Translations under genes and position numbers: made by a program
Assembly (NCBI RefSeq): GCF_963678975.1
Contig: NC_089277.1
Span: 20,181,440-20,245,439 of the forward strand
Origin: Dysidea avara
Lineage: Eukaryota > Porifera > Demospongiae > Dictyoceratida > Dysideidae
DNA: 64,000 bases
Direction: 5' to 3'
Shown: piece after piece, positions 1-64,000 of the stretch
Layout: each line of letters opens with the position of its first letter
Numbering within the stretch: position 1 is the first letter of the stretch
The notes under the pieces: generated by a model
Seen by the model: the letters and a program-made list of their open reading frames with translations, nothing else
What the model was told of the DNA's origin: nothing
The model's database searches: none

Positions 1-392
1 GAGTTCAGCTACAAAGAAACCACCATGTAGAGAGTTCAGCTAGAAGAAATTACCTTGTAGAGAGTTCAGCTACAAAGAAACCATCATCTAGATAGTTCAG
101 CTGCAAACAAATCACCTGTAGAGAGTTCAGCTACAAACAAATCTCCCTGTAGAGAGATCAGTTAGAAGAAGTTTCCTTGTAGAGAGTTCAGCTACAAAGA
201 AACCATTCTGTAAAGAGCTCAGCAGCAAAAAAATCACCTGTACAGAATCCAGCTACAAATAAATCACCCTGTAGAGAGAACAGCTCGAAGAAGTTACCTT
301 GTTGATAGTTTAGCTACAAACAAATCACCCTGTAGAGAGATCAGCTGGAAGAAGTTGCCTTGAAGAGTGTTCAGTTACACAGAAACCACCAT
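1..392 (-). repeat. 31-bp minisatellite array of copy A
   Basis: Tandem degenerate units of about 31 bp with a constant core (GTTCAGCTA, then CAAA or GAAG variants, then GTAGAGA). Unit types alternate, for example CAAAGAAACCACCAT, GAAGAAGTTACCTT and CAAACAAATCACCCT. The same array is found in all six composite elements. Confidence 0.9.
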
Positions 393-910
393 GGACAGTT
401 CTGTAATAAATATATGTATTATATATATAATTTGTACATTTACTGATAAAATCAGAAATATTTAAGGTACATCTGCTTCATCTTTTCTTCTTCCTGTGGT
501 AATGAAAAAAAGATAGGTTTAAAAAGTCCCAAAGCAGGCCATAGGCCGGCTTTGGGGTATACAAATACAAAAAGAAGTGAAATCTAATCAAAAACAGCCA
601 AGCTGTAAAAAAAGTGTGTGGCCCTCAAAAAGGCTATTGTGAAAAAGATGTGAAATCCAAGGTGGCGGCCAAGAAATGGCTGTGATGGTAGGTTAATGGT
701 AAAAATTTTAATAATGAGAATTCAGGTGAATTTTGTGCCAATTGACCAAGCGGCACCAAAATTCACCTGAATTGTTGTTTTTAAAATTTTTACCATTAAC
801 CTACCATCACAGCCATTTCTTGGCCGCCACCTTGGATTTCACATCTTTTTTCACCATAGCCTTTTTGAGGGCCGCACACTTTTTTTTCAGCTTGGCTGTT
901 TTGGATTAGA
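1..910 (-). mobile_element. Helitron-like composite element, copy A (cut by window edge)
   Basis: Copy A runs on the minus strand: its TCTAATCC start is at 910, and the other end lies left of the window. From right to left it holds the ~330-bp terminal palindrome (about 580-910), a spacer with the GGCCGGC-type short palindrome and a TATATATA tract (about 393-580), and the start of a 31-bp minisatellite array (1-392). The same order of blocks is seen in five other copies here (12601-16313, 17131-20682, 21990-27788, 27852-31284, 38390-41487). No protein is encoded. Helitron-like is an inference from the insertion behaviour of the other copies. Confidence 0.8.
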
Positions 911-1570
911 TATTATTTTACACCAAAAAAAGCAAATTATGGTATTTGACCCTGGCCTGTACGTAAATTAATGTATGTCTTTGATGGTCTGTGAATCCAT
1001 TTGGCTGTAATACGACACTAATTACTACTGATTCTTGAAAAAAACCTTTGACTTCTAGGCTGAGCAAGAAAACAAGCAGCCCAGTGTGCTAGTTAACCCT
1101 ATACAGCAATTTGTGTCTAGGTATCCTGTACAAAGTGAGTTGTAACTGTGATGCATGCAAGCCATTTCACTGACATACTACAACACCAACATATGTAACA
1201 CATGCATGTACTTGAAATACACTACTCTAAGTCAGATAGAACATGTGAAGTTACCTCATTGATCAACAACAATGCAATATCTGATTCACATGATATTATT
1301 CTCTTGAAACAAATATAGGAAGTTTCCAAATGTGCTGAACCTTTTCATCGAGCAAATGCTATCCCTATAATTGTTTTTGTAACTGTAACTGTATTGTTGA
1401 TATTTAGATATTTTTGTATTTATTGTGTTTTGTGTCTTGGTAAGCACCCTTGTACAGGCTTTGCCTTTTGGTGCCACCCTGTCTTTTGACAAATCAGATA
1501 AATAATAATAATAATATTAATAATAATTGACCGGGTCTGCAAAAACAGGACAGGGCAAATATTGTAAAAT
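911..1570. other. Non-coding stretch with a retroposon-like (TAA)n tail
   Basis: No supported gene. At about 1380-1530 the plus strand reads like a LINE or SINE 3' end: a GTAAGCACCCTTGTACAGG segment, then AAATCAGATAAATAATAATA and a run of TAA/ATT units. A partial TTGACCGGGTCTGC terminus related to the element at 1571 follows at about 1527. The rest is unremarkable. Confidence 0.45.
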
Positions 1571-1818
1571 GTGACCGGGCCTACAAAAACAGGGCATGTG
1601 GGCACAAACTACACCCTGTCACTCTACAGGTCATATCTCAGTACTGAAATAGAATATTCGCATCCTGTAACTTATATCATAAAGCCAATTAAATACTTAT
1701 AAAGAGCAAAAAACGACATTACCATAGCATAATGGTACAAAAAGTTATGAGTGATGAAAGTTTGAAAAAGTAAGTAAAAATCATGTGCCCACAGTCCTAT
1801 TTTCACAGGCCCAGTCAC
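1571..1818. mobile_element. Small DNA transposon (MITE), 4-bp AAAT target duplication
   Basis: Terminal inverted repeats start GTGACCGGGCCTAC on the left and end GGCCCAGTCAC on the right. AAAT flanks both sides (1567-1570 and 1819-1822). A second copy with the same ends and an AATT duplication lies at 33888-34137. A larger relative is at 48085-48723. Superfamily not assigned. Confidence 0.75.
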
Positions 1819-1822
1819 AAAT

Positions 1823-2009
1823 TTACTTACTTTTTCAAACTATTATCGCCCATAACGTTTTATGCCACTTGTCTATGGTCATGCAATTTTTAAACATACG
1901 TATAATTGGCATAAAAGTTACAGAATACAAATGCATCACTGAGATATGACCTACTATGTGACAAGGTATAGTTTGTGCCCACATGCTCTGTTTTCACAGG
2001 CCTGGTCAC
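1823..2009. mobile_element. Partial inverted copy of the GTGACCGG MITE
   Basis: This sequence mirrors the element at 1571-1818 and ends with TTTTCACAGGCCTGGTCAC. Only one terminus is present, so it is a truncated copy lying head to head with its neighbour. The pair could form a large hairpin. Confidence 0.6.
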
Positions 2010-3339
2010 ATAATTATATATTTATTTGTGTGTGTGTGTGATGGTAAGATGTTGCTATTTGTTGTGGTGAAATGTGAAATGCTACATGTATGGAGAAAAT
2101 TTAATGAGAAATGCTACAGATCAAAGTATCAGAATACAGCTCTATAGCGCTGATGGAGCCACATATCAAAGTGTTTATTAATACCAACAGGCAGAAAGTG
2201 CTTTACATAGTAGGTCACTTCCTCCTGAATTAGTCTATCAAAACATAACCTCTGTGAAATGTTTCAACAAATATTATATTCAAGAAATTAAAGAGATTGC
2301 TTTCTAACTTTGTATGCTGACTTCAGTAGATCAACGTATTGTGTTACAAAACGCATACCCAACATCACTTTATGCTGTATAGGTGCTTTATAGTTTAGAA
2401 CCAATAAGCTAATAATTGTTATAAATGGCCTGTAGAGTCAGTATTTTATTTTTGTACATATAGGATTGGTCATATTGCTGCATTGTTTGTAATAGCTGCA
2501 TATTTCATACATATTTACTTGTAACTACATTACTATAATGTAGATCACATGTACTATAAAGATTCTGATGATGCCAATTCATGTATATGCATAGCTACAT
2601 ATATATTTGAGCCATCTTTTAATACTGGTGCATTGCATTGCCGACAGAAGATGTACATTATAAAATGTAGTCAGGTTTGCATGATGACATTTCATTATGA
2701 TAGTTTTTGTGATCAAACAATATGCTCAATGACATATGTTCACTACTAGAGATTCCCTCATTTTGTAGATAAATTGTGCACTTGCTACATGTTTATTTAC
2801 AGCATCCTTTGGAAATGACTGATTCACTAAATTTTAATTTTTAGTTTGGTTTTTATTAATAATTATGTGTTGTAGTTAACTGTTAACTGTTTGCTGTGTT
2901 TATTGTGTTTGCAGTATCTCTATGTATGTTTGTTGTACTTTATGTTGCTGTATGTATGTCTGGCAGTGAAGAGCGGCTTTGTCAAACCGTTTAGAGGTAA
3001 TAAACAATCAAACAATCATAGGAGTAAACCATGGTAATTGGTGAAGATGGATTTTTAAAACAGTTATGAATGAATAGTGGGGAAAAGCAACATTGCAAAC
3101 AAAATAATTGATTATATCTCGTGTCATCTGCACTGAATACAGCACTAAATGCAAAAATGTATTAGTAAAGCAGCAATCACATATTTGTAACAGAAAATTT
3201 CTAATATGCATGTATAGCTGTGCAGAGAATACAGTGTTGTCCTACAGACACAGTATGTGCTTAATGAATACCAAAGTAAAAGGGTTGGGGAATATTTTGT
3301 ATTCAAGCATGTGCAAACCAGTTCCTTGTAAGGGGATAG
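2010..3339. other. Non-coding region with a LINE-like 3' end
   Basis: No supported gene. At about 2865-3015 the sequence resembles a non-LTR retrotransposon 3' end: a pyrimidine/TG-rich stretch, an imperfect stem around CGGCTTTGTCAAACCG, then an AATAAACAATCAAACAATCA-type tail. The remainder is AT-rich single-copy-looking DNA. Confidence 0.35.
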
Positions 3340-4281
3340 TTAATTTCTCTCAGCAATGGTGTCAGCAATCCATTTCAAAACAATAGGATTCTGTACTTTA
3401 GTGCTGACAGTGTGGGAATTTGGCTTTCCACATTCACTAGTAAACCCGCTGGTCACACCTGCAAAAGTTATTTTACCACTACTCTCAGTGCTGACTACTG
3501 CTGACCCTGGATTGCCAATACATGTACTGGGAGTACCTGCAGCTGTACAGTAAACTGCTTGGGTATTTCTGTAATCTATCCCTTCCTTTGAAAACTGCTG
3601 AAAACATAACAAATTCAAAGACAAGGAAACTTTAGGTGGTGCTAAAATGGCATCTTCTTGAACCACTTGTGTTGGGTTACCTAGCCCATATATCAAAAAG
3701 TTTCCAGGCCCACTGAAACTGTATAATTCATCACCACTCTCATCTAGAAGACACAGTGGCAGGGTATTGTTAAATTCATCCATTGGTATACGAGACTGTG
3801 TTTTAATCAGTGCTAGATCCACCGGTTTATCATAGAAACTATTGTGATTTGGATGACAGTGTATTTCTGCTGCAGAAAGATCAAGTTCACCGTCTTCTTC
3901 AACAACACAAGTATGTGACTTCTTCAGCCTGAGAGACAAGGAGTTCTTATCTGTATCCTTACCACAAACACATTCAGCACTTGTAATGATCCACTGGTCA
4001 TTTAAAAGATTTCCACTGTATAAAAGAATATCAGATTTATCACTTTTGTCACACAGGGTTACATGCCAGGTGGGTCTTAGAATCGTTAGGCCTTGAACAT
4101 TGTTGATAACCTTTGCACACTGGATACAAGAATAGTCATTAGTGGAAAGTGTATAACCTTCATGGCATGCACAAGTGGAATCATTGCTACAAATGTGTTC
4201 ACATTTATCACAGATTTCAAATTTTCTGGGGCAAGAGTCTATTGTTGGTACCAGAGCAATTAGTGCAAGAAGTAGAGCCAT
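3340..4281 (-). CDS. EGF-like module plus catalytically dead trypsin-like (S1) domain
   Basis: The 313-residue reading frame begins MALLLALIALVPTIDSC, then an EGF-like module (six Cys, roughly residues 17-56), then an S1 peptidase fold. The block around the catalytic His reads WIITSAEC, so His is replaced by Glu. The Asp block DLALIK is kept. The Ser block reads CIGNPGSA, so GDSGGP has lost both Asp and Ser. The C-terminal GVTSGF...VLKWI pattern is typical of S1 domains. The protein should therefore bind rather than cut, as haptoglobin-type homologues do (family knowledge). The frame overlaps the upstream Cys-rich frame by 65 bp. It is either the continuation after an indel or a separate secreted protein starting at this Met, which looks like a signal peptide. 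Confidence 0.7.
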   Translation of the reverse strand: MALLLALIALVPTIDSCPRKFEICDKCEHICSNDSTCACHEGYTLSTNDYSCIQCAKVINNVQGLTILRPTWHVTLCDKSDKSDILLYSGNLLNDQWIITSAECVCGKDTDKNSLSLRLKKSHTCVVEEDGELDLSAAEIHCHPNHNSFYDKPVDLALIKTQSRIPMDEFNNTLPLCLLDESGDELYSFSGPGNFLIYGLGNPTQVVQEDAILAPPKVSLSLNLLCFQQFSKEGIDYRNTQAVYCTAAGTPSTCIGNPGSAVVSTESSGKITFAGVTSGFTSECGKPNSHTVSTKVQNPIVLKWIADTIAERN

Positions 4282-4565
4282 TGTTTACTGAGTATGTTCC
4301 ATTTGGGCATATTGAACATGGTTCCATACCATTCTGTGAAAATGTTCTTGGAAGACATTTTCTAGTGAAACCTTCCCTCAGATGTACACCAGTAGTGAGA
4401 GTTGTATACCCAGTAGGACACATTTTACAAGTAGTTTGACCTTGTTCATCTTGGTAGTATCCATTTGGACAAGTGACACATTTTGATGTGGTATAATAAT
4501 TCACACGTCCATCTTCTCTAAAAGCTCTTTCATCAGAAAATATCTAGTATGACCCAGGAGGACAG
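4217..4565 (-). CDS. Ephrin-receptor-like cysteine-rich repeats (exon)
   Basis: The translation has repeats of the form CxxCPxGYYxxxxGxxxCxxCPxG (for example CVTCPNGYYQDEQGQTTC and CSICPNGTYSVNNGSTSC), matching the GCC2/GCC3 ephrin-receptor-like Cys-rich family of extracellular proteins. The exon probably starts at 4565 after a TAAG acceptor and reads CPPGSY, then TAG at 4544-4546, then continues in frame for the rest of the domain. At its 3' end the frame leaves the homology after CTNCSGT and the frame of the trypsin-like domain takes over, which implies a shift near 4240. Confidence 0.65.
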
Positions 4566-4671
4566 CTTACTACAAAATAAAAATAACAACACCAATAAAA
4601 ACAATCCAGCCACTATATTTATATTGTCTTATATGCAAAATTGATTACAAGATGTACATTTCCTTACCACA

Positions 4672-5150
4672 CAAAAAGTTGTTCACAGTTGACACATCTT
4701 TTCCAGGTGGACAGGCAAGGTTTAACATGCCAAACTGCAATGCTTTCATATTCTTCTATCCCATCAGTTATTATGAATTCAGACATAGCAACCACTTCCT
4801 GCAACCGCTGCCAAACTGGAATCCATTCCACTCTAGCTTGTGGTACCAACTGGTTTACCTCTACTAATGGAATTTCTGGGTAGCTTATGTTTTCACTGTA
4901 CAGTGTAAAACTTATAGCAATGATTTCTGTAGTGATTGTGTTTACTGTAATGTTGTCTAAAGAAGTTGATCCAAACGACATTATTGCATTTAAATCTGCA
5001 ATTAAATTTTTTTTGTAATGCTATTTTTGCAGCAGAGGTTAGGGAAATGTTCACGTCAAAGCCACTACCTGACATTTTATCTTCACCAGATCCCAAACTG
5101 AGCACATCTGTAGAATTGATATCAGATTCAAGTTTAGTAAAATTCAGATA
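4672..5150 (-). CDS. Extracellular segment of unknown type, frameshifted at an A8 run
   Basis: Two overlapping frames join to one protein-like segment: 5150 to about 5010, then about 5010 to 4672 (ending CVNCEQLFV before a GTAAGG donor). The switch falls at an eight-A run, so a one-base slip in the sequence or in the genome explains it. An alternative is a ~72-nt intron ending TTTAATTGCAG, which would also restore a frame; the skipped peptide looks coding, so I prefer the indel. No family recognised. Confidence 0.45.
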
Positions 5151-5156
5151 AACAGT

Positions 5157-5740
5157 TCAAGCTAGTTGAACTACTGTAGAATCTAACACAGTTAGATTGA
5201 CAATCCTTGATCTTAGTACACCCTGTTCATTAAATGCTTCACAATAGTAAGAACCATCATTTTCTGGTAAAGGAGGAACAATGACAAGCTCATTTTGATC
5301 TTCTCCTGGTATTTGAGTAAATTCCAATGTTCCTTTACGCCTAAAATACCACCTAAATCCTGGATAAGGAAAGCCAATGGCATTACTTTTGATGACAGCT
5401 CCATTCCAATTTCCCAAGTACTCATCGACATTTTCTGGCTGAAGGAAAAATGATGGAAACTGTTGTACTTCAACTGATGAATTTGTACTTGTAACACTGG
5501 ATACCTGGTTAGTGACAACACAAGTGTAGTTCCCACTGTCACTTAGTTTGACATTAATTTTGTTAACAGAAGTGTGCTATTTCTTTGGTTGGGTATTTGT
5601 ACACAGTCCTTTTGTCACTGATAAGTGGTATATTCTTGTGTCTCAACTTCACATATTAATTCTATATCTGTATTTTCTTTAGCAATGACACGTTTTGGTG
5701 GTTGAGCAGTTATCTTGGGAGGATCAGCACACCAGTAATT
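5157..5740 (-). CDS. Two Ig-like domains, with a stop and a frameshift
   Basis: The 3' domain has the Ig core pattern FRWYF ... NDGSYYCEAFNEQG (W and the D-G-Y-C motif). The preceding domain has IELICEVE and LSDSGNYTCVV. In that domain the expected core Trp codon is TGA at 5615-5617 (YQ-stop-QKDC), and a one-base frame change lies between 5558 and 5575. The type suggests adhesion or recognition at the cell surface or in the matrix; the exact role cannot be read from sequence. Confidence 0.6.
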
Positions 5741-5753
5741 GTAGAGAACAGGG

Positions 5754-6632
5754 TCACTTGCAACTTTGTATATTTTTTTGTGTATTAGCTACAGCTGAAA
5801 TTATACTATAATTTTGCAGTAATGCTAAATCAAGTAAATCCTGAGCAGCATTGGAAAATTCTATTAAGTTATTGAAATCATTAAATGGAACACCACTCAT
5901 CATTTCATTCATAAAATCAACTATTTCTTGAAGACAGTTAGAGAATCCAAGACAAGCAAAACCAGCAGCACTACTAGTTTTATTATGAAGGTATTCCATT
6001 TTTTCTTGCCAGGATTGGAATACTTTGCCTTCCAAGTTGTTAGCCAAATCTTGACCATTTAAAAGATGGTCTTGCATTAACCTAAGCAACTCAGTCACTT
6101 ACTCAGAATTGTTAATCCTACCAATACTTTGATCACTTACAGTGGTGTTTGTTATGCTTTCAACTTTTTCAAGATCAATGTTCAATTCTTTGTTAAAGGT
6201 AAGTGAGGAGAAGGTTATCAAATCTGCTATTTCATCCATGTTATCATTCAAAATTTTCACTGAAGATATAGCTGTTGAGGCAATATCAGAAATTGATGTG
6301 TTTAATTCTCTAAGGTATGCCAATATGTTTTCAATATCCGTACACCTACTTTGAAAATGTAGGTAGACCTCTTGAGCTTCAGAAATATTAACAGCATTTC
6401 TAGAACGTCGTTTAGATAAAAACCTCTGATTTAAAATTATGCTTTCAGTAATCACCACTGCTGCTTGCTGTAATGACATTTGAAACCTGTTAAAGTCCAC
6501 AAGAACAGTTTCTGACACTGTCCTGTTTCTAGAAGGAATAGCAATTGCAATAGTTACTGCCAAAGTCATTGGTGACTGAGTAATGATAGTGGTATTAAAA
6601 GTAACAGAATTTATTTCAAAGTAAGAAGGCAT
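5754..6632 (-). CDS. Helical segment split by an in-frame TAA
   Basis: Two ORFs in the same frame are separated only by TAA at 6099-6101 (INNSE-stop-VTELLRLM). Both are rich in Leu, Ser, Asn and charged residues in heptad-like order, with N-glycosylation motifs (NTT, NRT, NIS, NTS), so this is probably an extracellular helical or coiled-coil stalk. The stop overlaps a GTAAGT that looks like a splice donor, but no acceptor at intron distance restores the frame. The 3' end shifts frame at an A7 run (about 5770) into the Ig part. Confidence 0.5.
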
Positions 6633-6644
6633 GTCATCACCACA

Positions 6645-8358
6645 TCAACTTGCGTTTGTAACCTTTTCCAACAATTCAAGTTGATTTTCACGTTTAACTG
6701 CTTCAAAAGATTCTCTGGAAATTTTTAAAGTTTCTTCCGTTTCATCAAGGAGTTCATTGCTATCATTGAACTGGCTCCTGACAAGATTAAAACGTGCATT
6801 GTGACGCATTAAACGTAACCCGATTGCTCTTTCACGAGCTCTTGTTTCATCTAAAGACTGCAAAAGATTGGTAGCATCCCGTTGCTCATCAGCTAAATTT
6901 GCATATATCACATTTCTAGTTGCCTGGCATTCTTCATTCTGTCTTAAACAATCAAGATCTTCTCGTTGCCTATAACAGGTCTTGTTAAAGCAACGCTGTG
7001 CTGTTACTGGAGCTTGGACAGGTATCTCAGAGCAAGGTCTATTACAAATAGAGGGAACTATCACTTCTCTACTTTCTACAATAGCTCGCCTAAACTCCAC
7101 ACTGGTACAAATATAATTAACAAAACAATCTGTTCCAGTAGTGCTATCAAATGTTGCCTGGCTACATATGCAATGATAACCACAAAACTCTTGAGGCACC
7201 CATGTCCATATTTGGATTGTTTCATAGTCAATTATTACTGTCGTATTTACAGTTCGATTGCAAGCAACTGAGCAAGTTCCTTGAATTAGAGTAGTGGCAT
7301 TTCTTTGGCAGTCCTCACAGACTGTCTCTGAGATACATATTTCAGGACATTCCATAGTAGTACATAGTCCATCTATTTCATTAAGTAAAGCTCTTACCTC
7401 ATTATTAGCAGTTTCTAGTTCAGAGGAAAAAGAATCTATTATGTCTCTAATCAATGTTAATTCACTTTCTGTTTGTTGAACTAATCGTAAGCTTTCATTC
7501 ATTATGGCTTCCCTTTCACAATTAACAGTTATGGCTATAGCTTTTTGTGCCTTGGATTTTTCATAAACTGCTTTAGCATTCCTTACCCTGGACTGGAACC
7601 TGTTATACAATATCTTTAAACATGTATATATTTGACTACAGAGTAATTTAGGAATATTGCTAGAAATATATAAAAAATCCCCATTTATTTGTATTTGTGC
7701 ACCTTCCCAACTATTTGTTTGCTCGATTATTCCTTTCAACTTAGCAGGATACTTATTGAAAATGTTAACAGTTTTTACAAATTCCAATTGTTTATGATTG
7801 ATAGTGGCCATCACATTGAAGATTATGTCAAACAATGAGACTTCAATATTAAACAGTTGCGCATTAAAGAGACTATCATCCTTAGAAAAAGTAGCAACTA
7901 ACCCTGTTCTGTTAGTGTCAGAAATTGGTAATAAGTGAAGAAAGTATCCCAGCTTTAATTTTGGTAAAGAATCAGGAAACATGCTCCCAACAAGAATGTT
8001 ACTGTCACTTGGAGATAAAGAAGAGCAAAATGAACTGATTACACAGTCATCAAACATGTACAGATGTGTTTCAAGTTCAAGAATAGGAAAATGTCCCAGG
8101 CGGAGTCCAAGACAAGATGATGCAAAACTTATAGCAATCATGTTATGATCATCATCTAGAAAACATAAAACCATCAAGTGGGCAACTAAATCGTGTATGT
8201 AATTCAAATTGTTCCTCTGCTGGAACTATTAACAGAGTTGAGAACAAACCAGTAGATCCACCATCAATGTGGTAAACTAGTTTAAGGGAAACTCCCATTG
8301 GATTTGGACATCCATGACATCTCATACTGCTGTCCGCATCTATATTATGAAAGTACAT
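6645..8358 (-). CDS. Cys-rich and coiled-coil region (5' part of the gene)
   Basis: The first part, 8358 to about 8160 (starting MYFHNIDADSSMRCHGC), changes frame and continues to 6645 as a 520-residue frame. It contains a predicted coiled coil (roughly residues 205-275), a dense Cys block (CPEICISETVCEDCQRN ... CGYHCIC ... CNRPCSEI) and a second coiled coil (from about residue 430). The frame ends at TGA (6645-6647) but the same frame continues as CGDDMPSYFEINSVTF into the next ORF. No known family is evident. Confidence 0.5.
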
Positions 8359-10380
8359 TTACACCACAGAACAATTATTTTCTTATGTGTAGTAATTCTT
8401 TTTTACATACATGTCATGTTTAGCAACTTATTATTAATTCACCCTTTCACAAACAGATTCATTACAAATGAATTCTTTACTTTGGCAATGTAAATTGCCA
8501 TGATGAATTGATCACTATGATGGTCATTGATTATGAATCTGTGACTATGCATATTAAACATTTGAACTGTCATCCGCAAAACATTGAAAGTAGAACAAGA
8601 TGTACCATACTTATCTGTGTTAAGCTAGGCTCAAATAAATTTCATTTCCTAAATAAAAGCCAAGGGGCGCTACCTTATTGTAAGGGTGTGCACGAGGTTA
8701 TTGCTGTCTTAATTTTCAGAATAGAGGTGACTAAACTAATGAAATCTGTGACTTGTCATAGGAATAAAGTAGGAACCCTCCAAACTTTTGCATGCAGATG
8801 GATTTTAAGTAAGCTGCTAGTTATTATTGTATAGACAACCTGGAGTTTATTTCTTATAATCCAATTGGGAACCAGCTAGTTGCTAGCTGTAGCAGTTTCT
8901 ATTGACATCCTTGCACATTTTTCAGAACACAATTTCAGTAAACCAGGCATGCGCCCACAGCCAGCCTTCAGTTAACTGTGGGTGTGCACTTGTTTTGAAA
9001 AGTTAAGCTCATTGTAGTAGCCATTATTGAGTTATGATTGCCTAATAGCATCATTAAAGTGTCTAGTTAACTAGTCAGCTCGACAGTAAAAAAATTACTA
9101 AATAAAAAAATTCTTTTTGGAACATTTCAGGTTCTCACTAGGTCCAGCATACAATACAAGGAACAATTAGACACTATAAGCTAAATTAGGGAGCATACTG
9201 TAGAAATAATAAGTAGTGAAACATGGGGTTGCCTGTATGTGTAGATGTGCTAGCGGACATTTGATCCCAGTTCAGTCTAGAGCTATGACTAAATATGTCC
9301 ACTAGTGTATCCACAGACCTCCCTTATTTCCCTACATTTCTCATGCTTGTTGGAAAGTGTGTTTTGGGTCATACTGAAGGAAATTTTGGGCTTGATTACA
9401 CCTAACCAACTCTGTCAAGGCACCAGTGATTGTGAGCCTGGTTTTTGGTTAATACCAAGTGCAATCCTCCATAATTATACAGTACTACCATACTGTATTG
9501 TGATTCCTACATAGGTTATGCAATTTTCTAATTTTGCCTATAAATAAACTGTTACTACTGTATATATATATATATATAAGCCTTTGAATCATCTTCATGC
9601 TATATGGGTAACAGTGCTCTATTCTTACGTACTACCAGGGATGATGAAGTGTCATTGATTAAGTTTAAGAAGGAGAGATTTCCATTGACTATTGTTGTAA
9701 TGTTCAGTGAAGATGATCCCAAGATATATGCATCCCAGTCTGTTTGTTCAGTAAAAACCTATAGCACATAAAAGTAATCATGATACACACAGTGAATGCG
9801 TTAGCTACTCAGGTGCATAAGCATAATTTAGAGAATCTCTTTTAAATTATTAATGCAAGTGTAAGGGTAATTAGAATTTTAAATCTGAATAGAGATCATA
9901 GCAATGAAACAGGGGAGGTCATCTACACTTGCAGCTATATCTAGTGCACATTGACACATCCAAACAGTGAAGAAATCAAGCCTACATCCCCATCCATTGT
10001 TAAGTTATGCTTGGCTGGAGGCATCAGTCAGGCAGGCAGGTACTGTACCATAAGCAGAAAATTCAATTAACTACCTAAAAGAATTTTATAAAACTTGTTG
10101 AAAGGTTTAGGGTCGCAGTAATGCTGAAGACATTGTTAGCCCTGATTGCAACGGCACCTAACCAATAATGCCAAGCTGTCATGAAGGGAAAATGAGGCAG
10201 GTTTAAGGTGGGCTTGAAAATCCCAAACCTTCATGATCCCATACCATACTGTTTGATAGTTACAGATGTTTGAAAGATCCTTGTTTCTATTATTCTTATA
10301 TCCTTATTTCTTCGCATTCACGTAGTTAGGTATAAGAAAAGTATTAACTTACTCTCTCTCAAAATCTGCATATACCCATG
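8359..10380. other. Non-coding; fragments of a dispersed repeat (E3)
   Basis: No supported exon; it could be an intron between the two parts of the extracellular gene. Two pieces (about 9230-9500 and 9890-10255) resemble a repeat also seen at about 31.95-33.12, 44.0-44.9 and 50.17-51.06 kb. Shared marks are GACCTCCCTT..TTTCCCTAC, TCAAGCC..AGTTATGCTTG, a short AGGC run, and the end CCAAACCTTCATGATCCC. A short TA run lies at about 9560-9580. Confidence 0.4.
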
Positions 10381-11664
10381 TTATATTCCCAATAAAATCC
10401 CAGTCAGCTTCAAAATCATTACTTTCAGAAAAATTAATGTTTTGTTAAATGAAACTCTTGTAACCATATTTGCTACATATGTAGCTGATAATACAGATTG
10501 GAAAAAATGACTTCTGTTCCTATACAGAAGTTGTGGTAATTCGTCAACTACTGAGTTATCCCCAATTACTAAATTTCTAATTATAATGTCCCATCCTTTG
10601 CTTTTAAGATCCTGCATGAAATCAAACTCTTCAGTTAGGCTAATAGAGTGAATATTATTTGGAATAGTAATGTATAGTGGTGAAGTCACTCCTTTACACA
10701 AGTTAGTAGCAAAGCATATACTAGGATAATTTCCAGATTCCAAATTTTTTCTAACACTGTTAAGTGTTACTTCGAGAGATCCGGTAAAAATCATGACCGA
10801 ATACAAACCATCGGTTAAGGCATAAAGTTCATTACAATCTTGCAATTTTACCAAGCTATCAGAATGCACTAAGTCTACCATATAGCTGTGTACATCATGG
10901 CTGTGATTACTCAGGACAGCTTTCAATCTCAGCCAGTCAGGAATTAATGGCATGGACTGACTGGAGTAAGTATGTGCCAGTGATTCAAACTTTAAGAACT
11001 TTTGTATGTCATTCACGGATATGCGCTCAGCTTGGAAAGTTTCTCCATCTACATTACCAACACTTCCAAAATTGCATCCAATGCATCCACTCTGAAATTC
11101 AAATGAATTAAGACTTTGAAGATTGATATGTCACTAGTGAGTCGAGTTTAGCACCAGCTATGGCTATAGGCATGTCATATTCATCATAATGACTAAATAT
11201 TATACCAGTTGTCTGTGGCAGTTCTTTAAGTGTAGTTACCCAACCACATGTGGATATCAAAACGAGTTCATTGCCACTGGTTTGGCATCTAAATTGCAAC
11301 CTTAGTTGTGCTTCACTGGCTTCACAATAACCAGGTTGCAACAAACCACGTTCAAGTCTATGTCTATCAAAATATTCTGACTGACCACTTTCATCATATG
11401 AGACGAGTATTGTTACAGAGGGTACTGGAAGGTAGTTAAGGCTATTGTCACTAACCTGATATTCAATTTTATATAGCCCAGGGTTTGATGCTGTGATTGA
11501 TTTGTTAACCTCTGTAAGAAAGTCAAACTGGAAGGCTCAATTTTAATAGAATTGCTGTCATCCACTTTTATACTTAGGGTAAAATCATCATCAGGTTGGG
11601 CAGACAATGAGAATTCCATTGGTGCATTGACAGTTAATGCAGGAATATCTGGTGTATTCATCAA
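10381..11664 (-). CDS. Unrecognised extracellular-type exons, possibly 5' part of the 3.3-8.4 kb gene
   Basis: Three frames in series: 11664-11413, 11344-11108 and 11016-10381. The first gives a beta-rich stretch (MEFSLSAQPDDDFTLSIKVD), changes frame near 11530 beside TTTCTTACAG, and continues without stops through the second (GYCEASEAQLRLQFRC). The third begins after CIGCNFGSVGNVDGETF and holds about 200 residues without a recognised fold. The frame change could be a short intron or an indel. I do not recognise a family. Strand and position suggest linkage to the disrupted gene downstream. Confidence 0.45.
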
Positions 11665-12600
11665 CAGATAAACTAAAGACTAGATGTCCTCTGGTTGTAC
11701 TACAAAAGATATCCAAGATAATGTATTCAGCTGTAGGTTACACTTTACAATAATTATTCTATATCATGTTGGTGGTGTTTCATTAGAAAATGTCAAGAGA
11801 TATAGAAATGAAAAGGGAAATGTTTAGAGAGGATCAGATTGCAATTTTGAATAAGGCAAGTATTGTTTATTGTATAACGTTAATGTGCATGCCATCAATT
11901 CATGTATATAATAATGTGACTGGATTTTTGAAAAGGGGTCTTCCAGACACTAACTGTGACAATTCATAATTTCAGATTGGGAAAGACTACTGATTTAAAA
12001 TTTGGCCTATAGGGAGAACCTGCACTATAGCTTAAAAGATAAAATTTCAGGGATTTATGCTTTTTGGTCATGGAGTTGTTGGACAACTATCCCTCTAGGG
12101 ACCTGCAAGGAGGCTAACAGTAATCCTGTGAAGCAGGGAGTCAGAAACCTGTAACTGAAAACTATATTGAATGAAGAAAAAAATCCCAGGCCAGGTGGTG
12201 ACTTAATCCACAGGTAGCTTTCAGTTTATTCAAGTGCCTAAGGAGCCACACAACCTGGGACCCAGTCCCATGGTCTTCCAAGTTCATAGAATTGAATATG
12301 TGTGGACCTGGTCCCTTTTTGCAAATCCAGTAGCATATACTTATACAGTAAACAAGGATTAATGTTACTTTGTATAATGTTTTGCTCTCTAGAATTAAAT
12401 ATTTACTTAGAAACATGGTTAATGAAATTATTTTTGTAATTGTGACCAAATATGACAAAACCAACCATTCACTTCCACACGCGTTCATCCAATTCTTTGA
12501 CTTGAACCGAATGTAGCTTGATCTCTCATGATCAACATCCTGTTGACATAAAATTGTCAAACAATCTTTGAAACGGCAGATTTGGTCATGTATATATATA
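11665..12600. other. Non-coding; degenerate GTGACTGG-type element
   Basis: No gene seen. About 11916-12333 has a left end GTGACTGGATTTTTGAAAAG and a right end whose complement reads GCTACTGGATTTGCAAAAAG. It is therefore probably an old relative of the elements at 1571 and 33888. No convincing target duplication was found. Confidence 0.3.
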
Positions 12601-12935
12601 TCTAATCCAAAACAGCCAGCTGTAAAAAAAGTGTGCGGCCCTCAAAAAGGCTATGGTGAAAAAAGATGTGAAATCCAAGGTGGCGGCCAAGAAATGGCTG
12701 TGATGGTAGGTTAATAGTAAAAATTTTAATAACAACAATTCAGGTGAATTTTTGTGCCGCTTGGTCTTGGCAAAAAATTCATCTAAATTGCCGTTATTAA
12801 AATTTTTACCATTAACCTACCATCACAGCCATTTCTTGGCCGCCACCTTGGATTTCTCATCTTTTTTCACCATAGCCTTTTTGAGGGCCGTGCACTTTTT
12901 TAACAGCTGGCTGTTTTGGATTAGATTTCACTTCT
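12601..12935. repeat. Terminal ~330-bp palindrome of copy B
   Basis: Left arm TCTAATCCAAAACAGCC...GATGGTAGGTTAATAGTAAA is mirrored by TTTACCATTAACC...GGCTGTTTTGGATTAGA, with a short asymmetric centre around TTGGTCTTGGCA. A transcript or single strand would fold into a ~150-bp stem. The same palindrome ends every composite copy. Confidence 0.9.
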
Positions 12936-13104
12936 TTTTGTATTTGTATACCCCAAAGCCGGCCTATCCGGCCATAGGCCGGCTTTGGGACTTTTGTAAC
13001 CTGTCTTTTTTTCTTTTCCACAGGAAGAAGAAAAGATGAAGCAGATGTACTTTAAATATTTCTGATTTTATCAGTAAATGTACAAATTATATATATAATA
13101 CATA

Positions 13105-15460
13105 TATTTATTACAGAACTCTCCATGGTGGTTTCTTTGTAACTGAACAATCTACAAAGTGACTTCTTCTTGCTGCTCTCTCTATAGGGTGAATTGTTTG
13201 TAGCTGAACAATATACAAGTAACTTCTTCTAGCTGAACTCTCTACAGGTGATTTGTTTGCAGCTGAACTCTCTACATGATGGTTTCTTTGTAGCTGAACT
13301 CTCCACAAGGTAACTTCTTCTAGCTGATTTTTCTACAGGGTGATTTGTTTGTAGCTGAACTCTCTACAAGGAAACTTCTTCTAGCTGATCTCTCTACAGG
13401 GAGATTTGTTTGTAGCTGAACTCTATACAGGTGATTTGTTTGCAGCTGAACTCTCTACATGATGGTTCTTTGTAGCTGAACTCTCTACAAGGTGACTTCT
13501 TCTAGCTGACCTTTCTACAGGGAGATTTGTTTGTAGCTGAACTCTCTACAGGTGATTTGTTTGCAGCTGAACTCTCTACATGATGGTTTCTTTGTAGCTG
13601 AACTCTCTACAAGTAACTGATGTCTCTACAAGGTCACTAGTTTGTAGCTGAACTCTCTACTTGGCGGTTTCTTTGTAAATGAACTCTCTACAGGGTGACT
13701 TCTTTTAGCTGATCTTTCTAGAGGGTGATTTGTTTGTAGCTGAACTCTCTACAGGTGATTTGTTTGCAGCTGAACTCTCTACATGATGGTTTCTTTCAGG
13801 CTGAACTCTCTACAAGGTAACTTCTTCTAGCTGATCTCTATACAGGGAGATTTGTTTGTAGCTGACCTCTCTACAGGGTGATTTTTTTTGTAGCTGAACT
13901 TTCTGCATACAAAGTGACTTGTTCTAGCTGGTCTCTCTACAGGATGACTTGTTTCTAGCTGATCTCTCTGCAGGGTGACTTGTTTCTAGCTGAACTCTAC
14001 CGGGTGATCTGTTCGTAGCTGAACTCTCTACAGGATGATTTGTTTACAGCTGAACTATCTACATGGTGGTTTCTTTGCAGCTGAATTCTCTACAAGGTGA
14101 CTTCTTCTAGCTGAACTCTCTATAGGGTGATCTTCTCGTAGCTGAACTCTCTGCAGGGTGATTCGTTTGCAGCTGAACTTTCTACATGATGGTTTGTTCA
14201 TAACTGAACACTCTACAAGGTAACCTCTTCTAGCTTATCTCTTTACAGGATAACTTGTTTCTAGCTGAACTCTCTACATGGTGATTTGTTGGTAGCTAAA
14301 CTCTCTACAATTCGATTTGTTTGCAGCTGAACTCTCTACATGGTGGTTTCTTTGTAGCTGAACTCTCTACAAGGTAGCTTCTTCTAGCTGATCTCTCTAC
14401 AGGATAACTTGTTTCTAGCTGAACTCTCTACAGGGTGATCCTTTCGTAGCTGAACTCTCTACAGGGTGATTTGTTTGCAGCTGAAGTCTCTACATGATGG
14501 TTTGTTTGCAGCTGAACTCTCTACAAGGTAACGTCTTCTAGTTGATTTCTTTACAGGGTGACTTGTTTCTAGCTGATCTCTCTACAGGGTGATTTGTTTG
14601 TAGCTGAACTCTGTACAGTTTGATTTGTTTGCAGTTGAACCTTCTACATGGTTGTTTCTTTGTAGCTGAACTCTCTACAAGGTAACTTTTTCTAGTTGAT
14701 CTCTCTACAGGATGACTTTTTTCTAGCTGAACTCTTGACAGGATGATCTGTTCATAGCTGAATTCTCTACATGGTAGTTTCTTTGTAGCTAAACTCTTTA
14801 CAAGGTGACTTCTTCTAGCTGATCTCTCTATAGGGTGATTTGTTTGTAGCTGAACTATCTGCAGGGTGATTTAAACTCTCTACAAGGTGATGTTTTCTAG
14901 TTGATCTCTCTACTCAGTCTGGATGACTTGTTTTTAGCTGAACTCTCTACAGTGTGATCTGTTAAGTTTCTACCTGATCTCTCTATACAGTTATATCTTG
15001 TTTGTATAGCTGAACTCTTTTACATGGTGGTTTTTTGATTGGTTGCTGAACTCTCTCTCCACGGTGACTTGTTTGTACTACAGAGTGACTTGTTTGTAGC
15101 TGAACTCTCTACAGAGTGACTTACCTGTAGCTGAACATTGCATAAAGTAACTTGTTTGTAGCTGATCTAGATGAACTCGCTACTAGGTAGCTTTTTTTGT
15201 AGCTGAACTCTTTACGCAGTGACTTGTTTGTAGCTGAATTCTCTACAGAGTGACTTGTTGTAGCTGAACTCTCTACAAGGTGACTTGTTTATAGTTGAAT
15301 TCATTTCAGTGTGACTTATAATGTTCTGAATCTCTACAGCAACATATTTGTAGCTGAACTCTCTACAGGATGACTTGCTTGTAGCTGAATTGTCTATAAG
15401 ATTAACTGTTTGTAGCTGAACTCCCTACAGAATAACTTGCAATGCTAAAGAAATTCTATA
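13105..15460 (+). repeat. 31-bp minisatellite array of copy B
   Basis: Units of about 31 bp read AGCTGAACTCTCTACA followed by GGTGATTTGTTTGT, GGTAACTTCTTCT or TGGTGGTTTCTTTGT variants. Units degenerate toward the right end (after about 14880). Confidence 0.9.
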
Positions 15461-17130
15461 ATGGAGTAAATTATAAACGTAGCTGAATGCTTTATTAGGG
15501 TGACTGTTCTATTAGAGTATCTCGATCTTGCATATGCTACACGTAGTTGGCTTTGGAATCATAACTCAGTAGTTTGTAATCCGATTCTTCTGTACTACTG
15601 CAAGGACTTTCTATGATAATTATTCCAGCTGCACACCGATTTTCAACTCACTGTTCCAAGCGGTTTGGCTGGTAGGCGTGAAAACCAATAGTTTTTTTTA
15701 TTCATAAAAGTCGATCGCGTAATTGTGACATAGGTTGGATTTTGTGTCATATCTCGATGGCCTTTAACTGGATTCCTTTCAAACCACAAAAAGGCACTCC
15801 TACGATAGTTACTCCATCTACATAGCAATTTTCAGCTCATTCCTTCAAGCGGTTTACCCTGTGGGCGTGACAGACCTTCGACCTTATTTTACGCAGATAA
15901 TCGGTAATAACTCCGTGAATGTTCATCGGATTCCTACCAAACTTGGTACTGAGATTCGCCTTAATGAGCCCTTTAAGTGTGCCAAATTTCAGCCCGATCC
16001 AAGCACGCATTCGTGTTTTATTGCGGATTTTGCAAAGTGTGCGAAAAGAAGAAGTAGAAGAAGAAAAAAACGAAGAAAATAACCCAAACTTTGGCCGCTC
16101 GTATCTCGGAAATGACTGGAGCGATTTTCTTCAAATTTGGTATGTGGACTCCCCTACCGCGCCGGCATTTCTGTAGCAACTTTGGTTTTAATAGGATAAG
16201 GAATCACGGAGCTACAAAGGTGTGAAAATCGCATTTACTTTCTTCCTGTAAATATACTCACGGTGTGGCGCGCCGGCTACTTGGGCCGCACGACACACTA
16301 CCGTGTGTCTTGATACATTGCTCACTTTTATAAAAGCATTTTTATAAGGTAGTATTTCTACACTAGTAATAGTGTACATAATGCTGTGACATATTATGGT
16401 GTATGTACACATCTTCCATTGAGCAATTATAAACTTGAATGTTTGTTATAGGAAACAGAAAAGCTGCCGCATGCCTTGATTGTCTGAATGTTGAACATAG
16501 AATATCACCCATAGAGAATCTCTCTGTCTTCAATACTATTATTCAAAGACCTTCACCAGCCACGTTACCAATCACTATAGATAGTCGTACACGGGAAGAC
16601 TACCTGTTGTGTGTATGTGATGCTCAACTTGATTGGATATTGAACAAAGAAAAATCAGAATTTGCGATTAGAGTGACTGACTGTCGTCATTTATTATCAT
16701 ACTTAAAAGAAGGATTTAAAGTAACAGGATATAGTAAATCTTTGAATAACATTACAAAGTTAAGAGAAAACTAAACATGAGGCTATTATGCTCCAAAAAT
16801 TGAGCATTATACTTTTGAGCAGTGCTCAAAAAATTTCCTATTAAGCTTTTGAGAATTGACCATTATTCCCAAAATTATGCCACCATAATTGGTTGATAAT
16901 GCCAGTTTATTGCTGTATCACACCATTTTCATTGATGCCTAAACTTCAAATAGTCTTGAATTCTTTAGCTGGTTACTGTATTAGAGTATTTCATTTCAAT
17001 GTGACTGCTTTATTAGAGTAAATAATATTCAGTGACTGTTCTATTAGAGTTTCTGACTGCTTTATTAGAGTACCTCGATCTTTTAAAATGAATCGAGCAA
17101 TCTGCAGATTTTCTTACTGTTAAAGCTTTA

Positions 17131-20100
17131 TCTAATCCAAAACAGCCAAGCTGTAAAAAAAAAAAGTGTGCGGCCCTCAAAAAGGCTATGGTGAAATAAG
17201 ATGTGAAATTCAAGGTGGCGGCCAAGAAATGGCTGTGATGGTAGGTTAATGGTAAAAATTTTAATAATGACAATTCAGGTGAATTTTGTGCCAATTGACC
17301 AAGCGGCACCAAAATTCACCTGAATTGTCATTATTAAAATTTTTACCATTAACCTACCATCACAGCCATTTCTTGGCCGCTACCTTGGATTTCACATCTT
17401 TTTTCACCATAGCCTTTTTGAGGGCCACACCCTTATTTTACAGCTTGGCTGTTTTGGATTAGATTTCACTTCTTTTTGTATTTGTATACCCCAAAGCCGG
17501 CCTGCTTTGGGACTTTTTTAACCTATCTTTTTTTCTTTACCACAGGAAGAAGAAAAGATGAAGCAGATGTACCTTAAATATTTCTGATTTTATCAGTAAA
17601 TGTACTAATTATATATATAATACATATATTTATTACAGAACTGTCCATGGTGGTTTCTTTGTAACTGAACACTCTTCAAGGTAACTTCTTCTACCTGATC
17701 TCTCTACAGGGTGATTTGTTTGTAGCTGAACTATCAACAAGGTAACTTCTTCTAGCTGTTATCTCTACAGGGTGATTTATTTGTAGCTGAATTCTGTACA
17801 GGTGATTTTTTTGCTGCTGGGTTCTTTACAGAATGGTTTCTTTGTAGCTGAACTCTCTACAAGGTAACTTCTTCTAACTGATCTCTCTACTGGGAGATTT
17901 GTTTGTTGCTGAACTCTCTACAGGTGATTTGTTTGCAGCTGAACTATCTAGATGATGGTTTCTTGATAGCTGAACTCTCTACAAGGTAATTTCTTCTAGC
18001 TGAACTCTCTACATGGTAGTTTCTTTGTAGCTGAACTCTCTACAAGATAACTTCTTCTAACTGATCTTTCTACAGGGCAATTTGTTTGTGGCAGAATTTT
18101 CTACAGGGAGATTTCTTTGCAGCTGAACTCTCTACATGGTGGTTTCTTTGTACTGTAGCTGAACTCTCTACAAGGTAATTTCTTCTAGCTGATCTCTCTA
18201 CAGGGTGATTTGTTTGTAGCTGAACTCTCTCCATGATGGTTTCTTTGTAGCTGAACTCTCTACAAGGTAACTTCTTCTAACTGAACTCTCTACAGGGAGA
18301 TTTGTTTGCAGCTGAACTCTCTTCATGATGGTTTCTTTGTAGCTGAACTCTCTACAAGGTAACTTCTTCTAGCTGAACTCCCTACATGGTGGTTTCTTTG
18401 TAGCTGAACTCTCTACAGGTGATTTGTTTGCAGCTGAACTCTCCACATGATGGTTTCTTTAAATTTGTAGCTGAACTCTCTACAAGGTAACTTCTTCTAG
18501 CTGATCTCTCTACAGGGTGATTTGTATGTAGCTGAACTATCTACAAGATAACTTCTTCTAGCTGATCTCTCTACAGGGTGATTTGTTTGTAGCTGAATTC
18601 TGTACAGGTGATTTGTTTGCAGCTGAGCTCTTTACAGAATGGTTTCTTTGTAGCTGAACTCTCTATAAGGTAGCTTCTTCTAGCTGATGTCTCCACAAGG
18701 TCACTAGTTTGTAGCTGAACTTTCTACATGGTGGTTTCTTTGTAACTGAACTCTCTACAAGGTAACTTCTTCTAGCTGATCTTTCTACAGGGTGATTTGT
18801 TTGTGGCTGAACTCTCTACAAGGAAACTTCTTCTAGCTGATCTTTCTACAGGGAGATTTGTTTGTAGCTGAATTCTGTACAGGTGATTTGTTTGCAGCTG
18901 AGCTCTTTACAGAATGGTTTCTTTGTAGCTGAACTCTCTATAAGGTAGCTTCTTCTAGCTGATGTCTCCACAAGGTCACTAGTTTGTAGCTGAACTTTCT
19001 ACATGGTGGTTTCTTTGTAACTGAACTCTCTACAAGGTAACTTCTTCTAGCTGATCTTTCTACAGGGTGATTTGTTTGTGGCTGAACTCTCTACAAGGAA
19101 ACTTCTTCTAGCTGATCTTTCTACAGGGAGATTGGTTTGTAGCTGAACTCTCTACAGGTGATTTGTTTGCAGCTGAACTCTCCACATGATGGTTTCTTTG
19201 TAGCTGAACTCTCTACAAGGTAAGTTCTTCTAGCTGATCTCTCTACAGGGAGATTTGTTTGTAGTGGAATTCTGTAAAGGTGATTTTTTTTGCAGCTGAG
19301 CTCTTTACAGAATGGTTTCTTTGTAGCTGAACTCTTTACAAGGTAACTTCTTCTAGCTGATGTCTCTACAGGGTCACTAGTTTGTAAACGAATTCTCTAC
19401 ATGGTGGTTTCTTTGTAACTGAACTCTCTACAAGGAAACTTCTCCTAGCTGATCTCTCTATAGGGAGATTTGTTTGTAGCTGAACTCTCTATAGGTGATT
19501 TGTTTGCAGCTGAATTCTCTACATGATGGTTTCTTTGTAGCTGAACTCTCTACAAGGTAACTTCTTCTAGCTGATCTCTCTACAGGGCGATTTGTTTGTA
19601 GCTGAACTCTCTACATTGTGGTTTCTTTGTAGCTGAACTCTACAAGGTGATTTCTTCTAGCTGAATTATCTCTTTCTATAGTTGCATGAATTCCCTACAA
19701 GGCAACTTCTTCTAGCTGATCTCTCTACAGGGTGAATTGTTTGTGGCTGATCTCTCTACAGGGTGACTTGTTTGTAGCTGATCTCTATACAGGTTACTTG
19801 TTTCTAGCTGATCTCTTGAATTCTCTTCATGTGACTGCTCTATTAGGATGACTGCTCTATTAGGATGACTGCTCTATTAGAGTATCTCGATCTCGCACTT
19901 GCTACACCAAGTTGGATTTCGTGTTATAACTCCGTGGCTTTAAGTCTGATTCTTCTACACCATTGAAGAGCCTTTCTAAGATGATAACTCCATCTGTACA
20001 GCAATTTTCAAAGCATTACCCCAAGCGGTTTATCTGGTAGGCGTGGCAAGTAGTCGTTTTTTATTAGCTAATCTCGATTGCGTAATTGTTACACATTGTT

Positions 20101-20682
20101 GGTTTTTTCGTTGTATCTTCCTGGTTTTTAGCTCGATTTCTTTCAAACCACAAAAGGTTTGAGGTTCAATAGTTAACCTATTCACCCACCGATTTTCAGC
20201 TTCTTCCCCTACGCGGTTTACCCTGTAGGCGTGACAACATATTGGTGTTATGTTTCGTGAATAATCGCTCATAACTCTTTGCCTGTTTATCGTATTCCAG
20301 CCAAAGTTGGTATAGAGATGCGCCTTTATACCCCCCTGCTGTGTGCCAAATTTCAAGGCGATCGGATATGGTGTTCGCGTTTTATAGCAGTTTTTGTAAG
20401 TGTGTGAAAAGAGGAAGAAAAATAAGAAGAAAAAAAAACGAAGAAACTAAGCCAATTTGTGAAGTCGCATATCTCGGGAACGCTTGAAGCGATTTCGCTC
20501 AAATTTGGAATGTGGAGTGCTGAGGTTGGAGAGAGTGTCCACAGCAAACATCGTCTTGTTTCATCAAGGCAGCACAGAGCTACGGAGGTGCGAAAATTGC
20601 GTTTTCTTTCTTCCTGTCAATATGCTCACGGGTGTTACGCGCCAGCTTCTTGGGCCGCACGACACACTACCGTGTGTCTTGA
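17131..20682 (+). mobile_element. Helitron-like composite element, copy C
   Basis: Starts TCTAATCC after A (17130) and ends GTGTCTTGA before T (20683). The empty site is visible in the paralogous hAT at about 41580-41600 (AAAGCTTTATAATCACC): the insertion lies exactly between A and T with nothing duplicated. Contents follow the usual order: palindrome 17131 to about 17466, spacer, minisatellite, modular block, hairpin. The modular block belongs to a second subtype shared with copy F (CTCGCACTTGCTACACC...) and differing from that of B, D1 and D2. Confidence 0.9.
17640..19830 (+). repeat. 31-bp minisatellite array of copy C
   Basis: Same unit family as in copy B. A block with ATAAGGTAGCTTCTTCTAGC and GTCTCCACAAGG occurs twice about 286 bp apart (near 18664 and 18950), so groups of units have been duplicated together. 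Confidence 0.9.
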
Positions 20683-20796
20683 TAATCACCTCAAAATGCT
20701 AGCATAATTCCTGATTCCCACACATACCTATTATGTCCGAAATTATTCCGGCATAATCGCCGCATCCATAGAGAAAACATGAAAGAAGAGTCATGA

Positions 20797-21135
20797 CTGT
20801 AACACTTATGTAGTTTAATACTTTGTGTTTCAATTATCACGCAAAAATTAATGGTTTGCACCTGTATTATCATATTATTACAATAATGACCAATTACAAT
20901 CATAAAGATTAGCTTTGTATTAACAGGTCTGATACAGGTTTATGTTGACTATAACTGTATCTGATGATGTACATAGCATAGTCATAAACCAGTAACTATG
21001 ATTATATGTAGGGAGTAATTCGGTGTCTGAAAAGGATTTATTATTTATCCTCTTAGCTAATTCATGATGGAAATATTTGATGTTTTAATCTACTTATCAA
21101 TCACCACTATGATTGTATCAGCTGTTATGCGTGTA

Positions 21136-21223
<88 letters not shown>

Positions 21224-21895
21224 TGAGTGAGTGAGTGAGAGATAGTGAGAGAGAAATAGCTTGCAGTTCATCCATTTTTGTATTAGCTGTCAAATCATAA
21301 TATATAATTTATTATGCAACTTGCATGCATCTGAGAAAGTAATGCAAATGTTTCATTACAAGTAACTTCACTCTAATATAATCTTGCTGATATTATGTCA
21401 CACAAAATTACTTTGGTTCAATAAATGTTATTAGAGATCGAGTTTCATTCACTGATGGCTGGGTAGTTGCACTGCTGTTGTGGTGTTGGCTGGTACAGTA
21501 TGGAATGGATAAATTGACAAACTGTAGCAAATTCCAAGTTACACCATTAATCCTTTGTGCTATATGGTGCAATTAATCAGAAACAATTGTAGCAAAAATT
21601 TGCAAAAGGGTTTTTTACACTCATTATATTATGTATGTAAAAGCTATTGTTTGCAATTTGGTCTCAAGTGTGCTACAACATAGCTTAAAAGTTGGAGAAA
21701 AATCACATTTGCATGTTTTTGTGGGTAAGCTCCTTTTTTTGCAAACCCAGTCACACTAAAAAGTGAGAGTCTATAAGCAGGTATACCTTTAAACTTACAG
21801 TTGAGTCATTTTGAAAATCATATGCACAGCAACCTGCAGTATTTACAGCTTCTATAACAATCTAACATGTACAAATATTACAGTTATAATCATTA
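20797..21895. other. Non-coding region
   Basis: No gene seen. It contains the TG microsatellite at 21135-21240 and a lone element end (CCTTTTTTTGCAAACCCAGTCAC, near 21755) of the GTGAC family. The rest is AT-rich. Confidence 0.4.
21135..21240. repeat. (TG)n microsatellite with a (GAGT)n tail
   Basis: About 43 TG dinucleotides followed by several GAGT/GAGA units. The complementary frame gives a Thr-His repeat that is not a protein. Confidence 0.95.
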
Positions 21896-24006
21896 TAGGG
21901 TAGGGCATACACAGGAATTTTGAAAAGGAGTTTCCACTACAGCTAAGTGACTGTTATAATAGAGTAGTTTATTTTACCTGACTGCTTTATCAAGACACAC
22001 GATAGTGTGTCGTGCGGCCCAAGAATCCGGCGCGCCACGCCGTGAGTATATTAACAGGAAGAAGAAAATGCAATTTTCACACCTATGTAGCTCTGTGATC
22101 CCTTATCCGATTGGAACCAAATTTGCTAGAGACGTGCCTCCCAGTTAGGGGAGTCTACATACCAAATTTGAAGAAAATCGCTCCAGCCATTTCCGAGATA
22201 CGAGCGAACAAAATTTCGTTTTAATTTCTTCGTTTTTTTCTTCTTCATTTCGCACACTTCGCAAAATCCGCCATAAAACACGGATGCGTGCTCCAATCGG
22301 GCTGAAATTTGGCACACTTAAAGGGCTCATTAAGGCGGATCTCTGTACCAACTTTGGTAGGAATCCGATGAATATTCACGGAGTTATGACCGATTATTTG
22401 CGTAAAATAAGGTCGAAGGTCTGTCACACCTACAGGGTAAACCCCTTGGAGGAATCAGTTGAAAATTGATATGTAGATGGAGCAACCATCGTAGGAGTGC
22501 CTTTTTGTGGATTGAAAGGAATCGCATTAAAGACCATGGAGATATGACACAAAATCCAACCTGTATCAAAATTACGCGATCGATTTTTATGAATAAAAAA
22601 ACTATTAATTTTCGTGTCTACCAGGCAAACCGCTTAGAGCAACGAGCTGAAAATCAGTATGTAGCTGGAATAATCATCATGGAAAGTTCTTGCAGTAGCA
22701 GTAGTACAGAAGAATCGGATTACAAATCACTGAGTTATGATTTGAAAGGCAACTATGTGCAGCAAATGCGAGATCGAGATACTCTAATAGAACAGTCACC
22801 CTAATAAAGCATTCAGCTGCATGTATAATTTACTCAGTTATATTACATTGCAAGTTATTCTGTAGGGAATTCAGCTACAAACAAGTCAGCCTGTAGTCAA
22901 ATCAGCTAGAAGAAGGTATCTAATAGAGAGTTCAGCTACAAAGAAGCCATCATGTGGAGAGTTCAGCTGAAATAAATCACCCTGTAGAGAATTCAGCTAC
23001 AAACAAATTGCCCTGTAGAGAGATCAGCTAGAAGAAATTACCTTGTAGAGAGTTCAGTTACAAAGAAACAATCATGCAAAGAGTTTAGATGCAAACAAAT
23101 CACCCAGTACTCAGAAAGTTCCGCTATGAACAGATCACACTATAGAGAGTTCAGTTAGAAACAAGTCATCCTGTAGAGAGATCAGCTAGAAGAAGTCACA
23201 TTGTAGAGAGTTCAGTTACAAAGAAACAATCATGCAAAGAGTTTAGCTGCAAACAAATCACCCAGTAAAAAGTTCTGCTATGAACAGATCACACTGTAGA
23301 GAGTTCAGTTAGAAACAAGTCATCTTGTAGAGAGATCAGCTAGGAGAAGTTACCTTGTAGAGAATTCAGTTACAAAGAAACAATCATGCAAAGAGTTTAG
23401 CTGCAAACAAATCACCCAGTAAAAAGTTCCGCTATGAATAGATCACACTGTAGAGAGTTCAGCTAGAAACAAGTCATCCTGTAGATAGATCAGCTAGAAG
23501 AAGTCACTTTGTAGAGAGTTCAGCTACAAAGAAACCACCATGTAAGAGAGTTCAGCTTAGTGTTGTTTTAGTACAGCAAATTCATTTTAGTTTAGTTCTA
23601 GTTCTATTGCCCATAGTCCCCTAAAGTTTTAGTTAGTTTTAGTTCTAATACCCCAATTCCACCATAGTTTTAGTTAGTTTTAGTTCTAGTATCTCAATTC
23701 TACCATAGTTTTAGTTAGTATTAGTTCTGGTACCCCATATTTCTGTAATTTTAGTTAGTGTTAGTTTTAGTGTTAGATATCTTCACATAATATACTAACC
23801 TTGGTAGCATGCCCTAGACTTCCAGAAACTTTAGATTTGGTGTTTTGATAGATTTTTTCTCATTTTATATCGATGAGGCAAACTGTACCAAGAATTCAAT
23901 TCTTCAATTAATGCACAAAATTCACTGTTATCTACTAAATTCAGTGGTACATTGTTAGCACCTACAAAGGTTGTAAGATGAAATGTATAATAGTCTTATG
24001 TTTATT

Positions 24007-24343
24007 CACTGTGAAAAAGGTGGGATATAAGATGGTATTTCCAGTGGCTTATTGAATACAAATAAGCCTTAATATAAACCCTGTATTATACTCATGTTAT
24101 ACTTTAGTATAATGCATACTATACTATTACATATATGGTTTCAGTTTATTTACCACAATACCAAAAATAGCTTATATCAAATATAATGCCCACACTATAC
24201 CATCACATATATGGTTTCAGTATGTTTAACACATTAACTAAAGCCTTACATGTGATTGTTAGTATACTACAGGTTATATCAAGCTTTTTTGTATTCAATA
24301 AGCCACTGGATATACCATCTTATATCCCACTTTTTTCATAGTG
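24007..24343. mobile_element. MITE nested in the hAT element
   Basis: Inverted ends of about 57 bp: left CACTGTGAAAAAGGTGGGAT, right complement CACTATGAAAAAAGTGGGAT, both running on through ATAAGATGGTAT and CCAGTGGCTTATTGAATACA. ATT flanks both sides, suggesting a 3-bp duplication. The inside is AT-rich and non-coding. Confidence 0.75.
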
Positions 24344-24685
24344 ATTGCTATTAGGGTTGCACAATTTAGATCCTAAACTATGTATTGGCAAGGAGGACTG
24401 TTTCAACTGGCTAGAAGAAACTCTCCTTTCTTTTTCCTTTGTCTTTTCAATTTCAGCTGCTTCAAAATATTTATAAGTGTCAGTATGGCATGTCTTCAAA
24501 TGCTTCTTCATGTTTATAGAATATTGTCCTTTAAATTCTTTTATACTACAAATCAAACCATCAGTACTTTTCACAGTACACACACTTTTGTCCTTGATCT
24601 TATCGTACCTGAAGTAGTTCCACACTCCACTTGACTTAGGCCTTCCACCTGGTTCAGCACAACTTTCACTTGCCATTGTGCGCAA
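24320..24685 (-). CDS. BED-type zinc finger fragment of a hAT transposase
   Basis: The 121-residue frame starts MRTMASESCAEPGGRPKSSG and reads SGVWNYFRYDK, then two Cys and KKHLKTCH. The order aromatic-rich start, C..C, H(x4)H fits the DNA-binding BED finger at the N-terminus of hAT transposases and ZBED proteins. Nothing of the RNase-H-like catalytic domain follows. The last residues (HYEKSGI) are read from the nested MITE at 24007-24343, so that insertion provides the present stop. It could at most act as a DNA-binding fragment. Confidence 0.6.
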   Translation of the reverse strand: MRTMASESCAEPGGRPKSSGVWNYFRYDKIKDKSVCTVKSTDGLICSIKEFKGQYSINMKKHLKTCHTDTYKYFEAAEIEKTKEKERRVSSSQLKQSSLPIHSLGSKLCNPNSNHYEKSGI

Positions 24686-27600
24686 ATGAACAAAAGCTCT
24701 AATAGAATTGTGCTTAAATAACCTAAATCAGCAGAATTAATGCTGAATAACAATGTTTTATGGTAACATTTCCAGGAATCACCATCTTCAAAGAAAAGTG
24801 TTAAGTGGTTATAGTGTACAATACCCTTTTATGTAGGATTGCTTGAGAAAACTTTTAGTTAGTTCTAGTTCTTGTCCTAAAAATTTTAAAAATTTTGGTT
24901 TAGTTCTAGTTTTTGAACCAAAATTTGAATGAATTTTAGTTTAGTTTTAGTTTTAGAACTAAAATAGACCACAATTTTAGTTTAGTTGTAGTGTACTAGA
25001 ACTAGAATTAAATTGCTGTACTAAAACTAGATTTAGTTCTAGTTCCTTAGAACTAAAACAACACTAGTTCAGCTGCAAACAAATCACCTGTAGAGAGTTC
25101 AGTTAGGAACAAGTCACCCTGTACAGAGATCGGCTAGGAACAAGTCATCCTGTAGAGAGTTCAGCTAGAAGAAGTTACATTGTAGAGAGTTCAGCTACAA
25201 ACAAATCACCCTGTAGATAGTTCAGCTAGAAACAAGTCACCCTGTAGAGAGATCAGCTAGAAACAAGTCACCCGTAGAGAGTTCAGCTAGAAGAAGTTAC
25301 ATTGTAGAAAGTTCAGCTACAAAGAAACTACCATGTAGAGAGTTCAGCAGCAAACAAATCACCCTGTAGAGAATTCAGCTACAAACAAATCACCCTGTAG
25401 AAAGATCAGCTAGAAGAAGTTACCTTGTAGAGAGTTCAGCTAGAAACAAATCACCCTATAGAGGGTTCAGCTACAAACAAGTCACCCTGTAGAGAGTTCA
25501 GCTAGAAGAAGTTACATTGTAGAGAGTTCAGCTACAAGAAACTACCATGTATAGAGTTCAGCAGCAAACAAATTGCCCTGTAGAGAATTCAGCTACAGAC
25601 AAATCACCTTGTAGAAAGATCAGCTAGAAGAAGTTACCTTGTAGAGAGTTCAGCTACAAACAAATCACCCTGTAGATAGTTCAGCTAGAAACAAGTCACC
25701 CTGTAGAGAGATCAGCTAGAAACAAGTCACCCGTAGAGAGTTCAGCTAGAAGAAGTTACATTGTAGAAAGTTCAGCTACAAAGAAACTACCATGTAGAGA
25801 GTTCAGCAGCAAACAAATCACCCTGTAGAGAATTCAGCTACAAACAAATCACCCTGTAGAAAGATCAGCTAGAAGAAGTTACCTTGTAGAGAGTTCAGCT
25901 AGAAACAAATCACCCTATAGAGGGTTCAGCTACAAACAAGTCACCCTGTAGAGAGTTCAGCTAGAAGAAGTTACATTGTAGAGAGTTCAGCTACAAGAAA
26001 CTACCATGTATAGAGTTCAGCAGCAAACAAATTGCCCTGTAGAGAATTCAGCTACAGACAAATCACCTTGTAGAAAGATCAGCTAGAAGAAGTTACCTTG
26101 TAGAGAGTTCAGCTACAAACAAATCACCCTGTAGAGAGTTCAGCTAGAAACAAGTCACCCTGTAGAGAGATCAGCTAGAAACAAGTCACCCTGTAGAGAG
26201 TTCAGCTAGAAGAAGTTACATTGTAGAGAGTTCAGCTACAAAGAAACTACCATGTACAGAGTTCAGCTGCAAACAAATTGCCCTGTAGAGAATTCAGCTA
26301 CAAACAAATCACCCTGTAGAAAGATCAGCTAGAAGAAGTTACCTTGTAGAGAGTTCAGCTACAAACAAATCACCCTGTAGAGAGTTCAGTTAGAAACAAG
26401 TCACCCTGTAGAGAGTTCAGCTAGAAGAAATTACGTTGTAGAGAGTTCAGCTACAAAGAAACTACCATGTAGAGAATTCAGCTGCAAACAAATTGCCCTG
26501 TAGAGACAAACAAATCATCCTGTAGAAAGATCAGCTAGAAGAAGTTACCTTGTAGAGAGTTCAGCTACAAACAAATCACCCTGTAGAGGGTTCAACTACA
26601 AACAAGTCACCCTGTAGAGAGTTCAGCTAGAAGCAGTTACATTGTAGAGAGTTCAGCTACAAAGAAACTACCATGTAGAGAGTTCAGCTGCAAACAAATT
26701 GCCCTGTAGAGAATTCAGCTACAAACAAATCACCCTGTAGAAAGATCAGCTAGAAGAAGTTACCTTGTAGAGAATTCAGCTACAAACAAATCACCCTGTA
26801 GAGAGTTCAGCTAGAAACAAGTTACACTGTAGAGAGATCAGCTAGAAACAAATCACCCTGTAGAGAGTTCAGCTAGAAGAAGTCACATTGTAGAGAGTTC
26901 AGCTACAAAGAAACTACCATGTAGAGAGTTCAGCTGCAAACAAATTGCCTTGTAGAGAATTCAGCTACAAACAAATCACCCTGTAGAAAGATCAGCTAGA
27001 AGAAGTTACCTTGTAGAGAGTTCAGCTACAAACAAATCACCATGTAGAGAGTTCAGCTAGAAACAAGTCACCCTGTAGAGAGATCAGCTAGAAACAAGCC
27101 ACCTGTAGAGAGTTCAGCTAGAAGAAGTTACATTGTAGAGAGTTCAGCAGTTTAGCTGCAAACAAATCGCCCTGTAGAGAATTCAGCTACAAACAAATCA
27201 CCCTGTAGAAAGATCAGCTAGAAGAAGTTACCTTGTAGAGAGTTCAGCTACAAACAAACCACCCTGTAGAGAGTTCAGCTACAAACAAGTCATCCGGTAG
27301 AGAGATCAGCTAGAAGGGTCACCTTGCAGAGAGGTCAGCTACAAAGAAATCACCCTGCTTCATCTTTTCTTCTTCCTGTAGTAAAGAAAAAATTACAGGT
27401 TAAAAAGCCCTAAAGCCGGCCATAGGCTGGCTTTGGGGTATACAAATACAAAAAGAAGTGAAATCTAATCCAAAACAGCCAAGCTGTAAAAAAAAGTGCG
27501 GCCCTGAGAAAGGCTATGGTGAAAAAAGATGTGAAATCCAAGGTGGCGGCCAAGAAATGGCTGTGATGGTAGGTTAATGGTAAAAATTTTAATAACAACA

Positions 27601-27851
27601 ATTCAGGTGAATTTGGTGCCGCTTGGTCTTGGCACAAAATTCCCCTGAATTGTCGTTATTAAAATTTTTACCATTAACCTACCATCACAGCCATTTCTTG
27701 GCCGCCACCTTGGATTTCACATCTTTTTTCACCATAGCCTTTCTCAGGGCCGCACTCTTTTTTAACAGCTTGGCTGTTTTGGATTAGATTATAATATCTC
27801 AATTTTTTCATCAAAATCATAATATTCAGAATAATGCTACAAGTGTTGGTA

Positions 27852-30800
27852 TCAAGACACACGGTAGTGTGTCGTGCGGCCCAAGAAGCTGGCGCGCCAG
27901 ACAGTGAGTATATTTACAGGAAGATAGTAAATGCGATTTTCACACCTTTGTAGCTCCGTGATTCCTTATCCGATTGAAACCAAAGTTGCTATAGAAGTGC
28001 CGGCTAGGTAGGGGAGTCCACATTCCAAATTTGAAGAAAATCGCTCCAGCCATTTCCGAGATACGAGCGGCCAAAGTTAGGGTTTTTTTTCTTCGTTTTT
28101 TTTCTTCTCCTTTTTCTTCTTTTCGCACACTTTGCAAAATCCGCCATAAAACACGAATGCGTGCTCCAATCGGGCTGAAAGTTTGCACACGTAAAGGGCT
28201 CATTAAGGCGAATCTCAGTACCAAGTTTGGAAGGAATCCGATGAACATTCACGGAGTTATGACCGATTATTTGCGTAAATTAGGTCGAAGGTCTGTCACG
28301 CCCACAGGGTAAACCGCTTGAAGGAACGAGCTGCAAATTGCTATGTAGATGGAGTAACTATCGTAGGAGTGCCTTTTTGTGGTTTGAAAGGAATCCAGTT
28401 AAAGACCATCGAGATATGACACAAAACCCAACCTGTGTCAAAATTACGCGATCGATTTTTATGAATATAAAAACAATTAGTTTTCACTCCTACCAGGCAA
28501 ACCGCTTAGATCAGTGAGCTGAAAATCGGTGTGTAGCTGGAATAATTATCATAGAAAGTCCTTGCAGTAGTACAGAAGAATCGAATTACAAACCACTCAG
28601 TTATGATTCCAAAGCCAACTACGTGTAGCATATGCAAGATCGAGATACTCTAATAGAACAGTCACCCTAATAGAGCATTCAGCTACGTTTATAATTTACT
28701 TCATTATAGAATTATATTACATTGCAAGTTATTCTGTAGGGAATTCAGCTACAAACAAGTCACCCTGTAGTCAGATCAGCTAGAAGAAGGTACCTAATAG
28801 AGAGTTCAGCTACAAAGAAACCACCATGTAGGGAGTTCAGCTGCAAACAAATCACCCTGTAGAGAATTCAGCTACAAACAAATTGCCCTACAGAGAGATC
28901 AGCTAGAAGAAGTTACCTTGTAGAGAGTTCAGTTGCAAAGAAACCATCGTGTAGAGAGTTCAGCTGCAAACAAATCTCCCACTAGAAAGTTCCACTATGA
29001 ACAGATCACCCTGTAGAGAGTTCAGTTAGAATCAAGTCATCCTGTAGAGAGATCAGCTAGAAGAAGTCACCTTGTAGAGAGTTCAGCTACAAAGAATTGC
29101 ACTGTAGAGAGTTCAGCTACAAACAAATCACCCTGTAGAGAGATCAGCTAGAAACAAATCACCCTGTAGAGAGATCAGCTACAAACAAATCACCTTATAG
29201 AGAGTTCAGCTACAAACAAATTATACCCTGTAGAGAGATCAGCTACAAAAAAATCACCCTGTAGAGAGATCAGCTAGAAACAAATCAAGCTGCAGAGAGA
29301 TCAGCTACAAACAAATCACCTTATAGAGATTCAGCTACAAACAAATTACCCTGTAGAGAGATCGGTTACAAACAAATCACCCTGTAGATAGTTCAGCTAC
29401 AAACAAATCAACCTGCAGAGAGTTCAGCTACAAACAAATCACCCTGTAGAGAGAACAGCTAGTAGCTATGTAGAAACTAGACACAATGTCAGAGGTTCAG
29501 CTACAAGCAAATCACCCTTTTTGTGGGTTCAGCTACAAACAAATCAACCTGCAGTGAGATCACCTACAAAAAAGCACCTTGTACAGACTTCAACAAATTA
29601 CTCTGTAGAGAAATCAGCTAGAAGAATTCACCTTGTAGAGAGTTCAGCAACAAAGAAACCACCACGTAGAGAGTTCAACTGCAAAAAAATCAGCCTGTAG
29701 AAAATTCAGTTACAAACAAATCGCCCAGTAGAAAGATCAGCTAGAAGAAGTTACCTTGTAGAGAGTTCAGCTACAAAGAAACCATTCTGTAAAGAGTTCA
29801 GCTGCAAACAAATTACCTGTACAGAATTCAGCTACAAACAAATCACCATGTAGAGAGATCAGCTAGAAGAAGTTACCTTGTAGACAGTTCAGCTACAAAC
29901 AATTCACCCTGTACAGAGATCACTTAGAAGAAGTTTCCTTGTAGAGAGTTCAGCTACAAACAAAATTAATCACCCTGTAGAAAGATCAACTAGAATAATT
30001 CACCTTGTAGAGATTTCAGCTACAAAGAAACCAGAGTTCAGCTGCAAACAAGTCACCCTGTAGAAAATTCAGCTACAAGCAAATCACCCAATAGAAAGAT
30101 TAGCTAGAAGAAGTTACCTTGTAGAGAGTTCAGCTACAAAGAAACCATTCTGTAAAGAGCTCAGCTGCAAACAAATCACCTGCACAGAATTCAGCTACAA
30201 ACAAATCACCCTATAGAGAGATCAGCTAGAAGAAGTTACCTTGTAGACAGTTCAGCTACAAACAATTCAGCCTGTACAGAGATCAGTTAGAAGAAGTTTC
30301 CTTGTAGAAAGTTCAGCTACAAAAAATCACCCTGTAGAAAGATCTGCTAGAAGAATTCACATTGTAGAGATTTCAGCTACAACGAAACCACCATGTAGAG
30401 AGTTCAGCTGCAAACAAGTCACCTTGTAGAAAATTCAGCTACAAACAAATCACCCTGTAGAAAGATCAGCTAGAAGAATTCACCTTGTAGAGAGTTCAGC
30501 TACAAAGAAATCATCCTGTAAAGAGCTCAGCTGCAAACAAATCACCTGTACAGAATTCAGCTACAAACAAATCACTCTGTAGAGAGATCAGCTAGAAGAA
30601 GTTACCTTGTAGATAGTTCAGCTACAGACAAATTACCCTGTAGAGAGATCAGCTAGAAGAAGAGTTACCTTGTAGATAGTTCTGCTGCAAACAATTGACC
30701 CTGTAGAGAGATCAGCTAAGAAGTCACCTTGTAGAGTGTTACGTTACAAAGAAACCACCATACAGAGAGTTTTGTAATAAATATATGTATTATATATATA

Positions 30801-31284
30801 ATTTGTACATTTACTGATAAATTCAGAAATATTTAAAGTATTTAACACCTGCTTCATCTTTCTTCTTTCCGTGGTAAAGAAAAAAGATAGGTTAAAAAAG
30901 CCCCAAAGCCGGCCATAGGCCGGTTTTGGGGTATACAAATGCAAAAAGAAGTGAAATCTAATCCAAAACAGTCAAACTGTAAAAAAAAGTGTGCGGCCCT
31001 CAAAAAGGCTATGGTGAAAAAAGATGTGAAATCCAAGGTGGCGGCCAAGAAATGGCTGTGATGGTAGGTTAATGGTGAAAATTTTAATAACGACAATTCA
31101 GGTGAATTTTGTGCCAAGACCAAGCGGCACCAAATTCACCTGAATTGTCGTTATTAGAATTTTTACCATTAACCTACCATCACAGCCATTTCTTGGCCGC
31201 CATCTTGGATTTCACATCTTTTTTCACCATAGCCTTTTTGAGGGCCGCACACTTTTTTTTACAGTTTGGCTGTTTTGGATTAGA
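27852..31284 (-). mobile_element. Helitron-like composite element, copy D2
   Basis: Reverse orientation, from TCAAGACACACGGTAG (27852) to the palindrome end GGATTAGA (31284). The host reads AAGTGTTGGTA^TCATATTAGAAAC. The unfilled relative near 44580 (complement) reads AAGTGTTGCTATCATGCTAG, so insertion was at A^T without duplication. Modular block of the same subtype as B and D1. Confidence 0.88.
28735..30765 (-). repeat. 31-bp minisatellite array of copy D2
   Basis: Same unit family. In the middle part (about 29090-29600) most units are of the CAAACAAATCACC type, whereas the outer parts alternate between types. Confidence 0.9.
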
Positions 31285-31414
31285 TCATATTAGAAACTAT
31301 TATTTAACTAAGATAAAAGTTTTGAAATGTGTCCTGTTCCATGATAGATTTCAGATCCAGGAAACCTGAAATTTCAATTTCTTAATGTTTCAAGTAGTGT
31401 GTAAAATCCAAAGG

Positions 31415-31858
31415 TAGGCTTATGCCAATTATGCCAGCATAATTTCGAGCATAATAGGCTAGCCAAAGCATCAAGCATTATGCCAGCATAATAAAATGAT
31501 TTTCAAGATTTTAATTAAAATGCACAATGCAATCCCCAAAAATATGAACACAGTACACCTTAATACTGTATTTCATATAAAGAAAATGTGCAATGTTTTA
31601 TTTTTTATTGTTTTTGGTTGATTATTCACACTTTATAGAAATAAGATCGAGATTCTCTAATAGAGCAGTCACTTACTCTAATACAGCAGTCAGGAAAGGC
31701 TGATAATATTATATTCTAATAAAACAGCCAACTCTTGTGCATAATCTTGATCTTTAGAGCATAATTTTGAGCATAATTTTGAGCATAATAGACTGGATTT
31801 TTGAGCACTGCTCAAAAGCATAATAGGCTATTGTCAAAGCATAATTGGCTCAAGCTTA
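31415..31858. mobile_element. hAT-type MITE (TSD TCCAAAGG)
   Basis: Ends TAGGCTTATGCCAATTATGC and (complement) TAAGCTTGAGCCAATTATGC. Flanked by TCCAAAGG (31407-31414) and TCCCAAAGG (from 31859), one base different. The unfilled relative at about 44450 has a single TCCAAAGG in complement. It carries CTCTAATAGAG near 31650. Confidence 0.8.
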
Positions 31859-32101
31859 TCCAAAGGGGTTTCCTGAAACCCCTGGAAACCCCCCTCGGTG
31901 CACCCCTGTAGGGGAATGTGTTTAGCACATGCACATACACATAGTGTATACCAGTAGGCCAGACTTGTGAATAGAGCAAAGGAATTTGTGGGTATATGGT
32001 ACAAATATAAGGAAAAATTAGGAATTTTAACTTTGATTAGGGATCATAGAAAAAAGTAGGGAAACAAGGGAGGTCTTCTACACCTGCAGATAAGGGTGGA
32101 A

Positions 32102-32150
32102 ATTTAATCCCTAATTCAGTCTATGTCCATGACTGAATTAGGGATTAAAT
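32102..32150. repeat. Perfect 20-bp inverted repeat (hairpin) inside E3
   Basis: A 20-bp stem (32102-32121 with 32131-32150) built around CCCTAATTCAG/CTGAATTAGGG, with a 9-nt loop TATGTCCAT. Related but decayed pairs are seen in other E3 pieces (about 9250-9290, 50930-50985). Confidence 0.85.
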
Positions 32151-32715
32151 GTCCACTAGTTGGTTATCTGCAGGTGAAGGTGAACTTGAAATTAATTTTA
32201 CCTTATTTAAACATGTTTGTTTACTTTTTTGTAACATTGCTATGACTGGTGAACCCATGCATACTGCATCAAAAGAAAGGATAGCACCACAGTTAATGTT
32301 TTTGTTTCCAACTATTAATTACTGACTCTAAAGTGAAGTTCAACCTGTTACACAGTGCTATAAATGAAGAACAGTAGGAGAAGCTGGAGAAGCACCTCTG
32401 CAATTAATCCAGTAGCTAGTTATGTATAGCTGTAGCATTAGTATAATAGTATGTAATTATCAGTAGCTAACTTTAATATCCCTTTGTAGTTTAACCATTA
32501 TTAATTCATCAATCCAGTCACCACGGAAAACACGGACAATTCTCGTTTAATATATACAAACATATAGGGGTGCTACTGCGAATTTACACCTTGCACTATC
32601 AGCAAAAATAAATAGGACACTAAGGAGGACAAAGGTACCTTCACGATGAGTACATTTTAGAACAGTGAAAAAATCAAGCCCATGGCCTTAGCTAATATTG
32701 AGTTATGCTTGTCTG

Positions 32716-32973
<258 letters not shown>

Positions 32974-33572
32974 GACATACTGAAGGCACTTTAGGGCTTG
33001 GTTATACCTGCCAAGGTGTCAGAGTGGTCTTGTGAAGCTGATATTTGGGTAAACACCCTAATCTTTATGATGCCTAATAATACTACTGTACTGTATGATG
33101 ATTTGTAATACTCTACCATATGATAATTACAAATCCTATCATTACCATAAATATATAGTTACAGGTGTATATCAGGTTTATGCACACTAAACACAAGGAT
33201 TAGCACAGAACAAAGCCCTCTTTCATTGTTTTCTTTGTGTTGTTTTATTTAATATCTATTCTTAACTGGCTACAATAATATTGGTAGTACCGTTTAAGTA
33301 GAGATCACCCAGAAATTTTCGTGTGCCGTCCAAAATTCTGCCTTTAAAAATCACCCTAGAGAAATTTTATGTGACACAAACCACCTTTATGGAATAGTAC
33401 ACTAGTCCACATAACAGCATTAAATATAACAAAACACTTACAGGTGGCCAGATATAGAATTATAAAAAATCGCCAAAGCTCAAATTTTAGCCTCACTGCC
33501 TCACTCACAGACCACAGTTGCAAGGCCAGAGCAGTGCATAGCCACCATTTTATGGCATAATAACAAACTCAC

Positions 33573-36500
33573 CAGTGCATGGGATGTGCCTTTTGGGGTT
33601 CCAACAAGTGAAGGTCGGCGTCCTCTGCACCTTGTCTTTCCTTTTATCTTCAATCAGGCTGCTTTCATTGTCTTCTTCTTCATCCAATGAAACCAAATTG
33701 AGGCATTAATTTTCCATATCAACACTTTCTTTCAGCAACATATTATATATATCCCACAGATTTTATTTCAGAGTTGGATTTCAGAAGTGCCACAGTCCTG
33801 GCACTATTAAAAGAGATACTAGCTAGATATCTGCAAGTTCGCGATTGGGATCCCACTTGTGATAGGTTTGTCACCATGCCCATCAATTGTGACCGAGCCT
33901 GCGAAAACAGGGCATGTGGGCACAAACTACACCCCGTCACTCTACAGGTCATATCTCAGTACTGGTACAGAATATCTGCATTCTGTAACTTGCATCATAA
34001 TGCCAATTAAATGCTAACCAAGAGCTGAAAATTAGACCGCAATAGCATAATGGTATAAAAAGTTATGAGCGATGGAAGTTTGAAAAAGTAGGCAAAAATC
34101 ATGTGCCCACATGCCCTATTTTCGCAGGCCCGGTCACAATTAAAGATCTAGGTGGACTAATAGCAATAAAGTACAGAGACCATGCCTCTTAACAATCTAG
34201 TTGTTTACATAACAGTAAACAAGATGACCTCACCCCTAGATAGCTGTACACCTCTTGGCTGATTCGAGACATACTCTAATACAACAGTTACAGCCATGTA
34301 TGGTATTCTAATAGAGCAGTCACCAGTTACATTGTAGTTAGCTGTGCTACAACAAAAAACTAAACCAACTAGTATTTTAAAAATGTTAATTTACAAATGA
34401 AGTAGGCATCTATGCAATAAAAAGTAGTGAAATAAGAGATGATTGATGGTGTTACAGCATAGCTCAGTGGGAAGTCCCTACTTGGCACTTCAAATATAAC
34501 AATTATTTTGCTCAATGCCAAAGTAGGGACCTTCCCACTGAGCTATGCTGTAATGTCATCATTCATCTCATGTTTCACTACTTTTTATTGCATAGATCCC
34601 TTTAAATTAACTTTTTAAAAAAAATAGTAGTTATATTGAGCATTCATTATGTTATTATAACAACTGAATAATGCTCACATTAATTGTGTAATACTACTGC
34701 TTATATAACAGATACCAATATTATAAGTAAACAATAAAACACCACACATTATTATACTGTAATGTGTAATACTACAGTGTAACTTAATGTGGTCTCCTAA
34801 TCAAAGCCACTGAGTAATATACATCATAACATATAGGTAGGTAATCATACCCACATGTATTGCTATAAATGAAATGTGTACCTGTCTACATTCTGAGGTG
34901 CAAACAGACACCATAGTTGAATGGTATCCAGGTCCTGAATATCTTCTGAGTGACTAAAATATAGAATAAATAGTGGTGGATCTACTGACTACTATAGTAG
35001 TTAAATGTAAATTCTTCTAGGGGTAATTGTAATTAATAATATCACAAATGGTTTAGTTTTGCATAATTGAGTGCAGTACTTCTCACCAATTAACCAATTA
35101 AGATGATGGTTACTGTTGTTGTTTTTTTAAGTTCTGTTCATTTGTGTGACTAATGAAAGTCTCACCCTCTGATCCCTGCATGAATGTTATATTTAAAGCA
35201 TATACTTACAGAGTATCACAATGCAGTTATACATACACAGCTGTAGTAGCTACCATAATTCACTTTACTTTTGTGTAAAAAAGTTCCATGATAATTTTTT
35301 TTGTGTAAAAATATTTTTGTATGATTTATGTGAATGACTGCTCTATTAGAGTAGTTCAATGTAATGTAAAATTTTTTGTGTAGGAAATTTTGTACAATTT
35401 TTGCATATGAAAATTATTTTACAATGAAAAAGGACAAATTACGGTATGCTGTACTTACAAAACTCTCTTTGTAGTATGCCAGACTTTTGTACTGCCAAAC
35501 AACTTCTCTCTTGTTTGCTTTTCAAATTTGTCAAGGATGGTAGAAGGTATTCATACTATGCAAGACAAAAGGACATAAAATGATACCTGTGCATACATAT
35601 AGTTACAAAACCACACAATACAGACCATTTGGCTAATACAGTACAGTGTATACACACACAAGTGCACTCCATAACCAATTAAACTTACTGGAGCAAGTGC
35701 CATGCATTAAGTTAGAATGTCATCGAGGTGATCTTTACATTCCACAAGGAGAATCTGAATCAACTTTTGCTACATCCAGAAATGGATTATCTGTTATAGT
35801 TGCTAAAAGAGCCCTTGATGAATGTAAGCAATAATGACATCTAATTCAATTATAGAGTAATGGCTGATAAGCATGGTTAATCTACATGTCTAAGGATCTG
35901 CAAGTCAAATAGAAATCATTTATTATACACACATTATATAGTATGACTGACACCTGTATGAATGTCACATGAAAATACACATAGTAAAAAAGTTGCAATA
36001 TCTGTACACTATTACGTTACTTTTTCGTGGCATCCACATATATAATTTTGTAATAATTTGCAGGAAGCCAGAAATGAGAGACATCTTGTACAATTCAACT
36101 TTTAATTGTGTTATGTCACATCACGAATATAATGCTTCTCCCTTAGGCATAACTTTTAGCATAACAGACCAGCAAAAATAACAAGCATTATCATGCCAAC
36201 TCAATAGAACCATTTTCAAAAGTCTAATTAGAATGCACAATGAATGTGCAAAATGCACCAAAACACGAACCAAAATTTGAACGTACTACATATTATTACT
36301 GCATTTCATATCAAGAAAACATGTATGTATCTTAGCTGATTATTCACACTTAATGGAAACAAGATCGAGATACCCTAATAGTGAAGTCACTTACTCTAAT
36401 AAGCAGTCAGGAAATGCTAATATACTCTAATAAAACAGTCACCTCTGAAGCATAATATTGATTTTAAAAGCATACTTTTAAGCTCAGATTTTGAGAACTA

Positions 36501-39500
36501 CTCAAAAGCATAATTGGCTATTTTCAAAGCATAATTGGCACAAGCCTATTCTCACTAGTGCCACACTAAGGATCAGTGTTGAACTTAGTTGTGACTGATG
36601 ACACACACAGGTGGAGTATACATAGGTCCTCCCTATTAACCAAATTTACAAGAAATCAGTGATATATACTCATGAGATCTTTCATATGGCTTGTATGGAA
36701 AGTATGTTTAAGCATATTCATGGATTCCCTAAAAATAATTATTTCAGGCTGCAGTTTTTAGTGCATATAACCAGTTGAGAATCTTGAGATTAAAAGTGTG
36801 TGTCTGATTTACAATACTGTACAAACTTATACCTACTGATATAGTATTTCACAAGATAACAACCTTAAAAGTTATATTTAAAGTAACTACATTTTCTTAC
36901 TCACTTGACAAAATTCTAGATTTGTCTCATTTGATACATCACACAGCTGAAAATATCCATCATCTGTGACAGCAAATATTCTGGACTAAAATAATAATGG
37001 CAGTAATGATCACGAAACTTAATACATAATTATTGCTTATTATGTGTAATCCATTGTAATACGGTGCATATAAATTGTAGTAAATATTAGCTGGATACAC
37101 ACATACAGCATGATAACAGATGACATACTGTAAATGGCATTATAGCTAATGTTGTATGAATACCAGGTATTGTACATACTCATCAATGTAGTGAGCTCTA
37201 AGTGCCTTGCTCATTCAGCTTCTCTCAGATTCTCTTCAATATACTGTGATAACATGGTGTATAACAATTAAGTTTAATATAAATTTTGTTCCCTTAAGAT
37301 CTACAGTTGCAATATTTTACATGGTGATTTCCCATAGTTATTCTCAACTATGTATTGTACACATGTAATGTACTGTAACTATTTATCTTTTAGCTATAAC
37401 TAGTAAGTACACAGGCAGTTGCAACTTGTGGGATTTCCACGCTACAGGATTTGGTGCAAATTGAAGGCTAATCAAATCATAGAGATCTCATTACTTAGCA
37501 TAGGCGATGGAGACGGGGGAACCAGGGGGGCCATGGCCCCCACTTTTATGGGACACTGTTTGAAAGAAAAGATCGAGATACTCTAATAGAACAGTCAGGA
37601 TCTGGATACTCTAATAGAGCAGCCACAGTATTCAGAGAAGCAGTGCAGCAAGTAACTTAGCTACACATGTGTATAGTTATAATATAATCAAGATATAATC
37701 AGTGGAGAGCAGCTATTGTCAGCAAGCTGTGACCTTTTCTTTTTTTTCTTTGGCCTTCAACTTACAGCTGGCCTGGCCCCTTTACTCTTTGGCCTGCTCC
37801 ACCGCCCCTGTTACTTAGCACTACGGGAACTCTGAGGCTCATTGTTTAGCTATTTGTAACTAATGTACAAAAGTTGGACAGCTTTGATCTTTAAAAGTAG
37901 CTAACATGATTGTACAAAACAATGACTATAAACAACAGATACTTACAAGTTACAAAATTCACTTACTTGGCTGCATGCATAGCTGTATATTCCTTGATAG
38001 AATTCATTAATACATTTATTGAAGCCCTATATAATCACTATGCAAACCAAAACATGGCTAATTTCTCTTAACCTTGTCAATACTATCTAATCTTGTTCTT
38101 AATGCGTCTACACAGTATTTGCCTCCTGAGCGTGGAATACACCCATACATATAAGCAGCTTCCAATTAGGCATGAGGCTATTATGCTCAAAAAGTCACCT
38201 ATTATGCTTTTGAGAATTGCCCATTATTCCCAAAATTATGCTACCATAATTGGCTAATAATGCCAGTTTTATTGCTGTATCAGACCATTTTCATTGAAGT
38301 TTTAAGCCTCAAATAGTCTTGAATCTTTAGCTGGTTGTTGTATTAGAGTATTTAATTTCAATGTGACTGCTTTATTAGAGTAAATAATATCTAATCCAAA
38401 ACAGCCAAACTGTAAAAAAAGGGTGCGGCCCTCAGAAAGGCTATGGTGAAAAAAGATGTGAAATCCAAGGTGGCGGCCAAGAAATGGCTGTGATGGTAGG
38501 TTAATGGTAAAAATTTTAATAATGACAATTCAGGTAAATTTTGTGCCGCTTGGTCTTGGCACAAAATTCACCTGAATTGTCGTTATTAAAATTTTTACCA
38601 TTAACCTACCATCACAGCCATTTCTTGGCCGCCACCTTGGATTTCACATCTTTTTTCACCATAGCCTTTCTCAGGGCCGCACACTTTTTTTACAGCTTGG
38701 CTGTTTTGGATTAGATTTCATTTCTTTTTGTATTTGTATACCCCAAAGCCGGCCTATGGCCAGCTTTGGGACTTTTTTAACCTATGTTTTTTTTCTTCAC
38801 TACAGGAAGAAGAAAAGATGAAGTAGATGTACTTTAAATATTTTATCAGTAAATGTACAAATTATGTATATAATACATATGTGACCGGATTTGCGAAAAG
38901 GGGCCTTCCACACACATCCAATTTGCCAACTTTGACAATTGATAACTTCAGATTGGAAAGAGCTATTGCCTTGAAATTTGGGCAGTGGTGATTTCTTTGC
39001 AGCTGAACTCTCTACAAGGTAATTTCTTCTAGCTGATCTCTCTACAGGGAGATTTGTTTGTAGCTGAACTATCTACAAGGTAACTTCTTCTAGCTGATCT
39101 CTCTACAGGGTGGTTTCTTTGTAGCTGAACTCTCTAAAAGGTAACTTCTTCTAGCTGATCTCTCTACAGGGAGGTCTGTTTGTAGCTGAACTATCTACAA
39201 GGTAACTTCTTCTAACTGATCTTTCTACAGGGCAATTTGTTTGTGGCAGAATTTTCTACAGGGTGATTTCTTTGCAGCTGAACTCTCTACATGGTGGTTT
39301 CTTTGTAACTGAACTCTCTACAAAGTAATTTCTTCTAGCTGATCTCTCTACAGGGTGATTTGTTTGTAGCTGAATTCTGTACAGCTGATTTGTTTGCAGC
39401 TGAGCTCTTTACAGAATGGTTTCTTTGTAGCTGAACTCTCTACGTATACAAGGTAACTTTTCTAGCTGATGTCTCTACAAGGTGACTAGTTTGTAACTGA

Positions 39501-41686
39501 ACTCTCTACATGGTGGTTTCTTTGTAACTGAACTTTCTACAAGGTTGACTTCTTCTAGCTGATCTAACACAGGGTTATTTGTTTGTAGCTGAACTCTCTA
39601 CAAGGTAACTTCTTCTAGCTGATCTCTCTAAATGGTGGTTTCTTTGTAACTGAACTTTCTAAAGGTGACTTCTTCTAGCTGATCTAACACAGGGTTATTT
39701 GTTTGTAGCTGAACTCTCTACAAGGTAACTTCTTCTAGCTGATCTCTCTACATGATGAATTGTTTGTAGCTGAATTCTGTATAGGTGATTTGTTTGCAGC
39801 TGAGCTCTTTAAATAATGATTTCTTTGTAGCTGAACTCTCTCAAGGTAACTTCTTCTAGCTGATGTCTTTACAGGGTCACTAGTTTGTAGCTGAATTCTC
39901 TACATGGTGGTTTCTTTGTAACTGAACTCTCTACAAGGTAACTTTTTCTAGCTCATCTTTCTACAGGGTGATTTATTTGTAGCTGAATTCTGTACAGGTG
40001 ATTTGTTTGCAGCTGAGCTCTTTAAAGAATGGTTTCTTTGTAGCTGAACTCTCTACAAGGTAACTTCTTCTAGCTGATGTCTCTACAAGGTCACTAGTTT
40101 GTAGTTGAGCTCTCTACATGGTAATTTCTTTGTAACTGAACTCTCTACAAGGTGACCTCTTCTAGCTGATCTTTCTATAGGGTGATTTATTTGCAGCTGA
40201 GCTCTTTACAGAATGGTTTCTATGTAGCTGAACTCTTTACAAGGTAACTTCTTCTAGCTGATGTCTCTACAGGGTCACTAGTTTGTAAATGAATTCTCTA
40301 CATGGTGGTTTCTTTGCAACTGAACTCTCTACAAGGTAACTTCTTCTAGCTGATCTCTCTACAGGGAGATTTGTTTGTAGCTGAACTCTCTACTGGTGAT
40401 TTGTTTGAAGCTGAACTCTCTAAATGATGGTTTCTTTGTAGCTGAACTCTTAGACTACAAGGTGATTTCTTCTAGCTGAATTATCTCTTTCTATAGTTGC
40501 ATGAATTCTCTACAAGGTAACTTCTTCTAGCTGATCTCTCTACAGGGTGAATTGTTTGTGGCTGATCTCTCTACAGGGTGACTTGTTTGTAGCTGATCTC
40601 TATACAGGTTACTTGTTTCTAGCTGATCTCTTGAATTCTCTTCAGGTGACTGCTCTATTAGGATGACTGCTCTATTAGAGTATCTCGATCTCGCACTTGC
40701 TACACCAAGTTGGATTTCGTGTTATAACTCCGTGGCTTTAAGTCTGATTCTTCTACACCATTGAAGAGCCTTTCTAAGATGATAACTCCATCTGTACAGC
40801 GATTTTCAAAGCATTACCCCAAGCGGTTTATCTGGTAGGCGTGGTAAGCAGTCGTTTTTTATTAGCTAATCTCGATTGCGTAATTGTTACACACTGTTGG
40901 TTTTTTCGCTGTATCTTCCTGGTTTTTAGCTCGATTTCTTTCAAACCACAAAACGTTTGAGGTTCAATAGTTAACCTATTCACCCACCGATTTTCAGCTT
41001 CTTCCCATACGCGGTTTACCCTGTAGGCGTGACAACATATTGGTGTTATTTTTCGTGAATAATCGCTCATAAATCTTTGCCTGTTTATCGTATCCTAGCC
41101 AAAGTTGGCACAGAGATGCGCCTTTATACCCCCTGCTGTGTGCCAAATTTCAAGGCGATCGGATATGGCGTTCGCGTTTTATAGCAGTTTTTGTAAGTGC
41201 GCGAAAAGAGGAAGAAAAATAAGAAAAAGAAGAAGAAAAAAAACGAAGAAACTAAGCCAATTTTTGAAGTCGCATATCTCGGGAACGCTTGAAGCGATTT
41301 CACTCAAATTTGGAATGTGGAGTGCTGAAGGTAGAGGGAGTGTCCACAGCAAAAATCGTCTTGTTTCAGCAAGGCAGCACAGAGCTACGGAGGTGCGAAA
41401 ATTGCGTTTTCTTTCTTCCTGTCAATATACTCACGGGTGTTACGCGCCGGCTTTTTGGGCCGCACGACACACTACCGTGTGTCTTGATTCAGTGACTGTT
41501 CTATTAGAGTTTCTAACTGCTCTATTAGAGTATCTCGATCTTTTTAACGGAATCGTGCAATCTGCAGATTTTCCTACTATTAAAGCTTTATAATCACCTC
41601 ATAATGCTAGCATAATTCCTGATTCCCACGCATACCTATTATGCCTGAAATTATAATTGCCACATCCCTACTCCCAATTGAGAAGC
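33573..41686 (-). CDS. Unrecognised multi-exon gene, one exon split by a hAT element
   Basis: Exon-like blocks on the minus strand with consensus borders: 41671-41686 plus 38073-38158 (one exon, split), 37967-38026 (donor GTAAGT), about 37165-37240, 36905-36985 (donor GTGAGT), 35459-35555 (donor GTAAGT), 34882-34953, and 33573 to about 33700 (donor GTGAGT). Joined across the hAT, the first reads ASQLGAAYMYGCIPRSGGKY. Later exons give DTIQLWCLFAPQNVD and, after a one-base shift, an AT-hook-like RGRRPSLVGTPKG. There is a TGA inside the 37.2-kb block, and frame slips at 35.5 and 33.6 kb. It may be a decaying gene or a gene with sequence errors. Linking all blocks into one gene is inference. Confidence 0.45.
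33888..34137. mobile_element. MITE of the GTGACCGG family (TSD AATT)
   Basis: Left GTGACCGAGCCTGCGAAAAC, right complement GTGACCGGGCCTGCGAAAAT. AATT flanks both sides (33884-33887, 34138-34141). The interior closely matches 1571-1818. Confidence 0.85.
34376..34622. mobile_element. ~245-bp palindromic element with tRNA A-box-like arms
   Basis: Almost the whole segment is an inverted repeat. Both arms contain TTACAGCATAGCTCAGTGGG followed by AAG(G)TCCCTACTT(T)GGCA, and GCAATAAAAAGTAGTGAAA outside it. TAGCTCAGTGGG matches the pol III A-box consensus of tRNAs. It could be a fold-back MITE or two SINE-like units facing each other. Confidence 0.65.
36144..36548. mobile_element. hAT-type MITE (TSD TTCTCCCT/TTCTCACT)
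   Basis: Right end complement TAGGCTTGTGCCAATTATGC; left end TAGGCATAACTTTTAGCATA is more diverged. Flanking 8-mers differ at one base (36136-36143, 36549-36556). Carries the CTCTAATAGAG-type motif near 36370 and 36430. Confidence 0.7.
37499..37810. mobile_element. Second hAT-type MITE family (TSD TTACTTAG)
   Basis: Ends CATAGGCGATGGAG and (complement) CAGGGGCGGTGGAG. TTACTTAG is duplicated exactly at 37491-37498 and 37811-37818. It contains two CTCTAATAGA(G/A) motifs (about 37573 and 37605), although its termini are unlike those of the TAGGC family. Confidence 0.8.
38390..41487 (+). mobile_element. Helitron-like composite element, copy F
   Basis: Starts TCTAATCC after A (38389) and ends GTGTCTTGA before T (41488). 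The paralogous hAT at 17 kb keeps the empty site TAAATAATATTCAGTGACTG (about 17017-17036), again A^T with no duplication. Palindrome 38390 to about 38717. A fragment of the GTGACCGG family lies at about 38882-38990 between spacer and satellite. Confidence 0.9.
38990..40640 (+). repeat. 31-bp minisatellite array of copy F
   Basis: Same unit family as copy C, with many units in the same order, including the TTATCTCTTTCTATAGTTGC irregular unit near the right end of both arrays. Confidence 0.9.
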
Positions 41687-41689
41687 CTG

Positions 41690-42540
41690 TAGGAAAATAA
41701 GTCAAACATAACCTGCTAGTGTATTAGTGTATAAAGTTCAGCAAGGTAATGATTCAGAATCTGCAAATTTTTATTTTCACCAATAATCATAGGTGATTCT
41801 AAGGGGAGGCCATGGCCCCCCTACTGAAGTATAACTTTTTTTAAATCTTGGGGTAAGTTGAAATACAGATTAACATTGTTATGTTTCACATTTTCAGGTT
41901 TTTATCACAAATTTTAGGTATTTCTCAAGCCTTCAAATTGCAAAATGCTGCCCCCTTTAAATTCTACTTTATATTACAGCCATACAGGAATAGTCATGCT
42001 GTTCCCATCAGGTCTAGAATCGCCACTTCCAATGATTATTTTCAAGGTATGTGAGATAAATAACAATATGCATTAGATTTACTTACTTATCAAAACTTTC
42101 TAAATATCTTTACTGGCTATGTATATGTATCTTAGTTTAGCTGCTCAAGATTACATTATTGAAACTTATCGACAAGTGCTTGCCTGTAGCACTAGCGAAT
42201 AGTGTATGTACAGTACTACTAACTATCATACAGTATGGTAGTACTGTATAATAGGGATCATGAAGGTTTGGCATTCCTGCACAAAAATATATCACCAAAA
42301 ATAACCTTCCTTTCCCTTCATTACATTATTATAGCAATGGTACCACTTCAGAGGTATTGTCATTAATGTAGATCCTATAATCATCAACAATTTTGTAATC
42401 ACATCCATAACTGCCTATGTTATCAGATAACTATAGTGATCTCTGTAGTAATCTCAGTAGTAATCCAAAACTTATATGATACCTAGAAGCTAAATGTATA
42501 TGGGGAGTTACAAGCCACAAGGACTTCAAATATATCAATA
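41690..42540. other. Non-coding; probable MITE at about 41800-42030
   Basis: Inverted ends TAGGTGATTCTAAGGGG and (complement) GTGGCGATTCTAGACCTG enclose about 230 bp, with GGAGGCCATGGCCCCCC near the left end. A fragment ending TAGGGATCATGAAGGTTTGG (E3 type) starts at about 42250. No gene is supported. Confidence 0.4.
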
Positions 42541-42555
42541 AAGATTAAGTCTTCT

Positions 42556-42744
42556 CTATGTTGTATATCCTCCCAATCTGCTGTATGATCTATATGTTGG
42601 ACCCTCTATCACTCTCCTTGATATGTTTCCAAATGAGCTGCAAAACCTCTCATTCAAGTGCTCATCGCAAGAAAGACCCATCTCTGCAAGTGAGATAAAA
42701 ACAACACTGCAAATCACCAGTGTGAAGGAAAGAAAAGCTTTCAT
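42556..42744 (-). CDS. Small secreted peptide, 62 residues
   Basis: Starts MKAFLSFTLVICSVVFIS, a clear signal peptide (Lys, then a hydrophobic core, cleavage likely near residues 20-25). The mature part has two Cys (about residues 26 and 35) and an internal RR at about residues 43-44 that could be processed. The C-terminus YSRLGGYTT is Gly/Tyr/Ser-rich. The ATG follows CTAGTC and lies about 75 bp downstream of a TATAAAAT box, the spacing expected for a short 5' UTR. No family recognised. It appears to be single-exon and undamaged, so it is among the best candidates here for a working host gene. Confidence 0.55.
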   Translation of the reverse strand: MKAFLSFTLVICSVVFISLAEMGLSCDEHLNERFCSSFGNISRRVIEGPTYRSYSRLGGYTT

Positions 42745-42814
42745 GACTAGGAGAAAGTAGCTAGCTGAACTGAACAGTTTTAACCTTGATGTCTACATCA
42801 GAAAACTGGCAGAC

Positions 42815-42822
42815 ATTTTATA
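42815..42822 (-). promoter_or_regulatory. TATA box (TATAAAAT) of the small secreted peptide
   Basis: TATAAAAT on the minus strand, 71 bp upstream of the ATG at 42744. A start site about 30 bp downstream of the box would leave a 5' UTR of roughly 40-45 nt. Confidence 0.5.
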
Positions 42823-43226
42823 CTAATCATTCATCTAGTACATCTCATGAGCTAGTTAACCGCATGTGGATTTTATGACTACCTGTGAAGCCCTTTAAAC
42901 ACTGTAACTAATAGTCATAAAGTGCTTTGATACCGGCAAGAACAATTGAGATATGAGGCTTTAAGATATTCCATACATTTACTATGGGCGATTCAGGTGT
43001 GCAAGCATGTTTAAACATGAAAACATGTTTCTTCCAGCATAAACCATTGGGTGTGAATATATGTTCACCTCTTTGATACTACTGTTATTGGCTGGGGCTC
43101 AGGTTAACGTGTACTGACTATAGAATGGGTATTAAATTCCTACTTTGAATTCAGTCTACACCCACCACAATATTTATTTTAGGTGCCCTTGTTTCACTAC
43201 TTTTTATTTATATGATCACTACTTGA

Positions 43227-43993
43227 TAGGCCTGAGCCTATTATGCTCAAAATTTTACCTATTATTCTTTCCAGAATTTCCCAAAAAATTCTCCTATTAT
43301 TCTTTTTGTTATTCTTGCATCCAGCCTATTATTCCATAATTATTCTCATTCAGTATATATCTGTGGCTAGTTGCTTAGTTTTCAAGATGCTGCTATAAGT
43401 AGTTTTGTCTGAATTATTAATAGCCATATATGAAGCATTCCACCTTACACATCATTTTTCTATCCATAATAGTTACAGCAGAGTTAGAATAGCTATCTAC
43501 AGTAATAATTCAAGTGTATTTAATTATTAGTGTATTATAATACTATGCTGTAACTACTGTATAGCTACTAAGTTAGGTAGATAATAATGCTCAAAGGCTT
43601 GAAGGAGATACACTGGTATAAGATTTACAAGTTTCAGAATTGCAGATAATCATGCAGTTAAATCCCTGATGCTGGCTGCAGATTGTTAACATGAAACGAT
43701 CTGACTACTCTATTAGAGTATTTGAGCGTTCTATTAGAGTATATCGATCTTTTAGAGGCTTTTCAGCTCCTTTCAGCCAGCACTCCTGTCAGCTTTATAT
43801 CATTTGTAGTAGTTTAACTCTTTCTTCTAGATAATCAAGAAGAATCACGCCCCCTAATTCCACCGATTATTCCCGTGGTCGTCCGATTATTCTAAAATTA
43901 TGCCTGTAACCATCCTATTATTCCGGAATTATTCTCACGAAATTGGTGACCTATTATTCTCAAGATTATGCCGGAATAATAGGCGCAGGCCTA
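43227..43993. mobile_element. hAT-type element (TSD CTACTTGA/CTACTTAA)
   Basis: Ends TAGGCCTGAGCCTATTATGC and (complement) TAGGCCTGCGCCTATTATTC. 8-bp flanks differ by one base. About 770 bp, non-coding, with two copies of the CTCTATTAGAG-type motif near 43705 and 43735 followed by TATCGATCTTTT. Confidence 0.82.
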
Positions 43994-44009
43994 CTACTTA
44001 AACTTAAAA

Positions 44010-44900
44010 TTCCCAGTGAACCCAAGCATGTATGGAAGTAATAGTGCCAGGCTTATTGCTTGGTCTGAACATGTGCCCCAACTCTCAGTTACTGAATTAT
44101 AGCAATCTGGCCATTACAGTTTAGCCTGTTATGCAGAGTTACAAATGAATATACTAGGAGAAGGGCCTCTGCAATCAACCCAGGAAAACCTGCAAAATAT
44201 ACTGTAGGGAAGCCAACAGGCATGCAGAGCTACTGCAAATTGATGCCTTGGGCTTTCGCTAGTGACTAAGCTTATATAAGATAAATGGGACACAGAGGAG
44301 TACACATATAATTCCATGAAAATTACATTGTATGTATGCACTGTAGTATTCCAAAAGGCACCAGTATGGCTGAAAAGACATCAACCAGTGAAAAAACTCA
44401 AGCCCATAGCCAGAGGCGTACGGAGGGGGGTTTCCAGGGATTTCAGGAAACCCCTTTGGATTTTACACAGTATTTGAAACATTTAGAAATTGACACTTCA
44501 GGTTTCCAGAATCTGGAATCTGTCATGGAACAGTACACCTTTAAACTTTTATCTTAGTTAAATAATAGTTTCTAGCATGATAGCAACACTTATAGCATTG
44601 TTCTGAATTATGATTTTGGTGAAAAGATCGAGATACTCTAATAGAGCAGTCAGGCTATATAAACTACTCTAATATAACAGTCACTTAGCTGTAGTGGAAA
44701 CCCCTTTTCAAAATTCCTGCGTACGCCCCTGATAGCCTTAGCCAGTACTGAGTTATGCAATAGCTAAAGGCACCAGTCAGTCAGTAAAAATTCAACTGAT
44801 AAAAAACTTTATAGCAGCATTTTGGAAATGTTTCAGGTCATGCTGAAGGTACTTTTGAGTGTGGTGATACCTCACCAATACTGCCTAGGTTTGAGCAGTC
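44010..44900 (+). repeat. Dispersed repeat E3 (interrupted)
   Basis: Blocks CCTCTGCAATCAACCCAGG, AAAACTCAAGCCCATAGC and AGTTATGCAATAGC...GGTACTTTTGAG match the E3 copy at 32-33 kb. A 321-bp element is inserted at 44411-44731. Confidence 0.5.
44411..44731. mobile_element. Unfilled CAG..GGCGTA element (5-bp TSD ATAGC)
   Basis: Ends CAGAGGCGTACGGAGG and (complement) CAGGGGCGTACGCAGG. ATAGC flanks both sides (44406-44410, 44732-44736). This copy is free of insertions and is therefore the empty-site reference for copies D1 and D2 and for the hAT at 31.4 kb. It has CTCTAATAGAG near 44637. Confidence 0.85.
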
Positions 44901-44949
44901 TATTATGCTCTAAAATTTGCCTATTATATTTTAAGTGTAGTATTCATTA

Positions 44950-45215
44950 CAATACTTTCCCAAACTTGTAATGGAGCCAGACCATATGTGTCTTAAGGAG
45001 TGGCTACTATCACCAACCAATGACTCTAATTGATGTGTACAAAATTTTCCTTTTCCCCATCAAACATCAAATTATGGAACCAACTCCCTGCTGATGTAAC
45101 TAATTCCTCTACTCCTAATGAGTTTTGTAATGACTTAAGCAATTTTATGATCACGTACACCTGTTTGTTATAATCTTTCGATTGCTGGACAGTAATAAAT
45201 ATAATAGTCTATTGT
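44950..45215 (+). mobile_element. LINE fragment: C-terminal end of a reverse transcriptase
   Basis: The frame reads SPSNIKLWNQLPADVTNSST ... FCNDLSNFM and then a stop, the usual C-terminal pattern of non-LTR retrotransposon ORF2 (compare the tails at 53.4 and 61.5 kb). The upstream part is missing or decayed. An AGTAATAAATATAATAG tail follows. Confidence 0.6.
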
Positions 45216-45517
45216 GATAACACTTTTACTGTCACCACACTAATCATCTGGTTGGCTGAAATGTTAATTCTCTTGACAAAATTCACTTTTTGTTTTTAGC
45301 TGTTTTTCAGGATCCAGCTCAATTTGTACACACTTTTAGTTTTTGGAATTTCCCCAATTTTCTGCCTATTGATTATGCTTGCTTTTATGCATTTCAGAAA
45401 TATAGCTATATAAATCACAATATGCTTTTATTTTGTGAGTTTTATCTTTGTGCAGAGAGATTCTTCATATAATAAACTGTGATCATGTACACCAAATGGT
45501 GTATACAAATGCATTTA

Positions 45518-45753
45518 CCATAGATCGGGAAATATTCAACAGTAAGAATATTTCGTGGTTGCCTATACCAACGAAAATAAATTATATGAAATATTTTCAC
45601 TCTTGAATATTTTCTATTTGCGAAATATTTTTTGAAGGCTGAGCCATCAAAATTGAGGTCAAAGCACTTGGCTTAGGCTGGCTTAGGCTGTCCATGAAAA
45701 TATAACACATTGAATTTATTTTAAAACTACAAATGAAAATTTCCGATTTATGG
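45518..45753. mobile_element. MITE with TA target duplication
   Basis: Ends CCATAGATCGGGAAATATTC and (complement) CCATAAATCGGAAATTTTC, each bordered by TA (45516-45517, 45754-45755). A TA duplication suggests the Tc1/mariner group. 236 bp, non-coding. Confidence 0.65.
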
Positions 45754-46171
45754 TAGTTGCATTTCTTGCACCACAAATGTTGTTATTTCTGCTTCAGTGT
45801 ACTGTCAGCTGTTGTAGCAATACTGCTGCTATAAACAAGCTAAATTGGTCCTTCACAATCAAATTTCTAGTAAAAACTGCTACAAAATAGATAATGATGT
45901 GCTATATCGGATCTGCTACATTTATCAGCTTGGATACATTATTCAATATTGGTTATCAGAATATCAGCAAAATCTCATATCAGTGCAACACTAATAGCTT
46001 GAAAAGAGAATGTTCTCCAGAGTAAGTATATATTCATATTAGAGCAGGCCATATTTGTAATCCCTTAGATTCTGAAGCTATAGACATTTCATTGTTTTTA
46101 TGCAAATAATTATAATAATGTATATTTATAAAATATTATGCATGCTTTCTGAATAGTTTGGATTCATCTAC

Positions 46172-46674
46172 TAGTGCTGGGCGATATAGATTTTTCTTAT
46201 GTCATGGCAAAATTTATTCACAATATGAATATATATATATATATATCACGATATAACAGTTGATAGCTTACAAGTTACAATATTTAATTATTAGTCTTAA
46301 GGTTGAATCTGCGATACCTTTGTCATCTTAACTATTACAAGTTTAATTGCATTGGTTCTTTGAACTACTGTTCTTACTGCCCACCTCATTGTATTGACCA
46401 TTGTAAACATATCTGTTTATTTACCTAGCACCTTTTAAAATGGTAAAAAGGATGCTAGATTGGATGTACATGCTACCAGAATATCTAATGGTATAACTAC
46501 ACTCTCAATGAGGGTGCAGTGCAAGGATTGGAAAAACTAGAGACACCATTTTACAAGCTTACATAGTACTGGGTAGATCACGTGAGTTCTATCACAATAA
46601 TAATTTCTAGCTATCTATCATGACATAAATAAATATCACAATACAAAATATATTCATTATATTGCCTGGCACTA
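46172..46674. mobile_element. hAT-type MITE (TSD TCATCTAC/TCATCTAG)
   Basis: Ends TAGTGCTGGGCGATATA and (complement) TAGTGCCAGGCAATATAA. 8-bp flanks differ at the last base (46164-46171, 46675-46682). The interior has an (AT)n run and TATCACGATAT, as in the TAGGGCTGAGCGATACT element at 49648. Confidence 0.75.
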
Positions 46675-47324
46675 TCATCTAGTGAGTTGTAGTAATAAAC
46701 TAGGATAGCTACTGCTTGGTAAAATAAGTAACTTGCATTTGCAGCACCCCATGCCAAGAACATAATTTAGGCATTCACCAGCCATCTCACTCAATGCTAA
46801 CTTTAAATTATTTAATATCATCAGAGATTATTGTATTGTCTTCCAATAATCATAATCATCAAATCGCATTTTGTTTAAAATCAGACAATGAGATGTGCTA
46901 GATGAAACTGCTTTGGTACTACTGTAATTGGCACATGACTGCATGTGTCCTATAAAACTCAAACCCACAATAAAAAGTATTCATTCCATCAAACATAAAC
47001 TTGCAGTAAGACTGTAGTGCATCTTTCTACTCATTGTCATGAATCATTTCACCATCCAAAACAGATTAGCCCTTGACTGTTATTTGTATTGTGGCAGAAA
47101 TTTCCCCATTATGCTTCTAATTATGCTCCATTGGGCCAGCATCTTGCTCTATACTTTCATCTCCTGTTCTTCCAAAAGTTATGCCGGTATAATTGACACA
47201 AGCTTAATACTGCCCAGGCACCATGAAGGTATTGTGAGGCTGGTTTAAGGGTAATAATTTTGGCTTAGTACATATAAAAACCCAAACCTTCATGATCCAA
47301 TACTATCATATTGCACATATCGTT

Positions 47325-47412
47325 GCACAATATTTGACAGCATAAACTCTCCCATAAGCCCCTCGTCCCAGTTCCTTGCGATCTAGTTTGAAAATCATCA
47401 CTGGAAGCCATT
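47325..47412 (-). pseudogene. Protein-kinase glycine-rich-loop fragment
   Basis: Minus-strand frame reads FKLDRKELGRGAYGRVYAV, which fits kinase subdomain I (GxGxxGxV). It is followed by about ten residues and a stop. No other kinase subdomain is seen nearby, so it is a lone exon or a relic next to E3-like sequence (47215-47310). Confidence 0.35.
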
Positions 47413-48084
47413 TCAAATTCTCTTGGAAGACAAAAGATGGGTGTGGCTCACAAAAAATGCGCATGCATCATCTATTATTAGCGACCTCAAATATCATAGC
47501 ACAAACCAGAGTGACCGTTACCTGCATACTCATCATAATAGACTACTTTTCTTTACATCTAGGCATATTAGCGTATGGGTGGGCGATCCATTACTAATAC
47601 AACAGTACAAGACTGGCAATATTGAGTGCTTCATTTTTTTTCACTAACTCATGTAAGCCTAGAGTGGAGGAACAGAGTTTGATGATAGAGCAGTCAATAC
47701 GACTCCAGGCACCAAAGCCATTATTGATAGCAGTCAGTGTTTACGCTAACGGTGGTTGGGAGGGACTTCTCCTTAAAATTGTGAGTGCACTTATTTTTAA
47801 AGTTGTTTTAAAAAATTCTACTTACCAACAATCCTTTTGAAAAATAATTGTGACAGCAAAAACAGTATCCCTACAGTGTCCACCATAGAGAGAATACTTG
47901 GGTGGTATTACATAATATACACAAGATACAATGTGAAACAGGTGTGTCATAGCAAAGATGAAAATTAATGTCATATGAAACATACACATACACACAGTTA
48001 CAAACACTAAGCTACACTGAGTTACACTAAGCTATATGTCCCTGTATAAACAAGTGTTGTTTGTCCATACTGAGATTAGCATAT

Positions 48085-48723
48085 GTGATTGGATCTACGA
48101 AAACTGTTCTTATCGCCCAAGACAGGAAGTTTAATTTTTCACACAAACACAAAGCTTAATGAATGCACTATCAAGTTTCACTGTCACAGAGTACAGTGAT
48201 CTGCTTTTGCTGGCTGCTTTTTTAAAGCACAGTGGCAAGCTGTACGAGTGGTCTGGGGTCTTGATGGAGCCCCGGCCAACCAGGAGATGGTTGTGTGTGG
48301 CTGTACAGCTCCGTGGTGCTGGAAAATGACCCGTGCTGTAAATTTCCTTTCATTATAGCCAGTTCTAGGCGCTGAATGGCCCATAACTAGGCGTAATTCA
48401 CCCGAACATGTTTCTTTTCAATTTTTGAACACCATCTTGCCCGCCTTCCAGGGCACCTGCCTCCCACCCTTCTGGAGCTAGCTCGCCTGATACAGACATC
48501 CTCGGTTTAGAAACTATCTAAAATGGCGGGAAACTTAGCTGTTGACTACTTCTTCACTGGATGATCAGGAAAGTAAGAAATTGGTGTAAAACGTGTGAAA
48601 ATTTGGTATGCGTAGCTACCACCATTGGCCAGCAGGTATGCGTAGCCACTCTGAATATTTAAAACTGACATTTCTCGATACTTTTAAATGGGCGATAAGA
48701 CCGGTTTTCTCAGAGACAGTCAC
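48085..48723. mobile_element. DNA element of the GTGAC family in the last CDC5L exon (TSD ATAT)
   Basis: Ends GTGATTGGATCTACGAAAAC and (complement) GTGACTGTCTCTGAGAAAAC, both running on to TCTTATCGCCCA. ATAT flanks both sides (48081-48084, 48724-48727). It interrupts the CDC5L reading frame after ...QLQMKY. Confidence 0.8.
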
Positions 48724-51700
48724 ATATTTCATTTGTAATTGGTTCTGTTGATCCATCTGTCTTTGAACCTCTTCTTTCAATTGCTGTAACAAGAAAATGT
48801 GTGTATATACTGTATGTAAGATCACTGAAACTTGTCCAATAAGGTCACATCAAAGGGATGGCTAGTGGCAGTACTAGGTGGGTTGCTCTACACAAAATAA
48901 TGATTTTCTGGTTGGCTGTTTATACAGGTGACCTTATTACACAATGAGCAGGTCTCATTACATATCATACACAAGTTATTACCTGTATTCTTCGTGGGAT
49001 AGCTTGTGGTTCTTGACTTCGCAGACCTTCAAAAGTATTCAGTTCCACAAAACACTGCTCCACATGTTCATGTACATCTGATATCTGTTAAGGCTGGCAG
49101 CACGAGACTGTTTTTAGAAACACCCAATAAGTAAAACAAAGTGTGTGTATACCTGAACATGTGCGATGTGTGTATGCATGCACGTACTTACGTATATACT
49201 GTATGTATACATGGCATTGCAAGTGTGCACTGTACGTAAGTGTCTCAGCTGCACTTTGTGAATTCGTATGTGTACTGTGTGTGAATATGTTGTACATACG
49301 TACCTGGTAACTGCCTGTAAGTATTTTGAGCTTCTTCTCCAACTTTGCTGCCTTCTTAGCTTCCTTAGACATTAGTGAACTGTTATCCTAAACACATACA
49401 CATCAACTGTCACCATTAATCTAGCCCTTTACTTACTTGTAGTTTCTTCTCCAAGGACTCTAGCCGATCTTTATTACTGGCCATGGAGGCTCTTGTGTAC
49501 TTGTTAACACCAGGCATGAACAGTACTTGCTTGTAGCACTCCTCCCATACAGTGCTGTATGTGTCCAGTGAGATCTCACCATGGTTCATGCCATGTTTTA
49601 CAACCTCCATCTCTGCGTCTAGTAACTGGTGTGCCTGTAGTAGGAATTAGGGCTGAGCGATACTGCCATTTTAGTATCACGATCGATACTAAAGCCACTA
49701 TTCACGATACTGAATAGTTCACGATACTTACAAATAAGTCAATCATAGCTGGTGCTACATAGCATCTTGCTCAGCATTCCTGCAGGAAGTCCTTATAGGT
49801 GATAGCAAACTAGCCACTATCATCATTGTTTACAGTAACAGTTATTGTAACACATGCTTTGAGATTGTTATGGTGTTCACACCTCTCTGCAGGGGAAACC
49901 AGATGGGTGAACTTAATCATTTACAAGGATTCTTAGCCTAGTACTGCATAACAAATGGATTTTCAATGACAACAATGTACAGGCATGGTATCACAATAGT
50001 TAATAACAAAATATCGTGATATCGATACTTTCAAAATATCGCGATATATCGCTAAAACGGTAGTATCGCTCAGCCCTAGTAGGAATATAGTAACACTTCA
50101 CTTAATGGTCAACACAATAAGGACACCTCATTATAATGGCCATGTTTTGGTCCCATTACGGTTGTGCTGTATATTAGGGATCATGGAAGTTTGGATTTTT
50201 CTGGCCAAAAATATCACCAAAAATCAGCTTCACAATGCCATCCTGGTACCTTGGTAGTATTTACAACCAAGCCAAAAAGTACCTTCAGCACGACACAAAA
50301 AATGCTTCCAATAGGTAGCTACATATTATTTAAATATTTATTCAATGAAACTTTCTACTGACTGTCTAACTGCCAGTCTGATGCCTTCAGACAAGTGTAA
50401 CTCGATAACGACTAAGGCTACAGGCTTTATATTTTCACCGCTTGATCCTACTTTGTCCCGGAGGTGTGCCTTTTGGCATACCACAGTACATAAAATGCAT
50501 GCATCACGGACTTACCTTTGTCCTCCTTTGTGTCCTACTTCGACAGCACAAGGTGTTGATTTGCAGTAGCGTGATGCATGGCTTCCTATTTGTTAATGGG
50601 AACCGTCCATATTTTCCGTGGTGACTGGATTGATTGCAGAGGCACTTCTTCTACTGTTATTCATTTGTAGTGCTGTGTAATGGGCTGAACATAGCTGATA
50701 GCGAAACACTATGACCACTTCACTTTCAAATCAGTAATGCCTGCAGTAATTGATACTTGGGGAGCGCGTTCAGACAAAAACATTAACTCTGGTGCCATCC
50801 TTTTCTTTGATGTGGTATGCACAAGTTCACCAACCTAAAAAAAAGTAAATAAACAAGTATAAGGAAAAATGAGGAATTTTAAGGTATCATAGAAAAAAAA
50901 GGTCGCCTACACCTGCAGATATACTAGTGAACATTTAATCCTAATTGAAGTCATGGCTGTAGGGAAGTAGGTATTAAACATTCACTAGTACACCTGTAGG
51001 TGTAGGTGACCTCCCTTGTTTCCCTACTTTTTTTCCCTATGATCTCTAATCGAATTTTTAATTCCTTATACTTGTTAACAATGCAATATAAAGGGTTCAT
51101 CTATAGACAATGTATCTTTGTTTACACTCAATATACAATCAAATCATTTACAATAACCAAGTTCTAGTCATACAGCAGTGTTTTACCATTTGCATATCCT
51201 CCAGTGATATCACTTCGTAAGGCTTCTCCTCTAGTACCTGTTTGGCCTTCTCTATAGCAGCCTCGTGTTTGACAGTACTACCAGCTTGTGGGGTAGGGAA
51301 GTTGGCCAGTTCATAATGTAACGTGTGCAGTGTCTCCTTCTTGATTAGCTCCTCTGCCTACAAGTACACAATATTATGTACACTAGCACCTCATCTGTTC
51401 TAGACATGTTACAGAGGAGGTGGGACATGTGTTGTACACCACAGATTTAATTATATTTGGTAGGCTCAATAATCACAAGTACAAAACCAGCAAACCATGG
51501 GGTTCACTTGGGCTCAGTGGATATTCAGATAGCGCTTCGTGTAAGCTTCAACCCTTACACCAACAAAGAACTTTTGGGAAATGCATGGTTACACAATATG
51601 GGCACACACGGTGACACTAAGTGGGGTAACTTACCCTACAACTACACATTGATTAAAAGTCTGTTCACTGGGCTACTTGAAGAAGGTTAAATGAATACTG

Positions 51701-52265
51701 TACCTACAGCAACTTACTCGTTATGAAGCAATGAACAACAGCAAGTCACCTCTATGGGCTTTCTAGCCACGTGTTTAGCTTGATTGTGGATTTACTCATG
51801 TGAGTTGTATATAACCTGATGGAAATTTAATGGCAAATCAAACGGAACTTGTTGCAAGGTGATAGGAGCAACCACCATCAAGTCATGGATCATTTTATAA
51901 AGATATGTAAAGGGTTTGCACATTTCTTTACCGAAAATTAATTTACATGGCAAAATGTACTTTATTATTTTGAAACAGCCTCTTGATAAGTGCAGGTAAT
52001 AGCATTTTTTTTTTTTGCTACTTAGCCAAGAAATCTTACGAAACAATGTACATCACTGTTAAAGTGTTATCTGAATATCCACTGAGCCCCAGTGACACCC
52101 ATTGTTTATTGGCTGGTCTCACACTACAAACACATATCTCATACAGTGACTTCATCTTCTGATCAGGATGAACAGCTCCTCATAATAAATATGGTGGTGT
52201 TGACATCATTAGGACGAGGCAATGATCTCTGTACTGCTTGAGACCGCAGTAAAAAGTCTTGCTTC
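48616..52265 (-). CDS. CDC5L: CDC5L, C-terminal exons (splicing factor of the PRP19 complex)
   Basis: Exons on the minus strand: about 52163-52262 (RSQAVQRSLPRPNDVN), 51187-51357 (AEELIKKETL...), 49437-49634 (MEVVKHGMNHGEIS, WEECYKQVLFMPG, ASNKDRLESLEKKLQ), 49304-49387 (KEAKKAAKLEKKLKILTG), 48983-49084 (VELNTFEGL...IPRRIQ) and 48616-48783. These match the C-terminal coiled-coil part of CDC5L, a nuclear Myb-type pre-mRNA splicing and cell-cycle protein. Phases join cleanly at five borders with GT..AG. The N-terminal Myb repeats lie outside the window or are lost. Odd points: the last 35 residues come from a transposon; a hAT lies just before the 49634 acceptor; a LINE abuts the 52.26-kb exon, which also runs into TGA (52163-52165). 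It could be a damaged duplicate. Confidence 0.8.
49648..50078. mobile_element. hAT-type MITE beside a CDC5L splice acceptor (TSD GTAGGAAT)
   Basis: Ends TAGGGCTGAGCGATACTGCC and (complement) TAGGGCTGAGCGATACTACC. GTAGGAAT is duplicated exactly (49640-49647, 50079-50086). Rich in ATCGATACT/ATCGCGATAT palindromes. On the CDC5L strand it lies in the intron, 13 nt upstream of the exon. Confidence 0.9.
50165..51065 (-). repeat. Dispersed repeat E3, minus orientation
   Basis: The complement contains the E3 blocks seen at 32-33 kb (GGTGAAC..GTGCATAC, CACCA(C/G)AGTTAATG, CAATCCAGTCACCACGG, CCAAACTTCCATGATCCC). The ORF VGELVHTTSKKRMAPELMF found here belongs to the repeat and not to CDC5L. Confidence 0.5.
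51358..52160. other. CDC5L intron region
   Basis: No exon recognised. A plus-strand ORF (51457-51690) looks protein-like in its last 45 residues but shows no family. Otherwise AT-rich. Confidence 0.3.
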
Positions 52266-52269
52266 TTTG

Positions 52270-53576
52270 TAAGGCAATAGATAACGGTATTACACATTAC
52301 TGCACCCAGCGCGGCTTCAGATCCCAGCACTCTTGTGTTACCCAACTTATTTCACTGATAGAAGGCTTGTCACATGCTCTAGACCAACAGAAACAAACCG
52401 ATGTCATTCTCCTTGACTTTGTTAAAGTGTTTGATAGTGTCCCACATCAAAGACTATTAGTTAAATTAAGACACTATGGTATCAACGATCAGATCTGTCA
52501 GTGGGTCAATACTTGGCTGACCAGAAGGTCACAGCAAGTAGCTTTGGACGGTACTTTTTCTGACTCGATAGCTGTTCACTCAGGAGTCCCTCAAGGGACG
52601 TTCCTCGGCCCTTTGATGTTTCTTCTATACATTAATGATATAACAGAATATGTAAATTTTCCACTACTGTTGTTTGCTGATGACTGTTTACTTTACAGAA
52701 TTATCACTACCAAGGAGGATGCCATTCAACTTCAGCATGATCTTGATCAACTATACGAATGGGAAACTAAGTGGCAAATAAGATTCAATGTAACCAAATG
52801 TACTATTATGCGGTTTACCAGATCATTATCACCAATCATTTTCAACTACAAGCTAAACAATCACAACTTGGGTACATCAAACCAACACTCCTACCTTGGT
52901 GTTATATTGGACAACAAACTATCATGGTCTCCACATATTAGTAATATAGCTGCTAAGGCCAATAGAACATTAAACTTCTTGAAACGCAATCTGAGTTGCT
53001 GCTCGTCTAACATCAAAGCAACAGCCTACCTTACGATAGTACGACCGTCAATGGAATACGCTGCAGTCATCTGGGACCCATACCACCATAACAATATTCA
53101 ACAGCTAGAGAAAGTACAGCGTAGGGTAGCTAGATGGGTCCTAAATGATTTCAATTGATTCAGCTCAGTCACAGCTATGTTACAGCATCTTTCTTGGCCA
53201 CGCCTTCAGCTGAGATGTAAAATTTCCAGATTACAAGCGCTTTTTAAAATTATGCATCAAGATTATTCACTGTCAATTCCTCCTCATTTTATTTCAATGA
53301 CAAGATCCACCAGACTATATCACCCACATCGTTTTATTCTACCAAACTCATCTACCTATTCATACCAACAGAGCCAGATCAATTAAGGATTGGAACAACT
53401 TACCATCTTCCATCATTGAGAGCAACAATATTGACTCTTTTTCAGTGGAACTGCAAACATTGTATGGAACTCGACAACTGTAATCTTTGTAACTACATAG
53501 CTAAATTCATTTTATGATTGCTTTTTTTCCTGAGCATATCAGCTGTGCTGTCTGCTCAGTAACAATAATAATAATT
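52270..53576 (+). mobile_element. 5'-truncated LINE with reverse transcriptase, copy 1
   Basis: The frame has the non-LTR reverse transcriptase blocks in order: QRGFRSQHSCVTQL, LLDFVKVFDSVPHQRLL, SGVPQGTFLGPLMF, and the catalytic LLFADDCLLY. This places it near the CR1/L2/Jockey group by style. The endonuclease and N-terminus are absent. The frame is broken by TGA at 53156-53158, where copy 2 has Arg, and by a shift near 53370, after which IKDWNNLPSSI continues to about 53481. The 3' end has a CTGAGCA...TGCTCAG stem (53530-53559) and a TAACAATAATAATAATT tail. It abuts a CDC5L exon at its 5' end. Confidence 0.85.
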
Positions 53577-53775
53577 GGCTGTCTTCATTATTGTCTGTGA
53601 TGCTTTCTAACCGATCCTAGGCAAGGCAAGAAGCAAGGACACTTTACTTCAGTGCTTTCTAACATTTCATGACAAGGAAAGTCATATTTCTACAATATAT
53701 CCTATAGCTACTTCAGCTGATTCTGCTGACCCGAGTGGGCACTATTTAGACTCTCTGAATTCAAACTGCAACTAA

Positions 53776-54796
53776 ATGTCTACAAAGAACGCTGCATCTC
53801 CAAGTAAGCAGAGAGGTATTGACAGGAAAAGGCATGCTAATTTTACCCCACCAAATTCTAAGAAGCAAAAGGACAAGAACAAAGAAACTGAAACTGAACC
53901 AGAGGATATCTGTGCTGTGTGTGATGAGCCAATCTTAGAATGGTCAGAAACTAGTGATGGACAGGAGGCTATATTTTGCGAAGGCCGTTGTAATGCCTGG
54001 ATGCACCGTAAATGCAGTGGACTATCTTCAACCTTATTTGATATCCTTAGTAATGAATCGAAAGAACCTTACCGCTGTTGTCACTGCATTTTTACACATC
54101 AAAGAGATCATCCTAAAACAACTTGTTGAGTCTTTGACTGATAAAATTTCTAGCTTGGAATCCAACAACTCTATCACATCCAACTCAACTTCCAAAACTC
54201 CAAATTTAATAGAAGCTAACCACTCCATCACAACTTCTGAAACTCCAATAAGTAATCATAATCACCTTCGTACTCCTTCCTCAGGTCTTGTTGAACCTCC
54301 CAAGGCAAAATCTGATAAACTGTTTAATGTGGTCATGTATGGAATTAAAGAATCCCAACCAAACAGTTCACGAGCCACTAGACTAAAACATGACATGGAA
54401 GCCTTGCAAAATGTACTTACTAATATTGATCCTGCTCTCTCTAAGTCATCTGTTAGGGATTTCCATCGACTAGGAAAATACAATACCTCCAATCCAAAAC
54501 CCAGACCTATATTAATCAAATTTCTTTGCACTTTTGATGCAACATCTGTCTTATCTAAAAGATCCTCAGTACCAAGACCAATTCTAATCAAACCTGTCAT
54601 GACCAGAGAAGAAAGAGCAATCGAAACAGTCTATCTGAGAACAAGGTGGCAATTAGCTCAGAATGGCACTGACAAGAATTTTGTCAAGCCAAGAGGAAAC
54701 AACATTTATGTCAACAAGAGTCTCTTTGGCACAATTGAAAGGTCCAGCAGCACAGAATCATATGTAATGACTCCTATTACCACCAATGATCATTAA
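53776..54796 (+). CDS. LINE ORF1 protein with PHD-like zinc finger (frameshifted)
   Basis: N-terminus is basic (RGIDRKRHANFTPPNSKKQK). Then comes a PHD-type finger: CAVCDEPI ... FCEGRCNAWMHRKCSGL ... YRCCHC (Cys4-His-Cys3 order), a coiled-coil stretch, a Ser/Thr-rich linker, and a C-terminal RNA-binding-like region starting LFNVVMYGIKESQ. A one-base shift near 54095-54120 splits the frame (53776-54129, then in another frame to 54796). This is the ORF1 type of CR1/L2-like LINEs that carries a PHD finger. No ORF2 follows; a 3' tail comes instead (54905-55060). The paralogue at 63470 is intact as far as visible. Confidence 0.75.
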
Positions 54797-54904
54797 GTTA
54801 TTAACTTTGACGATAAGAGCAACTGTACATGTTACTTGACTTCTTTCTCAAGAATTTATCAGTTACAGCCACCCACCGGTACCTTCAATCTAAACTCTCC
54901 TTAG

Positions 54905-54918
54905 CAACTGTACGTATG

Positions 54919-54952
<34 letters not shown>

Positions 54953-55060
54953 AATATGTAAATAAGTAACATAGGGTAATGTAAAAGGCTGTTGGTGCAT
55001 GTTACCTTCACGCCTTTGGTGTGTTTACACCATAAAGTTTAAAAAAATAATAATAATAAT
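54905..55060 (+). repeat. (ATGT)n run and LINE 3' tail after ORF1
   Basis: About nine GTAT/ATGT units, then GTTGGTGCATGTTACC, a GGTGTGTTTACACC palindrome and an A-rich (TAA)n tail (AATAATAATAATAAT). This looks like the 3' end of the LINE whose ORF1 lies just upstream, with ORF2 missing. Confidence 0.55.
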
Positions 55061-56059
55061 AAGAAGAAAGCCGACTTGCTATAGCTACGTCATTTAGAAC
55101 TATAACAGTACTTGTGCTCCATGGAAGACTTACCTGCAGGTATAACTATAATAAGACTGTCACAACATTGTTGCATGTCGCTATATGGTTCGTAGATATT
55201 GTCTCTCCCATTGTTTTTAGTTGCCATGCAGCGACGTCATGCACTAGCTGCAGCTACAGTGTATTATGTTAGCTATGCCACTAAACCTTTGTTACACTAG
55301 TACATTACTAGCTACAGTGCTACACCTAGCTACAGTGCTACACTCATTTGGCAGCTACAGAATAATAACATGGATCAAGGTTGTTTGCTGGCGAAAGTGA
55401 TATAGAGGATATTGCACCCCGATTGAGAGTCAGCTGGGTACATGCCAAAAGTATTCATTATCTCTAGTACACTACCTCACAGTGAATTGGTTAAGTCGTG
55501 ATGGTTGACTGAAAGCAGTGGCGTAGCCAAGAGTGGGCATGGGTGGGCATTTGCTCAACCATCACAGTTTCTTGCCCAACCATCACAAACTTTTGCCCAA
55601 CCGTCACAAATAGCTTAAGATTCACGCGAGGATCACAACAGCACACAAAACAACCCTACTTTACTACTGTAAAGCGTAAACATGTACTTCATTTGTTGAA
55701 TCATGACTTCGAAGAAGGGATCGAGATAGATGGTGTATCACGTGATCTATTGCGGGGGAAATCCCTTGGGAAGTCCCTATAATTACACTTCATGTAGATG
55801 CACGTGCCATGCTCCTTGGCACGGTTTAAATTCAAATTTTAATATGGAGTCGAAGCGTGGTACACTATAGTCGTGGTACTGTATCTCTAAGTTAGGGTCC
55901 GCAAACCAAAAAATCGATATCTTCAAATCGACTCACAAACTATAGTCATGTGTAGGGGTAGGTCTAATCAAGAAAACGCTAGAGTGGCAGCAAATTTCGT
56001 CCATGCCTTCTAGTGAAAATAACGCGAAATACCTTGAATTCGATCGATTTTTCGCCGTC
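55061..56059. other. Non-coding
   Basis: No gene recognised. CAGTGGCGTAGCCAAG at about 55517 resembles the end of the CAG..GGCGTA element family, but no matching second end was found. Tandem CCCAACCATCACA units follow at about 55555-55610. Confidence 0.35.
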
Positions 56060-56427
56060 GTAATTTACAATGTTATTCTTTTGGGCCAAAACTCTCTCTC
56101 AAGCTTTGAGAGGTAGTCCACTCTTACTTTGGAGTATAGGTAGTTTAATATAATTAATTAATATTTAGTAGTGGCGTCGCGCGTATCGCCGATCGGCAAA
56201 AAAAAAGACGTTTCGGGATCTGGAGCACAGCAGACTTGCAGGAAATACTGCAACAATTACTGCAGTGATCACCTCCAAGTCAAGTACCTGTGTGCAGAAT
56301 ATGGTGTGGATTGAAGTTTGTTGACCATCTGGCTGAGACCAGCCTCGCCTGATTTAGCAAAAATTCCTCCACGATCCAACAAATACAGCAGTCTCGTGCA
56401 CATAAGCACCTTTAAGTGTGTTGAGTT
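56060..56427. repeat. Left arm of a long inverted repeat
   Basis: About 365 bp that reappear in complement at about 62921-63287 with frequent small differences. Shared marks: TTCTTTTGGGCC, AAGCTTTGAGAGG, CCACTCTTACTTTGGAGTAT, the palindrome GCCGATCGGC and CTGGCTGAGACCAGCCTCGC. Confidence 0.85.
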
Positions 56428-57785
56428 ATGGAAATGATTACTCAGTACAAGTACAAACTTCCAGCGAGGGCTAGATTACGAACACTTTAATCAATTACGG
56501 CATGCGAAACGCGATTTATTGCACAAAACCAAGGCCCTTAACTAATACATAGTTTTACAAAAATATTGTGAAATATACTTGACAAATACTCTGAGTGCAG
56601 TTAAATAAACATGTTTGTGATTGTTAATTAATTTCAGTGACATTATGTATAAAAATCAATTTCTGATTGTTCTATAGGAATATCTGACTGCTCTATTGGA
56701 GAGTTTCCTTCATGCAAGTTATACATATTATAGCTATGTTGCGTTGGTGTAAATTGACCTATATAATTAATTTTAATGCTGGCATATCGCATGCTATATA
56801 TAGTAAAATCATTGTGCCTTTTTCTGAAATTCTGCCTCATATATACTCAACAGGGCTAAAAGGTGTAGTCTAGACATAGCATCTGCGTTTTCATTTTGAT
56901 ATGCAATGTATATACTATTTGGTATGTATAATACTGATCCTACTTATTGCATGGGGGCAGCATTAGCAATAATTATAGTAACTATCAAAAGCAGAAACCA
57001 AGGGTTTGCTCCAATGATGGTATAGGTATAGGGAAGAGTGGCTCTGCTGACTACTGTAAGGATGTGTAAAATAAAATAAAAAGTTGAGATATACGCCTAA
57101 AAGCAATCTTCAAGACAACAGTTTAATGTACGTATGTACATATTTGTATATCCTATCTGTGTGGGTCACTCTTATACATTCCGTGTAATCTTCCAAGCTA
57201 CTAAAATTCTACCTCAAAAATTCTAAATCAGGACCCAGTGCAGGACATATTTTCAACTATTTGAATTTTGTGAACAGATCTATATTAGTATGACAAAGTC
57301 ATTGTGATAATTACTCTAAATTCAGTGACATGTGACTACTGCTCTTATTAAAATTAATGTTGATCTAATCCATTATGCATGACTATGTTAATTTTTAAGT
57401 ACCAGTAAATCATCCAATTGGCATCTCATTATAACAATTAAATCAAAATTTCTTCCAAATCACAAATAATAAACTTTTTTTTTAGAGATTTTGTGTCATG
57501 GAAGTAACACTATGTTTTTAATGTCTTGCACAGGATAGACATGATTGAGACTGAATAAGTTACAATTGGTACTTTGGTACAAAATTAGCTACCAGGAAAT
57601 ATCACGGCTTTGCATGATAGTTTTCCATGCAGATGTGATTTCAAGGCATGTAAATACTTGTCTGGGGAGCATACCATTTGACCTTGCATGCTACTGCATC
57701 TGAGTATCACATAAAAATAGATGATCAGATAATTATATATAAGCTCTAATTTAACTATCAAAAAGGTGTGCATGATTATAACTAT
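56428..57785. other. Non-coding, AT-rich
   Basis: No gene seen. A degenerate CTCTATTGGAGAG motif lies near 56690. Ends at the TAT target duplication of the Harbinger element. Confidence 0.35.
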
Positions 57786-57888
57786 CAGCGTGTTTACACC
57801 AGTGACTCAATTCGTAAATTATCGATTCAGATCGATTTGACTTGCTTTCAGAGCTTTGTTTACACGAAATAAACTGGTTCGCCTCGTA

Positions 57889-59195
57889 ATGAAAACAATA
57901 GAACCCACAATCAATTCTCATACAGTTTTGAATACAAACCGATTGTGGGTTCTGCTGTTTTATGCAGAAATGTCTTCCTCGATGTCTTTAGCGCTGTCGG
58001 CTCTTGCACCATTCGTTAACAGAAGTAATGGTAGCATAAGGACATCATCAAGGCAAAGGAAAGCTTATGCCAAGTCTAGAAGAAAGGTATTGGTGACTCT
58101 GGTTGGGATATTGTTGTCAACAGCAGTCATGGAGTTGTGCAACCGTCAAGACAGGACAATTTGGATGCATCCTCGCTCTTCTAATTGGTGGGAAGATGTG
58201 GTGCTGCAAAGCTTTGGATCACGAGATTGGTTGGAAAACTTTAGAGTAAGCCGTACAACATTCAACTATCTTTGTGAACAATTAAGGCCGTTGATAGAAA
58301 AGGAAACCACTGTAATGAGGAGGCCTGTGTCAGTAGAAAGGCGTGTAGCTATCACACTTTGGATTTTGGCCACACCATCAGAGTACTGCACAGTAGCCCA
58401 TCATTTTGGAATAGCAAGATGCACAGTATGTATCATTGTCAAAGAAACGTGCAAGGCTATTGTGCAGAAGTTGGTACCACTGTACATCCATTTTCCTACT
58501 GGAGAAGGTTTGAAAGAGGTGATAACAGGCTTTAAGGAGAAGTGGGGTGTGCCACAATGTGCTGGTTCAGTTGATGGAACCCATATTCCAATCACCCCAC
58601 CTTTCATGAACCACACTGATTACTACAATTGTAAGGGTGGTACTCTATTGTTACACAGGCAGTTGTAGATCACAATGGTATCTTCAGAGATGTGTATGTT
58701 GGATGGCCAGGAAGCGTGCATGATGCACTAGTGTTCACAAATTCTTCGCTGTATAGAAAGGCCAATAATGGTGATACCTTGCCGGTCAGAGGAGGCAACA
58801 TTCCTATATTTTTAATTGGTGATTCAGCTTACCCACTACTGCCCTGGTTGTTAAAGCCATTTCCATTTTCTATATCGATGCCAACTGATCACAAGACATA
58901 CAATTATAAGTTGTCACGTGGACGGGTTATTGTTGAGATAGCCTTTGGGAGGCTTAAAGCAAGATGGAGGAGGTTGTCCAAGCAGATAGTCATGGATATC
59001 AGCAATGTTCCTAATGTAATTTTAGCTTGTTGCACATTGCATAATATCTGTGAGATCCACAATGATTCCTTTAATGATGAGTGGTTACAAGAAAGCGATG
59101 ACTTTGATCAGCCTGATAGCACAGATGCTCCAGTAAGTACAAGATCCAACACTGGAAATAGAGTCCGAGATTTGTTGGTGACGTACTTCAATTGA
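57889..59195 (+). CDS. Harbinger-type DDE transposase, one frameshift
   Basis: It cuts and joins the transposon ends in the nucleus with help from the Myb-like partner. Catalytic blocks of the DDE_Tnp_4 family are present: first Asp in AGSVDGTHIPI, second Asp in LIGDSAYPLLPW, Glu in IVEIAFGRLKARWRRL. A helix-turn-helix-like region precedes them (EYCTVAHHFGIARCTVCII). Near 58635 one base is missing in a G run: NCKGG goes out of frame, while the next frame reads WYSIVTQAVVDHNGIFRD and joins the second ORF (58692-59195). The start is chosen at ATG 57889; ATG 57970 is the alternative. Length would be about 430 residues, normal for the family. Confidence 0.85.
57900..57953. repeat. 13-bp perfect hairpin at the transposase start
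   Basis: AGAACCCACAATC (57900-57912) is mirrored by GATTGTGGGTTCT (57941-57953) with a 28-nt loop. It spans the region between the two possible start codons and could influence translation. Confidence 0.7.
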
Positions 59196-60045
59196 TGATG
59201 TACTAAACTATGCAAGCAACCATTATACAAGTAATAGTTGTAACGCTGTAGGGAGTACATATCAGGTAATGCACGACTTACAGTGTTGCAACTAATATGT
59301 TACACTTCAAAGTAGCTTTTTAAGCTTTTGAAGGTGCTTTTTAAAGTAGTTCTAACCCTTTCAAGTTACTTTTACAGTAGTTTTAAGCTGTAAGCTGCTA
59401 AATTCACTTTTAAGTTAAATGCCTTTGATGTGGTTGAGAGTGCCTTTAATGTGGTCTAGCATTTGTCCAGGATCCTCTGTGGTGGTTGAATATATCATTA
59501 TGGTCACTATATCAAAGCTTCACATTAGCTCTTACTATAACACTAGTACTTACTATGTAAGGTTTTCAAAATGTATAAGAAACCTTATCACCATGAGACA
59601 GTTTTGATTGTGGGATTCGGTTGGTCTCTATTGAGAGCCACAGGAGGGCTCAATTGTAGGCCACAGGAGATCACTGAAGCCCACAATGTAAAGTGGATGT
59701 TGCTCATATAGGTTTCATATACATTTTACTACAGTATTCAATCGTAAGAAGCACAGTTTGTGGAATGCAGTAATGAGTTGTCAGCACACTTTGCAGTGCG
59801 ACATCTAGATGTTGCACTGCTAAGTGTGCCACATCACATTTGTAGCATAAAGAATTCCTTTGATCTGAGGTGTGAAAGTGTTACATTTGATGTATACGTG
59901 TATGATTCATAGCAATTGATTTATTAACACTTTAAAGAAATATTGTAAACAAAATACTAGTACAGGAGTGTATTGTATAATCATGGCAACATGTACAACA
60001 TACACGTGTAGTATATCACTGTTTAACAAAAGTTTGAATCAAAGT
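59196..60045. other. Spacer between the two convergent Harbinger genes
   Basis: No gene seen. Transcripts of the two genes converge here. Short repeats of TTTTAAGCTT/AAGTTACTTTTA type lie at about 59310-59420. Confidence 0.4.
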
Positions 60046-60923
60046 TTAACTGTTGTCCGAACCATAATAAAACTCACTTGGGGGAGGTGAGGAATAAGGG
60101 GAATAACTACAGCTATAGCCACTACTATGGCCTCTCTGTGATGCATTGAACATCTGTACCATCCTCAGCTGAAATTCTCTCTCTTGCTTCCTCTGCTCAG
60201 CTTCAAATTTCATTCTTCTTTCCTCTAACTCCAGGAACATCCGATCACTGTTCTGCATGCTGTCAGTTACTGATTTCATTACCTTTATCATCATGTCTTC
60301 CATTACTTCCCTTTGTTTCTCTTTCGCTTTCTACCTGATGAGCACTAACTAGTGGTACTCTTCTCTATAGATTTTACATCAGTTGATGGTACATTTTCCG
60401 CTGAAGATTGCGTAGCATCTATGGTTGTTCCATTATTTGCCTCATTACTTGTGTTACTCTGGTCCTCTTCATTACCATCATCATGACCACCTGTCAGTTC
60501 ATGTTCTTCATCTGATACTACTGCTGGTGATTCTGTATCTGTATTATTGAGCGTGGTACTATCAAGGGTATCAAGAACTACTGGTGAACGTGTAGCAGGT
60601 CTTGTGGCAAGAAATTCGTTTAATTTGTCAAAGAATTTCCGCTTGGTTCTTCCTTGGCCAGTCTCTTTGTGCTTATCAGCAAGTTTCTTGTACTCTTGAC
60701 GAAGCTTTTTTACTTTTGTGCGACACTGTTTCCCTGTTTTTTCTATTCCATATATAGCCAAGTCTTCCGCCAGTTGCTCATATACGTGTTTGTTTCTCTT
60801 AGCGCCCTCCAAATGCTCTTGTATCCCTTCCTCACTCCAAACTTGAATTAATCGAAAAACTTCAGTGTCTGTCCAGTTTGTATAGGCCATTCCTTCGCGC
60901 GCAAACCCGCGGTTTTGAACCAA
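60046..60923 (-). CDS. Harbinger Myb/SANT-like DNA-binding protein (split)
   Basis: The N-terminal ~95 residues form a trihelix-type Myb/SANT-like domain (YTNWTDTEVFRLIQVW ... GKQCRTKVKKLRQEYKKL), which in Harbinger elements binds DNA ends and brings the transposase to the nucleus. An acidic Ser/Thr/Asn-rich linker follows. The frame stops at TAG (60345-60347), but continues as CSSGRKRKRN. After a one-base shift it becomes KQREVMEDMMIKVM with a C-terminal coiled coil (to 60046). The stop and the shift suggest early decay. Convergent with the transposase gene. Confidence 0.75.
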
Positions 60924-61289
60924 CTCACGTGAATAATTATGAAACCATCTAGAGCGATACGAGCATTCGGTTTTCGTTTATACTAGCAAGTGGAGCGAAC
61001 TAATCGATTCAGACCCACATCCCTAGTAGGTCTTTTATAGAGCGGTTCGGTGCAGTTCGGTTCGGTACGGTACGCGTTTACACTACCTTTGAAATCGCTT
61101 CAGTTCGAGATAGGTCGAACTAAATGCCTAGTGTAAACACGCTGTATGCTGCATGACCTTCATAGCTATAGCTATATTGTATTATATTGTATTGTAATAA
61201 TGCTTTACAGCGACCAGCACTGAAGGTCTGACAGCAACATGTGCTGCAGCCTTAGGATTATCTAACCTAATTTCAAGGACTTAGACTTT

Positions 61290-61925
61290 ATTTATTTATT
61301 TTTATTTATTTGTACTGAGCAGTCAGCCCTGCTGGTATGCTCAGGAAAAAAACAACAACAACAAAAAACAGTTCTAACTTAACATACAGTAAACCAATTG
61401 TTCAACTAATTACAAGCTAGTACTAGTGTGGTAATATGATTGTAAAAGTGATGTGAACGAATCTGGATCAGACGTTTCAATGATGTTAACAGGCAAGGTG
61501 TTCCATTCTTTAACAGTTCTTGAGAAGTAGCTGCTCTGATATGATCTGGTGGATGATGATGGAATTATGAGATGCAATGGATGGTTTCTCTCGTTGGTGG
61601 TAGGTAATATGATGGTATGCAGATGGCAAGCTGGTGATGGAGTGCCTTGTGCAGGACTTGTAATCTAGATATCTTGCGACGAGTCTCAAGAGATGGCATG
61701 GATAATTCATTTAACATTGCTGAAACTGAGCTAAATCTACTATAGTCATTATAAATCCATCTGGCTGTACGACGTTGTACCTTCTCTAATTGCTGAATTT
61801 GTGAATTGTAGTATGGATCCCACACAGCTGATGCATATTCCATTTGTGGCCTCACCATTGTGATGTATGCAGATTTCTTAACTCTTTGTGAGCAACTACT
61901 AAGGTTACGTAGACTTAGTGACTTA
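61290..61925 (-). mobile_element. 5'-truncated LINE, copy 2 (C-terminal reverse transcriptase)
   Basis: Minus-strand frame LRNLSSCSQRVKKSAYI ... WDPYYNSQIQQLEKVQRR ... NELSMPSLETRRKISRLQVL aligns with copy 1 at 53 kb. The 3' end has the same CTGAGCA...TGCTCAG stem (about 61316-61344) and an AAATAAATAAAAATAAAT tail. The frame is lost near 61565. A DNA element (61938-62525) lies at its 5' side. Confidence 0.8.
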
Positions 61926-61937
61926 TAGCTGAAAAGG

Positions 61938-62525
61938 CAGGGGCGTAGCCAGGATTTTTTGAAGGGGGGTTCCAGCACCAGCATCGAGTTACTAGAAGCA
62001 GGGGTCTGGGGGCGCAGCCCCCAGCCGCTGAGATACTTTCAATATTTTAATAAATCAAAACTCAGCAAATTACTATATTTTATGCAAAAAGTACATTAAT
62101 TATGATGCATTATTAGCCTGGCCTAACCACGTGCAGCTGTATCTGCAATTAGCCACAAAATTGTTGCACAGAAATATGCCTATGTGCTACAACTTACTAG
62201 AATCTGGCCTTCTAGATTCTGCATGGATTCTTTTCGAAAAAAACTTTAGAATGCCACCTGAGGTAGCACTTTTACGCTTCATTTATTTCGTAGGTGTGCA
62301 CATGTAAACACGTGTACACGTGTAAACATGTGTATTCTTATAAATTCATTCGCAATAGCGAGTAGAGGTACTTGAATTCCTCTGCCTGAAGACCTGTAGC
62401 TACCCATTTCAGTGGATTTGTGTAAGTTAATTCAGTTCTAGTTAACCAGTATCACGATTTAAAAAACTTAACTCTGAAAAGGGGGTTCGTCCGAACCCTT
62501 TGAACCCCCCCTGGCTACGCCCCTG
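61938..62525. mobile_element. CAG..GGCGTA element (5-bp TSD AAAGG)
   Basis: Both ends read CAGGGGCGTAGCCAGG inward, followed by GGGGGGTTC. AAAGG flanks both sides (61933-61937, 62526-62530). 588 bp, non-coding. Same family type as 44411-44731. Confidence 0.82.
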
Positions 62526-62534
62526 AAAGGTGCA

Positions 62535-62650
62535 ACAGAAAAGGGGCCAAAGTAAGGAAAAAATCCCTCTAACCCCAGGATTCGAACTGCAGGTCACCCA
62601 ATGTCTAGTCGGGGCCACACTCAGTCTCCTCCAGGAGGGATGGATTTTCT
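62535..62650 (-). other. tRNA-like (SINE head?) sequence with B-box and T run
   Basis: On the minus strand AGTTCGAATCC matches the pol III B-box (GGTTCGANTCC) at 10 of 11 positions and is followed within 25 bp by TTTTTT, a pol III terminator. The stems of a tRNA do not fold well and no good A-box was found, so a worn tRNA-derived SINE is the most I can suggest. Confidence 0.3.
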
Positions 62651-62920
62651 TCCTTCGACCTAAAGTATTTATTGATAGATCTGGCCATGCACTCAAGACC
62701 TCTGGACTCCATCCTTGCTACAGAAATGATCATCTTACTGTGCTCACAGTGATTTATAATCATATCAAGTCAGTAACATTATGCTGAATTCCGTAGAACT
62801 TCCAAGAGTTTTAGTTTTCAGCGGAAATAAATTGCATTATCGGCTAACTGTAAAATTTTCCGTCAGTAATCAAGCCATTGCTGTTAGTTTATACTTGCTC
62901 TGAGCAATCATTTCCATACT

Positions 62921-63287
62921 TCAGCACACCTAAAGGTGTTAATTTGCACGAAACTGCAGTATTTATTGGATCGTGGAGGAAATTTTCGCTAAATCGGGCG
63001 AGGCTGGTCTCAGCCAGATGGTCGACAAACTTCAATCCACACCATATTCTGCATGCAGGTACTTGACTTGGAGGTGATCGCTGCAGTAATTGTTGCAGTA
63101 TTTCCTACAAGTCTGATGTGCTCCAGATCACGAAACGTCTTTTTTTCGCCGATCGGCGATGCGCGCGACTCCACTACTAAATATTAATTAATTATATTAA
63201 ACTACCTATACTCCAAAGTAAGAGTGGACAGCCTCTCAAAGCTTGAGAGAGTTTTGGCCCAAAAGAATAAGATTGTAAATTTTTTCG
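62921..63287. repeat. Right arm of the long inverted repeat
   Basis: Complement of about 56060-56427. The palindrome here is CGCCGATCGGCG. It ends about 180 bp upstream of the LINE ORF1 at 63470, so it could be part of that LINE's 5' region or an independent repeat. Confidence 0.85.
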
Positions 63288-63469
63288 ATTGTGGGAAACG
63301 TTTATGCTGTTTTTGCTCAGGACTGTTTCCTCTCGTGTTCTCCGCCACTACGTTGAGACGCTGTTGTACCGTGGCATGTTATTAATAACGGTACCACCTA
63401 AGGCTAGTCACTGTGATTTCAGGTTCGTTTTTTCTTCATGGTGTTCTTTATTTAGATTGAGGCGACAAA

Positions 63470-64000
63470 ATGACAACAACCCCACGTTCTAAGAGGAAGC
63501 GACCACCGCCAAACTCACCTGGTGATTCTGATGCAACGATCTGTCCAATCTGTTTGGACCCTATCATAGATGCCACAAAAGATGCAGAAGGACAAGAAGC
63601 CATATACTGTGAAAGTACTTGCAACGCCTGGATTCACAGGCAGTGTGCTGGTCTCTCACAAACACTTTATAAAGTCTACCAAGATGGAGATGATCCATTC
63701 TACTGTCCCCACTGTCGCCTAGCCATTCAAGAGCAGCAACTACATGAGCTTACATCCGTCATTGATAGCCTCAAAAAAGAAGTCACAGACTTGAAAGCTG
63801 AAAGTCCCCAACCCAAGGAAATTGTTGGTATCACTCAACATATCATTCCAGAGCCGCAACTGATCACTTCAGAATTTTCTACCAGCAAATCACAGTCTAC
63901 TCCTTTACCAAACAACAAACATGTAGCTGTGCCTGACAATCCCATAGATCACAAATTCAATGTCGTGGTTTATGGCATCAAAGAGAATCCCACTGGCACT
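63470..64000 (+). CDS. LINE ORF1 protein with PHD-like finger (runs off window)
   Basis: Open from ATG 63470 (MTTTPRSKRKRPPPNSPG) to the window end, 177 codons. Finger: CPICLDPI ... YCESTCNAWIHRQCAGL ... FYCPHC, then a coiled coil (IDSLKKEVTDLKAE), a linker, and the start of the FNVVVYGIKEN region also seen in the copy at 53776. No stop or shift in the visible part. Its role would be RNA binding and chaperoning in retrotransposition. Confidence 0.8.
   Translation, partial: MTTTPRSKRKRPPPNSPGDSDATICPICLDPIIDATKDAEGQEAIYCESTCNAWIHRQCAGLSQTLYKVYQDGDDPFYCPHCRLAIQEQQLHELTSVIDSLKKEVTDLKAESPQPKEIVGITQHIIPEPQLITSEFSTSKSQSTPLPNNKHVAVPDNPIDHKFNVVVYGIKENPTGT

Follow-up and report, generated by a model that had tools for sequence, protein, structure and literature searches.

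Canonical Helitrons (Helitron1) and non-autonomous Helitrons begin with TC, insert between A and T without duplicating their target, and have a CTRR end with a hairpin 10-12 nt from it. HINE elements, as outlined in PMC7492417 and PMC4067079, combine a subterminal repeat (subTIR), an inverted repeat, tandem repeats and a 3' palindrome. The proto-Helentron of Phytophthora is presented in PMC4067079 as having A^T insertion, a Helentron-like protein and a CTAG end; the part of that description available to us makes no mention of a giant palindrome. In Fusarium, the account of FoHeli1 and FoHeli2 (FoHeli/Helitron2) reports hairpins at both termini and asymmetric terminal inverted repeats (PMC5148889).

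The element described here occurs in a stretch of 64,000 nucleotides of the genome of Dysidea avara, which we call the window. The window holds six copies, five of them complete and one, copy E, cut by the window edge. A sequence-only reading had seen copies sharing a palindrome, a spacer, a 31-bp minisatellite, a block and a hairpin, and this anatomy is confirmed: the first three parts are common to all six copies, and the complete copies also carry a block of about 850 bp followed by the 3' hairpin. The window ends within copy E, before its block and hairpin come into view, and the end-to-end agreement is that of five copies out of six. The copies and the main features of copy C are the following:

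12601..16313 (+): copy A, complete; palindrome 12601-12925, 31-bp array 13119-15430, A-type 3' block 15441-16313
17131..20682 (+): copy F, complete; palindrome 17131-17463, array 17649-19816, C-type 3' block
21990..27788 (-): copy D1, complete, 5.8 kb; palindrome 27464-27788, A-type 3' block
27852..31284 (-): copy D2, complete; palindrome 30957-31284, array 28734-30771, A-type 3' block
38390..41487 (+): copy C, complete; palindrome 38390-38715, spacer 38716-38985, array 38987-40631, C-type block 40641-41487
1..910 (-): copy E, partial, starting at 910; palindrome 583-910, spacer and array only
38390..38715 (+): 5' palindrome of copy C; arms of about 155 bp, asymmetric centre
38423..38431 (+): 5' subterminal inverted repeat GTGCGGCCC of copy C; partner GGGCCGCAC at 41450-41458
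41466..41487 (+): 3' terminal hairpin GACACAC-TACC-GTGTGTC and TTGA end of copy C

The element starts with TCTAATCC... and finishes with ...GTGTGTCTTGA. Its palindrome measures 325-333 bp in the five complete copies, TRF detects an array of the 31-bp type in all six, and the 850-bp block comes in two types, A and C, that are about 73% alike. Copies D1 and D2 are 63 bp apart; the array of D1 is in two parts (25066-27357 and 22851-23557), with extra sequence in between. Folded as single-stranded DNA, the palindrome of copy C reaches -184 kcal/mol versus a shuffle mean of -37.3, and none of 100 shuffles was as low; the 3' hairpin has a z of -2.63, with 3 of 200 shuffles equally good.

Every complete copy has the 9-bp subterminal inverted repeats: GTGCGGCCC starts 33-38 nt from the 5' end and has its complement in the inner arm of the palindrome, while GGGCCGCAC starts 38 nt before the 3' end, with the hairpin next to it (5/5 each). 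Between the two ends of copy C, a match of at least 9 bp is reached in 12 of 1000 shuffles. Together with the central tandem array, these repeats bear out the likeness to HINE/DINE-1 elements noticed earlier. As far as PMC4067079 and PMC7492417 describe them, those elements likewise pair a 5' subterminal repeat with an inverted repeat complementary to it, have a central tandem array, and carry a palindrome after their 3' subterminal repeat. They differ in scale and spacing: the arms of the 5' inverted repeat are about 155 bp here and 7-12 bp in the HINE/DINE-1 elements of those accounts, and the 5' subterminal repeat, 33-38 nt in, lies only 2-4 nt in for the mite HINEs they cover.

The target can be read directly, because four copies have an empty counterpart in the window. 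Each empty site was aligned against the joined flanks of its filled copy:

17027^17028: empty site of copy C, 113 of 120 aligned positions identical
41590^41591: empty site of copy F, 109 of 120 identical
44580^44581: empty site of copy D2, 104 of 116 identical
44641^44642: empty site of copy D1, 105 of 117 identical

At all four, the insertion lies between A and T and the junction has neither gained nor lost a base; duplications longer than 2 bp are absent. The genome tells the same story for both ends. The 3' hairpin, ACACACTACCGTGTGT, has 7,175 exact matches in the 550.8 Mb of the genome (3,529 and 3,646 on the two strands), and the reversed pattern has a single one, which excludes abundance by chance. 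In 6,723 of these matches the hairpin continues with CTTGA, and the next base is T in 6,625 (98.5%): the 3' end is constant. The 7-bp hairpin stops 4 nt short of it, and the end reads TTGA, or CTTG if shifted by one base, and does not fit CTRR. One locus that might have passed for a 3' transduction, L112, is a local tandem duplication of the hairpin and 16 bp.

For the 5' end, we examined 46 palindromes: the six of the window and 40 fetched from the genome, these being the first of 100 listed among 2,617 matches to the inner junction, all on C1. Since all sampled palindromes hold an exact inner junction, strongly altered copies are under-sampled. The outer end is readable in 44 (L055 and L057 are left out; the near-duplicates L064/L065, L073/L075/L077 and L062/L063 are counted), and the preceding base is A in all 44. 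The TC start is present in each of the six copies of the window and in 35 of the 38 readable sampled genome copies, being altered in L056, L062 and L063. The earlier claims of A^T insertion without duplication, and of a TC start with a hairpin and a fixed TTGA end, thus hold at the scale of the genome.

A caveat raised by the same reading is still valid: a 2-bp AT duplication is formally equivalent to the A^T junction at each of the four empty sites and would match it equally well, as would a shift by one base. The ends could then be CTAATCC...CTTG, and the element a transposon of the cut-and-paste (DDE) or another type; some DNA transposons do duplicate 2 bp. However, there are no inverted repeats at the extreme ends, CTAATCC and CAAGACAC not being mutual inverted repeats, and the longest match between the ends is the subterminal one of 9 bp. 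Moreover, a short hairpin at the 3' terminus faces a long palindrome at the 5' one, an asymmetry that is unusual in DDE elements. We regard this origin as improbable. A relative of IS200/IS605 or IS607, moved by an HUH TnpA or a serine recombinase, would also fit the hairpins close to the two ends and the absence of a target duplication, but in eukaryotes a TC start combined with insertion at A^T is the Helitron signature, and such a kinship seems to us very improbable indeed.

The proposal of a Helitron- or Helentron-derived family stands in part: the anatomy, the target and the TC start speak for it, while an end in TTGA rather than CTRR, and a target A^T rather than T^T, speak against it. 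With canonical and non-autonomous Helitrons the element shares TC, A^T, the lack of duplication and a hairpin near the 3' end; it departs from canonical ones by its terminal sequence, by a hairpin 4 nt from the end, and by its long 5' palindrome and subterminal inverted repeats. HINE/DINE-1 elements, including the oyster Cg_HINE with its satellite-like arrays, are, in the accounts of PMC4067079 and PMC7492417, similarly non-coding, numerous and free of target duplications, but they are Helentrons, with a T-rich T^T target and variable T runs, where our element has an A^T target and fixed ends. The element is therefore outside both the canonical Helitrons (no CTRR) and the Helentrons (no T^T). 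The proto-Helentron, from what its description gives, also mixes features around an A^T target, but it ends in CTAG and encodes proteins. FoHeli/Helitron2 elements differ, in the account of PMC5148889, by their end sequences, by a target TNAT before T or A, and by the size of their 5' hairpin, only about 15 nt.

Rep genes are common in this genome: at least 150 PF14214 matches were obtained, 150 of 230 candidates having been scored, many of them in long open frames. No Rep locus with the termini of the element was found in the 1.5 kb read on each side of 30 of the 150, or in the longer stretches read for nine group representatives; this reading reaches the ends of a minority of the 150. A script that looks for a hairpin and CTRR or TTGA before T gave no output on three groups of canonical Helitrons of the genome, H1-H3; it is thus insensitive, and its negatives elsewhere carry little weight.

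These three groups might themselves mobilise the element in trans, despite their different ends. By eye, H1 and H3 begin with TC and all three end with CTAG before T; their open frames reach 1531-1613 aa, and their copies share long stretches that are 97-99% identical (H3 forming two clusters about 70% alike), so that they look recently active. According to the part of PMC4778049 that bears on this point, Helraiser can use alternative 3' ends, such as CTTG adjoining T. On the other hand, the terminal sequence in common is no longer than TCTA, and a uniform 21-nt 3' end across thousands of copies would point to a dedicated recognition. We consider mobilisation by H1-H3 unlikely, and set them aside as partners since their 3' ends, again by eye, are a different hairpin and CTAG (CCTGC...GCAGG in H1 and H2).

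The only one of the 30 Rep loci with parts of the element, L023, looked like a Rep gene joined to an A-type block, but by eye the Rep part has its own CTAG end and the block comes after it. H8, a frame of 2078 aa with Rep, PIF1, OTU and a 2A-like peptide, sits inside a copy, after the palindrome, the spacer, the array and the first 210 bp of a C block. In about 17 kb past its frame, the C block beyond position 210 and the hairpin are absent. Two of five further H8-type copies share the 5' end proper to H8, with none of the parts of the element in the 1 kb or so before it; in another, C2, a 31-bp array of opposite orientation lies upstream, and the stretch has neither palindrome nor C block; the flanks read for the remaining two show neither of these patterns. 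Because H8 has its own 5' end elsewhere, and the rest of the C block and the hairpin do not follow it within those 17 kb, this Rep-helicase-OTU gene looks like a separate, nested element, and we reject it as the partner. H4-H7 and H9 show no matching end within the stretches read; this includes H5 and H6, which carry RGSPHxH, a signature that PMC4067079 mentions for Helentrons.

We think it likely, all considered, that the element is a non-autonomous rolling-circle transposon that belongs to the Helitron superfamily and would be moved in trans by some HUH Rep-helicase; the case for its derivation from Helitrons or Helentrons is drawn from anatomy rather than from a shared protein. On the model of Helitrons, the Rep would nick at A^TC at the 5' end, and the nicked strand would be peeled off until the 3' terminus, with its 7-bp hairpin and TTGA, halts the process; the peeled strand, as a circle or a single strand, would then be inserted at an A^T target, of which nothing is duplicated. 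The palindrome would be an enlarged version of the subterminal repeat and inverted repeat of HINE/DINE-1, which probably arose when the 5' end was duplicated in inverted orientation, for instance through a head-to-head self-insertion.

The history of this palindrome can be read in its arms. Arm and orientation counts use 32 of the 46 palindromes; left out are those in which no start was found by our criterion (L042, L050, L055, L057, L064, L065, L070, L073, L075 and L077), the short L045 and L079, copy E, whose inner end was mis-measured, and L063, a near-duplicate of L062. The distance between left and right arms is 0.036 within a copy versus 0.048 across copies, and none of 20,000 permutations is as low. 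Both arms have in common 49 non-consensus substitutions, versus 22.4 expected, with none of 2000 permutations as high; when three subfamily columns are removed, 12 remain versus 5.6 expected, and 2 of 2000 stratified permutations are as high, several strata consisting of one copy. The arms are only partly in concert: when all right arms are ranked by nearness, the one belonging to the copy itself comes first in just 6 of the 32 copies, and is among the farthest in four (A, L052, L061 and L062). Most members of a subfamily carry its changes in the left and the right arm alike (column 52 in 14/14, column 38 in 13/16, column 49 in 10 of 11-12), which implies that correction also happened in copies that later transposed.

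The centre of the palindrome, about 20 bp, is found in both orientations, with 907 and 698 exact matches in the genome. Orientation is associated with column 52 (Fisher p 0.0009), and on the tree it changes 5 times (bootstrap 4-6) versus 10.7 in shuffles, well-supported branches forcing only one change. This suggests 4-6 inversions of the centre; the tree is weak and the number uncertain. A flip-flop at every transposition is rejected, since orientation largely tracks lineage. Concerted evolution of the arms and a centre in two orientations are new here.

Long inverted repeats are known substrates of gene conversion, recombination and template switching, and both observations may reflect just that, in the ordinary course of host replication and unrelated to transposition. 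We lean slightly towards this explanation, which concerns the palindrome only and is compatible with the other readings. Orientation inherited by lineage, with no flip per transposition, is in its favour; against it one may cite the correction seen in copies that went on transposing, which does not discriminate. In the rolling-circle model, the hairpin-forming palindrome would be occasionally corrected and inverted, via template switching or gene conversion between arms, which would yield concerted arms and a centre able to turn around.

The terminal hairpins of parvoviruses also consist of a long palindrome whose centre is found in two orientations, flip and flop, as in our element. This raises a more specific conjecture, namely a rolling-circle lineage with a parvovirus-like 5' palindrome, whose displaced strand at times folds into a hairpin of about 155 bp that is copied and resolved, yielding identical arms and an inverted centre. 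Our element differs from parvoviruses in that its orientation is mostly inherited, it is integrated, and it has a long palindrome at one end only; we find the conjecture unlikely. If it were true, the corrected arms and the flip/flop centre would be traces left by a hairpin intermediate of transposition.

In a single, very successful family of thousands of copies, the target and start of Helitrons go together with an inner architecture like that of HINEs, and this mixture bears on the relationship between Helitrons and Helentrons. Its 5' palindrome may let sequence reveal the 5'-end step of rolling-circle transposition, as the correction of the arms and the orientation of the centre would show whether the hairpin gets copied. 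The element is also a route by which the 31-bp minisatellite is dispersed through the genome.

The sequence-only reading had described copies that share a palindrome, a spacer, a 31-bp minisatellite, a block and a terminal hairpin, and this build is borne out end to end in the five complete copies. The window contains one such element, located as these five copies and a sixth, cut off at the window start. From 5' to 3', it consists of a palindrome of 325-333 bp, a spacer whose first 111-165 bp are alike between copies, the 31-bp minisatellite, a block of about 850 bp and the terminal hairpin. The block comes in two types, A and C, which are 71-74% identical to each other.

Complete copies of the element in the window
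Copy A: 3,713 bp, A-type block
Copy F: 3,552 bp, C-type block
Copy C: 3,098 bp, C-type block
Copy D1: 5,799 bp, A-type block
Copy D2: 3,433 bp, A-type block

In copy D1, additional sequence at window positions 23558-25065 separates two parts of the array; it includes repeats of 41 bp and, on the reverse strand at 24320-24685, a short frame without a Pfam match. All five complete copies carry GTGCGGCCC close to the 5' end and, from 38 nt before the 3' end, its 9-bp inverted partner GGGCCGCAC; when the ends of copy C were dinucleotide-shuffled, 12 of 1000 shuffles gave an inverted repeat of at least 9 bp. On folding, the 7-bp terminal hairpin at the 3' end has a z of -2.63, with 3 of 200 shuffles equally good, and the palindrome of copy C reaches -184 kcal/mol.

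The genome, 550.8 Mb in 108 contigs, contains 7,175 exact matches to the 3' hairpin: 6,625 continue as CTTGAT, 98 as CTTGA with a base other than T, and 452 otherwise. At the other end, an A directly precedes the element in all 44 copies whose outer end is readable, among 46 examined, and their left flank is AT-rich. The 3' end is thus precise in thousands of copies, and the 5' end in those sampled. At each of the four empty sites proposed earlier, the joined flanks align at an A^T target with zero duplication. Owing to a one-nucleotide ambiguity of the insertion point, the 3' end can also be read as CTTG, an end that, according to PMC4778049, occurs when the hairpin or the end of Helraiser is deleted, and is also given for maize Helitrons.

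Sequence directly upstream is altered in 62 of the CTTGAT ends. Fifteen of them, containing 18 hairpins, were fetched for their oddity, and proportions in this sample are not frequencies. At four loci (L111, L117, L118 and L119, one hairpin each), an inverted duplicate of the host flank lies beside the 3' hairpin, with palindromic arms centred on its loop: measured from the loop, the palindrome runs for 18-28 nt and reaches into the flank, compared with 10 nt in three ordinary ends tested in the window. We read these duplicates as marks of foldback or template switching. At L106, L107 and L113, 21-24 nt of the 3' end alone adjoin sequence that shows no relation to the blocks of the element, except that 45 bp at the far end of L106 match the recurrent host motif; the upstream sequence of L113 resembles a gypsy-type pol frame. 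These three may be captured or de novo ends. A motif like TGACTGCTCTATTAGAGTATCTCGATCT is found at window positions 40641-40691, 41488-41541, 44622-44685 and 37567-37626, both in the element's 3' block and in surrounding host sequence, and is thus a repeat common to the block and some targets.

The two arms of the 5' palindrome evolve in concert. Over 32 copies, the mean distance from a left arm to its own right arm is 0.036, versus 0.048 to the right arms of other copies, and none of 20,000 permutations gave a value as low. Of three alignment columns that mark subfamilies, the change is present in both arms in 14/14 variant copies at column 52, 13/16 at column 38, and 10 of 11-12 at column 49. 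Non-consensus substitutions common to both arms number 49, with 22.4 expected; when the three columns are removed, 12 remain against 5.6 expected, and 2 of 2000 stratified permutations are as high. Correction is only occasional, since just 6 of 32 copies have their own right arm as the closest among all right arms, and in copy A, L052, L061 and L062 the own arms differ more than most random pairs.

The centre of the palindrome occurs both ways round. Its short-loop variant has 907 exact genome matches in one orientation and 698 in the opposite one; the sample splits 18 versus 14, and each loop variant is found in either orientation (7 and 8 copies for the short loop, 5 and 2 for the long one). 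Orientation clusters with lineage (Fisher p 0.0009): the tree suggests 5 changes, with a bootstrap range of 4-6, and shuffled labels require 10.7. This tree is weak, with good support for just 1 of its 29 inner branches, and well-supported branches force a single change. The centre was thus inverted, probably several times, but not at each transposition. A head-to-head pair of elements at L070, with 5 bp between their 5' ends, is a possible model for the origin of the palindrome.

Rep-helicase genes were screened as possible autonomous partners; the Rep domain PF14214 has at least 150 matches, with 150 of 230 candidates scored. Groups H1, H2 and H3 have the RGLPH signature and, by eye, a 3' hairpin followed by CTAG, and look like canonical Helitrons. 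They (L009-L038, L039, L040, L081-L084) have long Rep frames, and stretches of them are 97-99% identical between copies, H3 falling into two clusters about 70% alike; the three groups were apparently active recently. H5 and H6 have RGSPHxH, a Helentron mark according to PMC4067079. H5 (L086, L121, L122) includes two near-identical copies on contigs C5 and C9, 99.9-100% over 1.2-1.3 kb. A reverse-strand frame downstream seems to resemble RPA. Pfam identifies OTU domains in H7 and H8, and H3 has an OTU-like motif.

H8 (L088 / L091, C1:25854000-25868400) sits within a C-type copy, where it is preceded by the palindrome, the spacer, the array and the C block up to position 210, a placement that made it a candidate partner. 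Its 2078-aa frame combines Rep, PIF1 and OTU, and starts near a GDVESNPGP-type 2A peptide motif. Among five further H8-type copies, two, both on C15, have H8's own 5' end with none of the element's parts before it, and one (L093, L100, C2:42854553-42858700) has a 31-bp array upstream in opposite orientation; neither palindrome nor C block was found in that stretch. The element's ends were found in none of the five, and H8 was judged to be nested rather than a partner. Nor were these ends found in any Rep group examined, most of the PF14214 matches being covered short of their ends.

Elsewhere in the window are a nearly perfect GCAG array (32715-32974, 65 copies, 99% matches) and frames at 57856-59195 (forward) and 60345-60923 (reverse) that resemble a Harbinger-type transposase and its Myb/MADF-type partner; with the default cut-off, Pfam matched nothing in 57856-58668.

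Among the listed open-licence PMC papers on Helitrons and Helentrons in sponges, or with minisatellites, long palindromes, hairpins, inverted repeats or foldback, no account of the element was found in titles or abstract openings; on this coverage its novelty is provisional. Like Helitrons, it has a TC start, an A^T target, zero duplication and a 3' hairpin; like HINE/DINE-1 elements, it has subterminal repeats, a 5' inverted repeat, a central array and a 3' palindrome. It shows the full set of features of neither. The proposal of a Helitron- or Helentron-derived family is partly supported, with either branch possible, and this anatomy supports well the view that the element works like a rolling-circle transposon.
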